In this document: positions 1 through 64,000 of the stretch, piece by piece
Numbering within the stretch: the first letter of the stretch is position 1
Layout of the letters: every line of letters starts with the position of its first letter
Assembly: GCF_003575965.1 (NCBI RefSeq)
Contig: NZ_QWJJ01000002.1
Coordinates: 186,001 to 250,000, forward strand
Origin: Pseudooceanicola sediminis
GTDB lineage: Bacteria; Pseudomonadota; Alphaproteobacteria; Rhodobacterales; Rhodobacteraceae
DNA length: 64,000 bases
Direction of reading: 5' to 3'
Made by a program: the position numbers and the translations under genes
The notes under the pieces: generated by a model
Told to the model about the DNA's origin: nothing
The model's database searches: none
What the model saw: only the letters and a program-made list of their open reading frames with translations

Positions 1-2
1 CC

Positions 3-779
3 ACGCTGCCCCAGATCACGCCACCCGCGCTTGACTGGCCCTCCTACGCCGCCGGGCGCAGCCGCGGCTTGCCGTTCTTCCTGCTGTCGGCGCGGCTGGT
101 TGCGCGGTCTGGTCACACGGTGCTGATGCACGGCTGGAACTCCGAACACCACATGGCGACCAGCGCGTCAGTGCGTCAGGCGTTGCCCTTTGCCGGCATC
201 GCGACCGCGCCCTCCGTTGCAGAGGCGGGCAGGTTGCTTGGCCGTGACGGTATCGCCTACCTGCCGCTTGAATCCTTTCAACCCGGCCTGCTCGACCTCT
301 TGCGCCTGCGCGACAAGCTGGGCGTGCGCTCCTGCGTCAATACGGTTCTGCGCGTCCTCAATCCTGCACATGCCGCCGCCAGCGTGCAGGGGGTGTTTCA
401 CCCGCCCTACCGCGATTTGCAGGCCGATGCGGGCAAACTTCTGGGACAAAACAGCCTGACAGTGATCAAGGGCGGAGGCGGCGAATTCGAACGGAACCCC
501 GCCAAGTCCATCGCCTTGTTCGGTCTGCGCGACGCCGCCGCCTTCGATGGCACCGCCCCGGCGCTACTGGATGAAACCACCCGGCTCAATCAGGGATGGA
601 GCGATCCCGCCCTTCTGGCAGGCCTCTGGTCAGGCGACTGGCACGACCCCTTTGCCGAGGCGATCGTCATCGGCACCGCGGAACTGGCCCTCGCCACGCT
701 GGGGGAACCGACCCCGGGCGCAACCGCGCGGCGCCTCTGGTCAGACCGCGCGAACCAACTGGCCGATCTGCGGGACTGA
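3..779 (+). CDS. TrpD2/YbiB-like glycosyltransferase-family protein (5' truncated)
   Basis: The reading frame is open from the first full codon in the window, so the N-terminus lies upstream. The visible 258 residues resemble the C-terminal part of the anthranilate phosphoribosyltransferase fold in the TrpD2/YbiB branch. The glycine-rich IKGGGGEFERNP segment at 453-500 is typical of that branch. YbiB-type proteins bind nucleic acid and lack demonstrated TrpD activity, so a tryptophan role should not be assumed. A TTG at 69 is available but the frame continues unbroken above it with plausible sequence. The gene converges with glmM, 50 bp separating the two stops. Confidence 0.7.
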   Translation, partial: TLPQITPPALDWPSYAAGRSRGLPFFLLSARLVARSGHTVLMHGWNSEHHMATSASVRQALPFAGIATAPSVAEAGRLLGRDGIAYLPLESFQPGLLDLLRLRDKLGVRSCVNTVLRVLNPAHAAASVQGVFHPPYRDLQADAGKLLGQNSLTVIKGGGGEFERNPAKSIALFGLRDAAAFDGTAPALLDETTRLNQGWSDPALLAGLWSGDWHDPFAEAIVIGTAELALATLGEPTPGATARRLWSDRANQLADLRD

Positions 780-829
780 TCCCGGTCAGCAGCCGATCCC
801 GCTGGCGCCGCATCGCCGGGGGCCAGCCC

Positions 830-2170
830 TCAGCTTTCGGCGCGCACGGCCTGCACGATGCTGTTCAGCACGCTGTCCAGCAGCCCCATATCCTCGGCCT
901 CGCCCATCACCCGGATCAGCGGCTCGGTCCCGGACTTGCGGATCAGCAACCGGCCGCCATGGCCAAGCGCCGTCTCTCCGTCGGCAATTGCCTGCTGCAC
1001 GGCGTCAGTGTCCAGCGGGGCCTTGCCCTCGGCAAAGCGCACATTCACCAGCTTCTGGGGCACCGGAGAGAACACCGAAGCCAGTTCGCTTGCCCGCTGA
1101 CCCGTCTCCACCATCGCCGACAGGAATTGAAGGGCCGCCAGCAGCCCGTCGCCTGTGGTCGCGTGATCCGTCATCACGATATGGCCCGATTGCTCTCCGC
1201 CGAGGTTGAAGCCGCCCGCCTGCATCCGCTCCACGACATAGCGATCCCCGACCGCCGTGCGTTCCAGCGCGATCCCCTGCTGGCCCAGGTAACGCTCCAG
1301 CCCCAGGTTCGACATGACGGTCGCCACCAGCGTATCGTTGGCCAGCCGTCCCTCGGCCTTCCAGCGCGACGCGATCAGGCCCATGATCTGATCGCCATCC
1401 GCCACGGTGCCATTCTCATCGATCAGGATCACCCGGTCGGCATCGCCATCCAGGCAGATGCCCACATCCGCCCGCGTCTCTCGTACGCGACGCGCCGCCT
1501 GTTCAGGGCTGGTCGATCCGCAATCTTCGTTGATGTTGAAGCCGTTGGGCTCCACCCCCATCGGAAAGACCTCCGCCCCCAGTTCCCACAGGACCTGCGG
1601 CGCGGTGCGATAGGCGGCGCCGTTGGCACAATCCAGCACGATGCGCAGCCCGTCCAGACGGGTCGTGCGCGGCAGGCTGTTCTTGGCAAACTCGACATAG
1701 CGTTCGCGCGCATTCTCATAACGGCGGGCGCGCCCGATGTTGCCCGACTGCGCAGGGGGCACACCCTCTTCCATCAGCCGCTCGATTTCGGCCTCGGCCT
1801 CGTCCGACAGCTTGAAACCGTCGGGGCCAAAGAACTTGATGCCATTGTCCTCGGCCGGGTTGTGACTGGCCGAGATCATCACCCCCAGATCCGCGCGCAG
1901 GGAATGCGTCAGGTAACCGATCGCGGGCGTCGGCACCGGCCCGAACAGGAACACGTTCATGCCGGTCGAGGTAAAGCCCGCCGTCAGAGCGTTTTCCAGC
2001 ATATAGCCGGACAACCGCGTGTCCTTGCCGATCACCACACGGTGCTCCTGTGCGTCCCGCCGGAAATACCGCCCCGCCGCAGCCGCCAGCCGCAAGGCGA
2101 CGTCCGCCGTCATCGGCCATTTGTTGGCCCGCCCACGCACCCCGTCGGTACCGAACAATTTCTGTTTCAT
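830..2170 (-). CDS. glmM: Phosphoglucosamine mutase GlmM
   Basis: GlmM interconverts glucosamine-6-phosphate and glucosamine-1-phosphate, feeding UDP-GlcNAc for peptidoglycan and lipid A in the cytoplasm. The 447-residue protein has the family's usual length. It starts [16 protein letters not shown], has the active-site serine loop ISASHNP with Ser at about residue 102, the metal loop DGDADR at 241-246, and the C-terminal phosphate-binding [12 protein letters not shown]. The frame is open upstream to 2248, but the ATG at 2170 is chosen because it gives the canonical N-terminus and follows a GGGGAG ribosome site. It is divergent from the next mutase gene. Confidence 0.97.
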
Positions 2171-2395
2171 ATGGACTCCCCGACGCTTGCCTGTGACACA
2201 GGCATATAAAGCGGGATGCAGGTGCTGTCCAATGGCCCTGCCCTGCACGAATTACCGGCGGGCCTCCGCCACTTGTCGACGTGTTCAGGATTTTTCGTCC
2301 GGCGCTAACGGGCGTCTGTTGATCGATCCCGCAAGGCCCGCTACGACTAGCTGCGTAACTGCAATTTTTGATCCTTTTCGACTGGACGCCTTGGC
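2171..2395. promoter_or_regulatory. Divergent intergenic region between glmM and the phosphohexomutase gene
   Basis: This 225 bp gap must carry promoters for both outward-reading genes. A short perfect inverted repeat, GCCTGT-gac-ACAGGC, lies at 2189-2203 just before glmM. A TTGATC near 2320 followed by TACGAC about 17 bp later is a candidate plus-strand promoter. Neither element is strong enough to name. Confidence 0.3.
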
Positions 2396-3892
2396 ATGAC
2401 AAAACCCATTTCCACCGTCACCCCCAACACTTGGGAATTCTTGCGTGACCCGATGATCAAGCCGACGGGGTTCCGCGAATACGACGCCCGCTGGAAATAC
2501 CCCGAAGAAATCAACCTGCCGGGCATGACGGCCCTCGGCCTCGGCCTCGGCACACAGATGCACAAACGTGGGGTCGAGCCGGTGATCGCCGTCGGCAACG
2601 ACTACCGCGATTATTCGCTGACCATCAAGAATGCGCTGATCCTTGGCCTGATGCAGGCCGGGATCACGGTCAAGGATATCGGCCCCTGCATCACGCCGAT
2701 GGCCTATTTCAGCTCTTTCCACCTCGGCGTGCCGGGCGTGGCCATGGTCACCGCGTCGCACAACCCCAACGGCTGGACCGGCGTCAAGATGGGCTTTGCG
2801 ATGCCCCTGACCCACGGCCCCGATGAAATGAGCGAACTGCGTGACATCGTCCTGAACGGCGAAGGCGTGGCGCGCGACGGCGGCAAGTACGAATTCGTCG
2901 ATGGCGTATTCGATGCCTACCTCGATGACCTCGTCGGTGACTTCAAGATGACCCGCAAGCTCAAGGTCGTCTGCGCCACGGGCAACGGCTCGGCCTCGGC
3001 ATTCGGCCCCAAGGTCTTCGAACGCCTCGGCGTCGAAATCGTGCCGTCGCACAACACGCTCGACTACACCTTCCCGCACTACAACCCCAACCCCGAAGCC
3101 ATGGAAATGCTGCATGACATGTCGAAATCCGTCACCGACTCGGGGGCAGACTTCGCGCTCGGGTTTGACGGTGACGGCGACCGCTGTGGCGTTGTCGATG
3201 ACGAGGGCGAGGAAATCTTTGCCGACAAGGTCGGTGTCATCATGGCCCGCGACCTGATCAAGCTCTACCCGAACTCGACTTTCGTGGCTGATGTGAAATC
3301 CACCGGTCTCTTCGCCTCCGACCCCGACCTGATCGCAGGCGGGGCCAAGGCCGACTACTGGAAAACCGGCCACAGCCACATGAAACGCCGTGTGCACGAA
3401 CTCGGTGCGCTGGCCGGCTTTGAAAAGTCCGGCCACTACTTCCTGGCCGAACCGATCGGGCGCGGCTACGACGATGGCATGCGCGTCGCCGTGGAAATCT
3501 GCAAGCTGATGGATCGCAATCCCGACATGAAGATGTCGGACCTGCGCAAGGCACTGCCCGTCACCTATTCCACCCCGACCATGTCGCCCTACGCCTCGGA
3601 TACCGAGAAATACGATATTCTCGACCGTATCGTGGAAAAGCTGGTCGCCATTGAGAAGGCCGGTGAAACCTTCGCCGGCAAGCCGATCAAGGAAGTCGTC
3701 ACCGTCAACGGCGCCCGCGTCATTCTGGAAAACGGGTCCTGGGGTCTGGTGCGGGCGTCCTCGAACACGCCGAACCTCGTCGTAGTCTGCGAAAGCTCGG
3801 AAAGCGAAGAAGAGTTGCGTGCGATCTTCAAGCAGATCGACGACGTGATCCGCACCGAACCCGGCGTCGGTGACTACGACCAGACGTTCTGA
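2396..3892 (+). CDS. Phosphomannomutase/phosphoglucomutase family protein
   Basis: An alpha-D-phosphohexomutase of 498 residues, predicted to interconvert hexose-6-phosphates and hexose-1-phosphates for sugar-nucleotide synthesis. It carries the catalytic serine loop VTASHNPNGW with Ser at about residue 121 and the metal-binding DGDGDR at 258-263. The C-terminal phosphate-recognition region reads VRASSNTPNLVVV near residue 460. It is clearly distinct from the neighbouring GlmM. Substrate preference, mannose versus glucose, cannot be read from sequence; proximity to glycogen and polysaccharide genes fits either. A strong hairpin terminator follows. Confidence 0.88.
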   Translation: MTKPISTVTPNTWEFLRDPMIKPTGFREYDARWKYPEEINLPGMTALGLGLGTQMHKRGVEPVIAVGNDYRDYSLTIKNALILGLMQAGITVKDIGPCITPMAYFSSFHLGVPGVAMVTASHNPNGWTGVKMGFAMPLTHGPDEMSELRDIVLNGEGVARDGGKYEFVDGVFDAYLDDLVGDFKMTRKLKVVCATGNGSASAFGPKVFERLGVEIVPSHNTLDYTFPHYNPNPEAMEMLHDMSKSVTDSGADFALGFDGDGDRCGVVDDEGEEIFADKVGVIMARDLIKLYPNSTFVADVKSTGLFASDPDLIAGGAKADYWKTGHSHMKRRVHELGALAGFEKSGHYFLAEPIGRGYDDGMRVAVEICKLMDRNPDMKMSDLRKALPVTYSTPTMSPYASDTEKYDILDRIVEKLVAIEKAGETFAGKPIKEVVTVNGARVILENGSWGLVRASSNTPNLVVVCESSESEEELRAIFKQIDDVIRTEPGVGDYDQTF

Positions 3893-3940
3893 TCGAACCT
3901 GCCCCGGTCGCGTCCATTCCGACGCGTATGGAAAAGTTAA

Positions 3941-3969
3941 AAAAGGGGTCAGGAAACTGACCCCTTTTT
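3941..3969. terminator. Bidirectional rho-independent terminator
   Basis: A perfect 8-bp stem GGGGTCAG (3945-3952), GAAA tetraloop, CTGACCCC (3957-3964) is flanked by an A tract on the left and a T tract on the right. It can therefore stop both the plus-strand mutase gene and the minus-strand flagellar operon, which converge here. Confidence 0.93.
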
Positions 3970-3994
3970 CTTGTTCCGCAAGCCTCTTGCCCGG

Positions 3995-5110
3995 TCAGCG
4001 CACCAGGAACTCGGCATGCAGCGCGCCTGCGGCCTTGATGCTTTTCAGGATGTCGATCATGTCGCGCGGCGATACGCCAAGCGCGTTCAGACCGGCCACC
4101 ACCTCGGACAGCGATGTGCCCTCGTCGATTTCGGCCAACCCGATCCCCGGCTCTTCCTGGATCGCTGCGTTTGTCCGTGGCACCACCACCGTCTGCCCTT
4201 CGGCAAAGGGGTTCGGCTGCACCACGATCGGGGCCTCCTCGATCCGCAGCGTCAGGTTGCCCTGTGACACCGCGACCCGGCTGATGCGCACATCGTTGCC
4301 CATCACGATGGTGCCGGAGCGTTGATCGACCACCACAACCGCCTTCAGCTCGGGCTCGACCCGGATATTCTCGATCCGGCCGAGCGCATGCGCTGGCGAA
4401 TCCATCCGTGTGCGCGTGATGTCCAGGCGAACTGTCCCCGAATCCAGCATCTGCGCAACACGTCGACCGAACTCTCGGTTGATCGCCTGCTCGATGCGGC
4501 CTGCGGTGGTAAAATCCGGGCTGCGCAGGGCCAACCGCAACGTGGTCAGTGACGCCAGCTCGAAATCGACTTCCCGTTCGACCCGTGCGCCTGACGGGAT
4601 CACTCCGGCGGTCGGAACGCCCTGAATGACCTGCGCCGCATCGCCCGCGGCGGCGGCCCCCCCGGCGATCACCGTGCCCTGGGCCACCGCATAGATCTGC
4701 CCGTCCGCCGCGTTCAGCGGGGTCATGATCAGCGTGCCGCCCAGCAGGCTGCCCGCATCCCCGATGGCCGAAACCGTGACGTCAATCTGCCCCCCCGCGC
4801 GCGCGAAGGGCGGCAGGCTGGCGGTGACGAACACCGCGGCTACGTTCTTGGGCCGGAACTGTTCGCCGGCGACGTTGACGCCCAGCCGTTCCAGGATGTT
4901 CGACATGATCTCTTCGGTGAACGGTGCATTGCGCAGCCCGTCACCAGTGCCGTTCAACCCCACCACCAGGCCATACCCGACCAGGTCGTTGCTGCGCACA
5001 CCGTCGAATTCCACCAGATCCTTGATGCGGATCGGGGCGGCCTCAGCCATCTGAGGCAGGCTCAGCCCCAGGACGATCGCCAGCGCAGAAAGGACACATC
5101 TCAGCATCAC
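3995..5110 (-). CDS. flgI: Flagellar basal-body P-ring protein FlgI
   Basis: FlgI polymerises into the periplasmic P-ring around the flagellar rod. The 371-residue protein starts with a Sec signal peptide (about residues 1-24, ending AEA) followed by the conserved IRIKDLVEFDGVRSNDLVGYGLVVGLNGTGD region; only its short elements are diagnostic, notably LVGYGLVVGLNGTGD. GGTLIMTPL in the middle and SLSEVVAGLNALGVSPRD near the C-terminus are also typical. Its ATG overlaps the flgL stop by 4 bp (ATGA), implying translational coupling. It is the last gene of the operon and faces a bidirectional terminator. Confidence 0.97.
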   Translation of the reverse strand: MMLRCVLSALAIVLGLSLPQMAEAAPIRIKDLVEFDGVRSNDLVGYGLVVGLNGTGDGLRNAPFTEEIMSNILERLGVNVAGEQFRPKNVAAVFVTASLPPFARAGGQIDVTVSAIGDAGSLLGGTLIMTPLNAADGQIYAVAQGTVIAGGAAAAGDAAQVIQGVPTAGVIPSGARVEREVDFELASLTTLRLALRSPDFTTAGRIEQAINREFGRRVAQMLDSGTVRLDITRTRMDSPAHALGRIENIRVEPELKAVVVVDQRSGTIVMGNDVRISRVAVSQGNLTLRIEEAPIVVQPNPFAEGQTVVVPRTNAAIQEEPGIGLAEIDEGTSLSEVVAGLNALGVSPRDMIDILKSIKAAGALHAEFLVR

Positions 5111-6114
5111 AGGAAATCCGTCAACGACAGACGCGACAACTTCACCGTGACGGAATACAGCGCCTCCAGCTGATATTGCAGGTCTTCAAGTTGCGTCGCC
5201 GCCTCATACTGGTCGACCTCGAGCAATTCAGTGCGCGCCATGAGGTACCCCGTTCTTTCTGCGGCGATCCGCGTTGCGCTTTCCTCGGTTCGGGCCTGCG
5301 CATAGCCGAGGTCGGCGCGAATCCGCACCAGCCCCTGCTGTTCGAACGACAGTCCCTGTCCGCCGGTCATCAGCATTTCTTCCTGCAATTCCCGTGGGAA
5401 CCCCAGCGACTTGTCCGCCGCCAGAGCGGCCATCGCGGTATGCTTCAACAGCACCCGGATCGAATCGTCACCGGCCCGCAGGTCCAGGTTCACCGTCTCC
5501 CCCGCACCCAGGCGGAACGGCGGCAGAGAGGCTGTCGCGCCCTGATAGGCCAGCGTCTCGAACCCGCCGCCCGCATCATCGAACCACGAATCCAGCTTGG
5601 CCTGGATGCCGCTCAGCGTCGTTTCGCCCGCGATCAGCGTGCGCAGTTCGTCCAGCATTTCGGTCGAGGAGATCAGCGGCGTGGTGTCACTGTCGACACC
5701 GGAAAACAACGCCCGTCCCGCCACCTCGGTGTTGAGCGAGCTGACCATCAGCGCCATGTCCTGCACCGCGCGATCCGACACGTTGTACATCACCTCTGAC
5801 ACCTTGCTGTTGGCCGCGCTCATCGACGCCAGGCCAAGGTCCGTCGCCAGGTCCTGAAACTGACCCAGCACGGTTTGCATCGCGTCGGTGAACAGGATCG
5901 CCTCGCCGGTGGCCGCATCGTAGCCCTCCAGCAGGGTCAGGTTGCGCTGCACGTCCGACAGGTAGGAATAGCTGCCGGACAGGTGCCGCGATACATCCGC
6001 CGTGCGACCGCTGGCCAGCTCCTGCACCAGCGAATTCATGCGCGTTTTCAGGTCGGTATGCTGTTGGCGCAGCATAAAACTCTGGGCGAGATCGCCAATG
6101 GAATTCATGGACAT
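5107..6114 (-). CDS. flgL: Flagellar hook-associated protein 3 FlgL
   Basis: FlgL forms the second hook-filament junction layer. The protein has 335 residues and the flagellin-like helical ends expected of the family: an N-terminal coiled region from about residue 5 to 60 and a C-terminal region ending LEALYSVTVKLSRLSLTDFL. The middle contains the LFSG element found in FlgL and flagellin-related proteins. It sits only 3 bp after flgK and overlaps flgI by 4 bp. An in-frame ATG two codons downstream of the chosen start is possible. Confidence 0.92.
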   Translation of the reverse strand: MSMNSIGDLAQSFMLRQQHTDLKTRMNSLVQELASGRTADVSRHLSGSYSYLSDVQRNLTLLEGYDAATGEAILFTDAMQTVLGQFQDLATDLGLASMSAANSKVSEVMYNVSDRAVQDMALMVSSLNTEVAGRALFSGVDSDTTPLISSTEMLDELRTLIAGETTLSGIQAKLDSWFDDAGGGFETLAYQGATASLPPFRLGAGETVNLDLRAGDDSIRVLLKHTAMAALAADKSLGFPRELQEEMLMTGGQGLSFEQQGLVRIRADLGYAQARTEESATRIAAERTGYLMARTELLEVDQYEAATQLEDLQYQLEALYSVTVKLSRLSLTDFL

Positions 6115-6117
6115 GGC

Positions 6118-7572
6118 TCAGATCCTCATCAACGTGTCGATCATCGATTCGACGGTCTGCACGATCCGCGCATTGGCGGCGTAGGTTTGTTCGATCAGCA
6201 GGATGCGCTGCATTTCCTGGTCCGTATCCACCCCGTCGGCCAGCAATCGCTCCTTCAGCTCGGACGACTTGGTACTGGCAAAGCTCAGCTGCTGATCCGC
6301 CTGATTGCGGCGCGATCCGACCACCGACTCCAGACTCGATGCAAGTCCTGCGGCAGAAATCCCGGTGGTTCCGAACACCGCCGATGTGGGGACGCGACGC
6401 GTGTTCATCGCCTCCAGCATGTCGTTCAGCAGAGTGGACTCTCCCGCGCTGCCGCTGGTCGCCGCACCCAGCCCCGCGCGCAGATGCCAGGTGGCGCCAC
6501 CCCTGGACGGATCGACGATCGCGTTCACCTCGATGCGCCCCGACAGGCCGACCTCGTCCGCCGTGGCAAAAGCGAAACCGCTGTCAGTGAACAGCCCCGG
6601 ATCACCCGGCGCCCGCGTGCTGTCCAGACCGGCATCTTGATACCGCTCGACCATGTCGCGCGCGGTGGTGTCCAGGTTGGCCTGCGCCTCGACCGACAGC
6701 GTATCCCGGATCTGGAACAGGGCGCCCAATCGGCCGCCGCTGACCGGCCCCGTGGCCGAATCCGTGTTGATCTCGACGCCATTGATCGTCAGCCCCGACA
6801 GCAACCCATTGTCGCGGGTCATGTGCGCCGTGATCGTATTGGTGCGCGAAAAACCCAGCGTCGCGGCGGTGCCGTCGATCAGGATCGCGCCGCCCGGCGT
6901 ATAGAGCGCCAGCGTGTCATTGCCGCGGGGGGCCTCGATCACCGGCACGATCTCCGACAATTCGTCGATGACCGCCTGGCGATGATCCATGAGAGAGGCC
7001 GTCTGCCCCCCGGTATTGCGTTCTTTCGAGATCGAAATATTCAGCGATTGAACCTGTTGCAAAAGGGCATTGGCGCGCTCGACCGTGGCGCCGATCTCCG
7101 CATCCGCTTCCTCGCGCATCTTCTGAATACCGTCATTCGCGGCGTTGAACGTCTCTGCCAGATCCTTGGCGGTGTTCAGCACCCCGCTCAGCCGTTCGGG
7201 CAGATCGGGGCGGGCGGCGGCGGCAATCAGCGCGTTTTCAAACGTCGCCATCCGCCCGGACAGCGAATTGCTGTCTTCCGGCGTGCCGGTGATCGTCTCC
7301 ATCCGGTCAAAGAACTTGGCGTTGGTGTCCGCATAGGCCATGTCCGACCCCGCCGCGCGCCAATCACCCACCAGCCGGGAATCGACGTGACGCACCACGC
7401 CGTTGATCATCACGCCGCCATAGCTGCCGGTCTGGCGCGTCGACACCTCCAGCTCGCGACGACCATAGCCGTCGTTCAGCGCATTCGAGATATTCGACGA
7501 CACGACCGCCGCCGCGCGGCCGGCAACCGTCAGCCCCGACAGGGCGTTAGAAAGAGCTCCGGACAGACTCAT
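6118..7572 (-). CDS. flgK: Flagellar hook-associated protein 1 FlgK
   Basis: FlgK joins the hook to the FlgL layer and filament. The 484-residue protein has the flagella basal-body rod N-motif (LSNALSGLTVAGRAAAVVSSNISNA near residues 5-28; core elements SGL and NISNA). The C-terminal helix reads EQTYAANARIVQTVESMIDTL. This is on the short side for FlgK, which often exceeds 500 residues, reflecting a small variable middle region. A GC hairpin lies between flgE and flgK, and flgL follows within 3 bp. Confidence 0.93.
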   Translation of the reverse strand: MSLSGALSNALSGLTVAGRAAAVVSSNISNALNDGYGRRELEVSTRQTGSYGGVMINGVVRHVDSRLVGDWRAAGSDMAYADTNAKFFDRMETITGTPEDSNSLSGRMATFENALIAAAARPDLPERLSGVLNTAKDLAETFNAANDGIQKMREEADAEIGATVERANALLQQVQSLNISISKERNTGGQTASLMDHRQAVIDELSEIVPVIEAPRGNDTLALYTPGGAILIDGTAATLGFSRTNTITAHMTRDNGLLSGLTINGVEINTDSATGPVSGGRLGALFQIRDTLSVEAQANLDTTARDMVERYQDAGLDSTRAPGDPGLFTDSGFAFATADEVGLSGRIEVNAIVDPSRGGATWHLRAGLGAATSGSAGESTLLNDMLEAMNTRRVPTSAVFGTTGISAAGLASSLESVVGSRRNQADQQLSFASTKSSELKERLLADGVDTDQEMQRILLIEQTYAANARIVQTVESMIDTLMRI

Positions 7573-7603
7573 CGCTCAGACCTTCCATTTTGGAAAAGGG
7601 GGC

Positions 7604-7622
7604 GGCGCCCATTCAGGGCGCC
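7604..7622 (-). terminator. Intercistronic GC hairpin between flgE and flgK
   Basis: A perfect 7-bp stem GGCGCCC, loop of 5, GGGCGCC lies just after the flgE stop on the minus strand. A second small stem, TTCCA-ttt-TGGAA, follows at 7583-7595. There is no long T tract, so partial termination or 3'-end protection of flgE mRNA is more likely than a full stop. Confidence 0.5.
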
Positions 7623-7630
7623 TGCCGGGA

Positions 7631-8932
7631 TCAGCGCTTGATGTTGGTGGTTTCCTGCATCATCTCGTCGACGGTCTGGAACACCTTGGCATTCGACGAA
7701 TAGGCCCGCTGTGTGCGGATCATGTCCGTCAGTTCCGATGCGACGTCGGTGGTTGATTCCTCGCGGGCGAAGGAGACCATTTCCCCCGTCGGCCCGTCAT
7801 TGGCATCCCACAGAAAGAACGCGCCGCTCTCCGGTGTCACCGCGAAGGTCTGGTAATCCATCGCCGCCATGCCGTTCAGGTTGGGCACATCGGCCAGGGG
7901 GATCTGAAAGATCGTGACCCGCGCGCCGGTGTTGTAGATCGCCTGGACATAGCCGTTTGCATCCACCTCGACCGAACTCATCGTGCCGACCGGTGATCCG
8001 TCCTTGCTGATCGTCTTGGGCACGAAGGACGACCCGAGTTGCGTCAGCCCGTTCGCCGTATCCTCGGCGCCCAGGTCAATCTCGATGGGGCCGCTGGCGG
8101 TGGTGACGATCACCTTGCCCGTGGCGGGATCCCAGGCCGTACCGGTGGTTTCCGCCACCGTGTCGATGGTGCCACCCGCCGTGCGGGAATCGTTGAACGT
8201 CATGAGGTAATCCCCCACGATCGCCCCTGCGGAGCCGCTGTCGGCCACCTCCATCTGCCAGGTGTTCGACGCACCGGCGGCCGGAATGGTCGGCGTAAAG
8301 GTGATTGTCAGCGTCTCGGATTTGCCGAGGTTGTCGTAATATTCGATCACCATCTCGCGTGCGTCGCCCGCGGCATCGGATTCCGTCTCGACCGCGGGCA
8401 GGTTCACGCCCAGCCGGACCGACGTGGTGGGCGCGCCGGAAAAGGCGTTCAGATCAATCTGCACCGGCTGCAACCCGCTGGCGGTTTCGCGCGGATAGGT
8501 CGGGATGGTGCCGTCGGCATTGGCGGGCCAACCCAGCAACGTCAGCCCGGATTCGGTGCGCAGATAGCCTTCGTCGTCCGTCCGGAACGACCCGGTCGAG
8601 GTCAGCATCATCTGTTCAAAGGTGCCCGTCTGTTCGATTTCGGACGACGACGCGACCGGCAGCATCCCGCGCCCCCTGATCGCCAGGTCGGTCGCATTCG
8701 AGGTGCCCACCAGGGTGCCGCGTTCGTCCACCAGACGTTGCACGGAGGATCGCACGCCCCCGGCCGTGTAGCCGCCGCCATTGGCGCCAATGACCATCGA
8801 ATGAAAATCCGCTTCGACCCGCTTGTATCCGAATGTCGAGGAATTCGAGATATTGTCAGCCACTGTCGCCAGCTTTGCCGCGTTCGTTGAGAGCCCGGCC
8901 ACCCCCGCATTGAGCGATGAGGAAATAGTCAT
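7631..8932 (-). CDS. flgE: Flagellar hook protein FlgE
   Basis: FlgE is the structural subunit of the hook. The protein has 433 residues with the N-terminal rod motif (SLNAGVAGLSTNAAKLATVADNISN; core SGL-like AGL and ADNISN), a hook D1/D2 middle, and a C-terminal helix ending KVFQTVDEMMQETTNIKR. The ATG at 8932 gives the family's usual MTISSSLNAG start and follows an AAAGG. Another ATG 7 codons upstream (8953) also has an AAAGG before it, so the start is not fully settled. It lies between motB and flgK; a sigma-54-like site precedes it. Confidence 0.94.
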   Translation of the reverse strand: MTISSSLNAGVAGLSTNAAKLATVADNISNSSTFGYKRVEADFHSMVIGANGGGYTAGGVRSSVQRLVDERGTLVGTSNATDLAIRGRGMLPVASSSEIEQTGTFEQMMLTSTGSFRTDDEGYLRTESGLTLLGWPANADGTIPTYPRETASGLQPVQIDLNAFSGAPTTSVRLGVNLPAVETESDAAGDAREMVIEYYDNLGKSETLTITFTPTIPAAGASNTWQMEVADSGSAGAIVGDYLMTFNDSRTAGGTIDTVAETTGTAWDPATGKVIVTTASGPIEIDLGAEDTANGLTQLGSSFVPKTISKDGSPVGTMSSVEVDANGYVQAIYNTGARVTIFQIPLADVPNLNGMAAMDYQTFAVTPESGAFFLWDANDGPTGEMVSFAREESTTDVASELTDMIRTQRAYSSNAKVFQTVDEMMQETTNIKR

Positions 8933-8970
8933 GAATACGCCTTTCTGCTGCATCGACCTTTCGTCGCTGC

Positions 8971-9034
8971 AACAGCTAAGCGTGGGGCATTAAGATGCCG
9001 CTAACAGCTAAAATCCTCCACAAATCGCGTGCCA
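8971..9034 (-). promoter_or_regulatory. Sigma-54-like promoter and leader repeats upstream of flgE
   Basis: On the minus strand TGGCACG-CGAT-TTG (9034 to 9020) keeps the GG and the 10-nt spacing of the -24/-12 promoter; the -12 GC is GT instead. Closer to flgE, AACAGCTAA occurs twice on the plus strand (8971-8979 and 9003-9011), flanking a GGCAT-taag-ATGCC hairpin (8986-8999). The sigma-54 assignment is inferred by consensus match only. Confidence 0.45.
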
Positions 9035-9092
9035 TATTGATCCTCGGTAGCCGCGCGAACGCCCTGTCGCAGCGCGCACCGCCGGCGTCACC

Positions 9093-9926
9093 TCAGCGGT
9101 CACTGCGCAGCAGGATGATCTCCAGCCGATTGTTGCGCGCAGACATCGGGTTGCGGGCCGACAATTCCCGGTCGGCATGGCCGGTGACGCGAATGATGCG
9201 ATCCGGATCAAGGCTTTGCGCGATCATCAGGCGGCGCATCTCTTCGGCCCTCTGGGTCGACAGCCCCCACACCGGGTTGTCGTTCAGCACCACGGGCCGC
9301 GCGCGCACATGCCCCTCCACCGCCATCTTGTTGGACACGATCGAGGTCACGCGCACCAGCATCGACGCGATCTGGGTCAGCAGCGGCGTCGCCTGCAATG
9401 TATCGTCAACGAACAGGGTCGCATTGTCGGTATCGAACAGCTCGATCACCAGCCCCTCGTCGGTCACGCGGCTGATGATGTGACGCAGCAGATCCGGGTG
9501 CACGTCGCTTTCGCCGCTGTTCCCGGCCAACATCTTCTCGATCTCTTCAAGGGCCTTGGTTTCGGCGTCCTCGGCTTCGGTGTTCTCGCGCCCGCTGGAT
9601 TTGTCCTGCGCCGTCGGGTTGAGAGAGGTCGACCCCGTTCCCACCTCTGGCAGCACGATTTCGGAAAACACGCTCTCGCCGCCAAAGGCGCCGTCACCCC
9701 CACCCGAAACCTTGTTGATCGGGATCGTCGGACTGAAATAATCCGCGATTCCGCTGCGCTGTTGTTCCGTCGTCGCATTCAGCAGCCACATCAACAGGAA
9801 GAAGGCCATCATCGCCGTGACAAAGTCGGCATAGGCCACTTTCCAGGCCCCACCATGGTGCCCGCCGCCACCGACGACTTTCTTCCGTTTGATGATGACT
9901 GGCGCGACATTTGATTGCCCGGCCAT
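9093..9926 (-). CDS. motB: Flagellar motor stator protein MotB
   Basis: MotB anchors the stator to peptidoglycan and contributes the proton-carrying aspartate. The 277-residue protein has a basic N-terminus (IKRKK), then one membrane segment at about residues 28-47 that begins YADFVTAMMAFF, where the Asp is the expected ion-binding residue. A plug-like helix (IADYFSP) follows. The C-terminal OmpA/MotB domain includes VEGHVRARP and ends RLEIILLRSD. The ATG at 9926 is preferred over a GTG three codons upstream because AGGTGG lies just before it. It is the first gene of the flagellar run in this window; motA is not present here. Confidence 0.95.
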   Translation of the reverse strand: MAGQSNVAPVIIKRKKVVGGGGHHGGAWKVAYADFVTAMMAFFLLMWLLNATTEQQRSGIADYFSPTIPINKVSGGGDGAFGGESVFSEIVLPEVGTGSTSLNPTAQDKSSGRENTEAEDAETKALEEIEKMLAGNSGESDVHPDLLRHIISRVTDEGLVIELFDTDNATLFVDDTLQATPLLTQIASMLVRVTSIVSNKMAVEGHVRARPVVLNDNPVWGLSTQRAEEMRRLMIAQSLDPDRIIRVTGHADRELSARNPMSARNNRLEIILLRSDR

Positions 9927-10100
9927 CTTCACCACCTGTTTTACTCACCCAGCCAAAGTCATAGGCCGCAAGCGTTGCGGTCCGCTTAACACCTGCAATT
10001 GTTGGTATTCCGCCGCTTTCCCGGGCTTGCCACGCCGTTGGAAACCGAAAATTAACCACCCTCCCCGATAGGCTTGGGCCGCAATGGCCGGGGGCGCAGG

Positions 10101-11012
10101 ATGACACGACCGACGACAGAACAGGCAACCCCGGGGCAGGTCCTCTTTCTGGGCGCAGACGGTCGGGTCGGACGGATGCTGCGCCAGGTGCTGGCCTGCC
10201 CGCCGCAGGACCTGCGCCCCTTTGCCAAAAGGCCGCTGGTCTGGCAATCGCGACGGCCGCAGTCGGGGCCGGACGACCTGTGCTGGTCGCCGGGCGATCC
10301 GCCGCCCGCCGGCCTGCATCCCCATACCATCGTGGCGCTCTGGGGCGTAACGGCGGGTGATGGCGCCGCCCTGGCGCAGAACACCAGCCTGGCGCTTGCG
10401 GCGCTCGACCTGGCCCACCGCACCGGCGCGCGCCGGGTGCTGCACCTGTCCTCGGCGGCGGTCTACGGCGCGCCGCCCGCGCCGGTGTCCGAAACCTCGG
10501 TTCCCCTGCCCTCGACCGCCTACGGTGCCGCCAAACTGGCGATGGAACACGCCATTGCCGATTGGCACGCGCAAACGCGCACCGGGCCCCGCAGCACCGT
10601 GCTGCGGCTGGGCAACGTGGCCGGGGCCGATGCGCTGTTTGCCAACCTCTCCGGGCCGCTGACGCTGGATCGCTTTGCCGGGGGTCAGGGGCCCAGCCGC
10701 AGCTATATCGCCCCGTGCGACCTGGCGCGTGTGATTGCCCGGCTGGCCTCCGGCCCACTGGCGCAGATGCCTGCCCTGCTCAACGTGGCCGGCCCGTTTC
10801 CCGTCGCCATGTCCGATATCGCGCGCGCCGCCGGGGTGGCAATGTTCTGGCGCGACGCGCCGCCCGCTGCCCTGGCGCAAATGCACCTGGTCACCGAAGC
10901 TCTGCATGCCCTTGGTCTGCGCCTGCCCGACAGCGCCAGCCCCGCCCGGCTGGTGGCGCAATGGCGCACCTATGTGCCGGCCCCCGCGCTGATCCGGCGG
11001 GCGCGCGGATGA
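10101..11012 (+). CDS. NAD-dependent epimerase/dehydratase family protein (surface sugar)
   Basis: A short-chain dehydrogenase-like sugar enzyme of 303 residues. An N-terminal Rossmann glycine motif (FLGADGRVGR, about residues 15-24) is followed by a catalytic LSSAAVYG (about residues 115-122) and YGAAK (Tyr-x3-Lys). It probably modifies a nucleotide sugar. Its stop overlaps the ATG of the sugar transferase (ATGA), so the two are coupled and likely serve the same exopolysaccharide or capsule. The ATG at 10101 is preferred over an upstream in-frame start because GGGGCGCAGG precedes it and the Rossmann strand begins soon after. Confidence 0.8.
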   Translation: MTRPTTEQATPGQVLFLGADGRVGRMLRQVLACPPQDLRPFAKRPLVWQSRRPQSGPDDLCWSPGDPPPAGLHPHTIVALWGVTAGDGAALAQNTSLALAALDLAHRTGARRVLHLSSAAVYGAPPAPVSETSVPLPSTAYGAAKLAMEHAIADWHAQTRTGPRSTVLRLGNVAGADALFANLSGPLTLDRFAGGQGPSRSYIAPCDLARVIARLASGPLAQMPALLNVAGPFPVAMSDIARAAGVAMFWRDAPPAALAQMHLVTEALHALGLRLPDSASPARLVAQWRTYVPAPALIRRARG

Positions 11013-11773
11013 CACCCGCGAAACGCCTGATGGATCTGGCCTTGGCCCTGCTGGCCCTGGCGCTGCTGTGGCCCGTTCTGCTGGGCATCGCGCTTTGGAT
11101 ACGCCTGCGCGACGGCGGGCCGGTGCTGCATGTGTCGGAACGGATGAAGACACCGCAAACGGCCTTTGCGCTGGTCAAGTTCCGCACCATGGCACCCGAT
11201 CCCCACGACAGCGGCGTTTCCGGGGGCGACAAGGCGTGCCGGGTCACCGCAACCGGCCGCTGGCTGCGCCGCACCCGCATCGACGAACTGCCCCAGCTCT
11301 GGAACATCCTGCGCGGCGACATGAGCCTTGTCGGACCACGCCCGCCGCTGCGCCAATATGTAGACCAGTTTCCCCTGCTCTATGCCCAGGTGCTGACCTG
11401 CCGTCCCGGTGTCACCGGCCTCGCCACGTTGGAGTTTCATGGACGAGAAGACGCCTTGCTGCGCGCCTGTACCAGCGCGGAACAGACAGAACGCATCTAT
11501 GTCCGTCGATGTATCCCGGCCAAGGCGCGCCTTGACCTGATCTATCTGCGCAGGCGTAGCATCGGGCTGGACCTGTTGCTGATCCTGCGCACGCTGAACC
11601 GCCGGGTGCCGCTGCGCCGCCCGCCAAGACGTCCGGTCAGGTCGGCCAACTCGACCACCTCGGAAAGGTCGACAAGCTCGGCCACCATCCCCGGCATCCG
11701 CGCCTCCGCCACGATCCCCTGCCGCGCTGCCCCGGCCTCCGCCCCTCGCCCGGGCCGCCGCCCCTCCGAATGA
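11009..11773 (+). CDS. Bacterial sugar transferase (undecaprenyl-phosphate priming family)
   Basis: Predicted to load the first sugar phosphate on undecaprenyl phosphate at the inner membrane. The 254-residue protein has a membrane segment at about residues 8-28, the KFRTM motif at about 52-56, and the family signature RIDELPQLWNILRGDMSLVGPRP at about 90-113 (core DELPQLWN and GPRP). This is the small catalytic-domain form without extra membrane helices. The last 50 residues, after the usual family end, are rich in Arg, Pro, Ser and Ala and look like low-complexity read-through. Start chosen from ATGA overlap with the epimerase gene. Confidence 0.86.
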   Translation: MTPAKRLMDLALALLALALLWPVLLGIALWIRLRDGGPVLHVSERMKTPQTAFALVKFRTMAPDPHDSGVSGGDKACRVTATGRWLRRTRIDELPQLWNILRGDMSLVGPRPPLRQYVDQFPLLYAQVLTCRPGVTGLATLEFHGREDALLRACTSAEQTERIYVRRCIPAKARLDLIYLRRRSIGLDLLLILRTLNRRVPLRRPPRRPVRSANSTTSERSTSSATIPGIRASATIPCRAAPASAPRPGRRPSE

Positions 11774-11886
11774 CGCCGAATGCCCCCGATGCCGGTTTCA
11801 GGGCGCTGTTAGGCGAATGATTACCTATTGCCTGTTTACCTGTGTGAACCGCTCTGCGCGGCGTTCTGATCAGGCGAAAGAAAACG

Positions 11887-13737
11887 ATGCCAATGCGCTT
11901 TATCACCCGGCTGGGCACAGGCCAGAAAGCCGCGATCCTGCTCTCGCTGGATGCCGGGATCGCGCTGCTGTCGCTGGCCGGGGCCGACCTGCTTCTGAAC
12001 GGCGCGCTGCCCGATCTGCGGCCCCTGGCGGACGGGCGGTTCCTGTTGCTCGGCCTGCTGACCGTGCTTGGCACCAGCAGCTACCTCGGGCTGCCCCGGA
12101 TGAAGCTTCTGGCCTATGAAAAGCATGGTATCGTCGAAACCGGTATCCTCGCCGCCAGCCTCGGGGCCAGCTGTGCAGTGGCCAATGCGCTGCCCGGGGC
12201 CCGTATCCCGCCGCAACAGATCCTGTTTGCCAGCCTGCTGTTCCTGGCGCTCTGCGTCTCGGCGCGGCTGGCCCTGCTGCGGCTGACCGAACTCCTCTAC
12301 CGTCTGGCCAAGGCCCGCCAGCGCCTGCTGATCTACGGCGCGGGCAAGACGGGCCAGCGCATCGCCGCCGCCCTGGCCGAGGATGACAGCATGATGCCCG
12401 TCGCCTTTCTCGACGACAATCCGCGCCTGCAAAGCCTGTCGGTGGGCGGGCTGCACGTTTATTCCCCCCTCAGGATCAAGACGCTGGTGCAGCGCCTCGA
12501 CATCGACAGCATCGTCCTGGCCGTGCCGGACGAAAGCCGCCTGCTCCAGCTCCGCAACCTCTCCGATCTGCCCTGCAAGACGCTGACCCTGCCGTCTCTG
12601 GCCGAAACCCTGGCCGGAAAACGCCCCGCCCAGGCCCCCAGCCGCATCGCCCTCCAGGATCTGCTTGGGCGCAAGCGGCTGGATCTGGAATTTCCCGAGG
12701 CCGGCGACAGCTACGCGGGCAAGAGCGTCCTTGTCACCGGGGCCGGCGGCTCCATCGGGTCGGAACTCTGCCGCCAGCTTGCCGCGTTGTCACCGGCCCG
12801 GCTGGTGCTGCTCGACCACTGCGAACTGGCGCTCTACACCATCGCCCGAGAGCTGGAGGACATGTTTCCCGAACTGGCGCTCGTGCCCGTGCTGGGATCG
12901 GTCTGCGATGCGCCGCTGGTGCGGGCGCTGCTGGGGGAACAGCGCATCGACACGATCCTGCACGCCGCCGCCTACAAGCATGTGCCGCTGGTCCAGTCCA
13001 ACATATTCGCCGGGCTGCGCAACAACATCATCGGCACCAAGACCGTCACCGATGCCGCGGCCGATGCCCGGATCGACCGGTTCATCCTGATTTCGTCGGA
13101 CAAGGCCGTGCGCCCCACCAGCGTCATGGGCGCGACCAAGCGCCTGGCCGAGGAGATCGTGCAGGACCATGCCACGCGCGCCGCCCATACCCGGTTTTCC
13201 ATGGTGCGGTTCGGCAATGTCATCGGCTCGTCCGGGTCTGTCATTCCGCTGTTCCAGGATCAGATCACCCGTGGCGGCCCCGTCACCGTCACCCACCCCG
13301 AGGTGTCGCGCTATTTCATGACCGTGACCGAGGCGGTGCGCCTCGTGCTGACCGCCGGCTCCTTCGCCTGCGGAGGCGAGGTTTTCGTGCTCGACATGGG
13401 CGCGCCGGTGCGCATCCTTCAGGTCGCGCAGCAGATGATCCGGGGCGCGGGCCTGACCATCCGCGACGAAGACACCCCCCGCGGCGAGATCGAGATTCGC
13501 TTTACCGGCCTGCGCGCCGGGGAAAAGCTGCACGAGGAACTGTTCATCAGCGCAGACATGCTGCCGACGCCGCATGCCAAGATCCTGCGCGCCGAGGAGC
13601 GGCACCTCTCCCAGATCGAGGTCGCCTCGGCGCTGTTCGAGATCCGCCGCGCCATCGAGGCCCGCGATACCGACGCCGCCGCCAATGCGCTGGCCCGCTG
13701 GGTCTCGGAACGCGCCCGGATCAAGGCCACCGGCTAG
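11887..13737 (+). CDS. Long-form nucleotide-sugar 4,6-dehydratase, CapD/FlaA1/WbpM family
   Basis: A 616-residue membrane-bound nucleotide-sugar dehydratase for capsule or O-antigen precursors. The N-terminal 110 residues hold about four membrane helices. A first Rossmann domain (YGAGKTGQR near residue 150) is followed by the catalytic Rossmann domain (VTGAGGSIGSELCRQL near residue 280). The active-site run SSDKAVRPTSVMGATKR carries the Met-x3-Lys arrangement typical of this family in place of Tyr-x3-Lys. RAGEKLHEELF near the C-terminus is also conserved. A 113-bp gap separates it from the sugar transferase, so it may have its own promoter. Confidence 0.92.
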   Translation: MPMRFITRLGTGQKAAILLSLDAGIALLSLAGADLLLNGALPDLRPLADGRFLLLGLLTVLGTSSYLGLPRMKLLAYEKHGIVETGILAASLGASCAVANALPGARIPPQQILFASLLFLALCVSARLALLRLTELLYRLAKARQRLLIYGAGKTGQRIAAALAEDDSMMPVAFLDDNPRLQSLSVGGLHVYSPLRIKTLVQRLDIDSIVLAVPDESRLLQLRNLSDLPCKTLTLPSLAETLAGKRPAQAPSRIALQDLLGRKRLDLEFPEAGDSYAGKSVLVTGAGGSIGSELCRQLAALSPARLVLLDHCELALYTIARELEDMFPELALVPVLGSVCDAPLVRALLGEQRIDTILHAAAYKHVPLVQSNIFAGLRNNIIGTKTVTDAAADARIDRFILISSDKAVRPTSVMGATKRLAEEIVQDHATRAAHTRFSMVRFGNVIGSSGSVIPLFQDQITRGGPVTVTHPEVSRYFMTVTEAVRLVLTAGSFACGGEVFVLDMGAPVRILQVAQQMIRGAGLTIRDEDTPRGEIEIRFTGLRAGEKLHEELFISADMLPTPHAKILRAEERHLSQIEVASALFEIRRAIEARDTDAAANALARWVSERARIKATG

Positions 13738-13862
13738 GCCCGTCACCCACCCCGCTTCTGCCAACGGCGCCGCCCGCACCTCTGCGCCAGGCACCGCCCC
13801 GTCGCTCCGCCCCGCCGATCGGCCCCGTCGATCCGCGCCCGTCGATCCGCGCCCGCCTGCCG

Positions 13863-14921
13863 TCAGGCGTGCCAGGTCTTGCGCAGCACCCGCATCCAGT
13901 TGCCCCAGGCCAGCTTTTCCATCAGCGCCGCATCGACCCCATGATCGGCCATCGCCGCGCGCAGGGCGGGCAGGCCGGCACAATCCCCGATCGCCTCAGG
14001 CACCACCGCGCCATCGAAATCCGATCCGAACCCGACGCGATCTTCGCCCAGAACCGAGATCAGGTGATCGAGATGCCGCATCACCATGTCCAGCGGCACA
14101 TCCCCGACCATCTGCCCGTCGGGCCGCAGGAACGACGCGGCAAAGTTGATGCCCACCATGCCATCGCTCTCCGCGATCATCCGCAACTGGCGATCCGTCA
14201 GGTTGCGCGCGCTTTCGCAGACCGCCCAGGCGTTGGAATGGGTCGCCACCAGCGGCGCATCCGACAGCGCCGCGACGTCGTCAAAGCCCTTTTCGTTCAT
14301 GTGCGACAGGTCCAGCATGATGCCCAGCCGGTTGCATTCCGCCACCAGCGCCCGCCCCGCGCCGGTCAGCCCGCCGCCAATGTCCGGCGACGCCGGAAAC
14401 CGGAACGGCACACCCTCGGCAAAGATCGTCGGACGGCTCCACACCGGCCCGAGAGAGCGCAGCCCGCGCGCGTGCAACCCCTCCAGCTCTGCCAGGTCGG
14501 CACCGATCGCCTCGGCGCCTTCGACATGCATCACCGCCGCCATGCGATCTCCGGCTAGCGCGGTCTCGATCTGGGCCACCGTGGTGCACAGCTCGATCAC
14601 CCCGGCGGCCGCCAGCGCCTCGATGGCCGCGACCCCTTCCAGCGTCACCTTCAGCGCCTGCGCCTGGTCCAGCGGGGCGGGCAGCGGCACGTCATAGGTG
14701 GCGCTGGCGAAATCCTCCAGGCGAAAGGCTCCGGCAGGGCTGGGCACGAAAATCGCAAAGAACCCGCCGCCAAATCCGCCTGCCCGCGCGCGCGGCAGAT
14801 CGATATGCCCGCCCGCCAGGCCATCGCGCACCCCCTCGGCCGTTGCCTTGCCGGTGATCAGCTTCAGCACCAGGTCGTTGTGGCCGTCAAAGATTTTCGG
14901 GGTCGTCATCTGCGCCGTCAT
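13863..14921 (-). CDS. Membrane dipeptidase (peptidase M19 family)
   Basis: A zinc-dependent dipeptidase of the renal dipeptidase family, 352 residues. Metal-site elements are visible: DGHND near the N-terminus (His and Asp ligands), HVEGAEAIG with the bridging Glu at about residue 127, and DLSHMNEKGF and ATHSNAW with further His ligands. GFGSDFDG near residue 300 is also conserved. Bacterial members cleave dipeptides, including some containing D-residues. The start at 14921 is supported by AGGAG six bases upstream; a second ATG four codons later lacks that spacing. There is no obvious signal peptide, so it is probably cytoplasmic. Confidence 0.9.
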   Translation of the reverse strand: MTAQMTTPKIFDGHNDLVLKLITGKATAEGVRDGLAGGHIDLPRARAGGFGGGFFAIFVPSPAGAFRLEDFASATYDVPLPAPLDQAQALKVTLEGVAAIEALAAAGVIELCTTVAQIETALAGDRMAAVMHVEGAEAIGADLAELEGLHARGLRSLGPVWSRPTIFAEGVPFRFPASPDIGGGLTGAGRALVAECNRLGIMLDLSHMNEKGFDDVAALSDAPLVATHSNAWAVCESARNLTDRQLRMIAESDGMVGINFAASFLRPDGQMVGDVPLDMVMRHLDHLISVLGEDRVGFGSDFDGAVVPEAIGDCAGLPALRAAMADHGVDAALMEKLAWGNWMRVLRKTWHA

Positions 14922-15043
14922 GTCGTGCTCCTGTCATCCTGCCTTGGCGCATCACACTCCGCCGCCCCCGAAAACACCAGTGGTCAGAGGCCGATTTCCC
15001 ACCGCGCCCAGCGCCGGATCACAGAAACCACCCGTTGCATGGC

Positions 15044-15068
15044 AAAAAGGCGCCCGGTTCAGGGCGCC
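15044..15068 (-). terminator. Rho-independent terminator of the siderophore-interacting protein gene
   Basis: On the minus strand a GGCGCCC/GGGCGCC stem (15049-15055 with 15062-15068) with a 6-nt loop is followed directly by five T residues. It lies 34 bp after the stop of the siderophore-interacting protein gene. Confidence 0.9.
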
Positions 15069-15101
15069 CTCCCGGCGAAAATTCCTCTGTCAGGCGGTGG
15101 C

Positions 15102-15875
15102 TCAGTCGAAACTGACCGTCTTGTCCGGTTCGCCCGCCACCCAATATCCCGCCGATTTGGTCCAGACCAACGGATGCCCCGCCTCGATGAACCAGGCGCG
15201 CACCGCCTGCGTGACCGACGCTTCGGCGGCGATCCAGATAAATGTGCCCTCGCCAAAGGGGGCGTCTTTCACCGCCTCCAGCAAGGCGCGCGCGTCGGCC
15301 GCCTGCGATTCCGGGCGGTGCACCCATGTCATGCGCAGATCGGCGGCACTGTCGAATGCCTGTTCCTCTGCGGCGTCGCGCACGGCGGCGAACATGCTGA
15401 CCCGTGCGCCCGCCTCGGCCTCTTCGGCAAAACGGCCCATGGCGGGCAGAGCGGTTTCATCGCCGATCAGCACCCACTGGCTGATCTGGCCAGTGATCCT
15501 GCGCGATCCACGCGGACCGCCGATGTTCAGCCGGTCGCCCACGGCGGCGCCGACGGCCCATGCCGTCGCCGGCCCCGCGTCGTGCACCGCAAAGTCCAGC
15601 ACCAGGCTGCGGCCATCCGTATCGTAGCGGCGCGGCGTGTAATCGCGCATCACCTTTTCCGCGCCCTCGTCGGGAAAGAAGATCTTGACGTGGTCGTCAA
15701 AGGCACCGCTCACGAAAGTATCCAGGTCGTCGCTGGTCAGGGTGATGCGGATCATCTGCGGGGTCAGATATTCCTTTGCGGTCACCGTCAGTTCGCGCCG
15801 CCGCAGCTCGTGGCGCAGGCGTTCGATCGTCGGTGCGGGCAGGGTCGCGGCTTGCGAAGTCTCTGTGTCGGTCAT
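15102..15875 (-). CDS. Siderophore-interacting FAD-binding protein (ViuB/SIP family)
   Basis: A ferric-siderophore reductase-like flavoprotein of 257 residues. The N-terminal FAD-binding barrel contains the RDYTPRRYD flavin motif (about residues 77-85); the C-terminal SIP domain includes GDETALPAMGRF, TWVHRP and the terminal WVAGEP-type strand. Members release iron from imported ferric siderophores in the cytoplasm using NAD(P)H. No siderophore receptor or ABC uptake genes are adjacent and no clear Fur box was seen in the upstream gap. It has its own terminator and is probably monocistronic. Confidence 0.9.
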   Translation of the reverse strand: MTDTETSQAATLPAPTIERLRHELRRRELTVTAKEYLTPQMIRITLTSDDLDTFVSGAFDDHVKIFFPDEGAEKVMRDYTPRRYDTDGRSLVLDFAVHDAGPATAWAVGAAVGDRLNIGGPRGSRRITGQISQWVLIGDETALPAMGRFAEEAEAGARVSMFAAVRDAAEEQAFDSAADLRMTWVHRPESQAADARALLEAVKDAPFGEGTFIWIAAEASVTQAVRAWFIEAGHPLVWTKSAGYWVAGEPDKTVSFD

Positions 15876-16354
15876 GGGGTTTGCTGTCTATCCTGTGGGG
15901 CCGCCCAGCCCGGATGTCATGAACACCCCGAGGCATCGGACCACCGGCCTGTTGCCGGTCACGTCTGCCTCCGCCGGTTGGCGTCAACACCTACGGATCA
16001 ATTCCGTACAGTTTCACTCAGGAATATAGCGGGCGCAAAAGACCGGACGCAACCCCCTGCGGTCCGCCCCCACGCACAAGCCTGCGCGCACCAGCGCACG
16101 GCCCGACGATACGCTTTACCCCCCGGACGGCAGCGTCAGGCCGGGGCAGAGCCGGGTTTCGACCTCGCTCACTCCAACGCGCCCTGTCCTTCTGCACCAA
16201 ATGGCGTTCGCGCCTCTTTCCAATGGATATTCCCTCGACCTGCCCTCGGACCGGTCCAGAACCGACCGTCACGCACCAGCGCACCACTCTCACACCGGCC
16301 CGCCGGTGTACCTGCGCCCACCGGCAGCGCGTCTTGCACCTGCCCCAGAACAGG

Positions 16355-16383
16355 AAAAGCCCCGGCATCGAACCGGGGCTTTT
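16355..16383. terminator. Rho-independent terminator downstream of purU
   Basis: Perfect 11-bp stem AAAAGCCCCGG / CCGGGGCTTTT with a 7-nt loop. The A and T ends make it functional on either strand. It lies 130 bp beyond the purU stop and is the first terminator on that side. Confidence 0.88.
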
Positions 16384-16403
16384 GCCTTGGGTGGCGGCGC
16401 ATA

Positions 16404-16474
16404 TTGCACCGCTTGCTTACCGTCCAGATACCGTCAGGATACCGACGTCGAAAATCCACGTTATCAATGGCTTG
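16404..16474 (+). repeat. ACCG 11-bp-phased repeat, copy 1
   Basis: One of three gap-free copies of a 71-bp intergenic element. ACCG cores start at 16408, 16419, 16430 and 16441, exactly 11 bp apart. A conserved tail follows: ACGT directly after the last core and TATCAA near the end. It lies between the purU terminator and the purU stop. Confidence 0.85.
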
Positions 16475-16513
16475 GCCCGGATGCTCCCCGGGCCGCACCG
16501 ACACCCGGACAGA

Positions 16514-17398
16514 TCAGCCCATCCGCTCCGAAGCATAGCTGCCGGGGCTGGCCGGGAACACCACCGTCTTGTTGCCGTTCAGAAAGACGCGGTGATGGAT
16601 ATGCGCATGGATGGCGCGGGCCAGCACCTGGCTCTCCACGTCGCGGCCAAGGCTGACGTAGTCCGACGGGCTCTGCGCATGGGTCACGCGCACCGTGTCC
16701 TGCTCGATGATCGGTCCTTCGTCCAGGTCGGCGGTGACATAGTGCGAGGTCGCCCCGATCAGTTTCACGCCCCGCTCATAGGCCTGCTTGTAAGGGTTCG
16801 CCCCCTTGAAGCTGGGCAGGAACGAATGGTGGATGTTGATGATCCGGCCCGACATCTTCTGGCACATCTCGTCCGACAGGATCTGCATGTAGCGCGCCAG
16901 CACGATCAGCTCGGCCCCCGTGTCGCGCACAACGTCCATGATCCGCCCCTCGGCTTCGGGCTTGTTCTCCTTCGTCACCTTGATGCAGTGGAACGGAATG
17001 TCATGGTTTACCACAACCTTCTGATAATCCATGTGATTCGAGATGACGGCCACGATATCGACCGGCAGCGCACCGATCTGCCAGCGATACAGAAGATCGT
17101 TCAGGCAATGCCCGAACCGCGACACCATCAACACCACCTTCATCTTGTGGTCCGGGTCATGAATATCCCAGGTCATCTCGAAATCGTCGGCAATCGCGGC
17201 AAACCCCTTGCGCAGCTGTTCCAGGGTCGATCCGGTTTCGCTGACAAAGGTCGTGCGGGAAAAGAAATGCCCCGTCTCGGTATCGTCGAACTGGGCAAGG
17301 TCACGAATATTGCAACCCATTTCAGCCAGATAGCCGGAAATCTCGGCCACGATGCCACGCCGCGTCGCGCAGCTCACGGTCAGGATGTATTCACTCAT
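16514..17398 (-). CDS. purU: Formyltetrahydrofolate deformylase PurU
   Basis: PurU hydrolyses 10-formyl-THF to formate and THF, balancing one-carbon pools. The 294-residue protein has an N-terminal ACT domain (about 1-80, beginning LTVSCATRRGIVAEIS) and a C-terminal formyltransferase-fold domain. Active-site elements are visible: NIHHSFLPSFKGANPY near residue 215 and DEGPIIEQD near 245. It is 58 bp upstream of folD on the same strand, a logical pairing because FolD makes 10-formyl-THF. In methylotrophic or methyl-donor-degrading Rhodobacterales this pair removes excess one-carbon units as formate. Confidence 0.96.
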   Translation of the reverse strand: MSEYILTVSCATRRGIVAEISGYLAEMGCNIRDLAQFDDTETGHFFSRTTFVSETGSTLEQLRKGFAAIADDFEMTWDIHDPDHKMKVVLMVSRFGHCLNDLLYRWQIGALPVDIVAVISNHMDYQKVVVNHDIPFHCIKVTKENKPEAEGRIMDVVRDTGAELIVLARYMQILSDEMCQKMSGRIINIHHSFLPSFKGANPYKQAYERGVKLIGATSHYVTADLDEGPIIEQDTVRVTHAQSPSDYVSLGRDVESQVLARAIHAHIHHRVFLNGNKTVVFPASPGSYASERMG

Positions 17399-17455
17399 GT
17401 CGGTTTCCTATGATGCACTCAGGCGATGAAGGGGAAAGGCGTCAGGGGGCGCCCG

Positions 17456-18358
17456 TCAGGCAGTCAGCCCCTCGGGTTCGGGCAGGCCATTGGCGCGGCA
17501 GTAGGCGGTCAGCGTATTGGCCAGCAGGCAGGCGATGGTCATCGGGCCGACGCCACCGGGCACCGGCGTGATGGCCCCGGCCACGGCCGCGGCGCTGTCG
17601 TAATCGACATCCCCGACCAGCCGCGTCTTGCCTTCGCCCTTTTCCGGGGCGGGGATACGGTTGATGCCCACGTCGATCACTGTCGCGCCGGGCTTGATCC
17701 AGTCGCCGGGGATCATCTCGGGTCGGCCCACGGCAGCAACAAGAATATCGGCGCGCCGGCAGACCTCGGCCAGATCTTTTGTGCGGCTATGGGCAATCGT
17801 CACCGTGCAACTGTCGCCCAACAGCAACTGCGCCATCGGCTTGCCGACGATATTGCTGCGGCCGACGACAACGGCATTCAGCCCCGACAGATCGCCCAGG
17901 TGATCGCGCAGCATCATCAGACAGCCCAGCGGCGTACAAGGCACCATCGCCTTCTGCCCGGTGCCCAGCAGCCCGACGTTCAGCACGTGAAACCCGTCGA
18001 CATCCTTGGCCGGATCGATCGCCGCCAGCACCTTGGCCTCGTCGACATGTTTCGGCAGCGGCAGTTGCACCAGGATGCCATGCACCGCCGGATCCGCATT
18101 CAGCGCAGCCACCAGCGCCAGCAGATCCGCTTCGGGCGTCGTGTCGGCCAGCTTGTGTTCGAACGATTGCATCCCGGCCTCGACCGTCTGCAACCCCTTG
18201 TTGCGCACGTAGACTTGGCTGGCGGGGTCCTCGCCCACCAGCACAACCGCCAGCCCCGGCGTGATGCCATGGCTGTCCTTCAGGGCGCGCACCCCGTCGG
18301 CAACCTTGCCCCGCACCGTTGCGGCAAATGCTTTTCCGTCAATACGTGTCGCTGTCAT
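17456..18358 (-). CDS. folD: Bifunctional methylene-THF dehydrogenase/methenyl-THF cyclohydrolase FolD
   Basis: FolD interconverts 5,10-methylene-THF and 10-formyl-THF using NADP. The 300-residue protein has the catalytic Y-x3-K in VYVRNKG (about residues 48-54), VQLPLPKH near 97, the NADP-binding GRSNIVGKP near 167, and the C-terminal PGGVGPMT. The frame is open 40 codons upstream, but the ATG at 18358 has a GAGGG ribosome site and gives the usual length. It is transcribed ahead of purU. Confidence 0.96.
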
Positions 18359-18514
18359 GATACCCTCGGCGTCCTGTTCCGTTCGGCCTCGCCGTACCGG
18401 AAAATCCACCCAAGGGACAGATGGGCGCGCACCCAACCCCGACCTGTTTGCGATCAAGAACGGCGTATTGGTGCGCAAACGGTTCCCTTAGACGCCATTT
18501 CTTTCCGAAACGCG

Positions 18515-19708
18515 TCAGCCGTCGCCACGGCGCGACCGAAACGCCCATGTCCCGTTGCCCAGCACCGGGCCCGCGCGCTCCAGCACCATGGGCGAGCGTG
18601 AGAATGCGATGGGTGTGCGCAGCCCGGCCAGGCCTTCCGGCGCGATCTTCATGCCGCGCGCCTCGATCTGCGGTTCGGCCAGCGCCTCGGCCACCGTGTT
18701 GATCGGCCCGCCGGGCACGCCCGCAGCCTCCAGCGCGGCAATCAGATCCGCCTTGGTGCGGGCGGCAGTCCGCTCCGCGATCATCGGGCACAGCACGTCC
18801 CGGTTGCGCACCCGCGCCGGATTGGTCGCGAAATCGGGGTCTTGGGCCACGCCTTCCAGCCCCAGCATCCGGCACAGCGCGGCGAACTGTCCGTCATTTC
18901 CACAGGCCACCACGAAATGGCCATCGCTGGCAGGAAATACCTGGTACGGCACGATGCTGGCATGGGCATTGCCCACCCGCGTCGGGTTCCTGCCCCCCAG
19001 CAGATGCGCCATGCCCTGATTGCTCAGCAGGGCGACACCGGCGTCCAGCAGCGACAGGTCGACATGCTGTCCCCGGCCTGAGCGAGCACGTTCGATCAGC
19101 GCCGCCTGAATGCCGATGATGCCGTAAAGGCCGGTGACGATATCCGTGACGGCGATGCCGACCTTTTCCGGCTCATGCTCCGGCGATCCCGTCAGGTCCA
19201 TCAGCCCGCACATGCCCTGGATCAGAAAGTCGTAGCCCGGCTGGCGCGCCCGCGGCCCGGTCTGACCAAAGCCCGTGACGCTGGCATAGATCAGGCCGGG
19301 ATTGCGCGCCGACAGCGTGTCGTAATCCAGCCCGTATTTCTTCAGCCCGCCGAACTTGAAGTTCTCGATGACCACATCCGCCTCGTCGATCAGCGCGATC
19401 AGGCGCTCCAGATCCGCGGCATCGCCAAAGTTGCAGACAACGCTGGTCTTGCCCCGGTTGGCCGAATGGAAATAGGTCGCCACCGTCTCGATCCCGCCGC
19501 GGCCGTCGTCGCGTTCGATGAACGGCGGGCCCCAGCGGCGCGTGTCGTCGCCCGCCGGGCTTTCGACCTTGATCACTTCGGCGCCCAGGTCGGCCAGCGT
19601 CTGCCCGATCCACGGCCCCGCCAGCACCCGCGCCAGTTCGACCACCTTCAGCCCGGCCAGCGGGGCGGCGTCGGGTGTGGCAGGCTGTGTCGGGGCGGTG
19701 TCTTGCAT
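18515..19708 (-). CDS. CaiB/BaiF-family CoA transferase
   Basis: A type III CoA transferase of 397 residues that moves CoA between carboxylic acids through an aspartyl-CoA intermediate. Conserved elements are ELARVLAGPWIGQTLADLGAEVIKVE near residue 25 (core ADLGAEVIK), the region GYDFLIQGMCGLMDLTG with the probable catalytic Asp at about residue 155, and GGPINTVAEA near 330. Substrate cannot be assigned; formyl-CoA/oxalate, carnitine and succinyl-CoA-type members look alike. The ATG at 19708 is preferred because AGAGGA precedes it. It is 156 bp upstream of folD on the same strand. Confidence 0.86.
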   Translation of the reverse strand: MQDTAPTQPATPDAAPLAGLKVVELARVLAGPWIGQTLADLGAEVIKVESPAGDDTRRWGPPFIERDDGRGGIETVATYFHSANRGKTSVVCNFGDAADLERLIALIDEADVVIENFKFGGLKKYGLDYDTLSARNPGLIYASVTGFGQTGPRARQPGYDFLIQGMCGLMDLTGSPEHEPEKVGIAVTDIVTGLYGIIGIQAALIERARSGRGQHVDLSLLDAGVALLSNQGMAHLLGGRNPTRVGNAHASIVPYQVFPASDGHFVVACGNDGQFAALCRMLGLEGVAQDPDFATNPARVRNRDVLCPMIAERTAARTKADLIAALEAAGVPGGPINTVAEALAEPQIEARGMKIAPEGLAGLRTPIAFSRSPMVLERAGPVLGNGTWAFRSRRGDG

Positions 19709-19804
19709 CTGGCTGTCCTCTGCGGTCTCGGCCCGGCGCACGGGCATGAACGTACCTCATACCTACCGGCAGAAAACGCTGGATAGAAACAAGAAATCGT
19801 CATG

Positions 19805-19829
19805 GCTTGATGCACTCACCGCATCAAGC
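19805..19829. other. Perfect 9-bp hairpin (first of a tandem pair)
   Basis: GCTTGATGC and GCATCAAGC flank a 7-nt loop. It lies between the minus-strand monooxygenase gene and the CoA transferase gene. There is no T tract on either side. Confidence 0.6.
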
Positions 19830-19832
19830 GGT

Positions 19833-19858
19833 GGCCGGGGCAATGACCAGCCCCGGCC
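19833..19858. other. Perfect 9-bp GC hairpin (second of a tandem pair)
   Basis: GGCCGGGGC and GCCCCGGCC flank an 8-nt loop, only 3 bp from the first hairpin and 8 bp after the monooxygenase stop. It probably stabilises or ends that transcript, but there is no poly-T run. Confidence 0.6.
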
Positions 19859-19866
19859 CGGCGCCG

Positions 19867-20172
19867 TCAACTGCCGAATCCCGTCACCACAGGTTCGGAA
19901 TGGTCGACGCGCGGTGCCTGGGTGAAAAACGGCCCCGCCAGCGCGCGCCACTGCTGGAACCCGTCCGAGGTGCGAAAGCCTTCGGTATGCGCCTCCAGCG
20001 TTTCCCACAGCACATGCAGGCGGTAAAGGCCCGGTGTCTCGATCACCCGTTCCAGCGACATGCCAAGGCAGCCCCCGGCGGCCTGAAAGATCGGCACGGC
20101 CCTGCCGACGGCCTCCAGAAACTCGGCCTCCTTTGCCGGGTCGATCACCAGTTGCGCGATTTCGCGGATCAT
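19867..20172 (-). CDS. Antibiotic biosynthesis monooxygenase (ABM) domain protein
   Basis: A 101-residue single ABM-fold protein of the YgiN-like group. It opens MIREIAQLVIDP and contains an AVGRAVPIFQAAGGCLGM helix-strand unit, then YRLHVLWETLEAH, which is the typical W-E core. Such dimeric ferredoxin-like proteins act as quinol monooxygenases or have unknown roles. It is divergent from the AGCS symporter and followed by two tandem hairpins. No substrate can be given. Confidence 0.8.
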   Translation of the reverse strand: MIREIAQLVIDPAKEAEFLEAVGRAVPIFQAAGGCLGMSLERVIETPGLYRLHVLWETLEAHTEGFRTSDGFQQWRALAGPFFTQAPRVDHSEPVVTGFGS

Positions 20173-20456
20173 CTGCGGTCCCTCGTTTTGCTCCGATATG
20201 CCGCATCACGTTTTCACCTGGCGGCCCACTTTGCCAGCGGTTTCCACCTGCCCCGGCACGCGCCCTTTCGCCTCTGTTCCTTCGGTCTGCCCACGCGCAA
20301 AAATGCCACGCCCCACAGCCCTTGGTTGCACGACGGGGCGATCCGGCATTGCCACCAGCCGCCACCCGGACCACGTTCAATTCATCACAACGCGAACAAT
20401 TGATCAGGCAAAGCCAGCCGGCCCTGCCGCAAAAGATCAAAAAAGGGGGACGAACC

Positions 20457-21878
20457 TTGAGCTTTCTCGACACGATCTTCAATGCAATCAACGACCTGAC
20501 ATGGGGCTGGGCGCTGATCCCCTTCCTCGTCGTGCTGGGTGTCTTCTTTACCATCACCAGCGGCTTCGTGCAGTTCCGCTTTTTCACGCGCATGTTCCGC
20601 GTGCTGGGCAAAAGCCCCGATGCCGACCCCAACCAGATCAGCGCGCGCGAGGCGCTTCTCGTCTCGGTCGGCGGGCGCGTCGGCGGCGGCAATATCGCAG
20701 GGGTTGCCGTGGCGATCACCGCGGGCGGCCCCGGGGCGGTGTTCTGGATGTGGGCCATCGCGCTGATCGGCATGTGCTCGGCCCTGGTCGAGGCGACGCT
20801 GGCACAGACCTATAAACGGTCCGAGGAAGGCGGCGCCTATCGTGGCGGCCCGGCGCAGGCCATCGTGCATGGGCTGGGGCAGAACTATCGCTGGCTGGCC
20901 GTTGTCTATGCCGTCTGCCTGATCGCGTCCTTCGCCATCGGCTTCAACGCCTTCCAGGGCAACACCGTCGCCGGGGCCGCGCTTGACAGCCTCGCGATCC
21001 CGCGCCTCTACACCGGTGCCTTCCTGGCCATCGCCACGGGGCTGATCGTCTATGGCGGCATCCACAGGATCGCCAAGGCGGCCGATGTGATCATCCCGAT
21101 CATGGCCTTCGGCTATCTCGGCATGGCGCTGATCGTCATCCTGCTCAACCTCACCGGCCTGCCCGCCGTGATCTGGGATATCGTCGCGAATGCCTTCGGG
21201 TTCCGCGAAGCCGTCGCCGGCGGCATGGGTGCTGCCATCGCACAGGGCCTGCGTCGCGGCCTCTTCTCGAACGAGGCCGGCCTCGGCTCCGCCCCCAACG
21301 TCGCGGCCACCGCCTATGTGCGCCACCCCGTCAGCCAGGGCATCACCCAGAGCTTTTCGGTCTTCATCGACACCATAATCGTCTGCTCCAGCACGGCCTT
21401 CATCATCCTTCTGGGCGATGTCTACCAACCCGGTGCCGAAGGCATCGACGGCGTCGCGCTGACCCAGCAGAGCATGGTCAGCCACGTCGGCGCCTGGGCG
21501 CAGTACTTCCTGACCGCCGCGATCTTCCTCTTCTCGTTCTCCTCGATCATGTACAATTACTACCTCGGGGAAAACGCGCTGAACTTCATGACGAAAAGCA
21601 AGATGGCGCTGCATGTCCTGCGCCTCGCGATCATCTTCATCGTCTTTCTGGGCGCGGTCGCACCGGGGGCCACGGCGGTCTTCAACTTCTCTGATCCGAT
21701 GATGGGCATCCTCGCCGTGGTCAACCTGCTGGCCCTGATGATGATGTTCCCCATCGCCCTGCGGCTGATCAACGATTTCCGCGCCCAGCTGAACGCCGGT
21801 GTGAAACGCCCCGTCTTCGATCCAAAGGCGTTCCCCGACCTCGACACCGACCCGACCGCCTGGCCTGACGCCAAGTGA
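20457..21878 (+). CDS. AGCS-family sodium:alanine/glycine symporter
   Basis: A 473-residue inner-membrane symporter, with about 10-11 hydrophobic segments, that takes up alanine or glycine with sodium. The family signature GGRVGGGNIAGVAVA lies near residue 70 and the conserved GLFSNEAGLGSAPN near 275. The start is a TTG at 20457 with GGGGGA seven bases upstream; the long open frame before it has no membrane character. A strong terminator follows. I looked for a glycine riboswitch in the 284-bp leader and did not see one. Confidence 0.93.
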   Translation: MSFLDTIFNAINDLTWGWALIPFLVVLGVFFTITSGFVQFRFFTRMFRVLGKSPDADPNQISAREALLVSVGGRVGGGNIAGVAVAITAGGPGAVFWMWAIALIGMCSALVEATLAQTYKRSEEGGAYRGGPAQAIVHGLGQNYRWLAVVYAVCLIASFAIGFNAFQGNTVAGAALDSLAIPRLYTGAFLAIATGLIVYGGIHRIAKAADVIIPIMAFGYLGMALIVILLNLTGLPAVIWDIVANAFGFREAVAGGMGAAIAQGLRRGLFSNEAGLGSAPNVAATAYVRHPVSQGITQSFSVFIDTIIVCSSTAFIILLGDVYQPGAEGIDGVALTQQSMVSHVGAWAQYFLTAAIFLFSFSSIMYNYYLGENALNFMTKSKMALHVLRLAIIFIVFLGAVAPGATAVFNFSDPMMGILAVVNLLALMMMFPIALRLINDFRAQLNAGVKRPVFDPKAFPDLDTDPTAWPDAK

Positions 21879-21902
21879 TCACGGTCTGACACCTTGCAAG
21901 AA

Positions 21903-21926
21903 GGGCGCCCCTGCGGCGCCCTTTTT
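21903..21926 (+). terminator. Rho-independent terminator of the AGCS gene
   Basis: Perfect 7-bp stem GGGCGCC (21903-21909), loop CCTGC, GGCGCCC (21915-21921), then five T residues. It begins 25 bp after the symporter stop. Confidence 0.95.
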
Positions 21927-21993
21927 CATGCGCCCCTTGCACAGCCGCCGCCAAGGCGCGATCTTGCGCCCGAACCAAGGGGGGGCCTGCAAC

Positions 21994-23184
21994 ATGATCC
22001 ACGACTATTGCATCATCGGCGGTGGCATTGTCGGCCTTGCCACCGCCCGCGCCCTGCTGGCCCGCACCCCCGGCGCCAGCCTGATCCTGCTGGAAAAGGA
22101 AACCGCCCTCGGTCAGCACCAGACGGGCCATAATTCCGGCGTCATCCACTCCGGCATCTACTACGCCCCCGGCTCGTTCAAGGCGCGCCTTTGCCGCGAG
22201 GGGGCCGCGCGCACCAAGGAATTCTGCCAGCAGCACGCCATTGCGTACGAGGATCGCGGCAAGATGATCGTCGCCACCCGCCCGGACGAAGTGCCGCGCC
22301 TGGATGCCCTCTATGACCGCGCCGGCGAAAACGGCATCCGGGCCGAGCTGATTTCCGGAGAGGAGATCACGGCCCGCGAACCCAACGTGACCGGCCTCAA
22401 GGGGATTTTCGTCCCCGAAGCCGCCATCGTGAATTATACCGACCTGCTCCATGCCATGGCCGCCGAAATCATCGCCCAGGGCGCCGAGATCCGCTATGCC
22501 ACCCAGCCGCGCGCCATCGTAGAGGGCGGCAACAGCGTCACCGTCACGACCGACAGCGGCGTGATCGAGGCCCGCCGCCTCATCGCCTGCGCCGGTCTGC
22601 AATCGGATCGCGTGGCGAAAATGGCCGGGCTCGACCTCGATCTGCGCATCGTGCCGTTTCGCGGCGAATACTATCGCCTTGCGCCGCGCCGCAATGATGT
22701 CGTGCGCGCGATGATCTATCCGGTGCCCGAACCCGGCCTGCCATTCCTGGGCACCCACCTGACCCCGATGATCGACGGCTCGGTCACCGTGGGGCCGAAC
22801 GCCATGCTGGGTTTTGCCCGCGAAGGCTATCCGAAATTCTCCGTCAACCTGCGCGACAGCCTCGACATGGTGTCCTTTCCCGGCTTCTGGTCGTCCATCC
22901 GCCAGTTCATCAAACCGGGGCTGAACGAATTGGGCAATTCCCTGTTCAAGTCCCGCTACCTGCGCGAATGTCAGCGGTATTGCCCCGACCTGGAGCTGTC
23001 CGACCTGACCCCGATGACCTGCGGCATCCGGGCCCAGGCGGTGATGAAGGACGGCACCATGCAGAGCGATTTCGTGTTCCGCAACACCGACCGGATGCTG
23101 CATGTCTGCAACGCGCCGTCGCCCGCCGCGACCTCGGCCCTGCCCATCGGTGACATGATCGCGGATCGCGTCCTGGCCGCCTGA
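21994..23184 (+). CDS. lhgO: L-2-hydroxyglutarate oxidase/dehydrogenase
   Basis: An FAD enzyme that oxidises L-2-hydroxyglutarate to 2-oxoglutarate, passing electrons to the quinone pool or oxygen. The 396-residue protein has the N-terminal dinucleotide motif IIGGGIVGLATARALL. The GHNSGVIHSGIYY element near residue 45 is characteristic of this family within the DAO superfamily. CGIRAQAV and NAPSPAATSALPIG near the C-terminus are also typical. The ATG at 21994 is chosen because the FAD motif begins directly after it. It lies downstream of the AGCS terminator. Confidence 0.9.
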   Translation: MIHDYCIIGGGIVGLATARALLARTPGASLILLEKETALGQHQTGHNSGVIHSGIYYAPGSFKARLCREGAARTKEFCQQHAIAYEDRGKMIVATRPDEVPRLDALYDRAGENGIRAELISGEEITAREPNVTGLKGIFVPEAAIVNYTDLLHAMAAEIIAQGAEIRYATQPRAIVEGGNSVTVTTDSGVIEARRLIACAGLQSDRVAKMAGLDLDLRIVPFRGEYYRLAPRRNDVVRAMIYPVPEPGLPFLGTHLTPMIDGSVTVGPNAMLGFAREGYPKFSVNLRDSLDMVSFPGFWSSIRQFIKPGLNELGNSLFKSRYLRECQRYCPDLELSDLTPMTCGIRAQAVMKDGTMQSDFVFRNTDRMLHVCNAPSPAATSALPIGDMIADRVLAA

Positions 23185-23234
23185 GCCGGGGGGCATCGCC
23201 TGCCGGGCGCACGCCGCCTCTCGACGCCCCGCGC

Positions 23235-23301
23235 CAATGCCCCAACACTGGCCCCTACACTGGCCCCAACAATGCCCCAACACTGGCCCAACACTGGCCC
23301 G
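23235..23301. repeat. Degenerate minisatellite, unit CCCCAACACTGG
   Basis: Roughly five to six imperfect copies of a 10-12 bp unit built around CCAACACTGGCC and CCAACAATGCC. Unit length varies because runs of C expand and contract. It lies 50 bp after the L-2-hydroxyglutarate oxidase gene. Confidence 0.7.
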
Positions 23302-23404
23302 CCCGGCTGCGGTCCAAGCCGCTCCATATCGCGCCCGAACCCCTCAGACCGGCCCCGGCCATGGGCCGGCACCGCATTGCCGCCATGCCGCGACTGTCCG
23401 AAAA

Positions 23405-23475
23405 TTGCACCGTTCGGATACCGTATAGATACCGCCTTAATACCGACGTTCGGATTCAGCGTTTTCAATGACTTG
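23405..23475 (+). repeat. ACCG 11-bp-phased repeat, copy 2
   Basis: Same 71-bp element as at 16.4 kb. ACCG cores start at 23409, 23420, 23431 and 23442. It aligns without gaps to the other two copies. It ends 96 bp before the dehydrogenase start and points toward it. Confidence 0.87.
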
Positions 23476-23571
23476 ACCCCCCAAGTCGGTATCTTACCGC
23501 TATCGCCTTGACCTCCGGCCCGTCACGGGGCCAACTCCGCCCCGACCCTCCCCTGATCCGAGCGCCCCCTC

Positions 23572-24573
23572 ATGTCCGAAACCCGCCTTTCCCTCTCTGA
23601 CGCCCGCGCGCTGATCGTGCAGACCCTGTTGCGTTGCCGCACCTCTGAATCCAACGCCCATGCTGTCGCCGACGCCCTGCTTGCCGCTGAACTTGCAGGA
23701 CAATTTGGTCACGGGATGCGCCGCATTCCCGCCTATGCCGATCAGGCGCTGATCGGCAAGGTCGACGGTTTCGCGATCCCCACGGCACAGCAGACGCGGC
23801 CCGGCGCGCTCTATGTCGATGCGGCGCACGGCTTTGCCTACCCGGCCCTCGACCTCGCGCTCGACTGGCTGCCGGGGGCCGCCCGCGCCAACGGGATCGC
23901 CATCGCGGGCATCCACCGCTCGCACCATTGCGGCGTTGCCGGCGTACCGGTAGAAAAGCTTGCAGAACAAGGGATTATCGGCCTTCTGGTGGCCAATGCC
24001 CCGGCCTCCATGGCGCCTTGGGGCGGCGATCGCCCGCTGTTCGGCACCGACCCCATCGCCTTTGCCGCCCCGATCGAAGGGGCCGATCCGGTGGTGATCG
24101 ACATCTCCCTCTCCAAGGTCGCGCGGGGCAAGATCATGACCGCCGCGCAAAAGGATGAACCCATCCCCGAAGGCTGGGCGCTGGACGCCGATGGCAACCC
24201 AACGACCGATCCACACGCGGCGCTCAAGGGCAACATGCTGCCCATGGGTGACAACAAGGGGATCGCACTGGCAATCATGGTCGAGATGCTCTGCGCCGGT
24301 CTGACGAACGCGAATTACGGTTACGAAACAACGCCTTTCCTGACCTCCGAAGGCGGCCCGCCCGCCACTGGTCAGACCCTGATCGCCATCGACGCCGGGG
24401 TTTTCGGGTCTCACGCCACCGCGCGCTTTGCCGCGCTCGCCGGTGAAATCGAAGGGATGGAGGGCGCCCGCCTGCCCGGTCGCCGCCGCCAGGCGATCCG
24501 CCGGCAGATCACCGCAGACGGCATCGCCGTCGACGCCGCCCTTCTGCGCACCATCGACGCCATCGCCCGCTAG
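23572..24573 (+). CDS. Ldh/Mdh-family NAD(P)-dependent 2-hydroxyacid dehydrogenase
   Basis: A member of the malate/L-lactate dehydrogenase (Ldh_2) family, 333 residues, not related to the classical Rossmann dehydrogenases. HRSHHCGVAG near residue 115 carries the expected catalytic His; APWGGDRPLFGTDPIAFA near 145 and the GDNKGIALAIMVE near 225 are family blocks. Members act on malate, lactate, sulfolactate, ureidoglycolate or diketogulonate, and the substrate is not deducible here. Its stop overlaps that of the TauE/SafE gene in a tail-to-tail CTAG. Confidence 0.87.
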   Translation: MSETRLSLSDARALIVQTLLRCRTSESNAHAVADALLAAELAGQFGHGMRRIPAYADQALIGKVDGFAIPTAQQTRPGALYVDAAHGFAYPALDLALDWLPGAARANGIAIAGIHRSHHCGVAGVPVEKLAEQGIIGLLVANAPASMAPWGGDRPLFGTDPIAFAAPIEGADPVVIDISLSKVARGKIMTAAQKDEPIPEGWALDADGNPTTDPHAALKGNMLPMGDNKGIALAIMVEMLCAGLTNANYGYETTPFLTSEGGPPATGQTLIAIDAGVFGSHATARFAALAGEIEGMEGARLPGRRRQAIRRQITADGIAVDAALLRTIDAIAR

Positions 24574-25325
24574 ATCAGCCCCGACACGCCCGCCCAGATC
24601 AACCGCAGCGAAATCAGGATCAGCACCACGTTCAGCGCCCGCTTGAAATTGTGGTCGCTGATCTTTTCCAACAGCAGCCGCCCCACCAGCGTGCCCGCGA
24701 ACCCCGCTGCGATCATCATCGCGATGAACCCCGCCCAGGGCCCAAAGGCAAACCCCAGCGTGCCAAAGACGATGGTCTTCAACACATGCTGCAAGGTCAT
24801 CATAACTGCATGAGTTGCCACGTGTTTCTGCCGCGGCAGATGCAGTGACTTGACGAAGTTCGCCACGAAAAGGCCCGTCGCGCCAAAGAACATCGACAGG
24901 AAACTGGACAGCCAGCCGGTCAACGCAGGCCAACGCGCCAGCCACTTTGGCGGTTTGGAAAGGATGCTCCAGATCACGAACAGGCCAACGCCCATCTGGA
25001 CCAGTGCGGGGGGCAGGTTGACCACGACCGATCCACCCATCGCGACGCCGATCACCGCGCCAATGGCAAACGCCAGGAACGGTTTCCAATAGACATGCCG
25101 GATCAGGATCACCGCACGAAAAAGGTTCGATCCGAACTGGATCACGCCATGGATTGGGATTAGCGCCAGCGGCGGCACAAGGTTGGCCATGACCGCCAGC
25201 AGCAGCGTCCCGCCCCCTATGCCCAGGGCGACCGTGATGAACGAGCAGAAAAAGCTCATCACCGCCAGAAGCACCCCGACATGTGCTGGCAACCCATTGA
25301 ACAGAAAGTCGGAAACGTGGTCCAT
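24570..25325 (-). CDS. TauE/SafE-family membrane exporter
   Basis: A polytopic inner-membrane protein of 251 residues with about eight hydrophobic segments, of the sulfite exporter TauE/SafE family. GIGGGTLLLAVMANLVPPL near residue 30 is the typical first repeat motif. Members export sulfite, sulfoacetate or other organic anions. The ATG at 25325 has GAGGG just before it; a GTG four codons upstream is possible. It lies at the end of the aromatic operon, 78 bp after the hydroxyacid dehydrogenase, so it may move a related anion. Confidence 0.82.
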   Translation of the reverse strand: MDHVSDFLFNGLPAHVGVLLAVMSFFCSFITVALGIGGGTLLLAVMANLVPPLALIPIHGVIQFGSNLFRAVILIRHVYWKPFLAFAIGAVIGVAMGGSVVVNLPPALVQMGVGLFVIWSILSKPPKWLARWPALTGWLSSFLSMFFGATGLFVANFVKSLHLPRQKHVATHAVMMTLQHVLKTIVFGTLGFAFGPWAGFIAMMIAAGFAGTLVGRLLLEKISDHNFKRALNVVLILISLRLIWAGVSGLI

Positions 25326-25403
25326 CAGGGCCCTCACTCAACGGCAGGCCAGACTGAGGCCGGTGTGATTTTCGGTCTGCGCGGTGGCGGCTGGGCTGGG
25401 GGC

Positions 25404-26372
25404 CTAGCCCTCGGTCGGGTTGATCACGTGAATCGGCGCACCTGCCGCAAACGCGCGAATTTGTTGATAGATATCGGTGAACTGCAGGTCCAGTTCATCT
25501 TCGGTGACATACCCGATGTGCGGCGTGCAGATCACGTTGGGATGGCTGATCACGGGATCGCTGGGATCGGTCAACGGCTCCCTGTCGAACACGTCCAGCG
25601 CCACCGTGCCGGGATGACCAGCGGCCAGCGCCTGCTCCAGCGCGTCCTCTTCGACCAGACCTGCCCGCGACGTGTTGATAAAGCTGGCCGAAGATTTCAT
25701 TCGCATCAGATCTGTCGCGGTGACCAGGCCTCGCGTGCTGGCGGTCAAACGCACATGCAGGCTGACGAAATCGCTCTCGGCGAAAAAGCTGGCGCGGCTC
25801 GGGGCCACTTCGGCACCATCCGCCTCGGCACGGGCGCGCCCCGCGTCGCTGCCCCACCACCAGACCTTCATGCCGAAGGCATCGGCGTATTGCGCCACCT
25901 GCCGACCGATCCGACCATAGCCGTAAAGACCCAGGCGGCGCCCCGAAACCGTCTGGCCCACACCCATCTGCCAATGCCCGGCACGCAGGCTCTGCATCTG
26001 CTGCGGCAGTTGTCGCGCCGCGGCCAGCAGCAGCGCAAAGGTCAGCTCGGCCGCGGCATTTGGCGGCGCATCGCCGCTGGCCCGGGAACACAGCATGACG
26101 CCATTGGCGGTGCAGGCCTCGACATCGACGTGCGGATAAACGCCACGCTGGCTGATCAGCCGCAGGTTCGGCAAACGCTCCAGCAACGGTGCGGTGACAT
26201 GGGTGCGTTCGCGAAACAGCACCAGGGCCTCGGCATCCTTCAGCCGGTCCGCAAGCGTGTCGAGGTCTTCGGTATGGTCCGTCCAGACCGTAACCTCATG
26301 CCCTTCAAGCAGTTGAAAACACGGCAGTTGCCGCAACGTGTCGAACCAGTCGTCGAGTATGTGAATCTTCAC
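25404..26372 (-). CDS. D-2-hydroxyacid dehydrogenase (phosphoglycerate dehydrogenase-like)
   Basis: A 322-residue NAD(P)-dependent D-2-hydroxyacid dehydrogenase. The cofactor motif LGLYGYGRIGRQVAQ lies near residue 148; the catalytic triad is visible as Arg in NTSRAGLVEED, Glu in DREPL and His in PHIGY. It is 81 bp after the GalD-like gene on the same strand. Its position suggests it acts on an oxoacid from ring-fission products, such as oxaloacetate, pyruvate or a tautomer, but this is inference. Confidence 0.83.
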   Translation of the reverse strand: MKIHILDDWFDTLRQLPCFQLLEGHEVTVWTDHTEDLDTLADRLKDAEALVLFRERTHVTAPLLERLPNLRLISQRGVYPHVDVEACTANGVMLCSRASGDAPPNAAAELTFALLLAAARQLPQQMQSLRAGHWQMGVGQTVSGRRLGLYGYGRIGRQVAQYADAFGMKVWWWGSDAGRARAEADGAEVAPSRASFFAESDFVSLHVRLTASTRGLVTATDLMRMKSSASFINTSRAGLVEEDALEQALAAGHPGTVALDVFDREPLTDPSDPVISHPNVICTPHIGYVTEDELDLQFTDIYQQIRAFAAGAPIHVINPTEG

Positions 26373-26453
26373 GCGCGGCCTCTTTCTGCGGATCAGCCAA
26401 TGCCCTGTCGTGCCCTTCGCCAGGGAGGGAACACCGGCCCCTTATCTGCCAAC

Positions 26454-27512
26454 TTAGTGCGGAAAGACCAGACCTTCGAACAATTTGCGCGCCGTGCGAA
26501 GAGTGCCGGCGGCCAGGATCGCGCCATCGGCATCCGTTTCGATCAGAACCTCGGCCGCCCCCGTCGGATGTTCGATTGAAAAGGTCCCATCCTTTGGCAA
26601 ATTGGCCAGCCCGGCTGCTGGGCTACCCTCGACCAGGCACGCGCTTGCCACGGTCACGGCGGCAAACACGCCGATGCTGGCGTGACAGCGGTGCGGGATA
26701 AAGCTGCGTGTCGACAGGGTGCCCCCCGCCGTTGGGGCCGAAACGAGGGTCATCTTGGGCACCGATTTGTCAGAGACATCGCCCAGGTTCATCAGCGTCC
26801 CCGCCTGCAACCGGATCGCCTCCAACCGGGACTTCAGGTCGGTGTTCGCCTCCATCTCGTCACGCGTTTCGGTGCCCGACGCGCCGACATCGGCGGCGCG
26901 CAGGATCACGCAAGGCATCCCGTTGTCGATCAGCGTACAGTCCACCCCGTCGATCACGTCAACGGCATTGCCAGTTGGCAGCATCACGCCACCGCCTGTC
27001 ATCGAGCCGGCAATCTTTGTGAACATCAAGGGCACCGGCGCGTGCTGACCCGGCACACCGTCGATCGTGGCATCGCCCGCGTAGGTGACCTTGCCACCCG
27101 GCGTCTGCACCTTTGCGACCGCCACCTCGCCTGTGTTCAACATGTGGATGCGCACCTCGGTCACGGCGGCGCTGGCCTGCACCAGGCCCCGCTCAATCGC
27201 GGCGGGACCGACGCCAGCAAGGATATTGCCGCAGGCCTGCGCATCCGTGACAACCGCCTGATCCACGAAAACCTGCAGGAACAGGTAATCCACATCCGCA
27301 TCATCGCGCGTTGACGGCGACAGGATCGCAACCTTCGAGGTCAGCGGATCCGCACCGCCGATCCCGTCGATCTGGCGCGGATCCGGGCTGCCCATCAGGC
27401 TGAGCAGGACGGCATCGCGTTCTGCCACGCCCGCCGGCAGATCCTGAGCCAGAAAATATGCCCCCTTGGAGGTGCCGCCGCGCATCCAGATGCAGGGAAT
27501 GCCGTCGCTCAT
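26454..27512 (-). CDS. galD: 4-oxalomesaconate tautomerase (PrpF family)
   Basis: A 352-residue PrpF-like isomerase. In Pseudomonas, GalD converts the keto to the enol form of 4-oxalomesaconate in gallate breakdown. The N-terminus reads IPCIWMRGGTSKGAYF, the diagnostic PrpF/GalD start. A conserved Cys in ACGNILAGVGP (near residue 98) and GGTLSTRSFIPHRCHASIGVF (near 270; core HRCHASIGV) mark the two halves of the fold. It is 14 bp after the aldolase gene in a tight operon with GalB- and GalC-like genes, which supports this call over other PrpF functions. Confidence 0.85.
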   Translation of the reverse strand: MSDGIPCIWMRGGTSKGAYFLAQDLPAGVAERDAVLLSLMGSPDPRQIDGIGGADPLTSKVAILSPSTRDDADVDYLFLQVFVDQAVVTDAQACGNILAGVGPAAIERGLVQASAAVTEVRIHMLNTGEVAVAKVQTPGGKVTYAGDATIDGVPGQHAPVPLMFTKIAGSMTGGGVMLPTGNAVDVIDGVDCTLIDNGMPCVILRAADVGASGTETRDEMEANTDLKSRLEAIRLQAGTLMNLGDVSDKSVPKMTLVSAPTAGGTLSTRSFIPHRCHASIGVFAAVTVASACLVEGSPAAGLANLPKDGTFSIEHPTGAAEVLIETDADGAILAAGTLRTARKLFEGLVFPH

Positions 27513-27526
27513 GTTCTTCGCTCCTG

Positions 27527-28198
27527 TCAGATGTACTTGAGGCCTTTCGCCTCAAGCCGTGGGCGCATGTCGTAGATGTCGAGGCCCAGTTCGCCTGCCG
27601 CAAGCCGCACTCGCTTGGCTTCCTCTGCCGCGAGGCGTTTCTGAACGCCCTTCAGCACCTCTTCTGCCTCGTCACGTTTCACCACGCAGACACCGTCGTC
27701 GTCGGCACAGATGATATCACCCGCCTCGATTGCCGCACCGGCGCAGACGATAGGAACGTTCACCGAGCCGAGCGTTTCCTTGACGGTGCCTTGGGCAAAG
27801 ACCGCCTTGGACCAGACGGGAAAGCCCATCTCGGTCAGATCGCGCGTGTCGCGCACACCGGCGTCAATCACCAGCCCGCGGCAGCCGCGCGCCATAGCGG
27901 ACGTCGCCAAAAGGTCACCGAAATACCCGTCTTCGCAGGGCGAGGTCGGCGCCAGAACAAGGATGTCACCCGCCTGCAACTGTTCGATGGCGACATGCAG
28001 CATCCAGTTGTCGCCCGGCGCGGCCGAAATCGTCACGGCGCTGCCGGCAATCATCGCCCCCTTGTAGATCGGACGCATGTGACTTTGCAGCAGGCCCTTG
28101 CGGCCCTGTGCTTCGTGCACCGTGGCAACGCCCGCCTGCCCGAGGGCCTCGATGATCGCCGGATCGGCGCGTTGGATATTCTGAACGACAACGGCCAT
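27527..28198 (-). CDS. 4-carboxy-4-hydroxy-2-oxoadipate aldolase (RraA-like, LigK/GalC)
   Basis: A class II pyruvate aldolase of the RraA fold, 223 residues, that splits 4-carboxy-4-hydroxy-2-oxoadipate into pyruvate and oxaloacetate. [19 protein letters not shown] and [14 protein letters not shown] with the Arg-Asp pair around residues 120-124 are the metal/pyruvate-binding elements. [14 protein letters not shown] near 175 is also typical. The gene lies between the dioxygenase and galD, completing the lower protocatechuate 4,5/gallate route. Confidence 0.88.
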
Positions 28199-28252
28199 GA
28201 CAGCCTCCTTCTGGAATGGGGTCGCACCCCGGCGGGCGGGGCGCGCAAACGC

Positions 28253-29206
28253 TTATTTTTCGATGGGCGGGGTGCCGTGGGTGTGAAAGGTCTCGATGGT
28301 CTTCAGACCCCAGGCCTGACCCTTTTTGCGGTCGGCCTCGCTCCAGACGACAGGGTCCCAATCGGGATCCAGGATCAGGCGCGCACCGGCATTTGCAATC
28401 TCGACCCGGTTGCCCGCAGGCTCCCAGACATAGAGGAAGAACGTGTTCTGAATCGCGTGCTTGTGCGGTCCCGTCTCGATATGCACACCGTTTTCCAGAA
28501 AGATGTCGGCGGCCCGCAGGATGTCTTCGCGCTGATCGGCGGCATAGGTGACATGGTGGAAACGGCCCTGCCCGCCGCCGTGCTCCTCCGTGCAAGCCAG
28601 ATCATAGCCCTTGTTGTTGACCGTGAACCAGCAGCCGCCGATGCGCCCGTTGTCCAACTGGATCATCTCGGTCACTTTCGAGCCCAGACAGGTCTCCATG
28701 AAACGGCGGAATTCCGTCACGTCCTCGGACAGCAGGTTCAGGTGATCGAGGCGACGCGGAGCGGCCCCCGTATGGTGAAACCGGCTGGCATTGTTCTTCA
28801 GCGCGGGTTTGTCCGCCGTGCCATGCCGATACTTGACCGTGTCGAAATAGATTTCGAAGACATGGCCAAAGGGATCCTCAAAGCGGAAGGCACGCCCGTG
28901 GCTCAGATCGCCGTCGTTCCAGCCGATCACCTTGAAATCGCTTGCCTCAATCGCCGCCACACGACGCTCCAGCGCCGCTTGCGAGGCCGCGCGATAGCCG
29001 ATGTGCCCGACGCCAGTGGTATCCGAACGGGTCAGCTTCAGCGTGCAAAATTCATAGTCATCCCAAGCCCGCAGATAGGCCGAGGTTTCATCCTGACCAC
29101 TGATCGTCAGACCATAGATGCGGGTAAAGAAATCAAGGCTTTCGTCAAACTTGTTTGTCAGCATCTCGACATGGCCAAGGTGCGCCAGATCGTCAAAGTC
29201 GGACAT
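28253..29206 (-). CDS. Type I extradiol ring-cleavage dioxygenase (VOC superfamily)
   Basis: A 317-residue two-domain vicinal-oxygen-chelate protein like catechol 2,3-dioxygenase. The C-terminal domain holds the likely iron ligands: His in RLDHLNL (about 154), His in FHHVTYA (about 217) and Glu in NRVEIAN (about 271). The HAIQNTFFLYVWEPAGNRVE stretch closely resembles the extradiol signature, including the His that assists catalysis. It is embedded with GalB-, GalC- and GalD-like genes, so its substrate is probably a carboxylated catechol. LigAB-type dioxygenases normally fill this slot. Confidence 0.86.
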   Translation of the reverse strand: MSDFDDLAHLGHVEMLTNKFDESLDFFTRIYGLTISGQDETSAYLRAWDDYEFCTLKLTRSDTTGVGHIGYRAASQAALERRVAAIEASDFKVIGWNDGDLSHGRAFRFEDPFGHVFEIYFDTVKYRHGTADKPALKNNASRFHHTGAAPRRLDHLNLLSEDVTEFRRFMETCLGSKVTEMIQLDNGRIGGCWFTVNNKGYDLACTEEHGGGQGRFHHVTYAADQREDILRAADIFLENGVHIETGPHKHAIQNTFFLYVWEPAGNRVEIANAGARLILDPDWDPVVWSEADRKKGQAWGLKTIETFHTHGTPPIEK

Positions 29207-29283
29207 TCGTGTCTCCGTTCAGAATGAGGTCGGACAGTGAAACAGGCCCCGGCACTACCACCGCGACCTGTCCTCAAGCCCTC

Positions 29284-30015
29284 CTACAGCGTATCGACAG
29301 TGCGCGGAAAGATTGACTGGAATCCTTCGGCATACTGGCAATCACGCCCGCCCGATTGACCGCCCGAGTTGCGTTTGAAGTGGTTGGCGCGCTGTTGGGC
29401 AACCCGCGTGTAGTAATCCCAGAGGTGAACCTGCCCCTGCATGCACTCCATCGCCGCGCGCTTCTTGTCCCAGACAGACGTGATGTCGAGGAATGTGTCC
29501 GGTTTCCATCCCATCTGCTCGGTCTGATGCGGCTCGAACAGATACAACTGCGGTGCGCCCAGCACCTTTTCGCCCGGATTGTGCCCCCAGGCCTGCGCGA
29601 TCATCCGCGCCTCAAGCGCGACCTGCGTCATGTACATGTGGTCGGTGTTATAGGGGTCGTACTGGCTGTGGCTCATCATGAACTTGGGCTGAACCTTGCG
29701 GATCAAATCGACCAGGCGGAACTTGTCCTCTTTCTCCAGGTGCAGCGGGTAATCGCCAAGGTCAAAGCATTCCAGCTCGTGCACGCCCAGGGCTTCGGCG
29801 GCGGTCTCGGCCTCCTTGCGGCGGATGTCCTTGACCTCCTGCAGCGACTTGCCTTCTTTCCACAGGCGCGCGCTTTCCCCGCGTTCCCCAAAGGACAGGC
29901 AGGCTACCGTGACGTTATAGCCCTGCTCGGCATGAGACGCGATGGCACCCCCACAGCGCCAGACGAAATCGGCGGCATGGGCGCTGATCACCAGAACGGT
30001 TGGCTTCGAACACAT
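29284..30015 (-). CDS. galB: 4-oxalomesaconate hydratase-like PIG-L family protein
   Basis: A 243-residue PIG-L/LmbE-fold zinc protein. Pseudomonas GalB, a member of this superfamily, hydrates 4-oxalomesaconate to 4-carboxy-4-hydroxy-2-oxoadipate. The N-terminal metal motif of LmbE proteins, normally H-x-D-D, reads SAHAADFVWRCGG, with the second Asp shifted or lost; SHSQYDPYNTDH near 115 holds further His and Asp. The ATG at 30015 follows AAGGAG. It is first in the operon and divergent from the LysR gene. GalB assignment rests mainly on context. Confidence 0.8.
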   Translation of the reverse strand: MCSKPTVLVISAHAADFVWRCGGAIASHAEQGYNVTVACLSFGERGESARLWKEGKSLQEVKDIRRKEAETAAEALGVHELECFDLGDYPLHLEKEDKFRLVDLIRKVQPKFMMSHSQYDPYNTDHMYMTQVALEARMIAQAWGHNPGEKVLGAPQLYLFEPHQTEQMGWKPDTFLDITSVWDKKRAAMECMQGQVHLWDYYTRVAQQRANHFKRNSGGQSGGRDCQYAEGFQSIFPRTVDTL

Positions 30016-30102
30016 CAGAGAACTCCTTTCGAATTTGGCCCCAATCTGCGCCCGAACGGCAGAAATGCCAAATTTGAACGCCGTGCAAATCCATAAGAGC
30101 AC

Positions 30103-30130
30103 GCTATAGGATACTCACACAGTTCGGCAA
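30103..30130 (-). promoter_or_regulatory. Predicted promoter of the ring-fission operon
   Basis: On the minus strand TTGCCG (30130 to 30125), a 16-bp spacer and TATAGC (30108 to 30103) lie about 90 bp upstream of the GalB start. The surrounding 30016-30219 gap is AT-richer than its neighbours and must also carry the LysR regulator's promoter and binding sites, which I could not define. Confidence 0.4.
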
Positions 30131-30219
30131 AAAGCACTGATGCCCTTCACAAAATCTGCAATCCGTATAAGTTTTGCACAAGCGGATGCAGGCGCATATC
30201 CATCGGGAAAGGGCCGGAC

Positions 30220-31407
30220 ATGAAATGGAACCTGCGGCATCTTAGGGTGTTTCTGGCTGTCGTGCATCATTCATCGGTGTCACGCGCAGCCGAGGAATGC
30301 CACCTGTCCCAACCCGCGGCGACCCAGGCCATCGCAAAACTGGAAAACGGATTTTCCCAACCTCTGTTCAAACACAAGGCGCAGGGGCTTTACGTGACCG
30401 AGGCCGGTGCGGCACTGGCCCAGCGGGTCAAACGTGCTCTGACCCGGATAGATCAGGCTGCGGCGCCCATTTCGCCCCGCCTGATCGCTACGGCGACGTC
30501 CTCTCAACTCGACGCGCTGATCGCGGTGCGCGAGCTGGAAAACTTTACCTTGGCGGCCCGCCACCTCGGCCTGGCGCAGCCGTCGGTCCACCGCGCCGTC
30601 GCCCGATTGGAGGCCGAAGCCCGCAAGCCGCTGTTCGAACGCACCGCGATGGGTATCCGCGCCACGCGCGCCGGAAGGCAACTGGCCGATGCAGCCCGCC
30701 TGGCCTTTGCCGAACTGGATCAAGCGGTCATGGACCTGGCGGATCTGGCAGGTCGCGAGGCGGGGCAGATCGTTGTCGGGGCGATGCCGCTGTCGCGGTC
30801 CTTCATGCTGTCCCAGGCGATCATTGAGTTCCGCAAGCGCCGGCCATCCGTGTTGATCCGGGTGGATGAAGGGCCCTATGACGACCTTCTTGCCGGCCTG
30901 CGCCGCGGCGAGATTGATTTCCTGATAGGGGCGCTGCGCGAGCCGGTTCCGATCGGGGACATTGTCCAGACCGAATTGTTTGCCGATGACCTGATCCTTG
31001 TTGTAGGACCGCGCCACCCTCTGTCCGGTCAGGACCGGGTCACGCTGTCGCAAACCATCCGGTTTCCCTGGATACTGGCGCGAAAGGGAACTCCCTCGCG
31101 CCGGATTTTCGATCAGCTTTTTGCGGGCCGGCCAACGCCTCAGAGCCTGATTGAAACCGGATCGATGATCCTGATGCGGCAACTGTTGCAGCAATCCGAT
31201 CACATTGGTTTCATATCGCGCCTCCAGGCCGCTGCCGAGGTGGATCTGGGTCTCATGGTGCCATTGCGCACGGAACTGCACGAAACACGCCGCCCCATCG
31301 GACTGACGACGCGTCTCGGCTGGATACCGACGAAAGGGCAGAAAATGCTGATTGATGAAATTTCAATTGCCGTACGACAACGCAATATTTGCAGCGTTGA
31401 CAATTGA
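30220..31407 (+). CDS. LysR-family regulator with two tandem HTH domains
   Basis: A 395-residue LysR-type regulator, about 90 longer than usual. Residues 5-64 form a LysR HTH (FLAVVHHSSVSRAAEECHLS; core SRAAEECHLSQPAATQAI). Residues 94-153 form a second, diverged copy (LAARHLGLAQPSVHRAVARL). Both end with a PLF element and a TEAG/TRAG motif. The effector-binding domain covers about 180-385. It is divergent from the ring-fission operon and is its probable activator, responding to an aromatic acid or cleavage product. Confidence 0.88.
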   Translation: MKWNLRHLRVFLAVVHHSSVSRAAEECHLSQPAATQAIAKLENGFSQPLFKHKAQGLYVTEAGAALAQRVKRALTRIDQAAAPISPRLIATATSSQLDALIAVRELENFTLAARHLGLAQPSVHRAVARLEAEARKPLFERTAMGIRATRAGRQLADAARLAFAELDQAVMDLADLAGREAGQIVVGAMPLSRSFMLSQAIIEFRKRRPSVLIRVDEGPYDDLLAGLRRGEIDFLIGALREPVPIGDIVQTELFADDLILVVGPRHPLSGQDRVTLSQTIRFPWILARKGTPSRRIFDQLFAGRPTPQSLIETGSMILMRQLLQQSDHIGFISRLQAAAEVDLGLMVPLRTELHETRRPIGLTTRLGWIPTKGQKMLIDEISIAVRQRNICSVDN

Positions 31408-31424
31408 ACTGTCGATAAAATGCA

Positions 31425-31982
31425 ATGCTCCGATTTATGGACTTGCCGTTTAGGCAGCTTAGCAGTTATTCAGATATGTATGTGTTTTCGGTCCCGAAAG
31501 GCCTGTTGGTGCCTACAGAAAATCGCTCACGTTTAGATGCGGATATTGCCGAAGCGGTCAAAGATGTCGCAATTCTCGACACTCTGTCGCATCTGCTCAG
31601 ACGCGCGCATTTCCGTAACGAATATCTCTTCAGCGGTATCTTTGGAGAAACGGGCCTGACCTCGCGGCAGATGGTTCTGCTTGTCGCGATCGCGCAAAAC
31701 CCCGGTGTTTCGCAAAAAGTGATTGGCGATATCGTCGCGCTGGACGTCAATACGGTCAGCGACACCCTCCGCCGGATGGAGCGAAAACACCTGATCGAGC
31801 GCATTTCGTCAAAGGCGGACGGCCGATCGGTGGTCGTGCGCCTGACCTCGGATGGGCTGAAAACGCTGAAGGATGGCATGTCGCGCAATCCGGCCCTTCA
31901 GAACCAGGTCGCCGAAAGGCTTAACCCTGATGAAGCGGCGGATCTGAAAATGTTGCTGCAAAAGGTTCTGGGGGTCGACTGA
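31425..31982 (+). CDS. MarR-family transcriptional regulator
   Basis: A winged-helix regulator of 185 residues. Helices 3-4 read LTSRQMVLLVAIAQNPGVSQ then VNTVSDTLRRMERKHLIER, and the wing is SKADGRSVVVRLT, all typical of MarR. The N-terminal 35-45 residues before the domain are unusual and the DNA there is AT-richer; ATG codons at 31425, 31437 and 31476 lack clear ribosome sites, so the start is uncertain. It lies 17 bp after the LysR gene and converges on the ABC exporter. Ligand unknown, possibly an aromatic acid as for many MarR proteins. Confidence 0.82.
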   Translation: MLRFMDLPFRQLSSYSDMYVFSVPKGLLVPTENRSRLDADIAEAVKDVAILDTLSHLLRRAHFRNEYLFSGIFGETGLTSRQMVLLVAIAQNPGVSQKVIGDIVALDVNTVSDTLRRMERKHLIERISSKADGRSVVVRLTSDGLKTLKDGMSRNPALQNQVAERLNPDEAADLKMLLQKVLGVD

Positions 31983-32053
31983 GGCCGCCCTTCCGCCCAA
32001 TCAGCCGAAGCAGCGCGATCCCCCTTCGCCAGGTTGTGTGATCCAACTTCGTC

Positions 32054-33820
32054 TCACATATCGTATTGCAGATCGTAGGATCGCTTGAAAAAGTTCTCGT
32101 TTTTCAACAGCTCAGCAGGTGTGCCTTGCTCCAGGATCTCACCGTCCTTGACCACGATGATCTGGTCGGCACGCATGACCGAAGACAGCCTGTGCGCGAT
32201 CAGGATCGTCGTGCGCCCCTGCGACAAGTCATGAAGCGCCTTCTGGATTTCCGCCTCGGATTCCGCATCCAATGCGCTCGTCGCCTCGTCCAACAGCAGG
32301 ATCGGGGCATCGCGCAGGATGGCGCGGGCGATCGACAGACGCTGACGCTGTCCACCGGACAGGTTGCCCCCATTTTCACCGACATCGCTCTCGTAGCCCT
32401 CGGGGAGCTTGCTGATGAAATCATGCGCATTGGCTGCCTTGGCTGCTGCTATGATCTCGTCATCCGTGGCGTCCGCGCGGCCGAGCCCGATATTGTGTTT
32501 CACGCTGCCCGCGAAAAGAAAGGTGTCTTGTCCGACAAAGGCCATGTTTTCGCGCAATGATGCAAATGTCACGTCACGAATATCCATGCCGTCAATTTCG
32601 ACCTGACCATCCGTGGGATCATACAAACGCATGGTCAGGTTCAGGATCGTCGATTTCCCGCTACCCGACGGCCCGACAAGCGCCGTGCTCTTGCCCGCTG
32701 CGAATTCCAGGTCAAGCGACTTCAAGACGGTTTCGCCGTTCCCGCCCTCGTAATTGAACGACACATTGCGAAATGCGACCTGCCTCGGCCCTTCGGGCAG
32801 GGGTTTGGCATTTTCGGATTCCAGCATCGTAATCGGATGATCCAGCAGGTCATACATCATCTTGACCCCGACCAGACCTGTTTCGATCCCGATCCGCATG
32901 GAGGCGAGGCGCCGCGCCGGATCGTAGGCCATGATCAGCGCCGTCAAAAACGACAGCAGCTGCCCCTGCGACGTGACAACGCGGCCGCCGAAGATCGTTG
33001 TCGCGCTCATCGCCAGGATCGCAGCAATAGCAAGGCCCGACAGAACATCCATCATCGGCATCGTGGCCGCCTGCAAACGGGCAATCGAGTTGGACATCTT
33101 TTCAACGCGGGTCACGGCCTGGTTCATACGGGCGGCCATGTGATCTTCGAGGGCGAAAGCCTTGATGACCCGTATACCCATCGACGTCTCGGTGGCGACC
33201 TTGATGATCGCAGACAGCGAAACCATCTCGCGCGTGACGATATCGCGGACTTTCTTCAGCAGGTTCTTGATACCGAACAACGCGACCGGAATGGTCACGA
33301 TCGAGACCGCCGAAAGCACTGGTTGCTGGGTGAACATCACGAAGCCCAGCCCGATCAGCGTAAACAGATCCCGAACGAACGAGAGCAGGACCGTATCAAG
33401 CACCGCCCGTGCCGCCTGAGAGGCCTGCGTCAGGCTGACCAGCGTGTCGGAAGAGCTTTTGGACCCGAAGTACGAAACACCTTGCTGAATGAGGCGGTCG
33501 AACATCTTAATCTGTTGCGAGGCAATGATCCGGTTGCCCGCGATGCTGAGGAAAACGGCCTGCAAGTACCCGGCAATCCCCTTTACGGCAAAGATTGCCG
33601 CCACAGCCATCGCCACGCCATACACCTTGTAGGCGGGTTCGTCGGGGGACAGCGACTGCACGATATCCTTCATGATCCACGCCGAAGCCGCGGTCGTGCC
33701 GGCGACGAAGAACATCGACAAGATCGCCAACGCGTACCATTTTGCCTGGGCTTGGTAGTTTTCGCTCAGAAGCCGGTAGAGCAACTTTTCCTCGATGCCG
33801 GGCAACAACTTTGCAAGCAT
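32054..33820 (-). CDS. MsbA-like ABC exporter (fused permease and ATPase)
   Basis: A 588-residue half-transporter with six membrane helices (about residues 25-320) and a C-terminal ATPase. The ATPase shows Walker A GPSGSGKST (about 385), Q-loop FVGQDTF, signature LSGGQRQRLSIARAIL (about 490) and Walker B ILLLDEATSALD. It probably works as a homodimer exporting lipid, polysaccharide, peptide or glucan. The ATG at 33820 is chosen as the homologous start though its ribosome site is weak. It follows glgX on the same strand after a 187-bp gap with a stable hairpin, so it may be separate from the glycogen operon. Confidence 0.92.
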   Translation of the reverse strand: MLAKLLPGIEEKLLYRLLSENYQAQAKWYALAILSMFFVAGTTAASAWIMKDIVQSLSPDEPAYKVYGVAMAVAAIFAVKGIAGYLQAVFLSIAGNRIIASQQIKMFDRLIQQGVSYFGSKSSSDTLVSLTQASQAARAVLDTVLLSFVRDLFTLIGLGFVMFTQQPVLSAVSIVTIPVALFGIKNLLKKVRDIVTREMVSLSAIIKVATETSMGIRVIKAFALEDHMAARMNQAVTRVEKMSNSIARLQAATMPMMDVLSGLAIAAILAMSATTIFGGRVVTSQGQLLSFLTALIMAYDPARRLASMRIGIETGLVGVKMMYDLLDHPITMLESENAKPLPEGPRQVAFRNVSFNYEGGNGETVLKSLDLEFAAGKSTALVGPSGSGKSTILNLTMRLYDPTDGQVEIDGMDIRDVTFASLRENMAFVGQDTFLFAGSVKHNIGLGRADATDDEIIAAAKAANAHDFISKLPEGYESDVGENGGNLSGGQRQRLSIARAILRDAPILLLDEATSALDAESEAEIQKALHDLSQGRTTILIAHRLSSVMRADQIIVVKDGEILEQGTPAELLKNENFFKRSYDLQYDM

Positions 33821-33916
33821 GTGCTTCTCTCGCTCTGATCTTTCGCGGCCTAAGTACACTCTGGTCCAGTGAAGTTCCAGCGTAAGAGCACCGCACGGCA
33901 TTCAGCCGCAAGGCGA

Positions 33917-33940
33917 CCGGGGCATCCGAAGATGCCTCGG
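33917..33940 (-). terminator. UUCG-capped hairpin between glgX and the ABC exporter
   Basis: On the minus strand a 10-bp stem with one G-U pair is capped by TTCG (core GGCATC-TTCG-GATGCC). It begins 67 bp after the glgX stop. No T tract follows, so it may be an end-protecting or rho-linked structure. Confidence 0.45.
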
Positions 33941-34007
33941 TAGTGTTTCATGGAATGCTACCTAATAACGAAAATCGCTGAAAGTAGGGGGCGGCGGAGC
34001 ATGCCTG

Positions 34008-36182
34008 TCACAAGGCTGCGTCAAAGACCACGACTGTCTCGGCCGCGACATCGACCTCTTTCTTGCCCGGCATCAGGAATACCGTCGTCTGGCGTGCGGC
34101 AGAGGTATCCATGATCCGTCGCCAGCGCCGGCGTCCCGGCGGTTCGGGCAGGTGCACGGTGCAGGCATCGCCTCCGTTGATGACAGCGAAAAGCACGTCA
34201 TCGCTCATGGAGTAGCTTGGCGTTGCCGATGCCGCCCGAATTTCGACGCACAGGCAGCGGAATGTGGGATCGTGCCAATCCTCTGTCGTTGGTGCCTGCC
34301 CGTCAGGGCGCCGCCAGAAAAGATCCGGGATACCATCGCGATGGCGCGGCTGGGAATGCAGGAACAATCGCTGCCGCAAGACAGGGTGATCGCGGCGCAT
34401 ACGCGCCAGCCAGGCCACGAAATCCGCCAGATCATAGTCGGGGCGATCCCAGTTGACCCAGGCGATGGCATTGTCCTGGGCATAGGCATTGTTGTTGCCG
34501 CCCTGGCTGTTGCCGATCTCATCCCCCGCCAGCATCATCGGCGTACCTTGGCTCAGGAACATCGTTGCCAGCATGTTGCGCTTTCGCCTTGCCCGCGCCG
34601 CAAGGATATCGGGGTCCAATGTCGGCCCCTCCGCCCCCATGCCGTCCGAGTGGTTGGGTTCATGGCCGTCCCGGTTTTCCTCTCCGTTCCCCCAGTTGCG
34701 CTTGGCGGAATAGCTGACGATATCTTCCAGCGTGAACCCATCGTGCGAGGCAAGGAAGTTGACCGAAGCCGTGGCGGCACGGCCATCATGGTCGAACATG
34801 TCCGCCGATCCCATCAGACGCCCAGCGATGCTTGAGGTCACGCCCTCGTCACCTTTCCAGAACCGGCGCACATCGTCGCGATAACGGTCGTTCAGTTCCA
34901 TGAAAGGATGCGGCCATGCCCCGAGCTGATAGCCGCCCGGCCCGAGGTCCCAGGGCTCGGCGACCAGCTTGACGTTGCGCAGCACCGGGTCCTGTTTGAT
35001 TGCCGAGATAAATCCGCCGCGTGCATCGAACCCGGCCGGACCCCGCGCCAGCGCCGTGGCGAGGTCAAAGCGGAAACCATCGACATGCATCACCTCGACC
35101 CAATATCGCAGGCTGTCCATGACCATGCGCAGAACCGCCGGGTGCCCGAGGTTGAGCGTATTGCCGCAGCCGGTATCATCTATGTAATAGCGCGGATCTT
35201 CGGCCAGCCGGTAATAGGCGCGGTTGTCCAACCCCCGAAAGCTCAGCGTCGGCCCCAGCTGGTTGCCCTCGGCAGTGTGATTATAGACGACGTCTAGGAT
35301 CACCTCGATCCCGGCAGTATGAAAACGGCGGACCATCGTCTGGAATTCCCAGATATCCCCACCACTCATGAAGCGCGGATCAGGCGCGAAAAAGCCGATG
35401 GTCTGATAGCCCCAGAAATTCGACAGCCCCTTTTCCACCAGAAATCTTTCGGACAGATGCGTCTGGACAGGCATCAGCTGCACCGTGGTCACACCGATCT
35501 TGTCCAGATGATCCAACACCGGGGCCGACGCCATGCCGAGAAAGCTGCCGCGTTTTCGCGGGTCGACGCCGGGATGTCCCGCCGTCATCCCTTTGACATG
35601 CGTCTCATAATGCACCGAGAGAGAGCGGCGATGATTTGGCCGACTGTCATTGCCCCAGGGAAAGCTGACATCTGCAACTTCGGCCTTTGGCATCGCAAAG
35701 GCACTGTCGCGGGAATCGAACCCCAGATCTGCACGCGCTGCACCCGGACGATAGCCCAACAAGGCATCCGACCAGCGAAAACGCCCCGAGATCTTGCGCG
35801 CATAAGGATCCAGCAACAGCTTGTTGTGATTGAAACGCAGCCCCTGCTCCGGTTCATGCCGGCCCCGTGCGCGGTAGCCGTAGAGCGTGCCGGGCGACAA
35901 CCCGGCCACGTAGACATGCCATATATCGCCATCGCGTTCGCGCAGCGGGATGCGCACAAGTTCCCGCCGCCCATCTGACGAAAACAGGCACAACTCGATC
36001 TCTTCCGCCTCGCCCGAAAATACCGCGAAATTGACTCCCTGCCCGTCCCAGGTTGCCCCCATGGGGTCGGGTCGACCGGCGGACAGACCATGATGTGCCA
36101 ACTTGTTCGGGATGTCCCGACCCGCGCCGCTACGCGCAACACTCGGCCCGAACAAACGCGGGTCTCGTCCATTTCCGTTCAT
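34008..36182 (-). CDS. glgX: Glycogen debranching enzyme GlgX
   Basis: GlgX hydrolyses alpha-1,6 branches, mostly of short side chains left by glycogen phosphorylase. The 724-residue GH13 protein has an N-terminal CBM48 (about 30-130) and the four GH13 regions: DVVYNHTAEG, GFRFDLATAL (nucleophile Asp), KLVAEPWDLG (acid/base Glu) and ASHDGFTLEDIV. Its ATG overlaps the glgA stop (ATGA), so it is translationally coupled. It is the last glg gene in the operon; no glgP is in the window. Confidence 0.96.
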   Translation of the reverse strand: MNGNGRDPRLFGPSVARSGAGRDIPNKLAHHGLSAGRPDPMGATWDGQGVNFAVFSGEAEEIELCLFSSDGRRELVRIPLRERDGDIWHVYVAGLSPGTLYGYRARGRHEPEQGLRFNHNKLLLDPYARKISGRFRWSDALLGYRPGAARADLGFDSRDSAFAMPKAEVADVSFPWGNDSRPNHRRSLSVHYETHVKGMTAGHPGVDPRKRGSFLGMASAPVLDHLDKIGVTTVQLMPVQTHLSERFLVEKGLSNFWGYQTIGFFAPDPRFMSGGDIWEFQTMVRRFHTAGIEVILDVVYNHTAEGNQLGPTLSFRGLDNRAYYRLAEDPRYYIDDTGCGNTLNLGHPAVLRMVMDSLRYWVEVMHVDGFRFDLATALARGPAGFDARGGFISAIKQDPVLRNVKLVAEPWDLGPGGYQLGAWPHPFMELNDRYRDDVRRFWKGDEGVTSSIAGRLMGSADMFDHDGRAATASVNFLASHDGFTLEDIVSYSAKRNWGNGEENRDGHEPNHSDGMGAEGPTLDPDILAARARRKRNMLATMFLSQGTPMMLAGDEIGNSQGGNNNAYAQDNAIAWVNWDRPDYDLADFVAWLARMRRDHPVLRQRLFLHSQPRHRDGIPDLFWRRPDGQAPTTEDWHDPTFRCLCVEIRAASATPSYSMSDDVLFAVINGGDACTVHLPEPPGRRRWRRIMDTSAARQTTVFLMPGKKEVDVAAETVVVFDAAL

Positions 36183-37624
36183 TCAGTTGCCTCGGTGATG
36201 ATGTCGGAAAAAAGCGACGCATATGCAGCGGCAGAGCGTTCCCAGCCAAAGTCTGCTCTCATTCCATTCTTCTGGATCTGCTTGAAAGTCGTGGGCGCCG
36301 CGTGCAGCGTGCACAGTTGCATGAGTGCATCGTACAAGCCACCCGCATCAATGCGCGACATCATTATGCCCGTCGCAACACCCGCCCCAAGAGCCGCCGG
36401 ATTCGCCGCGATCACCGTATCCGCCAGCCCCCCCGTCGGGGCAACAAGCGGTACGGCACCGTAGCGAAGACCGTACAACTGGGTCAGTCCGCAGGGCTCA
36501 AAGCGCGACGGGACCAACATTGCGTCTGCCCCGGCATACATCAGGTGCGAAAGCGGCTCATCATATCCGCGTGCCATGCCGACCTGCGCCGGCCAACGCG
36601 CGGCAGCGTCATGGAACGCCTTTTCGATTTCGGGGTCCCCGGACCCGAGAACGACCAACCTGCCCCCGGCGTCGATATATCCCGGCAACACCTCCGCCAG
36701 CAGATCCAGCCCCTTCTGCTCGGTCATCCGGCTGACGACGGCGGCCAGCGGCCCCGGGCCGTCCTCCAGCCCGAAGCGATCCAGCAGGGCCTTGCGGTTC
36801 TTTGACCGTGACGCCGGACGCGCCGCAGAGAAAGGTGTGATGGCCGGATCGGTTTCGGGGTTCCAAACCTCCAGGTCGATCCCGTTCAGGATGCCGACCA
36901 CCGGACGATTCAGCGCCGCAATGACCCCATCCAGCCCCATGCCGAATTCGGGCAGCGACAATTCCGCAGCGTAACGCGGCGATACGGTGGAAACCCGGTC
37001 CGCGCACATCATCCCGGCCTTGAGAACACCCACCTTTCCCCAGAATTCCAGGTGCCCCTGTTCGAATGCCTCCGGGTCGATCCTGAGGCGCGAAAGGCGC
37101 TCCGGCTGCGTCAGTCCCTGAAAGGCGATGTTGTGAATGGTCAGCAGGCTGGGCACGCGCACCCCGTGCTGGCGCAGATACAACGGCACCAACGCCCCCT
37201 GCCAGTCATGCGCGTGGACAAGTTCGGGACGCCAACCATCGGTCAGGCCGTCGCGGGCGATTTCCATCGCCACCCAGCACAGCGCAGCAAAGCGTTCCGG
37301 GTTGTCGGGATAATCGCGCCCCTGCGGATCCAGGTAGGGCCCACCATCGCGGGAAAACAGATGCGGTGCGTCAAGCAACAGAACGCTCATGCGGCCCGAT
37401 CTGCCGATACGGACCGAGGCCGGGCCGCCGAAAAGATCGGATGATTGCCAGACCACCCGCGTCTTGCCCACCTTCTTTGCCACACCCGGGTAGGCCGGCA
37501 GCAGGACACGCATGTCCCAGCCATGCGCAGCCAGCGCACCGGGCAATGCCCCACTGACATCCGCAAGGCCGCCGGTCTTTATCAAAGGCACGCATTCCGA
37601 CGTGACCGACAGCACCCGCCGCAT
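36179..37624 (-). CDS. glgA: Glycogen synthase GlgA
   Basis: GlgA transfers glucose from ADP-glucose to the growing alpha-1,4 glucan. The protein of 481 residues, family GT5, has the ADP-glucose-binding KTGGLADVSGALP near its N-terminus and PSRFEPCGLTQLYGLRYG near residue 360 with the catalytic Glu. The ATG at 37624 gives the family-typical MRRVLSVTSE start and follows GGAGG. In-frame ATGs at 37651 and 37666 are also possible. It follows glgC closely and overlaps glgX. Confidence 0.95.
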   Translation of the reverse strand: MRRVLSVTSECVPLIKTGGLADVSGALPGALAAHGWDMRVLLPAYPGVAKKVGKTRVVWQSSDLFGGPASVRIGRSGRMSVLLLDAPHLFSRDGGPYLDPQGRDYPDNPERFAALCWVAMEIARDGLTDGWRPELVHAHDWQGALVPLYLRQHGVRVPSLLTIHNIAFQGLTQPERLSRLRIDPEAFEQGHLEFWGKVGVLKAGMMCADRVSTVSPRYAAELSLPEFGMGLDGVIAALNRPVVGILNGIDLEVWNPETDPAITPFSAARPASRSKNRKALLDRFGLEDGPGPLAAVVSRMTEQKGLDLLAEVLPGYIDAGGRLVVLGSGDPEIEKAFHDAAARWPAQVGMARGYDEPLSHLMYAGADAMLVPSRFEPCGLTQLYGLRYGAVPLVAPTGGLADTVIAANPAALGAGVATGIMMSRIDAGGLYDALMQLCTLHAAPTTFKQIQKNGMRADFGWERSAAAYASLFSDIITEATE

Positions 37625-37687
37625 ACCGCTCGCCTCCGACGTGCTCGTCATCTTCCTGTCCTTCATTGCGCCTGAGGCAAATGGGGG

Positions 37688-38959
37688 TCAGCCGTTCTCG
37701 GCCATCCATCGTTCTACCATCGGTTGGGTTAAGAGCGTCACTCCGCCCTCGCTGACCCGGAACCACTTCGCGTCTTCTTCGGGGTCCTCGCCCACCACCA
37801 GGCCCGGCGGCACCTTCACGCCGGCGTCCAGCACGACTCGGCTCAGGCGCGCCCGTCTGCCGACGACCGTATAAGGCATCGCCACCACCTGAAACAGTTC
37901 AGCATAGCTATGCGTGCGAACACCGTTGAAAAGCAGCGACTCGCGCACTTCGGTGCCCGAAATGATGCAGTTGCCGGCAATCATCGATGAGACTGCCGAT
38001 CCGCGCCGCCCGTCTTCGTCATGAATGAACTTGGCCGGCGGATTGACCTCGCCGTAGGTCCAGATCGGCCAGGCCGTGTCATAGATATCCAGTTCAGGGG
38101 TAAAGTCGGTCAGGGCGATATTCGCAGTGTGATAGGCATCGATGGTGCCGACATCGCGCCAGTACACCTTTTCATTTTCGCCCGTCGTGACGCAGCTTGC
38201 GGCAAACAGGTGCGCCATTGCCTTGCCGTCGCGTACCAGTCCGGGGATCAGGTCGTTTCCGAAATCGTGACTGGAGTCTGGATTGGCCGCATCCGCAATC
38301 AACAGCTTGCGCAAAAAGGCCCACCGGAACACGTAGATCCCCATCGAAGCGAGTGCGAGGTCCGGCGCGCCTGGCATCGAAGGCGGGTCCGCCGGCTTTT
38401 CCAGGAAATCGGTAATGCGCTGTTTATCGTCCACCGCCAGGACACCAAAGGCGCTGGCCTCGGCCCGCGGAACCGAAAGACACCCCACGGTGACATCCGC
38501 GCCCGTGTCTTCATGTTCGCGCAGCATCACCTCGTAGTCCATCTTGTAGATGTGGTCTCCCGCAAGGATCACGATATAGTCGATGTTGTAGCTGTCGATG
38601 ATGTCGATGTTCTGCGTCACGGCATCGGCGGTGCCAAGGTACCACTGGTTTTCAGACACCCGTTGCGACGCCGGCAGGATGTCGAGGTATTCGTTGCGTT
38701 CAGCACGCAGGAAAGACCAGCCGCGTTGCAGATGACGGATCAGGGAATGCGCCTTGTACTGGGTCGCGACCGCGATCTTGCGCATTCCCGAATTATACGC
38801 GTTGGACAATGCGAAATCGATGATCCGCATCTTGCCACCGAAATAGACAGCCGGTTTCGCGCGGGTATCCGTCAGCTCTCTCAAGCGGCTTCCCCGCCCC
38901 CCGGCCAGGATAAAGGCCATTGATCGTGCACTTAGCTTCTGAGTGTTCATGGGTTTCAT
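37688..38959 (-). CDS. glgC: Glucose-1-phosphate adenylyltransferase GlgC
   Basis: GlgC makes ADP-glucose from glucose-1-phosphate and ATP, the committed step of glycogen synthesis. The 423-residue protein has the nucleotide-binding [20 protein letters not shown] near residue 18 (core [13 protein letters not shown]), [10 protein letters not shown] near 137, and FLEKPA with the sugar-phosphate Lys near 195. The C-terminal left-handed beta-helix begins around residue 300. GGAGGG precedes the ATG. Its activity is probably controlled by glycolytic intermediates as in other bacteria. Confidence 0.97.
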
Positions 38960-39039
38960 TTTACTGACCCTCCCCGCCAGTCGTGATCCTGATCAGACAC
39001 CTCCGGGCTACGGCGCATTGGCCACCCGGCCCTTACCTG

Positions 39040-41244
39040 TCACCGCTTGCGCCGCAGGAAAATCACGGAAAGCGGTGGTATAGTCATAACAGCTATGGCA
39101 GGCATCGCGTTCCCACTGACGGCCTCCGCACGCACCGAACCCATGTTGCCGCGGTTGCCTCCGCCGTAAATTTCAGCATCGGTGTTCAACACCTCCTGCC
39201 AGACACCTGGCTCGGGCAACGGCAGCGCGTAATCGCAGCGTTCGACAGGGGTAAAGTTGCACACGACTGCGATCTCGGCGTCCTCGGCTTCGCCCCGGCG
39301 CAGAAAGGCCAGCACGGACCGCTCCGAATCCCGCTCGACAAGCCAGTCGAACACAGCGCCGCCCAGGTCATCGCGATGCAACGCCGGTTCGTCCCGGTAA
39401 AGGCGGTTCAGGTCGCGCACGAGGTTCTGCACCCCAGCGTGGGCCGGATCATCCAGCAGATGCCAATCCAGGCTGATATCGTGGTTCCATTCACGTTCCT
39501 GACCAAACTCACAGCCCATGAACAGCAATTTCTTGCCCGGGTGCCCCCACATGAAGCCATAGTAGGCCCGCAGGTTGGCAAACTGCTCGGCCCGCTGACC
39601 CGGCATCTTGCCCAGCATGGACCCCTTGCCGTGCACGACCTCATCGTGGCTGATCGGCAGGATGAAGTTCTCCGAAAACGCGTAGACCAACCCGAAGGTC
39701 AGCTTGCCATGATGGTGCGCACGGTGGATCGGGTCTTCGTGCATGTAGGCCAGCGTATCGTTCATCCAGCCCATGTTCCACTTGTACCCGAACCCCAGAC
39801 CATCCTCATGCACCGGCCTGCTGACACCGGGAAAAGATGTGCTCTCCTCTGCGACCGTCATGATGCCCGGGGCCGCGCCGTAGGTTTCGACGTTCATCTC
39901 GCGCAGAAACGAGATCGCCTCCAGGTTTTCGCGTCCACCGTGCACATTGGGCACCCATTCGCCATGTGGGCGGGAATAATCGCGATACAGCATCGACGCC
40001 ACGGCATCGACCCTCAGCCCATCGACACCATATTCCGTCAGCCAATAAATCGCGTTGGCGATCAGATAGTTGCGCACCTGCCGCTTGGAATAATCGTAGA
40101 TCAGCGTGTTCCAGTCGCGGTGAAACCCCTCGCGTGGGTCGGCGTATTGGTACAGCGGCGTTCCATCTAACCAGCCCAGCCCATGCGGATCGGTCGGAAA
40201 ATGCCCCGGCACCCAATCCAGGATCAGCCCCAGCCCGGCCGCCTGCGTCGCGGCGACAAAGGCGGCGAATTCACGCGGCGTACCGTGCCGGATCGTCGGC
40301 GCATACAGGCCCACCGGCTGATACCCCCAGGACCCGTCGAACGGAAACTCCGACACCGGCATCAGCTCGATATGGGTAAAGCCCATGTCGGCGGTATAAG
40401 CGACCAGCTCAACAGCCAGTTCATCGTAGCTCAGGCGCCTGCGGTCGTCTTCGACCTTGCGACGCCAGGACCCAAGGTGCACTTCGTAGATCGAGATCGG
40501 AGACGAGACCGCCTGACGATGCGCGCGCGCAGCCCGTGCCTCGGGTGCAGGCCGGTCGGGCAGCCGACGCACGATCGAGGCCTGCGCCGGGGGATGCTCG
40601 GACCCAAAGGCAACGGGATCGGCCTTTTGCGGCAGGCTGGCCCCGTCGGGCCCCAGAATATCATACTTGTAGGCTGCGCCCGGCCCGACATCCGGCAGGA
40701 AAATCTCCCAGACGCCTGATGCACCGCGCACCCGCATCGGATGGCGCAGCGGTGACCAACCATTGAAATCGCCGACGATGGCCACGCGGCGGGCATTTGG
40801 CGCCCAGACGGCAAACACTGTGCCCGCGACCCCTTCGTGCGTTTCGGGGCGCGCGCCCAGCTTTTGCCACAGGCGCAGGTGACGGCCTTCCGAAATCAGG
40901 TATTCATCAAGCTCTCCCAGCACCGGCGAAAACCGATAGGGATCATGCCGGTCCTGCGTGCGCCCGTGCCCTTCGGCTCGCAGCATGTACCCCCCACCGG
41001 CCGCAACACTCTTCGGGACCCCTCGCAGGATAAAGACACCGCCGCCCTCTGCCTGCATTTCCACGGCATCGGTCGACCCAGATGTCAGGCACCACATGCG
41101 CTCGGCCTCGGGATCGAACGCGACCAGGGTATCACCATGCAGACCCAGGATATCGAAGGGCGCACCGTGTCGCCCCTGACGCAGGGCATCAAAAGCAGCC
41201 GTGTCGGGTGTATGGGCGCTCTCTTCACCGGAATTGCTGATCAT
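39040..41244 (-). CDS. glgB: 1,4-alpha-glucan branching enzyme GlgB
   Basis: GlgB makes alpha-1,6 branches in glycogen. The 734-residue protein has the N-terminal branching-enzyme domain, a CBM48 and a GH13 catalytic domain. The catalytic regions are LDWVPGHFPTD, GLRVDAVASMLYRDYSR (nucleophile Asp), MTVAEESTSFPGV (Glu) and SHDEVVHGKGS. The ATG at 41244 is preferred over an upstream codon because of a GGGGGGG run seven bases before it. It is the first gene of the glgBCAX operon, divergent from the alpha-glucosidase gene. Confidence 0.97.
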   Translation of the reverse strand: MISNSGEESAHTPDTAAFDALRQGRHGAPFDILGLHGDTLVAFDPEAERMWCLTSGSTDAVEMQAEGGGVFILRGVPKSVAAGGGYMLRAEGHGRTQDRHDPYRFSPVLGELDEYLISEGRHLRLWQKLGARPETHEGVAGTVFAVWAPNARRVAIVGDFNGWSPLRHPMRVRGASGVWEIFLPDVGPGAAYKYDILGPDGASLPQKADPVAFGSEHPPAQASIVRRLPDRPAPEARAARAHRQAVSSPISIYEVHLGSWRRKVEDDRRRLSYDELAVELVAYTADMGFTHIELMPVSEFPFDGSWGYQPVGLYAPTIRHGTPREFAAFVAATQAAGLGLILDWVPGHFPTDPHGLGWLDGTPLYQYADPREGFHRDWNTLIYDYSKRQVRNYLIANAIYWLTEYGVDGLRVDAVASMLYRDYSRPHGEWVPNVHGGRENLEAISFLREMNVETYGAAPGIMTVAEESTSFPGVSRPVHEDGLGFGYKWNMGWMNDTLAYMHEDPIHRAHHHGKLTFGLVYAFSENFILPISHDEVVHGKGSMLGKMPGQRAEQFANLRAYYGFMWGHPGKKLLFMGCEFGQEREWNHDISLDWHLLDDPAHAGVQNLVRDLNRLYRDEPALHRDDLGGAVFDWLVERDSERSVLAFLRRGEAEDAEIAVVCNFTPVERCDYALPLPEPGVWQEVLNTDAEIYGGGNRGNMGSVRAEAVSGNAMPAIAVMTIPPLSVIFLRRKR

Positions 41245-41513
41245 TGCCCCCCCAATCGCGCCCAAGTCGCCAGCGCGGCCTCAGATAAAGACCCAACACG
41301 TTCATCGATTTAACAGTTCCCCGCCCTCGGGTCGCTGCAATCCGCGTATTGCAGATCAAATCAGCATAGTTCGCCCGACGCCAGCCTTGAAAGACGCGCA
41401 ACTAACGCAATCATTGTAATGGCTGACGCCCCGTCCCATCCTTTTTGCACGCGCTGCGGAAAGGTTGCGATTCTCGCCAGATACTTTCGCACAGAGCCAA
41501 CCAGGGACACCGC
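41245..41513. promoter_or_regulatory. Divergent control region of the glycogen and trehalose operons
   Basis: A 269-bp gap between glgB (minus) and the alpha-glucosidase gene (plus). It must carry both promoters and is a logical place for a shared carbohydrate regulator to act. I see no convincing palindrome or promoter pair to name. Confidence 0.4.
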
Positions 41514-43178
41514 ATGTCGAACCGTCCAGCCGAAACCGACCCGCATCAGACACCGCGCCATACCGGCGGCTCCGACTGGTGGCGGGGTGCCGTTCTCTAT
41601 CAGATATATCCCCGCAGTTTTCAGGACGACAACGGTGATGGCATCGGGGATCTGCCAGGGATTACCCGCCGTCTCGATCATGTGGCCAACTTGGGCTGCG
41701 ACGGCATCTGGCTGTCTCCGATCTTTCCCTCGCCCATGGCCGACATGGGTTATGACGTCTCAGATTACGTCGATATCGACCCGCTGTTCGGGACGCTGAC
41801 GGACTTCAGTGCCCTGATCGACCGGGCCCATGACCTGGGACTGAAAGTCATCGTGGACCAGGTGATGAACCATTCCTCGAACCTGCATCCCTGGTTCGTC
41901 GAAAGCCGCTCCAGCCGCGATAATCCGCGCGCCGACTGGTACGTCTGGCGCGATCCAAAGCCGGACGGATCGCCGCCCAACAACTGGCCTTCGGTCTTTG
42001 GCGGACCGGCCTGGACATGGGACGGCGAGCGTCGACAGTATTATCTGCACTCCTTCCTCGCCGAACAGCCCGACCTGAACTACCTCAACCCCGACGTGCA
42101 GCAGGCTGTGCTGGATGCCATGCGCTTCTGGCTGGAACGTGGCGTTGACGGCTTCCGCCTCGATACGGTCAATTATTTTTTCTACGACCCCGAGCTGCGC
42201 GATAACCCCGCAAAATCGTTCAAAGGGGAAAAACCCCCGGTGAACCACTACGACTGGCAGCTGCATCTGTATTCCAAAAGCCGCCCGGAGAACGTCGAGT
42301 TTCTGCGCCGGATGCGTGCCCTGACGGATGAATACCCCAACAGGATGCTGCTGGGCGAGGTTGGCGATGCCGATCAGGCGATCGAACTGATGGGTGAATA
42401 CACCTCGGGCAACGACAAGCTGCACATGGCCTATTCCTTCGACATGCTTTCCGATCTCTACACGCCGGACCATTTCCGCGAGGTGATAAATGGCTTTTGG
42501 GCGGGCGCACCGGATGGCTGGCCGCTCTGGTCGATGTCCAACCACGACGTCGTGCGTCATGCGACCCGCTGGGCGGCCAAGGACAGCGGCAATGATGCGC
42601 TGGCCCGACAGGCGATTGCCTTGCTGCTGGCGTTCGAAGGCTCGATCTGCCTGTACCAGGGCGAGGAACTGGGCCAGACCGATACCGATCTTCTCTACTC
42701 GGAGCTGACGGACCCGGTCGGCCTGCGTTTCTGGCCCGCCAACAAGGGGCGCGATGGCTGCCGCACGCCGATGGTCTGGGTCGCCCAGGATCCACAGGGC
42801 GGCTTTACCACGGGCACGCCTTGGCTGCCCGTAAAGCCGGCGCAAGCGGCCCGCGCGGTCGACGTGCAAGTGGAAAACACCGCTTCGATACTGACACATT
42901 ACCGACGCATGATTGCGTATCGCCGCGCCACGCCTGCGTTGGCTCATGGCAAGATGCGTTTTGTCGATGCGCCCGATCCGGTGTTGCGCTTCACACGCGG
43001 GGCCGGGGCCGACGCGCTCGACTGCGTCTTCAACCTGTCGACGAACCCGCAACGCGTACCATGCCCCGGCACAGCGGCGATCACCGGCCCCTCTCAGGCG
43101 GCTGAACTGACGGGCGATGAACTGACCCTCGGGCCGAACGGCTGGGCCTTTCTTGTCAATGACAGGGCCGGCAAATGA
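41514..43178 (+). CDS. GH13 alpha-glucosidase
   Basis: A 554-residue GH13 exo-acting enzyme that hydrolyses terminal alpha-glucosidic bonds of maltose-like oligosaccharides. The start YQIYPRSFQDDNGDGIGDLPGI (core YQIYPRSF, GDGIGDL) is the oligo-1,6/alpha-glucosidase signature. The catalytic regions are DQVMNHSS, GFRLDTVNY (nucleophile Asp), LLGEVGD (Glu) and MSNHDVVR. The protein has no signal peptide and so is cytoplasmic. It heads the plus-strand run with treZ and treY, 42 bp apart. Substrate may be maltose, maltodextrin or another alpha-glucoside. Confidence 0.92.
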   Translation: MSNRPAETDPHQTPRHTGGSDWWRGAVLYQIYPRSFQDDNGDGIGDLPGITRRLDHVANLGCDGIWLSPIFPSPMADMGYDVSDYVDIDPLFGTLTDFSALIDRAHDLGLKVIVDQVMNHSSNLHPWFVESRSSRDNPRADWYVWRDPKPDGSPPNNWPSVFGGPAWTWDGERRQYYLHSFLAEQPDLNYLNPDVQQAVLDAMRFWLERGVDGFRLDTVNYFFYDPELRDNPAKSFKGEKPPVNHYDWQLHLYSKSRPENVEFLRRMRALTDEYPNRMLLGEVGDADQAIELMGEYTSGNDKLHMAYSFDMLSDLYTPDHFREVINGFWAGAPDGWPLWSMSNHDVVRHATRWAAKDSGNDALARQAIALLLAFEGSICLYQGEELGQTDTDLLYSELTDPVGLRFWPANKGRDGCRTPMVWVAQDPQGGFTTGTPWLPVKPAQAARAVDVQVENTASILTHYRRMIAYRRATPALAHGKMRFVDAPDPVLRFTRGAGADALDCVFNLSTNPQRVPCPGTAAITGPSQAAELTGDELTLGPNGWAFLVNDRAGK

Positions 43179-43220
43179 CCCCAAGACTGCATCCTGGAAA
43201 CCTTTAAGCCATTGGGAAAC

Positions 43221-45038
43221 ATGATGGATCAGACCGGACTGCCACAGACCGCACTCGTCGGACCATCTTCCATCCAAGATCAGCATCAGCCCTATTGGGG
43301 CGTTCATCTTCGCAACCGGGGCAACGATGGTGCCGCGCCTCTCTGGCAGGCCGCGCTTTGGGCCCCCGACACCGATCACGTGACCCTCGTCCTGCAAGGA
43401 GAGCGGTACGCCATGCACCGTGGCACCGATGGCAGGCATCTGCTTGAGTTTTCGGCCCCCTTCGGCGCGGAGTATGGCTTTGATCTCGGCGCGGGCCTGC
43501 GCCCCGATCCCGCCGCCCGACGTCAGGCAGATGGCGTTCACGGGCCCTCAGTCCTCGTCGACCCCCACCATGCGTGGCCCGCCTCCGAGGATGGCTGGAG
43601 CGGTCGCCCCTGGGACGACGCCGTCATCCTGGAAATCCATATCGGTCTCTTCACGCCGGAGGGGACATTCGCCGCCGCCGCGTCCCGCCTGCGCGGGTTG
43701 GCGGATCTGGGGATCACCGCTGTCGAAATCATGCCAGTGGCCCAGTTTTCGGGAACCCGGGGGTGGGGCTATGACGGCGTTCTGCCCTATGCGCCACATG
43801 GCACCTACGGCACCCCGACCGACATGAAGGCGTTTGTCGCCACCGCCCATGCCCTTGGCATCGCTGTCATTCTGGATGTTGTGTATAATCACTTCGGTCC
43901 TGATGGTGCCTATCTGCATGAAATCGCACCCGGCTTTTTCGACGCAGGGCGCAGCACACCATGGGGGGCCGGAATCGATTATACCCGCCCTGCCGTGCGC
44001 GACTTCTTTCTGTCGAACGTCGCCATGTGGATTGGCGACTTTCACATAGATGGCCTGCGCATCGACGCCGCACATCAGATCCGGGATCCGTCGGACCCGG
44101 AGCTGCTGACCGAAATCGCCAGGACAGCCCGCGTCACCGCTGGCCCGCGCACCATCTGGCTGGTGCTGGAGGATGAACGTAACCTGACCTGGCCAACACA
44201 GCCCGTCACCGGCCCCTACGATGCCCAGTGGAACGACGATTATCACCACGCCCTGCATTGCCTGCTGACAGGCGAGGATGAAAGTTACTACGCGCCCTTT
44301 GCCGCCGACCCCCTTGCCGATCTGCTGCTGGCTCTGCGCGAAGGCCAGGTCGATCAGGGCCAGCCGCGCCCAGGTGGCGCCAGCCCGCGCGGAATGCCCT
44401 CGGCGCATCTGCCCGTGACGGCCTTTGTCAATTCGAACCAGACACATGACCAGATCGGCAACCGTGCCCACGGCGACCGCCTGATCAGTCTTGTCGGCGA
44501 CGAAGCGGCATGGATCGCCCATGCCCTGCTGCTGACGGCGCCTTTCATCCCGATGCTGTTCATGGGCGAAGAGGCGGGTGAAACTGCCCCCTTCTGCTTT
44601 TTCGCAGACCTGCCGGAACCCTTGGCCAGCGCCACCCGCAAGGGGCGGCAGGCCGAGTTTTCACGTTTTTCATCTTTCAGTGGCAAGGTGCCCGACCCCA
44701 TGTCACGGGCAACCTTCGACGCGTCACGCCCCTATCTCGGGCAGGCAGATCGGCTTTCGCAATGGCGCGACTGGACCTCTCGTCTGGTTCAAGTCCGACG
44801 GGACCATGTCCTTCCCTTGATCAGATCTGGCCGAGGCGCGCCAACGCAAGCCAAGGCGACCGGCGCCCGCAGTCTTTCCGTGCTGTGGCGCTTTGCTGCC
44901 GGAGAGCTGTTGATCAACGCGAACCTCGGCTCGCCCCCTGACACCCCGGTTCCGCATGTCCCCCAGCCTGAAATCGCTGTCGGAAACATCGATACCGATC
45001 CCTTTGCCTTCACGCTCAGCATAAGGCCCGCATCATGA
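43221..45038 (+). CDS. treZ: Malto-oligosyltrehalose trehalohydrolase TreZ
   Basis: TreZ releases trehalose from malto-oligosyltrehalose made by TreY. The 605-residue GH13 protein has an N-terminal CBM48-like domain (about 20-110) and catalytic regions DVVYNHFG, GLRIDAAHQ (nucleophile Asp), LVLEDERN (acid/base region) and THDQIGNRAHGDR. Its stop overlaps the treY start (ATGA). Two adjacent ATG codons (43221 and 43224) could start it; a GGGA lies just before. Confidence 0.95.
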   Translation: MMDQTGLPQTALVGPSSIQDQHQPYWGVHLRNRGNDGAAPLWQAALWAPDTDHVTLVLQGERYAMHRGTDGRHLLEFSAPFGAEYGFDLGAGLRPDPAARRQADGVHGPSVLVDPHHAWPASEDGWSGRPWDDAVILEIHIGLFTPEGTFAAAASRLRGLADLGITAVEIMPVAQFSGTRGWGYDGVLPYAPHGTYGTPTDMKAFVATAHALGIAVILDVVYNHFGPDGAYLHEIAPGFFDAGRSTPWGAGIDYTRPAVRDFFLSNVAMWIGDFHIDGLRIDAAHQIRDPSDPELLTEIARTARVTAGPRTIWLVLEDERNLTWPTQPVTGPYDAQWNDDYHHALHCLLTGEDESYYAPFAADPLADLLLALREGQVDQGQPRPGGASPRGMPSAHLPVTAFVNSNQTHDQIGNRAHGDRLISLVGDEAAWIAHALLLTAPFIPMLFMGEEAGETAPFCFFADLPEPLASATRKGRQAEFSRFSSFSGKVPDPMSRATFDASRPYLGQADRLSQWRDWTSRLVQVRRDHVLPLIRSGRGAPTQAKATGARSLSVLWRFAAGELLINANLGSPPDTPVPHVPQPEIAVGNIDTDPFAFTLSIRPAS

Positions 45039-47359
45039 TGGCATCCAGATGCCCGGACGCGCTCAACACCGCGACTGCAACCTACCGCATCCAGCTCCGC
45101 GATGACGTCGGTTTCGCGGAGGTCGCGGAGTGGCTGCCGCATCTCGCGCGGCTCGGCATCAGCCATCTCTACCTCTCACCGATCTTTACCGCGCAAACCG
45201 GATCGACCCACGGATACGACATCACCCGACCCGACCAGATCGAACCGACGCTGGGCGGGCGCGCGGGGTTTGAAAAGCTGGCACTGAGCGCGCAAAAGCA
45301 TGGCCTGGATATCGTCATTGATATCGTGCCCAATCACACAACCCTCAGCTTTGAAAACATCTGGCTGCGCGACGTGCTGCGACACGGAGCCAGCAGCCGA
45401 TACGCCCGACATTTTGACATTGATTGGGACGGTCGCATGCGGCTGACGATGCTGGGCGATGCGTTCGAGGTCGTTGCCGCCAATGAAACAGGAGAGCTGG
45501 CCCAGGAGCCTGATGGCCCCGTACTGCGCCTTGCCGGCCTGTCCGTTCCCCTGAACCCGGCCACGTGCGAGGGCCTGCCGTATGGCCCGCTGAACCCCGC
45601 CCGCCTGCGCGCCCTGCATGATGCACAGCCCTGGCAACTGGTCCACTGGGAGACGGAGCGCGATCATCTGTCACATCGGAGATTCTTCAACGTGACCTCG
45701 CTGATCGGGATGCGCATCGAGGATCCGCAGGTCTTTGAGGAGATGCACGCCCTGACCTTCGACCTTGTCGAATCCGGGCTGGTTCAAGCCTTGCGCGTCG
45801 ATCACGTTGATGGGCTTGCAGACCCCGTTACCTACATGGAAAGGTTGGCCGCACGTCTGCCGGAGACGCCAATTTGGGTCGAAAAGATCCTGACCGGCGA
45901 TGAAGCATTGGACGACAGCTGGCCCGTGGCAGGCACCACGGGGTATGAGGCTGCGCGCGCGATTACCGCGGTGCTCAGCGTGCCCGAAGGCGTGGCGCGC
46001 CTGGCAGGCGCCTGGGCAGAGACGACCGGCAGCAAGGCGGATTTTCATAGCGCCCTGCACACCGCGAAACACGAGGTAATCCGCCAAGAGCTGTCGGCGG
46101 AGCTGACGCAACTGGTCCTGCTGGCACAGGCGCTCGCCTCCAGTTTGCCACATCTGGAAACAGGCCCGGAGACATTGCGCGAAGTGCTGATTGCCTTGCT
46201 GGTCGAAATGCCCCGTTACCGTACGTACTTTGCCGACGGCCTTGCACGCCCCGAAGACATTGCGTTGTGGCAAACCGTACAGGATCGGGCCGCGACACAT
46301 CTGCGCAATGATCGCGTCCTGCGGATTCTGGGTGCGGAAATTGCCACGGGCAGCGGTGCCGCAGCGCATCGCCTGCGTGTCCGCTTTCAACAAGTCAGTG
46401 GCGCCCTGCTGGCCAAGGCCCATGAGGACACTGCCGGCTTTCGCCATGTGCCCTACCTTGCCGCGAACGAAGTCGGCGCGGACCCCGATGATCCGACCAT
46501 GTCGATAGGGGCATTTGCCACCTTTTGCCGGGACAGGTTGCGCAACTGGCCGGCGGCTCTGACATTGACGTCATCTCATGACACCAAGCGATCCGAAGAC
46601 GCGCGAATGCGCCTCGTTGCGATCAGCCACGACCCAGAGGCATTCCTGTCACTGCTGGGCGCGACCAGGTCGCGCGCCGATGCCAAAGAGATCACGGCGG
46701 CAAACCTTTGGCTGCTGACTCAAAGCGCCCTGGCAATCTGGCGACCGCGCGATGATCCCGACGGCGGCGATGTCGGCGCGCGTCTGGCCGCCCATATGCA
46801 GAAGGCACTGCGCGAGGCCAAGCAGGCGACGTTCTGGCCCTATCCGAATCCCGATATCGAAAACCCGGTTTGCGCATTGGCGGTTGCCCTGATGTCCGAC
46901 TGGCAGGCAAACCCGCCGGCCGAACTGCTGCGTCTTTGCCAGCGGGGCCAGACGCTGTCGCTGTGCCAACTGGCCCTCAAATGCGTTATGCCCGGCCTGC
47001 CCGATATCTACCGAGGTACCGAAGCAGCCGCGCTTGATCTGACCGATCCCGACAACCGCCGTCCCGTTGCCCTGCATCACCTGTCGGACCTACCCTCCCG
47101 GGGCGACTTCGACGGGCAAAAGGCGCGGCTCATGGCGCACCTTCTGGCAGCACGCAAAGCTGACCCCGGGCTGTTCCTTGCCGGCAGCATCGAAATCGAC
47201 GCCACGAAGGGGGCCATCACCCTTGTACGCAAATCCAAAAGCGGACGCACCTTTGCCCTTTCCCTGCGCCCCTGGCTGCCATCGTCGCAGGCGGTAGAGA
47301 TCAACGTGAACTCGTCCGAGCTGAGCCTGAACCTGTCTCATGCAGACTCGGATCGTTGA
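45035..47359 (+). CDS. treY: Malto-oligosyltrehalose synthase TreY
   Basis: TreY isomerises the reducing-end alpha-1,4 bond of maltodextrins to the alpha,alpha-1,1 bond. The 774-residue protein opens with TATYRIQLRDDVGF and HLYLSPIFTAQTGSTHGYD (core YLSPIF, GSTHGYD), the TreY signature. The catalytic regions are DIVPNHTT, ALRVDHVDGLADP (nucleophile Asp), IWVEKIL (Glu) and TSSHDTKRSEDAR. It is coupled to treZ. With glgX upstream, the set can turn glycogen into trehalose, an osmoprotectant. Confidence 0.96.
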   Translation: MMASRCPDALNTATATYRIQLRDDVGFAEVAEWLPHLARLGISHLYLSPIFTAQTGSTHGYDITRPDQIEPTLGGRAGFEKLALSAQKHGLDIVIDIVPNHTTLSFENIWLRDVLRHGASSRYARHFDIDWDGRMRLTMLGDAFEVVAANETGELAQEPDGPVLRLAGLSVPLNPATCEGLPYGPLNPARLRALHDAQPWQLVHWETERDHLSHRRFFNVTSLIGMRIEDPQVFEEMHALTFDLVESGLVQALRVDHVDGLADPVTYMERLAARLPETPIWVEKILTGDEALDDSWPVAGTTGYEAARAITAVLSVPEGVARLAGAWAETTGSKADFHSALHTAKHEVIRQELSAELTQLVLLAQALASSLPHLETGPETLREVLIALLVEMPRYRTYFADGLARPEDIALWQTVQDRAATHLRNDRVLRILGAEIATGSGAAAHRLRVRFQQVSGALLAKAHEDTAGFRHVPYLAANEVGADPDDPTMSIGAFATFCRDRLRNWPAALTLTSSHDTKRSEDARMRLVAISHDPEAFLSLLGATRSRADAKEITAANLWLLTQSALAIWRPRDDPDGGDVGARLAAHMQKALREAKQATFWPYPNPDIENPVCALAVALMSDWQANPPAELLRLCQRGQTLSLCQLALKCVMPGLPDIYRGTEAAALDLTDPDNRRPVALHHLSDLPSRGDFDGQKARLMAHLLAARKADPGLFLAGSIEIDATKGAITLVRKSKSGRTFALSLRPWLPSSQAVEINVNSSELSLNLSHADSDR

Positions 47360-47440
47360 TCTGGCGACGCCCCCCGTGTTATCGGTTACAGTGTGAAATT
47401 CATTGTCTCGCTCGGCGCCTGGCGACAAAGGATCAGCACC

Positions 47441-47686
47441 ATGTCCCACCTTGACCAAGGCAAGACTGTCGAAAGGGCGATGCAACCGATCGCCGACCTT
47501 GATGTCCCGAAACGCCTTCGTGCCAGCGTCGACAAACAGAACCAGATCCTTCTGGATCTGGCCATCTCCCTGGTGCAGGCAGGGCTACCCGAAGATCAGG
47601 TTCGTTCGATCATAGATGCCGCCTGCGCCTCTTACCGGGACGAGTTGGTTTCGACCATTCCGGCAATAAGAGCGCAAGATGGATGA
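47441..47686 (+). CDS. Small uncharacterised protein coupled to the GAF-GGDEF gene
   Basis: I do not recognise this 81-residue protein. It is acidic to neutral and appears mostly helical: a leading helix around residues 22-46 (LRASVDKQNQILLDLAISLV) and a second around 50-72. There is no signal peptide or Cys pair. The ATG at 47441 follows AAAGGA. Its stop overlaps the next start by 8 bp, so it is translated with the diguanylate cyclase. It could be a small partner or regulator of that enzyme, but this is only inference. Confidence 0.72.
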   Translation: MSHLDQGKTVERAMQPIADLDVPKRLRASVDKQNQILLDLAISLVQAGLPEDQVRSIIDAACASYRDELVSTIPAIRAQDG

Positions 47687-48656
47687 GCGGCGGCGATTGA
47701 ACGACGAACCGGGACGACTTGCAGCCCTCAGGCGCGCCGGAATCCTCGATACCCCGCCTGAAGAGCCGTTTGAGCGGATCACCGAACTGGTGCGGTCCGT
47801 TCTGGGCGTCCCCATCGCAACTGTCAGCCTTGTCGATGAAGAACGTCAGTGGCTAAAATCCAGCGTCGGGTTGACGATTACCGAAACACCGCGCGACCTT
47901 TCGTTTTGCACACATACGATCAAGACACGTGAGCCTCTGATCGTGCCTGATGCAAGGCTGGATACGCGCTTTCGCGACTTTCCCTACGTGATCGGAGAGC
48001 CCGGTGTGCGCAGTTACCTCGGCCTGCCGCTTGAAACCCCCGACGGATACAACCTGGGCGCGCTCTGCGCGATCGACACCGTGCCGCGTGATTTCACGAC
48101 GACCGAAGCTGCCATCATGAAAAACTTTTCCAGGCTCGTCATGAACGAGCTGGAATTGCGCCAGATCGCCATGAGCGACTCCCTGACCGGTGCGATGACG
48201 CGAAGGGGCTGGATGGAGGCGGTTGAGACCCAGATTGCCCGCTGCCGCAGAAACGGTCAGGCATCGTCGATCGTGTTGCTGGATGTCGACCATTTCAAGC
48301 GCATAAACGATGGCCATGGACATGCTGCGGGCGACCGGATCCTGCGCGGCGTCGCGCAGGCCTGTTTTGCCAACCTGCGCGACGCCGACCTTTTCGCCCG
48401 CATCGGCGGCGAAGAATTTGCCATATTTCTGCCCATGACCGATGCGGCGCACGCCGCGGCATTGGCCGAACGTCTGCGCGAACAGATCTCTCTGACGCCC
48501 TACGATCTGGACGGGGCGGCGGTGCGGATCACCGCCAGTTTTGGCATCACCCAGGTCCGGGCAGATGTCGAAGGGGTCGAGGCCGGACTGAAGATCGCCG
48601 ATGCCATGTTGTATCGTGCCAAGCTGGATGGTCGCAATGTGTGTCGCGTCGCCTGA
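47679..48656 (+). CDS. GAF-domain diguanylate cyclase
   Basis: A soluble 325-residue c-di-GMP synthase. The N-terminal GAF sensor (about 20-155) has the common GILDTPPEE start and FCTHTI element. The GGDEF domain (about 165-325) has an intact active site RIGGEEFAIF near residue 246. RDAD five residues before the GGEEF fits the inhibitory I-site RxxD, implying product feedback. It overlaps the small ORF and follows treY by 320 bp, just before a sugar ABC importer. It may link small-molecule or redox signals to biofilm or motility. Confidence 0.93.
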   Translation: MDERRRLNDEPGRLAALRRAGILDTPPEEPFERITELVRSVLGVPIATVSLVDEERQWLKSSVGLTITETPRDLSFCTHTIKTREPLIVPDARLDTRFRDFPYVIGEPGVRSYLGLPLETPDGYNLGALCAIDTVPRDFTTTEAAIMKNFSRLVMNELELRQIAMSDSLTGAMTRRGWMEAVETQIARCRRNGQASSIVLLDVDHFKRINDGHGHAAGDRILRGVAQACFANLRDADLFARIGGEEFAIFLPMTDAAHAAALAERLREQISLTPYDLDGAAVRITASFGITQVRADVEGVEAGLKIADAMLYRAKLDGRNVCRVA

Positions 48657-49090
48657 CGTGCACGGCGCCCAATTCTTGCGCCATCTGCAAATCGCGGCAC
48701 CGTCCGGGACTGGGGAAATGACAAGCTGTTCCGCGACCCGCCTTTGACGCGATATTGCCCCGATGCGGGTCAAAGGGTACGGTTCCGACACAGATTTGAG
48801 TGCTTTTCGCAGGCTCTGATCGCAGCGCCGCGCGGCGGAATGGCGGGCAAGCGGATGAATTGGTTTTGAATTCCGCCCGCCAAGAGGTTGACTTGTCGTT
48901 CGCCAAGCCCACCAATATAGCCATTGGCGGCGATTGAACCCGCCTGAAAATCCGGGATAAGAAGCACCCAAGTGCCCGCCCCGCCTGAATATTGCAGTTT
49001 GAACCGGACCCATCTTTCCATTTTTCGGACCGGGACACGCCATTTTTTCATGGCACTGCCTTAGATAGCAAAGACGATCGGGAGGATCAC
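48657..49090. promoter_or_regulatory. Gene-free leader of the sugar ABC operon with inverted repeats
   Basis: A 434-bp gap with no supportable ORF. It has two separated perfect 8-bp inverted repeats: CCTTTGAC (48741-48748) with GTCAAAGG (48769-48776), and TGGCGGGC (48841-48848) with GCCCGCCA (48875-48882). A third, GCCAT-N6-ATGGC-like, lies at 49039-49054. One may be a regulator site and the first could end the GGDEF transcript. GGAGG before 49091 is the ribosome site of the binding-protein gene. Confidence 0.45.
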
Positions 49091-50452
49091 ATGACGTCAC
49101 TTAAACCCCGCGGCGCTCGCGCGACCGCGCTTCTTGGCACCGCTCTCGCCATCTGCCTGGGTCAGGCCGTTGCCGCACAGGATCTGCGCCTCTGGACAAC
49201 CGAAGAGCAGCCCGAACGGCTGGCCCGACAGGAGCAGTTGGCCGCCGATTTCGAAGAGGCCACCGGTATTTCCGTCGCGGTCATTCCGGTCACGGAAAGC
49301 GATCTGGGCACGCGCGCGACAGCTGCCTTTGCCGCCGGCGACCTGCCGGACGTAATTTACCATACCCTGCAATACGCGCTGCCCTGGGCAGAGGCCGGAT
49401 TGCTGGACACGGCCGCCGCGACAGAGGTGGTCGAGGATCTGGGCATGGACACCTTTGCCCCCGGTGCGCTGGACATGGCGGCATTTGATGGTGGCATCGC
49501 CTCGGTCCCGGTTGATGGCTGGACGCAGATGATCCTGTACCGCAAGGATCTTTTCGAGGAAAAAGGGCTGGAGCCGCCCACGACCTACGACGCCGTGACC
49601 AAGGCTGTAGAGGCGCTGAACAACCCCCCAGAGATGTACGGATTTGTTGCCGCGACCAAGGTCGACGACAACTTCATGAGCCAGGTTCTGGAACATGTCT
49701 TCCTTGCCAACGGCGTCAGCCCGGTCGGCCCGGATGGCTTTCAGCCGCTGGATGAGAGGAAGACGGTAGAGGTGCTGAATTTCTACAAGACCATCGCGGA
49801 TGCCTCGCCTCCGGGTGATCTGTTCTGGAAGCAATCGCGCGAAGTCTATTTTGCCGGTGATGCCGCGATGATCATCTGGTCGCCGTTCATCCTGGACGAA
49901 CTTGCTGGCCTGCGCGACAGCGCCCCGCCGACCCTCACCGACGACCCCACGTCGGCCGAACTCGCGTCAAAGACAGGTATCGTCACCAACTTTGCAGGGC
50001 CGTCCAACCCCGACGGCGCGGCCTGGGCCGAAATGAACATGTTCGGTATCACGGCTGACGCCGAGGTCGACGACGCCATTGATTTCGTCAAGTTCTCGAT
50101 GAACGAGGGCTACATGAACACGCTGGCCATTGCGCCTGAAGGCAAGTTTCCGATCCGGCGCGGAACCGAAGACGAACCGACCAAGTTCGCGGATGGTTGG
50201 GCGAAACTTGATGTTGGCGTCGATCGCAAGGCACCCTTGGGTGATCTGTACGCGGCTGACATGATTGACGAAATTGTCGGCGGACTGGACGTGGCACAGC
50301 GCTGGGGTGTCGAGGACGGGCAGCTCGCCCTCGCGTCTCAGATGGTGAACACCCAGATCATCAACCGCTATGTGCGCGAATTCATCGACGGCCGCCGCTC
50401 CGCGGAAGAAACCGTCGCCGTGATGAATGAAGAGTTGGCCAAGGTCGAATAA
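49091..50452 (+). CDS. Sugar ABC transporter substrate-binding protein
   Basis: A periplasmic solute-binding protein of cluster B (MalE/UgpB-like), 453 residues. A Sec signal peptide covers about 1-29 (AICLGQAVAAQ). RLWTTEEQPERL and GDLPDVIYHTLQYALPWAE are typical early elements; GPSNPDGAAWAEMNMFGI near 300 lies in the hinge/ligand region. GGAGG lies six bases before the ATG. It is followed by two permeases and a MalK/UgpC-type ATPase. The substrate is likely a sugar or polyol; the adjacent alpha-glucan genes hint at an alpha-glucoside but do not prove it. Confidence 0.9.
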   Translation: MTSLKPRGARATALLGTALAICLGQAVAAQDLRLWTTEEQPERLARQEQLAADFEEATGISVAVIPVTESDLGTRATAAFAAGDLPDVIYHTLQYALPWAEAGLLDTAAATEVVEDLGMDTFAPGALDMAAFDGGIASVPVDGWTQMILYRKDLFEEKGLEPPTTYDAVTKAVEALNNPPEMYGFVAATKVDDNFMSQVLEHVFLANGVSPVGPDGFQPLDERKTVEVLNFYKTIADASPPGDLFWKQSREVYFAGDAAMIIWSPFILDELAGLRDSAPPTLTDDPTSAELASKTGIVTNFAGPSNPDGAAWAEMNMFGITADAEVDDAIDFVKFSMNEGYMNTLAIAPEGKFPIRRGTEDEPTKFADGWAKLDVGVDRKAPLGDLYAADMIDEIVGGLDVAQRWGVEDGQLALASQMVNTQIINRYVREFIDGRRSAEETVAVMNEELAKVE

Positions 50453-50480
50453 TGGCAATCTGCACCATCGGGGGCGTGGC

Positions 50481-51731
50481 ATGAGCACCGCCCCCTCCGT
50501 CCCCCCCAGGCCGCCGCGCGGTCGTGGGCCGCTGGCCCGCCGAGAGGCGCGGCTGGCATGGCAATTGCTGGCGCCGACCCTGGCGGCGGTGTCACTGGTC
50601 GTGATCCTGCCGCTATTGGCCATTTTCTGGATCTCGTTCAAACCGGTCACCCTGGCAGACCTGCGCCCTCCTGCGCCTGTGGTCAGGGAAAGCCTGCGTG
50701 GCTCGGGCGAGGATATGCGGGTCGAATACAGCCTGCGCAACTCCTCGCAGGATCAGACCGTGTCGGGTGTCGTGCTGACGGACACCTTGCCCGATGTGCT
50801 GTCATTTCGGGGCTCGCCCGAAGCGCCCTGCCAAGCGGATGGCAAGGTTCTGACCTGCAATTTCGGTGATATCGAAGGTGGGTTCCGCACCCGCGTGGCA
50901 GTTCCCGTAACTGGCCAGGGTGACGACGACGCGCTGGAGGCCGCTGCCGAAGGGTCGGAACCAACTGTTACCGGCACCGCCCCCAACGTCCTGACGAACC
51001 TGACGTTCACCTGGCAGAACTTCGCCCGGATCTTTGATGGCAGCGAATTCTGGAACGTCCTGGGCGTGACGCTGTTCTATACCTTTTTCGGCACCGCCGG
51101 CGCGCTGGTTGTCGGACTGTTCGCGGCCCTGCTGCTGGATCGGTCCTTCAAGGGACAGGGCATTCTGCGCGGGCTTTACCTGTTTCCCTATGTCGCCCCG
51201 GTCATTGCCGTCGCCTTCACCTGGGTGACGCTGTTCGATCCGTTTTCGGGTTCGGCAAATGCGCTGCTGATCCAGATGGGCGTCAGCCAGTCCGCGATCA
51301 ACTTTTTCGGGGAACGCCCCCTTGCGCTGGTCATGGTGACCCTGTTCGAGATCTGGCGCTATTTCCCTCTTTCCTTCCTGTTCATCCTGGCCAGAATGCA
51401 GTCGATCGACACCGATATGTACGAAGCTGCCGATATGGACGGGGCTTCGCCGTTTCAGAAATTCCGCTTTCTGTCATTGCCGCAACTGCTTGGGATCCTT
51501 TCGGTTCTCTTCCTCTTGCGGTTCATCTGGACCTTCAACAAGTTCGACGACATCTTTCTGCTGACCGGCGGTAATGCCGGGACGCGGGTGTTGACGGTGA
51601 ATGTCTATGAACAGGCGTTCGATCTGGCCAACATCGGCGCGGGCGCGGCGGTGGCCGTGGTGATTTTCCTGTGTCTGACGCTGTTCAGTATCTTCTTTTT
51701 CCGCGTCATGAGCCGGGAGGAAGGCCTGTGA
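50481..51731 (+). CDS. Sugar ABC permease (MalF-type) with periplasmic DUF11-like insert
   Basis: A 416-residue inner-membrane permease. TM1 spans about 28-53. A periplasmic insert of about 115 residues (60-175) separates it from TM2 (from about 193). The insert reads like a beta-sandwich of the DUF11/conserved repeat type: VEYSLRNSS, SGVVLTDTLPDVLSF, then CQADGKVLTCNFGDI with a Cys pair at 117 and 126. The rest is normal, including the EAA loop YEAADMDGASPFQKF near 315. The start at 50481 follows GGGGG. It pairs with the next permease. Confidence 0.9.
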   Translation: MSTAPSVPPRPPRGRGPLARREARLAWQLLAPTLAAVSLVVILPLLAIFWISFKPVTLADLRPPAPVVRESLRGSGEDMRVEYSLRNSSQDQTVSGVVLTDTLPDVLSFRGSPEAPCQADGKVLTCNFGDIEGGFRTRVAVPVTGQGDDDALEAAAEGSEPTVTGTAPNVLTNLTFTWQNFARIFDGSEFWNVLGVTLFYTFFGTAGALVVGLFAALLLDRSFKGQGILRGLYLFPYVAPVIAVAFTWVTLFDPFSGSANALLIQMGVSQSAINFFGERPLALVMVTLFEIWRYFPLSFLFILARMQSIDTDMYEAADMDGASPFQKFRFLSLPQLLGILSVLFLLRFIWTFNKFDDIFLLTGGNAGTRVLTVNVYEQAFDLANIGAGAAVAVVIFLCLTLFSIFFFRVMSREEGL

Positions 51732-51759
51732 CCCCTGCCCGCCAAGTTCGGAGCCAACC

Positions 51760-52965
51760 ATGAAGAGCCTGAGAACCGGATACATCACCGGCGCAGCCCT
51801 GGGCGTGCTCTGGTCCTTCACCATGGCAGTGACCGTGGCCGTCGCGATGAGCTTTGCCACCGGCGACGGCTTTCGTCCCGGCACTCTGGGCATTGTCCTG
51901 TCGGGCCTGCTGTGCGGCGCCCTGTCCGCGCGCGTGGGTCGCTGGGTCGCACCGGTGGCCGGCGTCGTGATCTATGCCGTGCTGACCGCTGTCGGCCTGC
52001 CCCCTGTCGTCGCCGAGGGAGGGATGCTGCATGTCGTGTTGAGCGCGGTAATCGGCGGCGCTGTTGTCGGGCTGGGCATGTGGGCGATCAGTGGCGACCT
52101 GCCGCCCGGTGCGCTGACCCGGCATGAGTTCGAGGCGTCGATCATCCGGTTTCTGACCGGGTTCGGCTATGTCTTCTTCACCGCCATCGTGGTGATCCCC
52201 TTCTACGTCATGGTGATGACCAGCCTGAAAAGCCAGCAGGCGCTGTTGCAGAATCCGCTCGATTTCAGCCTGGACCTGTCGCGCGGATGGGACCTGCTCC
52301 GCAGCTACCGGGAATTGCTGACCGACTACAACTTTGGTCAATACCTCTGGACCAGCTTCTTTATCTCGGTCCTTACGGTGTTGATCACCTTGGCTTTTTC
52401 GATCCCAGGTGCCTATGCCGTCGCACGCCTGCGGTTTCGTGGCCGCGCCGCGATGTCCCGGTCGGTGCTGTTGATCTACATGGTGCCGATGATCGTTCTG
52501 GCGCTGCCGATCTACATCGGCTTTTCGATGGCCGGGCTGCGCAATACCGTGTTCGGGATCATCGTGATCTATCCGGTCACCACCATCCCGGTCGCGCTGT
52601 ACATGCTTCAGGGCTATTTTCGCGGGTTGCCCGCCGAGGTCGAGGAGGCGGGGCTGATGGACGGCCTGTCGCGCCTTGCCGTGATCTGGAAGATCACGTT
52701 GCCGCTGTCCCTGCCCGCCTTGGCGTCCGTGTCGCTCTATGTCTTCATGATTGCATGGAACGAATTCCTGTTGGCTTTCATGCTGTTGGACGACCCTTCA
52801 AAGTTTACTCTGACCCGGGGGATCGCCAGCCTGAACTCTTCGGAGATACCGCGGCAGCACCTGATGGCGGGGGCCGTGATCGCGACCGTCCCGATCATGG
52901 GGCTGTTCCTGGGGCTGGAAAGATTCATGACACGCGGGCTTACCGCGGGATCTGTGAAAGGATGA
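51760..52965 (+). CDS. Sugar ABC permease (MalG-type) with extra N-terminal membrane domain
   Basis: A 401-residue permease, about 120 longer than MalG-type proteins (about 280). Residues 1-112 contain four additional hydrophobic segments (about 8-32, 42-62, 65-85, 88-110). Then a normal MalG-like core starts at about 130, beginning FVFF-like VFFTAIVVIPFYVMVMTSLK, with EAA loop EVEEAGLMDGLSRLAVIWK near 288. The extra domain is of unknown function. It lies 28 bp after the first permease and 4 bp before the ATPase gene. Confidence 0.9.
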   Translation: MKSLRTGYITGAALGVLWSFTMAVTVAVAMSFATGDGFRPGTLGIVLSGLLCGALSARVGRWVAPVAGVVIYAVLTAVGLPPVVAEGGMLHVVLSAVIGGAVVGLGMWAISGDLPPGALTRHEFEASIIRFLTGFGYVFFTAIVVIPFYVMVMTSLKSQQALLQNPLDFSLDLSRGWDLLRSYRELLTDYNFGQYLWTSFFISVLTVLITLAFSIPGAYAVARLRFRGRAAMSRSVLLIYMVPMIVLALPIYIGFSMAGLRNTVFGIIVIYPVTTIPVALYMLQGYFRGLPAEVEEAGLMDGLSRLAVIWKITLPLSLPALASVSLYVFMIAWNEFLLAFMLLDDPSKFTLTRGIASLNSSEIPRQHLMAGAVIATVPIMGLFLGLERFMTRGLTAGSVKG

Positions 52966-52969
52966 GGCG

Positions 52970-54016
52970 ATGAGCGCTATCACATTGAAAGCAGTCGAAA
53001 AATGGTACGGCCCGGTCCAGGTGATCAAGGGCATCGACCTTGAGGTGCACCCCGGCGAATTCGTCGTGTTCGTCGGCCCGTCGGGTTGCGGCAAATCCAC
53101 TCTTCTGCGGATGATCGGCGGGCTGGAGGAGATCAGCCGGGGGCAGTTGCTGATCGACGGGCGCGACGCCACCAGCGAGGCCCCGAGCCAGCGCGGGTTA
53201 TCGATGGTGTTCCAGAGCTATGCGCTTTATCCGCACATGTCCGTGGCCGACAACATGGGCTTCAGTCTGAAAACCGCCGGAGCGCCGAAGTCGGAGATCG
53301 ATGCCAAGGTCGGCACCGCCGCCGAGGTGCTGAAGCTGGAGGAGCTGCTGGACCGGCGGCCCAAGGACCTGTCCGGCGGGCAACGGCAGCGGGTGGCCAT
53401 CGGGCGATCCATCGTGCGCGATCCGACGGCGTTTTTGTTCGATGAACCGCTGTCTAACCTGGACGCCGCGCTGCGCGTCGAGATGCGGTATGAAATTGCC
53501 AAGCTGCACCAACGCCTTGAAAAAGCGATGATTTACGTGACCCATGACCAGGTCGAAGCGATGACGCTGGCAGATCGGATCGTGGTTCTGGACGCCGGGC
53601 GTATCGCGCAGGTCGGCACCCCGCGCGAGCTGTACGAGCGGCCGGCGAACCTGTTCGTGGCGCAGTTCATCGGGTCGCCCAAGATGAACGTATTGCCCTG
53701 CACCACCGTGGAAGGCAGCTGGAAGATCGAAGGCGGACGGGGCGATATCGGGGCCCCGGAGGGGGCCGTGCACCTTGGAATCCGGCCCGAACATATCGAA
53801 GTGCTGCCCGCTGGCCAGGGGGATTGCGACGTACGTCTGGATGTCGTGGAATACCTTGGCGCGGATACCTTTCTGGTCTGTGACGGCGGGCCGATGGGCC
53901 GGCTGACGGTGCGGGTCATCGGCAATACCGTGCTGCGCCCCGGCGCCGATTGCGGGCTGCGGTTCGACCGGACGCGGATGAGCTTTTTCGACGAGACCGG
54001 CAAGACGTTGCGCTGA
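52970..54016 (+). CDS. Sugar ABC transporter ATPase (MalK/UgpC family)
   Basis: The 348-residue ATPase that drives the importer. Walker A is GPSGCGKST (about 38-46), Q-loop VFQSYALYPHM, signature LSGGQRQRVAIGRSIV (about 134), Walker B FLFDEPLSNLDA (about 158) and the switch His in YVTHDQVEA. A C-terminal TOBE regulatory domain includes LGIRPEHI near 265. The gene lies 4 bp after the second permease, closing the operon. A copy of the ACCG repeat follows. Confidence 0.95.
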   Translation: MSAITLKAVEKWYGPVQVIKGIDLEVHPGEFVVFVGPSGCGKSTLLRMIGGLEEISRGQLLIDGRDATSEAPSQRGLSMVFQSYALYPHMSVADNMGFSLKTAGAPKSEIDAKVGTAAEVLKLEELLDRRPKDLSGGQRQRVAIGRSIVRDPTAFLFDEPLSNLDAALRVEMRYEIAKLHQRLEKAMIYVTHDQVEAMTLADRIVVLDAGRIAQVGTPRELYERPANLFVAQFIGSPKMNVLPCTTVEGSWKIEGGRGDIGAPEGAVHLGIRPEHIEVLPAGQGDCDVRLDVVEYLGADTFLVCDGGPMGRLTVRVIGNTVLRPGADCGLRFDRTRMSFFDETGKTLR

Positions 54017-54045
54017 GCCGGGGCGCAACGTCGGTCTATCCGGGC

Positions 54046-54116
54046 TAAACCCTTGATATCGCCGGATTCGAACGTCGGTATTTGGGCGGTATCTATACGG
54101 TATCTGAACGGTGTTT
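54046..54116 (-). repeat. ACCG 11-bp-phased repeat, copy 3
   Basis: Third copy of the 71-bp element, on the minus strand. Its cores appear on the plus strand as CGGT at 54076, 54087, 54098 and 54109, again 11 bp apart. It aligns without gaps to copies 1 and 2, closest to copy 2. It ends 17 bp before the GST start codon and lies 29 bp after the ATPase stop. Confidence 0.87.
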
Positions 54117-54133
54117 TTTGAAAGGGGCGGAAC

Positions 54134-54856
54134 GTGGCGCAGTACACTCTGTATTATTGGCCGATCCCGTTTCGTGGCGCGTTCGTGCGCGCCGCTCTGG
54201 CCCATGCCGGGGCAAGCTGGGACGAGGCCGGGTTCGACGCGACGCTTGATCAACGCGCCGCCGATCCCGCGCAGCAACTGGTGCCCCACATGGGGCCGCC
54301 CGTTCTGGTGGAGCACGCCACGGGGCTGAGCCTGTCGCAGATGCCGGCGATCCTGATCTACCTGGGCGAGGCGCATGGGCTGCTGGGCCAGGACAGGGCC
54401 CAAAAGGCGCTGTGCCTGAAGTTGATCAGCGATGCCAACGACGTGTTGTACGAGATGACCCGCTATAACGGCGCGCAGGTCTGGACCAGTGAGAGCTGGG
54501 CCGCGTTCCAGCCGCGCCTGGCCCGATGGATGGCGATTTTCGAACAGCTTGGCCTGCGCCATGGGCTGCGGCGGGAAGACGGCTATATGCTGGGCACCGA
54601 AGCGCCGAATATGGCAGATTTGGTGGTATCGACGCTTTGGGGAACCATGACGGACCGGTTTCCGCCCCTGCGGACGCTGCTGGACACCCACGCCCCGGCA
54701 ATCGCTGGCCTGTCCGACCGGATCGCTGCCCTGCCCGCGCAGGCCGCCCTGATCGAACGATCCCGCGCAACCTATGGCTCTGCCTGGTGCGGGGGCCAGA
54801 TCGAGGCGTCCTTGCGCGCGGTATTGGCGGGCGATGCAGGCGGCACACCTGGCTGA
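54134..54856 (+). CDS. Glutathione S-transferase family protein
   Basis: A 240-residue GST-fold protein. The N-terminal thioredoxin-like domain reads YTLYYWPIPFRGAFVRAAL and PPVLVEH with the cis-Pro, then LSQMPAILIYLGE, where Ser/Gln would contact glutathione. The C-terminal helical domain ends with a Cys-containing tail. AAAGGGGC lies before the ATG. A direct repeat of CTGACGCCCACCC spans the stop codon. Role could be detoxification or thiol transfer; no partner gene is evident. Confidence 0.85.
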   Translation: MAQYTLYYWPIPFRGAFVRAALAHAGASWDEAGFDATLDQRAADPAQQLVPHMGPPVLVEHATGLSLSQMPAILIYLGEAHGLLGQDRAQKALCLKLISDANDVLYEMTRYNGAQVWTSESWAAFQPRLARWMAIFEQLGLRHGLRREDGYMLGTEAPNMADLVVSTLWGTMTDRFPPLRTLLDTHAPAIAGLSDRIAALPAQAALIERSRATYGSAWCGGQIEASLRAVLAGDAGGTPG

Positions 54857-54968
54857 CGCCCACCCGACTGACGCCCACCCAGCCTGTGCGTGACCGCGCC
54901 GCTGTCGGAGACGCCGCAGAGGCTGCCGGTACCTGTCTGTAGATCGGCCGGCGGCGCGCGGCGCGGTG

Positions 54969-55355
54969 TCAGGCGGCGTCGACGGCCTTTTGCAACAGGT
55001 CCCGCACCTGGGCGGCCACGCCTTTCAGCGCGTCATTGTGGATGGCGGTCATCGAGGCAACGGGGTCAATCGCGCTGACCTCGACCCCCGCGTCGGTCTG
55101 GCGCAGGATCACGTTGCAGGGCAGCATGGCACCGACACGCGGTTCCATCCCGATCGCCGCGTGCGCCATTGCGGGATTGCAGGCCCCGAGGATGACATAG
55201 GGGGCCAGATCCACGTCGAGCTTTTTCTTCATCGTCGCGGCCACGTCGATTTCGGTCAGCACGCCGAAACCGTTTGCCGCCAGCGCGGCGCGGGTGCGTG
55301 TGTCGATGTCTGCGAAATCGGCGCCCGCGAACAGGCGATCGAAGGTATAAGGCAT
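54969..55355 (-). CDS. DUF302 domain protein
   Basis: A 128-residue DUF302-fold protein. The typical elements are an N-terminal YTFDRLFAGADFADID, GFGVLTEIDVAATMKKKLD, YVILGACNPAMAHAAI with the family's conserved Cys, GAMLPCNVILR and VSAIDPVASM. DUF302 proteins are small, sometimes periplasmic, with unknown function. No signal peptide is seen here. GGGAG lies 10 bases before the ATG at 55355. It converges with the GST gene. Confidence 0.88.
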   Translation of the reverse strand: MPYTFDRLFAGADFADIDTRTRAALAANGFGVLTEIDVAATMKKKLDVDLAPYVILGACNPAMAHAAIGMEPRVGAMLPCNVILRQTDAGVEVSAIDPVASMTAIHNDALKGVAAQVRDLLQKAVDAA

Positions 55356-55572
55356 CCTGCGTCTCTCCCTTTGGGAACGTGGGCCGGTCGGCCCCGTGCC
55401 ACAGCCAGGCATTCCACCTCCGACATTAAAGCATTCAGCTCAATGAATATGGAGAGGGTCCGGCGCGGCACCCTGATCTTTGCGCGCTGCACGGCGGCGG
55501 CACCCCGCATGCGCGCGCCGACCCCGTGGGCGGGCGGCACGGTCGTGCGGGGGCCAGATGGTGTGGGCGGGA

Positions 55573-56520
55573 TCAGGCGGCGGGGTTTGCCACGCTCCAA
55601 TCCGCGTACCAGGTGCGGAACAGGGTGAACTGGGCCTCGATATAGTTGCGCTGTGCGTCCGACAGCGCGTCCTCTTCGTTGAAATGCAGGGTGTAGGCCG
55701 CGTCACCGCCCAGAACCATCAGGTGCTTGTAGTACAGAACCAGGTCGGGGCCTTCGTCGAAGGATGACAGCACACCGAGCGCCGCGTCGAGTTCGAGTGC
55801 CTGGGCGCGGGCCTTTGCATCGCCGGTCGCGGCCTTTTTGCACAGAGAGACAAGGTGCAACACTTCGCGCGGCAGGGCGTTGCCGATGCCGGTGATCGCG
55901 CCGGTCGCGCCGCAATTGACGAAGCCGTGAAAGACGTTGGTGTCGACGCCGACCATCAGGGTCACGTCATCGCCCTGCGAGGTGATGTTTTCCGCCGCAT
56001 AGCGCAGGTCGGCGGCACCGCCGAATTCCTTGAAGCCGATCAGGTTGGGATGTTCGGCGCGCAGGGCAAAGAACAGGTCGGCGCGGGTGGCAAAGCCGTA
56101 GTAGGGGCTGTTGTAGATGACGGCGGGCAGGTCGGGCGCGGCGGCAAGGATCGCCTTGAAATGCGCCTTTTGGGCGGCGGGCGAGGTGCCGCGCGACAGG
56201 ACGCGGGGGATGACCATCAGGCCCTTGGCCCCGACCTCGGCCGCATGGGCGGCGTGGGCCACGGCCTCTTTCGTGTTCACGGCGCCGGTGCCGACGACAA
56301 CGGGGATGCCGGCGGCGGCCAGTCGCGCCACGCCTTCGCGGCGCTGGTCATCGGTCAGCAGCGGCCAGTCGCCCATGGAGCCGCAGTAGACCACGGCCGA
56401 CATGCCTGCCGCGATCAGCGATCTGGCCGTCGCGACAAGGGCGTCGTAGTCGGGCTGCCGGTCGGGGGTGCAGGGCGTCATCAGCGCGGGGATGGAGCCG
56501 GTGAAGATGGTGTCGGTCAT
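55573..56520 (-). CDS. Dihydrodipicolinate synthase/NAL-family lyase or deaminase
   Basis: A (beta/alpha)8 Schiff-base enzyme of the DapA/NanA superfamily, 315 residues. The Schiff-base Lys is in IGFKEFGG (about 168) and the catalytic Tyr in VIYNSPYYGF (about 140). The substrate loop reads VVYCGSMGDWPL, not the GTTGE of true DapA, so it is not the lysine-pathway enzyme. Its sequence style fits the group linked to 4-hydroxyproline catabolism (pyrroline-4-hydroxy-2-carboxylate deaminase), but no other hydroxyproline gene is present. It is downstream of a TRAP transporter in the same direction. Confidence 0.82.
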   Translation of the reverse strand: MTDTIFTGSIPALMTPCTPDRQPDYDALVATARSLIAAGMSAVVYCGSMGDWPLLTDDQRREGVARLAAAGIPVVVGTGAVNTKEAVAHAAHAAEVGAKGLMVIPRVLSRGTSPAAQKAHFKAILAAAPDLPAVIYNSPYYGFATRADLFFALRAEHPNLIGFKEFGGAADLRYAAENITSQGDDVTLMVGVDTNVFHGFVNCGATGAITGIGNALPREVLHLVSLCKKAATGDAKARAQALELDAALGVLSSFDEGPDLVLYYKHLMVLGGDAAYTLHFNEEDALSDAQRNYIEAQFTLFRTWYADWSVANPAA

Positions 56521-56642
56521 GGTCTTTGGTCCTTGGGGTTGGGGCAGGGTGCAGGGCACCGCCGGGCAACAGGGTGCTGCCCGCAGGTCTGGCCGTCAGG
56601 GGTGCGGCGCGCGGCGCCACGGGTTTCGGGGGTAAGCGGGGG

Positions 56643-57956
56643 CTAGAACCCCACGATCTGGTCGGGCAGCCAGGTCGCCAGCGCCGGAAACAGCGCCACG
56701 ATGGCGAGGGTTGCCAGTTGCAAGAGGATGAAGGGAACAACGCCCCGGCACATCTGGCCATAGGTCATGTCGGGCGGGGCGATGGATTTGAGGTAGAAGA
56801 TGGACGAGGCCATTGGCGGCGTCAGATAGCTGGTCTGGATGACGATGATCGCCATGGTGCCGAACCACACCGGGTCGATCCCGGCCTGACGGATGAAGGG
56901 GGCGAACAGCGGCACGCAGATCAGCACGTTCGCCGTCCAGTCCAGCACGAAGCCCAGCAGCAGCACGATCAGCAGGAAGAACACGATCATGCCCGCATCG
57001 CCAAAGCCCGCCGCCTGCACCGCGTCGCGGATCAGACGGGAGCCGCCATTGGCTGCGAAGGTGCCCATGAACATCGTCCCCGCCGCCACGATCAACAGGA
57101 TCATGGCCGAGATGCGGACGGTGATCTTGAGCGACTCGGACAGCATCGGTAGGCTGAAACGCCCGTACAGGATGCAGAGCAGCAGCGCACCGACAGCCCC
57201 GACCGCCGCCGCCTCGGTCGGAGAGGCGATCCCGGCGAGGAGCGAGCCGAGAACGGCAAAGATCAGCGCGCAGATCGGCAGCATCGAGGTGAAGGTCAGC
57301 CACAGCTTGTCGCGCAGGGACATGGTCGTGACGTCATCGACGAAATCCACGGCCTCGGGCGGGTCGATCATGCCCTGGATGATCAGGTAGGCGATGAACA
57401 GCACGATCATCAGCAGGCCGGGCAGCATCATGCCCGCCAGCAGCTCGCCCACCGAAATCTGCGCCAGCGCGGCATACATCACGGCAATGACCGAAGGCGG
57501 GATCATCGTGCCGAGCGAACCACCGGCGCAGATGGTGCCGGCGATCAGGCTGTTCTTGTAGCGATACCGTTGCATCGCGGGGATCGCCATCATGCCGATC
57601 ATCACCTCGACCGCGCCGACAACCCCGGCGGCGGCGGCAAAGACCGCACCCATGGCGATGGTGGCGACGGCCAGACCGCCGGGCAGGCGACCGAGCCATA
57701 TCTGCATGACGCGGAACAGCCGCTCGGCGATGCCGGAACGTTCGAGGATCGCGCCCATCAGCACGAACATCGGGATGGCCGACAGGATGAAGTTGGTCGC
57801 CGCGGAATAGAACGAACCGTAGAGCTGCCCGAAGGCGTTCGGGCCGAAGGCCAGCAGCCCGGCCCCGGCCGACACGACGATCAGCGAAAAGGCGATGGGG
57901 ATGCCGGTCAGCACCAGAACGAACAGCAACGGAAACATGAAGGCGGCAACGGACAT
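56643..57956 (-). CDS. dctM: TRAP transporter large permease DctM
   Basis: The 437-residue translocator of a tripartite ATP-independent periplasmic transporter, with about 12 hydrophobic segments. It opens MSVAAFMFPLLFVLVLTGIPI, and GTICAGGSLGTMIPPSVIAVMYA near 150 (core LGTMIPPS) and YLTPPMASSIFYLKSIAP near 390 are DctM signatures. The ATG at 57956 is used; an open frame continues upstream over dctQ but has no homology. It follows dctQ by 5 bp. Confidence 0.95.
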   Translation of the reverse strand: MSVAAFMFPLLFVLVLTGIPIAFSLIVVSAGAGLLAFGPNAFGQLYGSFYSAATNFILSAIPMFVLMGAILERSGIAERLFRVMQIWLGRLPGGLAVATIAMGAVFAAAAGVVGAVEVMIGMMAIPAMQRYRYKNSLIAGTICAGGSLGTMIPPSVIAVMYAALAQISVGELLAGMMLPGLLMIVLFIAYLIIQGMIDPPEAVDFVDDVTTMSLRDKLWLTFTSMLPICALIFAVLGSLLAGIASPTEAAAVGAVGALLLCILYGRFSLPMLSESLKITVRISAMILLIVAAGTMFMGTFAANGGSRLIRDAVQAAGFGDAGMIVFFLLIVLLLGFVLDWTANVLICVPLFAPFIRQAGIDPVWFGTMAIIVIQTSYLTPPMASSIFYLKSIAPPDMTYGQMCRGVVPFILLQLATLAIVALFPALATWLPDQIVGF

Positions 57957-57961
57957 CAGGC

Positions 57962-58477
57962 TTATGCCTCCAGATCGAAGGAAGAACGGGTCTGGCCGAC
58001 GAAGGCCCGCAGACCCTGCACCGCGACTTGCAGCGTCAGGGCGACAAGGCCGAGGGCGAGCAGGCTGTAGAACGGCCACATCAGTGGCGCCCATGGGCTG
58101 ACCATCTCGACCTCGGCGGTGGTCCAGGCCCGCAGCGCGCGGTTGATCGCGAACCACGACAGCCCGGCAAAGATCGGCATCAGCAGAAAGAAGAAGACCA
58201 CGCCTTCGATGCCGCGGCGCAGGCGGGGCGGCAGTTTTTCCGCCAGAAAGTCGATGCGCACATGGGCGTCTTCGCGCAGGGCATAGGCGGCCCCGAGGAT
58301 GAACAGCGTGCCGGTGCACATGTAGGAGATATCGAACGCCCAGATCGTCGGCGCGCTGAAGATATAGCGCGCCACGACCTCGAAGATCATCGAGGTGACC
58401 AGCACGATCGCCACGCCATCGGCGATGCGCGACAGCACCAGCGATATTCCGTCGACGATTGCAAACAGCCTTGTCAT
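57962..58477 (-). CDS. dctQ: TRAP transporter small permease DctQ
   Basis: The 171-residue small membrane subunit with four hydrophobic segments. EVVARYIF, the central ALREDAHVRIDFL (typical of DctQ) and LALGLVALTLQV near the C-terminus are visible. The ATG at 58477 follows GAGG; a GTG three codons earlier is the alternative. It lies 33 bp after dctP and 5 bp before dctM. Confidence 0.92.
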   Translation of the reverse strand: MTRLFAIVDGISLVLSRIADGVAIVLVTSMIFEVVARYIFSAPTIWAFDISYMCTGTLFILGAAYALREDAHVRIDFLAEKLPPRLRRGIEGVVFFFLLMPIFAGLSWFAINRALRAWTTAEVEMVSPWAPLMWPFYSLLALGLVALTLQVAVQGLRAFVGQTRSSFDLEA

Positions 58478-58510
58478 GTTGGTCACCTCGTTTTCAGATC
58501 CGTTTCGGGA

Positions 58511-59572
58511 TCAGTCCTGGTTGCGGATCAGGTACTTGCTTTCGGCCGACCACGTGGCCTCGAATGCCTTGTACCGGGTCAGCAGCTCGTCCATCGCGGG
58601 TTTGCCGGCCTCTTTTTCGGCCTCGGCCTTTTTGGTGATCCAGTCGACGCCGGCGTCCGTCAGCTCGGTCACGAAGGCAGGGTCCAGGGTGATGATCTCG
58701 TTCTTGCCGCTGCGATAGGTTTCCATCGCTTTCACGTCGGCGCTGTAGAAATGGATCAGACCTTCCATCGTGGTGATTTCGGCGGCCTTTTCGATCAGCG
58801 GCTTGAGGTCGTCGTCAAGCGCATCCCAGGTTTCCTGTTTCAGCACGACTTCCCACAGGAAGGTCGGCTGGTGAACACCGGGAACGATGATGTACTTGGC
58901 AGCTTCGTGGAACCCTTCGGGCAGGTTCGCGGAGGGCGGGCCCCATTCGATCAGGTCGACGCCCTTGCGTTGCAGCAGGGTATAGATTTCCCCGGGCGGC
59001 ACGACGGTGGGAACGGCGCCAAAGTATTCGCGCATCACTTCGGCCCAGGGACCGGAGGTGCGATATTTCATGCCCTTGAGGTCAGCGGCGGTTTTGATCG
59101 GCACGTTGGAATGGGCCATGATCTCGGACGAGCCGATGCCGACGACCAGGCTTTTGAAGCCTTCGCTGGCGCGCAGGTCATACAGGGCTTCCTTGCCGCC
59201 ATCCTCGTAGATCCAGGTGATATAGGCCTCGGGGCCCATGCCACCGGGGAAACCGGCAAAGACCGCGTTGATCGGGTCCTGGTTGACCAGGTAGCTGGGG
59301 GTCGAATGGCCCGCCTGGATGATACCGTCGCGCACGCCGTCATACACCTGAAGGGCAGGGACGAGGACACCGGCACCGAAGGGTTCGATTTCGACCCGGC
59401 CGCTGGTCAGCAGGTCGACGTTGTCGGCAAAGCGTTCGAGGAAGTTGACATAGAAGGGCGATCCTTCGGGAACCGAGGTCGGCACCTGCCAGGTGACATC
59501 TGCCGCCGTCGCGGGGATCGCGGCTGCGAGCAGGGGGGCGATCAGCGCCCAACGTTTCATGGTCTTGAACAT
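58511..59572 (-). CDS. dctP: TRAP transporter substrate-binding protein DctP
   Basis: The periplasmic receptor, 353 residues, with a Sec signal peptide (about 1-27, ending PATAA). The conserved Arg that binds a substrate carboxylate is expected in KYRTSGPW near residue 170. AGHSTPSYLVNQDP and WEVVLKQETWDAL are family blocks. AGGAG is 12 bases before the ATG. It is first in the dctPQM run and preceded by a long palindrome that the GntR protein may bind. Substrate unknown, likely a carboxylate. Confidence 0.92.
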   Translation of the reverse strand: MFKTMKRWALIAPLLAAAIPATAADVTWQVPTSVPEGSPFYVNFLERFADNVDLLTSGRVEIEPFGAGVLVPALQVYDGVRDGIIQAGHSTPSYLVNQDPINAVFAGFPGGMGPEAYITWIYEDGGKEALYDLRASEGFKSLVVGIGSSEIMAHSNVPIKTAADLKGMKYRTSGPWAEVMREYFGAVPTVVPPGEIYTLLQRKGVDLIEWGPPSANLPEGFHEAAKYIIVPGVHQPTFLWEVVLKQETWDALDDDLKPLIEKAAEITTMEGLIHFYSADVKAMETYRSGKNEIITLDPAFVTELTDAGVDWITKKAEAEKEAGKPAMDELLTRYKAFEATWSAESKYLIRNQD

Positions 59573-59886
59573 GGGAAGGTCAAAAGCTCCTGTTGTGCGC
59601 TGCGAAGGAAAGCACGCCGCAGCGTTATTGTTGGCCGGTCGCGCAGACGGGGTCGCACGACCGGAACACCCCGTCGAAGGGACGATGCAGAAACCATACA
59701 TATTTGTATTTTTCGTGTCGACATGAAAAATATTCGATAGATACTGTGATTAAGTCACTACGATTTATCGGTAATTTTTCACGCCGCCGGTTTTCGCGCG
59801 CTGAATGGCCCCCGTGCGCGGCCTTGCGCAGGGCGAACGGACCTTGATTCGGCACATGGGTGAATTGGCCGTCGAGGCCCGCGAAA
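59573..59886. promoter_or_regulatory. dctP control region
   Basis: A 314-bp gap between dctP (start) and the GntR gene (stop). It holds the predicted dctP promoter and the palindromic operator listed separately. The rest, 59733-59886, is AT-rich near 59740-59780 with no gene and no clear terminator. Confidence 0.55.
59693..59732 (-). promoter_or_regulatory. Predicted dctP promoter overlapping a 26-bp palindrome
   Basis: 59707-59732 is a palindrome centred on TGTCGACA in which 12 of 13 base pairs match. On the minus strand TCGACA (59721-59716), a 17-bp spacer and TATGGT (59698-59693) form a plausible promoter whose -35 lies inside the palindrome. This arrangement suits repression by the GntR protein. 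Confidence 0.6.
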
Positions 59887-60603
59887 TTACAGCGTGATGT
59901 CGCCGTTTTCGCGCCGGTCGGCGGTGATATAGGCCTGGATCTGGCGGACGATCTGATCGGCGTGCTGCTTGGCAATGCGGTCGGCGGCAGGCACGTCGGA
60001 GGCTTCGATGGCGCGCACCATCTCTTCGTGTTCGTCCAGGAACAGCGGCGGCAGATCGTCATTGAAGGACGAATAATAGAACCGCAGCAGGCGGCGCCCC
60101 TCGTCCAGCAGGCGGTCGAACAATTCGCAGTAGTAGCGATTGCGCCCGGCCAGCGCGATGGCCGAATGGAAATCGCGGTTCACCTCGATCATGTCGGACA
60201 CGTCGCGGGCGGCAACGGCCTCGGCATAGCCCTGCTGCAAGTCGCGGATCGCGACGATGTCCGCCGCCGTCCGGTTGGCCGCCGCCAGTCGCGTGGTGAC
60301 GCGGTACATCAACGTCAGGGCATCGAAGAACTGGGGCAGGTCGAGCAGGTCGATGGGTGCCACGATGGTCGAGCGGTTGGGCAGCGCCAGCACCAGCCCT
60401 TCGCCCGACAGCTTGATCAGCGCCTCGCGGATCGGGGTGCGTGACATGCCGAAACGTTCGGTCAGGTTGGTTTCGTCGATCGGGCTGCCGGGGCGCAGGC
60501 GCAGTTCGAGGATTTCGCGCTTGAGCGTGTCATAGACCGTCGCGACACCGGACCCGCGCCGGCGTTTGGTCTGTTCGAGCGATGGAATCGTCGGTTTGTC
60601 CAT
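59887..60603 (-). CDS. GntR-family regulator, FadR/FCD type
   Basis: A 238-residue regulator. The winged HTH (about 20-85) contains LKREILELRLRPGSPIDETNLTERFGMSRTPIREAL (core LRPGSPI, SRTPIREAL), and the C-terminal FCD effector domain has Asp/His ligands in NRDFHSAIA and EHEEMVRAI. FCD members typically respond to organic acids. It is upstream of dctP on the same strand and shares a TGTCGACA site with dctP. It probably controls the TRAP and DapA-like genes and itself. Confidence 0.92.
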   Translation of the reverse strand: MDKPTIPSLEQTKRRRGSGVATVYDTLKREILELRLRPGSPIDETNLTERFGMSRTPIREALIKLSGEGLVLALPNRSTIVAPIDLLDLPQFFDALTLMYRVTTRLAAANRTAADIVAIRDLQQGYAEAVAARDVSDMIEVNRDFHSAIALAGRNRYYCELFDRLLDEGRRLLRFYYSSFNDDLPPLFLDEHEEMVRAIEASDVPAADRIAKQHADQIVRQIQAYITADRRENGDITL

Positions 60604-60651
60604 TGGCGCATCCCCTGCACACGGGCGAAAATCGTGAAGACGTCATGCCAA

Positions 60652-60680
60652 GTAGTAAGAAATATATATAATGTCGACAA
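60652..60680 (-). promoter_or_regulatory. Predicted gntR promoter with TGTCGACA operator
   Basis: On the minus strand TTGTCG (60680-60675), a 17-bp spacer and TACTAC (60657-60652) form a promoter. TGTCGACA at 60672-60679 covers the -35. The same 8-bp palindrome is the centre of the dctP palindrome, suggesting autoregulation. Confidence 0.6.
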
Positions 60681-60963
60681 GAGAGTGTTGGAGGGCGGCG
60701 CCACCGCCATTGAGCCTGTGCCAGGCCCCGGGCGCGGACGGCGCAACGTGCAGGCGCGCGTTGCAACACAGGTGGTTTCAGCCGATTTCGCGCGCATCCG
60801 GCCGCGTCTGCCCCCGGCAGCGAGGTTGTGCACCGGGGGGGCACGGGGGTCACTGGGGGTCAAACGGGCGGCAGGGCCAAAGCCGTGCGCCCTTTCGGCG
60901 ACAATTTGTGCAACATATCCTTGTGGACTTACGGCGACGCTCGCCCGAACATGTGCACAACCG

Positions 60964-60985
60964 GGGCCTGCCCGTTCGCAGGCCC
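60964..60985. other. Perfect 8-bp GC hairpin
   Basis: GGGCCTGC and GCAGGCCC flank loop CCGTTC. It is within the untranslated leader of the GGDEF-EAL gene. No T tract follows on either strand. Confidence 0.6.
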
Positions 60986-61149
60986 AGGCCGACCAGGTAA
61001 TGTGTGTGTGACGAAGTCCCGTGGTGCACGGGGGAGGAGCTTTATGGGACATACTGCAGGGTACTCCGTGTGCTTTTTGCCGTTTGTGCGTCACGACCAA
61101 CGACACCGCTGGCGCATCGGGACCATGCGTACCGGCAGGGGGTCGCGCC

Positions 61150-63144
61150 ATGTCCGCTAGCCGCCTGCACGCCGATCTGAAATCGCTGTCCGTCCGCCCC
61201 CGCAAGGAGGACCTGGAACATCTGATCCGCTATACGCCGACCGGCTGTGCCCTGTCGGCCATCGTGGCGGCGATCGTCCTGATCGCCATCTGGCCCGTGG
61301 CCGGCGGTCCGGTGCTTGGGGTTTGGGCGGCCTATACGCTGGGGTTGAACATCTGGGTGTTCGCCCGCTCGGTCCGGGGCAGTCGCCGGGTGTACCGGGT
61401 CACGGCGCGGTCGCTGATGAAACTGCGTATCTTCGCCATCCTCCTGGCGCTGCCCTGGGCCGCGCTGACTCTGCTGGCCTTCGGCCTGTGGGACAATCAC
61501 CAGCTGGCGCGCGTCGTCTCGTCCTTTTCGGCCGTCGGCATGGCGGCAGGCGGGGCCTTCATGTTGTACCGGGTGCTGTGGTCGGCGCTGCTGTTTCTGG
61601 TGACGATTCTGGGGGCCGTGGTCGTTGCGGTCCTGATATCGGATGTTCAGGGCGGCTGGTCCATCGCCGCCTTTTCCGTGGTGTATTGCGTGTTCCTGTC
61701 GGATTTCGCGATCAATTTCGCCCGCCTGGACTGGAGCCGCAACGACGCGCTGGATGCCCTGACATCGACGGTGGGCAAGCTGGAAAAAGCCAATACCCGG
61801 ATATCGGAGCTGGCCTATGCGGATTCGGTGACCGGGCTGTCGAACCGGACGTCGTTCCAGTTCGCCTTGCAGGAGATGCTGGACACGGTCGCGCCAATCG
61901 ACGCGGACGGACCCGTGAAAAGCGGCGTGGAGGGCGGATTTGCCTTGCTGCTGATGGATCTGGACCGCTTCAAGAACGTCAACGACACGCTGGGACATAT
62001 CACCGGGGATGACCTGCTGGCCGCGGTCGGGCAGCGCCTGGTCGAGATCTGCCCCGCCCCCGATATCGTCGCCCGCCTCAGCGGCGATGAATTTGCCGTT
62101 CTGTGCCACACGCCGAAATGCGATCTGCCGGTGCTGATGCAGCGCATCGTGGTGGCGATGGCGCAGCCCTTTCGCGTCAACGACATCAGCATCCATACCG
62201 CCATTTCCGTCGGCGCCGCCCTGTGCCCCGACGATGCTCGCGACCCCGAGCGCCTGATGGGCATGGCCGACCTGGCACTGCGCGACGCCAAGAACGAGGG
62301 CCACGCGCAATATTGCATCTACAGCCCCGCACTTGGCCAATCCTTCGAAGAAGCCAATCACCTGGCGGACGAAGTGCGCATCGCCCTGCGCAATGGCGAC
62401 CTGTCCATGCGCTATCAGCCGAAATTCCGCCTGACGGACGGCAAGATGTCGGGCGCCGAGGCGCTGATACGCTGGTACCACGCCGACATGGGCTTTGTTT
62501 CGCCCGACCGGTTCCTGCCGATCGCGGCAGAGCGTGGCCTGATGCTGGACGTGACGACGGCGGTTTTCGACATGGTGCTGAACGACATGATGGCCTGGCG
62601 CGCCGCCGGCATCAGCTTTGGCCCCGTGGCGATCAACCTGCATGCCAACGACCTGAAATCGCCCGATGTCCTGCTGAGCCACCTGGAGCGGGCGCTGGGA
62701 TTGGGGTTCGGTCCCGAGCATCTGATCCTGGAGATCACCGAGGGCTGTTTCAGCGAGCGCAACCCCGAGGCCGCGATTGCCCTGCTGCAACAGATCTCGG
62801 ACATGGGGTTTGAATTGTCGCTGGACGATTTCGGCACCGGCTACGCCGCCCTTTCGCATCTGCGGACGCTGCCGGTGTCGGAAATCAAGATCGACCGGTC
62901 CTTCGTGGCCGAGATCAACCAGTCAGAGCGTGATCACACCATCGTCGCCGCGACCCTGTCGATTGCCCGCAGCGCCAACCTGCGCACGGTTGTCGAAGGG
63001 GTCGAAACGCTGGACCAGGTACGCACCCTTCAGGCGCTTGGCGCGGATTATGGCCAGGGCTATTACTGGACGCCCGCCCTGAGCGCGCCCGATCTGCAAC
63101 GAATGGCCCTCAAGGGACCGCGGCCCGACGAGCCGCGCCATTAG
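61150..63144 (+). CDS. Membrane-bound GGDEF-EAL c-di-GMP protein
   Basis: A 664-residue protein. Residues about 25-190 hold about six hydrophobic helices. The GGDEF domain (about 220-385) has RLSGDEFAVL, where SGDEF replaces GGDEF, so cyclase activity is uncertain. The EAL domain (about 405-650) has AEALIRWY (catalytic Glu), DDFGTGYAALSHL (loop 6 with two Asp), IKIDRSF and VVEGVET, so phosphodiesterase activity is expected. The ATG at 61150 follows AGGGGG; frames above it are open but without membrane or domain signal. Confidence 0.92.
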   Translation: MSASRLHADLKSLSVRPRKEDLEHLIRYTPTGCALSAIVAAIVLIAIWPVAGGPVLGVWAAYTLGLNIWVFARSVRGSRRVYRVTARSLMKLRIFAILLALPWAALTLLAFGLWDNHQLARVVSSFSAVGMAAGGAFMLYRVLWSALLFLVTILGAVVVAVLISDVQGGWSIAAFSVVYCVFLSDFAINFARLDWSRNDALDALTSTVGKLEKANTRISELAYADSVTGLSNRTSFQFALQEMLDTVAPIDADGPVKSGVEGGFALLLMDLDRFKNVNDTLGHITGDDLLAAVGQRLVEICPAPDIVARLSGDEFAVLCHTPKCDLPVLMQRIVVAMAQPFRVNDISIHTAISVGAALCPDDARDPERLMGMADLALRDAKNEGHAQYCIYSPALGQSFEEANHLADEVRIALRNGDLSMRYQPKFRLTDGKMSGAEALIRWYHADMGFVSPDRFLPIAAERGLMLDVTTAVFDMVLNDMMAWRAAGISFGPVAINLHANDLKSPDVLLSHLERALGLGFGPEHLILEITEGCFSERNPEAAIALLQQISDMGFELSLDDFGTGYAALSHLRTLPVSEIKIDRSFVAEINQSERDHTIVAATLSIARSANLRTVVEGVETLDQVRTLQALGADYGQGYYWTPALSAPDLQRMALKGPRPDEPRH

Positions 63145-63172
63145 CCGCCGGATACCCGGCCAAAAAAACGCC

Positions 63173-63198
63173 AAAAAACCCCGGCAACGCCGCCGGGG
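63173..63198 (-). terminator. Rho-independent terminator of the propeller gene
   Basis: On the minus strand a 7-bp CCCCGGC/GCCGGGG stem (63179-63185 with 63192-63198), 6-nt loop, is followed by six T residues. It lies 32 bp beyond the propeller-gene stop; it also stands between the two convergent genes. Confidence 0.92.
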
Positions 63199-63229
63199 GG
63201 CAGGGTGTGCGCAGGCAGGGTGCGCTGCC

Positions 63230-64000
63230 CTAGTCCTGGCGGGGCCGGATCACGCTGATCAGATCGCCACGCGCGTCCTGCGCGCCGAAGGATTTGTTGA
63301 CGGCATAGACCGTGCCATCCCGCGTGGCGGTGACATCGTTGGGATAGCTGCCAAGATCGAGGTTCGCGGCAATCGTGCCATCACGACCGACCGCCGTGAT
63401 GGTGCCCGCCCCCCGGTTCACGACCCAGGCAAGCCCGTTGGCCGCATCGAACCCGACGCTGAGCGCACCTGCGCCCACCGGCACATCGTGGCGCACATCG
63501 CCCGTATCGGGATCGACCAGCAGCAGGTCGTCGGACCCCTGGCCGGCCACGAACACCAGACCGCTGTCGGGATCATAGGCCACGCCGGTCGCATGGATCG
63601 CACCGGGCAGGGCGAATACCTGGGTAACCTCGGCCGTCTGCGTGTCGATCACCGCCAGTTCGCTGGTGGCGCGCGACGTGACGAATAGCCGCCCCCCCGC
63701 CGCATCCAGCGCCATGTTCATGACATAGAAGTTTTCGCCGCGCAGAGAGCTGTCGATCTCGATGATCTGGCGGGGCTCAAGCGTTTCGGCGTCGAAGACG
63801 TGCACCTTTGCGGTGGCAGAGGAGGTCACGAAGACACGGTCGCTCGCCGCATCCACCAGCACCTCCCGGCTGTGATAGACCTGCCCCTGCGGGAACTGCC
63901 GGATCAGCCGCAGATCGTCGGCGGCATAGACCGCGACACTGTTGCTGGCGGTGTTGGTGACCCAGACGTGGCCGCGCGCCTCGTCCAGACCGATGCCGAA
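63230..64000 (-). CDS. YncE-like beta-propeller protein (start beyond window)
   Basis: The frame is open to the window edge, so the 5' end is missing. The 256 visible residues are repeats of the YVTN/YncE type: VWVTNTASNSVAVY, RVFVTSSATAKVHVFD, RLFVTSRATSELAVID, VFVAGQGSDDLLLVD and AWVVNRGAGTITAV, each about 43-48 residues apart. Such proteins are usually exported seven-bladed propellers; the signal peptide would be upstream. Function is unknown; relatives can occur with TonB receptors or metal proteins. Five blades are visible. Confidence 0.85.
   Translation of the reverse strand, partial: FGIGLDEARGHVWVTNTASNSVAVYAADDLRLIRQFPQGQVYHSREVLVDAASDRVFVTSSATAKVHVFDAETLEPRQIIEIDSSLRGENFYVMNMALDAAGGRLFVTSRATSELAVIDTQTAEVTQVFALPGAIHATGVAYDPDSGLVFVAGQGSDDLLLVDPDTGDVRHDVPVGAGALSVGFDAANGLAWVVNRGAGTITAVGRDGTIAANLDLGSYPNDVTATRDGTVYAVNKSFGAQDARGDLISVIRPRQD

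Follow-up and report, generated by a model that had tools for sequence, protein, structure and literature searches.

Dispersed four-iteron arrays as predicted sites of a BrnA-like protein in Pseudooceanicola sediminis

Results

Three copies of a 71-bp element in the window

The window, a stretch of 64,000 nucleotides from contig NZ_QWJJ01000002.1 of Pseudooceanicola sediminis, holds three copies of a 71-bp element which, as the initial annotation had described them, align without gaps, carry ACCG at spacings of 11, 11 and 11 bp and all lie between called genes. The first copy consists of four 11-bp iterons at 16406..16449 on the plus strand, with ACCG at 16408, 16419, 16430 and 16441, and a tail at 16450..16474 of the same strand with an IHF-like TATCAA-TGGC-TTG. 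The second, likewise on the plus strand, has its iterons at 23407..23450 and its tail at 23451..23475; the sister genome has an orthologous array at that site (L419), and in L096 an array adjoins the orthologous gene. In the third, on the minus strand, the iterons occupy 54071..54114 and the tail, with an IHF-like TATCAA-GGGT-TTA, 54046..54070; the sister-genome orthologue (L420) keeps the orientation. The copies fall in the gaps 15875/16514, 23184/23572 and 54016/54134. Their pairwise identities are 52/71, 46/71 and 56/71, against 33-38 of 71 at the next-best place in the window for any of them. TACCG pairs at most 40 bp apart occur in the window at distances of 11 (six pairs), 22 (three), 8 (one) and 38 bp (two) and at no others, and the pattern ATACCG-N5-ATACCGACGT, with up to three mismatches, has 8 matches in the window where 0.25 are expected, a number reached by none of 100 shuffles; five of the 8 fall in the three copies. 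A structured RNA was rejected, since the three copies show no unusually stable fold on either strand (z-scores -1.1 to 1.3, no hairpin).

A genome-wide family with a strict 11-bp register

Across the whole window genome the same pattern gives 257 matches versus 19 for a reversed control, numbers that count matches and not arrays, as one array may give several. The family has at least 148 members in the window genome (G000) and at least 132 strong arrays, located with a four-iteron profile (R1), in the complete sister chromosome (G016), and the majority of its members consist of four 11-bp iterons. The profile search of the genome and its relatives thus returned a large family in which the register holds, and the chance or local duplication that the initial annotation had kept in reserve does not apply. 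The register is kept in the 95 exact copies profiled from the window genome, where, after removal of duplicates, the pattern fixes the last two iterons and leaves the first two as a free test; it is kept also in the sister-genome arrays, which were located by the R1 profile that itself assumes it. The comparison took in 60 of 65 additional stretches and 110 of the 132 arrays of the sister chromosome, and the sister-genome profile omits L406, where the simple score found no array.

The conserved tail, which had been read as a sign of more than a simple operator, is real in the window genome, where 48 of the 95 copies score at least 7 of 9 against the IHF consensus at a fixed place; in the sister-genome profile it is weaker and different and the IHF-like match is absent, for which reason IHF was set aside as a key partner. 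Spread by plasmids was set aside as well, as PLSDB returned zero matches to one copy (blastn) or to the BrnA-like protein introduced below (tblastn). A two-iteron pattern matches five viral contigs, and spread by phages was set aside, visual inspection showing four iterons in just one of these (L343). Two orthologous gaps of array-less genomes, likewise inspected by eye, showed no alternative iteron sequence.

Placement, spacing and conservation of the arrays

In other species, 107 of 111 arrays lie outside genes. Divergent gaps are under-used, holding 4 of 86 arrays in other species versus 111 of 339 background gaps and 12 of 98 arrays versus 24 of 78 in G016 (P=0.004). The 3′ ends of genes are a frequent location, and some arrays (L051, L033, L023) have a start codon directly 3′ of them, which is what an operator would do. 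Terminator-like hairpins occur at 24 of 114 array-facing gene ends versus 16 of 66 other ends in G016, and at 22 of 105 versus 13 of 42 in the window genome (P=0.21); the frequencies being similar, the arrays do not clearly replace terminators, and that explanation was set aside. With a density of about 1 array per 33 kb, the sister chromosome shows a spacing more even than chance (CV 0.71, versus 0.96 when a 1-kb exclusion is imposed; P=1e-4), in a test of this one complete chromosome. On contig 1 of G075, an incomplete set of 22 arrays has, as a descriptive value, a CV of 0.73. Polarity along replichores was set aside, the halves of the G016 chromosome, which need not coincide with the replichores, showing no difference (P=0.23). 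Separately, an early minus-strand run is seen in the sister chromosome (21 of 26 arrays before 920 kb).

All 57 orthologous array pairs found between the window genome and its sister keep both place and orientation. They pair 57 of 109 sister arrays with the 97 compared from the window genome; as at most two thirds of the window-genome arrays were compared, the 52 unpaired sister arrays may have their partners among the others. One further best pair (L333/L066) is inverted, and L066 has a higher-scoring partner in the same orientation (L393). The flanks of orthologous arrays are nearly saturated, in a comparison biased toward conserved cores since both arrays of each pair were found by motif, and the persistence of all 57 pairs despite such flanks speaks against a recently moving repeat. 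Places are kept at 14 sites across other species as well, including six in other genera; nine other flank matches disagree in side or strand, mostly with distant neighbours or at low identity. The small mobile repeat proposed initially is therefore not supported, since the arrays retain their positions and orientation from one sister species to the other and, at several sites, across genera. Within a species, spacers resemble one another more (0.63 and 0.62) than between orthologues (0.54), and tails are more alike between orthologues (0.488) than between non-orthologues (0.384), so that the tails keep a memory of their locus. The neighbour genes at conserved sites, whose sequences we inspected, appear unrelated under the names that we presume for them.

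A BrnA-type protein co-occurring with the arrays

The candidate binder is encoded outside the window at locus L427 (G000:C6:146104-146487). All six proteins scanned match PF14384 (BrnA_antitoxin) above the curated cut-off, with E values of 4e-13 to 1e-9, and on the basis of this match and of what is known of BrnA the protein is presumed to adopt a ribbon-helix-helix (RHH) fold. Its AlphaFold model is poor (pLDDT 47.5), contains helices only and lacks a beta-strand, so the fold gets no support from the model, and solved structures gave zero matches up to E 10. A Pfam scan of ten neighbouring proteins at six loci (one side only at L429 and L430) revealed neither a BrnT toxin nor a ParM-type motor gene.

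Within the genus, the protein (E<=1e-5) is found in 4 of 23 genomes, which are exactly those with at least 78 arrays (lower bounds of 148, 135, 88 and 78; Fisher 1.1e-4, with kinship ignored); at this threshold it was not found in G017 and G019, with at least 23 and at least 5 arrays. An R1 match at E<=0.001 is missing from 14 of the 23 genomes, so that the system is dispensable. Among 198 genomes of the family, surveyed with filters stricter than those for the genus and with array counts that are again lower bounds, the protein (E<=1e-28) occurs in 5 of 8 genomes with at least 10 arrays versus 7 of 190 others; it was not found at E<=1e-8 in G095, G216 and G120, with at least 16, 15 and 11 arrays.

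The gene itself is preceded by an array in all six cases read in detail, four of them from genomes of the genus and two from records outside it. Of the 55 genomes with a protein match, the best 30, each from a different genus, were compared for periodicity upstream of the gene. Among periods of 7-20, a period of 11 bp is strictly the best in 25 of these 30 loci; it attains 22 or more of 33 matches in 24, a level that any other period attains in one. The five remaining loci comprise three where no array was seen (G224, G043, G121), one tie (G184) and the window genome, in which a 16-bp repeat upstream of the L427 gene outscores the 11-bp one. This link between protein and arrays has good support, and the arrays are very probably the sites of the BrnA-like protein.

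Array motifs differ between lineages

The motifs of the arrays upstream of the gene vary by lineage. The motif TCGGAC, derived solely from the pre-gene arrays of G211 and G208, was predicted beforehand to recur dispersed in these genomes and has 52 and 82 matches there, counted as matches and not as arrays; it also has 51 in G075, which had not been foreseen, 4 in G106 and none in six other genomes tested, and reversed controls give 0-2 per genome. In 400 kb of G089, the periodic non-coding windows (periods 8-14) number just four, all of period 11 and with a motif of their own, GTATGG, at a density one third of that predicted. For G170, with an ATGCAC array before the gene, the prediction of a dispersed family failed, 360 kb yielding one three-iteron array with 2 mismatches.

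Changes in the protein appear to accompany those in the motif. In a comparison of the same best 30 of 55 genomes plus five more loci, all 9 loci whose arrays are of the CGGTAT type have Y as the beta-strand residue, and 0 of 26 others do; the nine were labelled by hand, and some of their iterons depart from the type (CGGCAT in G001, CGGTAC in G165). On the best tree Y needs three changes; the strongly supported branches alone also allow one origin. The residue R accompanies many motifs (13 loci), the sister proteins of G185 (R) and G089 (S) both go with GTATGG, and L and M are each found once without TCGGAC. The residue, predicted to point outward from the strand, thus tracks the array motif imperfectly.

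Discussion

On the balance of the data, the three elements in the window probably belong to a set of anchor sites spread over the whole chromosome and serving a single small, autoregulated orphan BrnA-type RHH protein. Four iterons spaced one per helical turn could place four RHH dimers side by side on a single face of the DNA, which would also give the stoichiometry of the complex, and the RHH beta-strand (T-L-X-L-D) would use its outward residue to read the bases after CGG in each iteron. Through the array before its own gene, the protein could control its own amount. The remaining arrays, which mostly occupy gaps where genes end and tend to avoid double promoters, would act as evenly spread anchors in nucleoid organisation or segregation, working like SegB or CdbA, and not as operators of neighbouring genes; that chromosome organisation is the main role we put at slightly below even chances. 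The proposal of the initial annotation, a regulator site or a mobile or structural repeat, is thereby partly retained: the 11-bp register is what a tandem series of sites with a protein bound once per turn would show, the family is genome-wide, and the structural repeat comes closest once a dedicated protein is added.

Several known systems share some of these features. RIB/RIP elements sit at 3′ ends with IHF sites and are palindromic, and like REP/BIME and REPIN-RAYT elements they are dispersed intergenic repeats, as the arrays are. REPs are palindromic, whereas the arrays are hairpin-free direct repeats with a putative RHH partner. SegB, the archaeal chromosome segregation protein of Sulfolobales, is an RHH protein that compacts and bridges DNA, with sites before its own operon and tens more scattered on the chromosome; its 13-bp motif is imperfectly palindromic, more than 80% of its sites are inside genes and its partner is the ATPase SegA, in contrast to the four 11-bp direct repeats here, which are mostly intergenic and have no partner in evidence. 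CdbA, a nucleoid-associated RHH protein of Myxococcus xanthus, is reported to have a direct-repeat consensus and more than 500 sites and to be needed for nucleoid organisation with transcription little affected; its specificity is moderate, about 65% of the peaks fall in genes and it binds c-di-GMP, whereas the arrays are a smaller set (about 130) of strict sites, most of them between genes. As in both systems, the arrays form specific sites scattered over the chromosome, the binding of the protein to them being what we infer. In ParR-parC, the operon of an RHH protein is preceded by the tandem repeats that this protein occupies, and the ParR of plasmid R1 needs at least two 11-bp repeats, the DNA wrapping into a helix; tandem repeats upstream of a putative RHH gene are found here too, with 11 bp strictly best in 25 of 30 loci, but parC is a plasmid centromere served by the ParM motor, whereas the arrays are dispersed on the chromosome with no motor among the neighbours scanned. 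BrnTA shares the BrnA_antitoxin match (PF14384, 6 of 6) and differs in its BrnT, missing from the ten neighbours scanned here. A chromosome-wide array set for BrnA was not seen among the literature matches listed, and those listed for the motif and for such a system were unrelated or general papers apart from the SegB, CdbA, ParR and REPIN precedents.

The same arrays could instead be operators of a global RHH transcription factor that represses or stops transcription at many genes, either by binding promoters or by standing in the way of RNA polymerase where genes end, as the array before the protein's own gene, the arrays abutting start codons and those common at 3′ ends would suggest. Divergent promoter gaps are under-used, though 12 of 98 G016 arrays lie there, the neighbour genes at conserved sites seem unrelated by their presumed names, hairpins are not significantly different at array-facing ends, and even spacing is unexpected for a regulon; we regard such a role as rather unlikely. 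The older suggestion of sites for an OmpR/PhoB-type response regulator draws on the 11-bp tandem half-sites that suit this family, but it is an RHH-family gene that co-occurs with the arrays, bears one and changes with the motif, which leaves the suggestion with hardly any probability.

Persistent selfish repeats similar to REPIN/RAYT, having spread once and being now inherited with the BrnA-like protein as host or helper, would account for more than 100 dispersed copies that are patchy in the genus and co-present with one gene, for spacers more alike within species than between orthologues, as homogenisation by copying gives, and for three copies set 80 bp apart where contig C27 of the window genome ends. 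REPIN populations are reported to persist for millions of years. That 57 of 57 orthologous pairs and 14 places in other species keep position and orientation, that tails retain the memory of their locus, that hairpin structure is absent, that the protein belongs by its match to an antitoxin family and that the motifs change along with it together make this origin improbable. A toxin-antitoxin relic, with a BrnA antitoxin titrated by dispersed decoy arrays, would agree with the Pfam match in all six proteins scanned, but BrnT is absent among the ten neighbours and the arrays stay fixed in place while their flanks diverge, which would bring a decoy no obvious benefit, and such a relic is very improbable.

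Returning to the anchor-site model, a broader form of it, which we advance tentatively and consider somewhat less probable than its converse, is a lineage-specific system of chromosome anchoring in Roseobacteraceae in which an orphan BrnA-type RHH protein serves about 20 to 150 evenly spread four-iteron arrays inherited in place, the code having been repeatedly rewritten with every array of a genome following changes in the beta-strand, so that related species would possess mutually exclusive sets of addresses. A protein this small and sites this short and strict make binding, regulation and the folding of the chromosome all directly testable. If true, a bacterial chromosome-wide system of sequence-specific RHH sites in an abundant marine group would join the few known, and would offer a natural experiment in which a DNA-binding protein and more than 100 sites change their code together; it would also caution against taking every gene annotated as a BrnA antitoxin for one.

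A large family of phased arrays

The initial annotation had described three copies of an element with four ACCG cores at 11-bp spacing, at positions 16404-16474 (+), 23405-23475 (+) and 54046-54116 (-). All three are present with the 11-bp register confirmed, and they agree with one another at 46-56 of 71 positions, compared to only 33-38 for anything else in the window. A genome-wide search for further copies revealed that the three are members of a large family. The pattern with up to three mismatches gives 257 matches in the 4.44-Mb Pseudooceanicola sediminis genome and 19 in the reversed control, where matches may overlap within one array and are thus not a count of arrays, while a four-iteron profile built from 80 arrays identifies at least 148 arrays at E≤0.001 among 150 scored candidates. 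The exact pattern is found in at least 111 stretches among genome records; 78 of the 80 listed stretches carry in their titles taxa that we take to belong to Rhodobacterales, and the other two are titled Alphaproteobacteria only. One four-iteron ATACCGACG array, L343, resides on a contig filed as viral (IMGVR_UViG_3300037791_000022) and may represent host sequence from the edge of a prophage. At the P. sediminis locus L058 (contig C27, 16648-18377), three two- to three-iteron copies are arranged head to tail in 80-bp steps and reach past the contig end; similar elements are found near the ends of contigs C1, C3, C6 and C10, and long tandem forms may therefore break the assembly.

In the profile of 95 exact P. 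sediminis copies, selected by a pattern that fixes the last two iterons, the element is approximately 68 bp long and sharply bounded, with four iterons at 11 bp followed by a tail that ends about 35 bp past the start of the last iteron. An IHF-like site occupies a fixed position in the tail of 48 of these copies, and in those 48 a fifth ACCGAC is located at +44 in nine and at +54 to +58 in 22. Counted from the last iteron, class A copies have a fifth ACCGAC at +44 or +54 to +58 and class B copies at +68/69 or +80/81, the offsets corresponding to steps of roughly one helical turn. The arrays of the sister genome G016 keep the iterons and the phased A/T blocks, and the IHF-like site is not retained in their profile. 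Elsewhere in Rhodobacterales the iteron reads ATACCGACGY, and 67 of 111 arrays have four of them. A fair share of these 111 arrays (L121-L231) are flanked by GTTAAC, within about 20-40 bp in front and 10-30 bp behind; beyond it, GATTCG or GAGTCG, both containing the CcrM site GANTC, follows in 27 places, at +30 to +50.

Conservation and chromosomal placement

When flanks were compared with the arrays masked, 57 of 109 arrays in G016 paired with one of 97 arrays taken from P. sediminis, all 57 in the same orientation and 53 matched on both flanks; as the 97 are at most two thirds of the P. sediminis arrays, a large share must be common to both genomes. Across 16 orthologous sites, 0-2 of 16 show a difference in the ACCG cores and about 10 of 16 in nearby intergenic bases, a comparison which favours the cores in that both arrays of each pair were found by motif. 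As to conservation at orthologous gaps, proposed as a check in the initial annotation, 14 P. sediminis array places have an array by the orthologous gene in other species, on the same side and strand; for six of them (L013, L016, L027, L033, L052 and L079) the matching record is from another genus. Another nine flank matches are discordant, most of which are of low identity or involve a distant neighbour, and L025/L196 is a clearly flipped case. The array spacers follow a species-specific consensus, with a likeness of 0.63 and 0.62 within species, 0.54 between orthologues and 0.50 between non-orthologues. Of the 23 genomes of the genus, 14 give no profile match at E≤0.001, and the array in the gltD gap is kept in five, including G019 with five copies in all.

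The arrays lie predominantly outside genes (107/111 in other species, 103/109 in G016) and under-use divergent gaps. In other species such gaps hold 4 of 86 arrays and make up 111 of the 339 gaps taken as background; the G016 figures are 12 of 98 and 24 of 78, and arrays there favour convergent gaps (29/98 versus 12/78, P=0.03). The genes at conserved places are seemingly unrelated housekeeping genes such as gltD, leuD, regA and radC, names that were assigned by eye from the sequences. G016 is the one complete chromosome, with coordinates the same as Pseudooceanicola spongiae NZ_CP045201, and has at least 132 arrays at E≤4e-6 among 150 scored candidates. Their spacing is more even than chance, with a CV of 0.74 versus 0.99 expected, or 0.71 versus 0.96 once the exact length is used and a 1-kb exclusion applied, and gaps under 10 kb number 14 versus 32 expected. 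In P. sediminis, unlike the 3′-end majority, arrays with ACAGG-type spacers at L051, L033 and L023 lie a few bases from the start codons of genes that by eye encode an ABC transporter permease, leuD and a hydrolase, and are possibly true operators.

A BrnA-like protein as the candidate binder

The loss of whole array sets suggests a trans-acting factor. One array neighbour that recurs across genera (L027, L215, L225) encodes a 128-aa protein matching PF14384, BrnA antitoxin, which we take to be a ribbon-helix-helix (RHH) family. Within the genus it is confined to the four genomes with at least 78 arrays, all of which carry it, and G017 and G019, with 23 and five arrays, are without it at E≤1e-5. 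At six loci an array lies upstream of the gene on the opposite strand, and no BrnT toxin was found among the ten neighbouring proteins scanned there. A cold-shock protein gene adjoins the BrnA-like gene in three genomes (L027, L403, L430) and is a possible synteny anchor. The P. sediminis locus, L427, has a 16-bp tandem repeat of the CAGACCCACAGACCGA type between the array and the gene, and it alone among 30 compared loci shows a non-11 period scoring at least 22; GTTAAC, TTAACC or GTTAAG precedes the gene in 22 of the 30.

Among 198 genomes of the family, the protein is found at E≤1e-8 in 55, and at least 10 arrays of the P. sediminis-type motif occur in eight. At E≤1e-28 the protein is present in five of these eight versus seven of the 190 others; G095, G216 and G120, each with at least 10 arrays, have none at E≤1e-8. 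In the best 30 of the 55 genomes, representing 30 genera, 11 bp is strictly the best period before the gene at 25 loci, the array usually lying about 90-150 bp from the start and its motif varying among CGGTAT, CGGCAT, TCGGAC, GTATGG, TGCAC and others. An expectation of TCGGAC arrays in G211 and G208, set down beforehand, was followed by 52 and 82 matches, respectively, several of which are possible per array. There were 51 matches in G075, which also has an array before its own BrnA-like gene, four in G106 and none in six other genomes searched, with reversed controls giving 0-2 per genome. Reading 23 distinct arrays at these loci showed four iterons in 15 and an intergenic location for 21. 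A second prediction was half borne out: G089 has four GTATGG arrays in 400 kb, one third of the expected number and the only non-coding windows there of any period from 8 to 14, and in G170 the prediction of dispersed arrays failed, with one three-iteron array in 360 kb.

The motif also varies with residue X in the predicted β-strand T-L-X-L-D of the protein. X is Tyr in 9/9 loci with CGGTAT-type arrays and 0/26 others, Trp with CGGCAT at one locus, Leu or Met with TCGGAC at three (each also once with other motifs), Ala with TGCAC at three, and Arg with many motifs. The Tyr label needs three changes on the best protein tree of 35 rows and three to four in bootstraps, and the strongly supported branches alone are compatible with one origin. 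The close pairs G087/G107 and G106/G182 differ in both residue and motif; G185 and G089 have different residues and share GTATGG. RHH strands are stated in general terms to enter the major groove, and X probably faces outward from the strand. The pattern is as direct recognition would look, with other residues also contributing.

Possible function

A search-level look at the literature on the motif, BrnA RHH proteins and operators, repeats and nucleoid proteins in this bacterial group, and 11-bp repeats returned no comparable system. The RHH protein might bind side by side at 11-bp steps, an arrangement described for ParR and proposed here for the arrays. The main alternative is that it would serve as a regulator or roadblock at the arrays; at gene ends, no clear exchange of arrays for terminators was seen. 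The lack of a clear exchange, together with the even spacing, the choice of gaps and the unrelated neighbours, fits a role as anchor points, akin to those of the RHH proteins SegB and CdbA as described in chromosome organisation, and we infer that the arrays and their candidate binder may likewise organise the chromosome.
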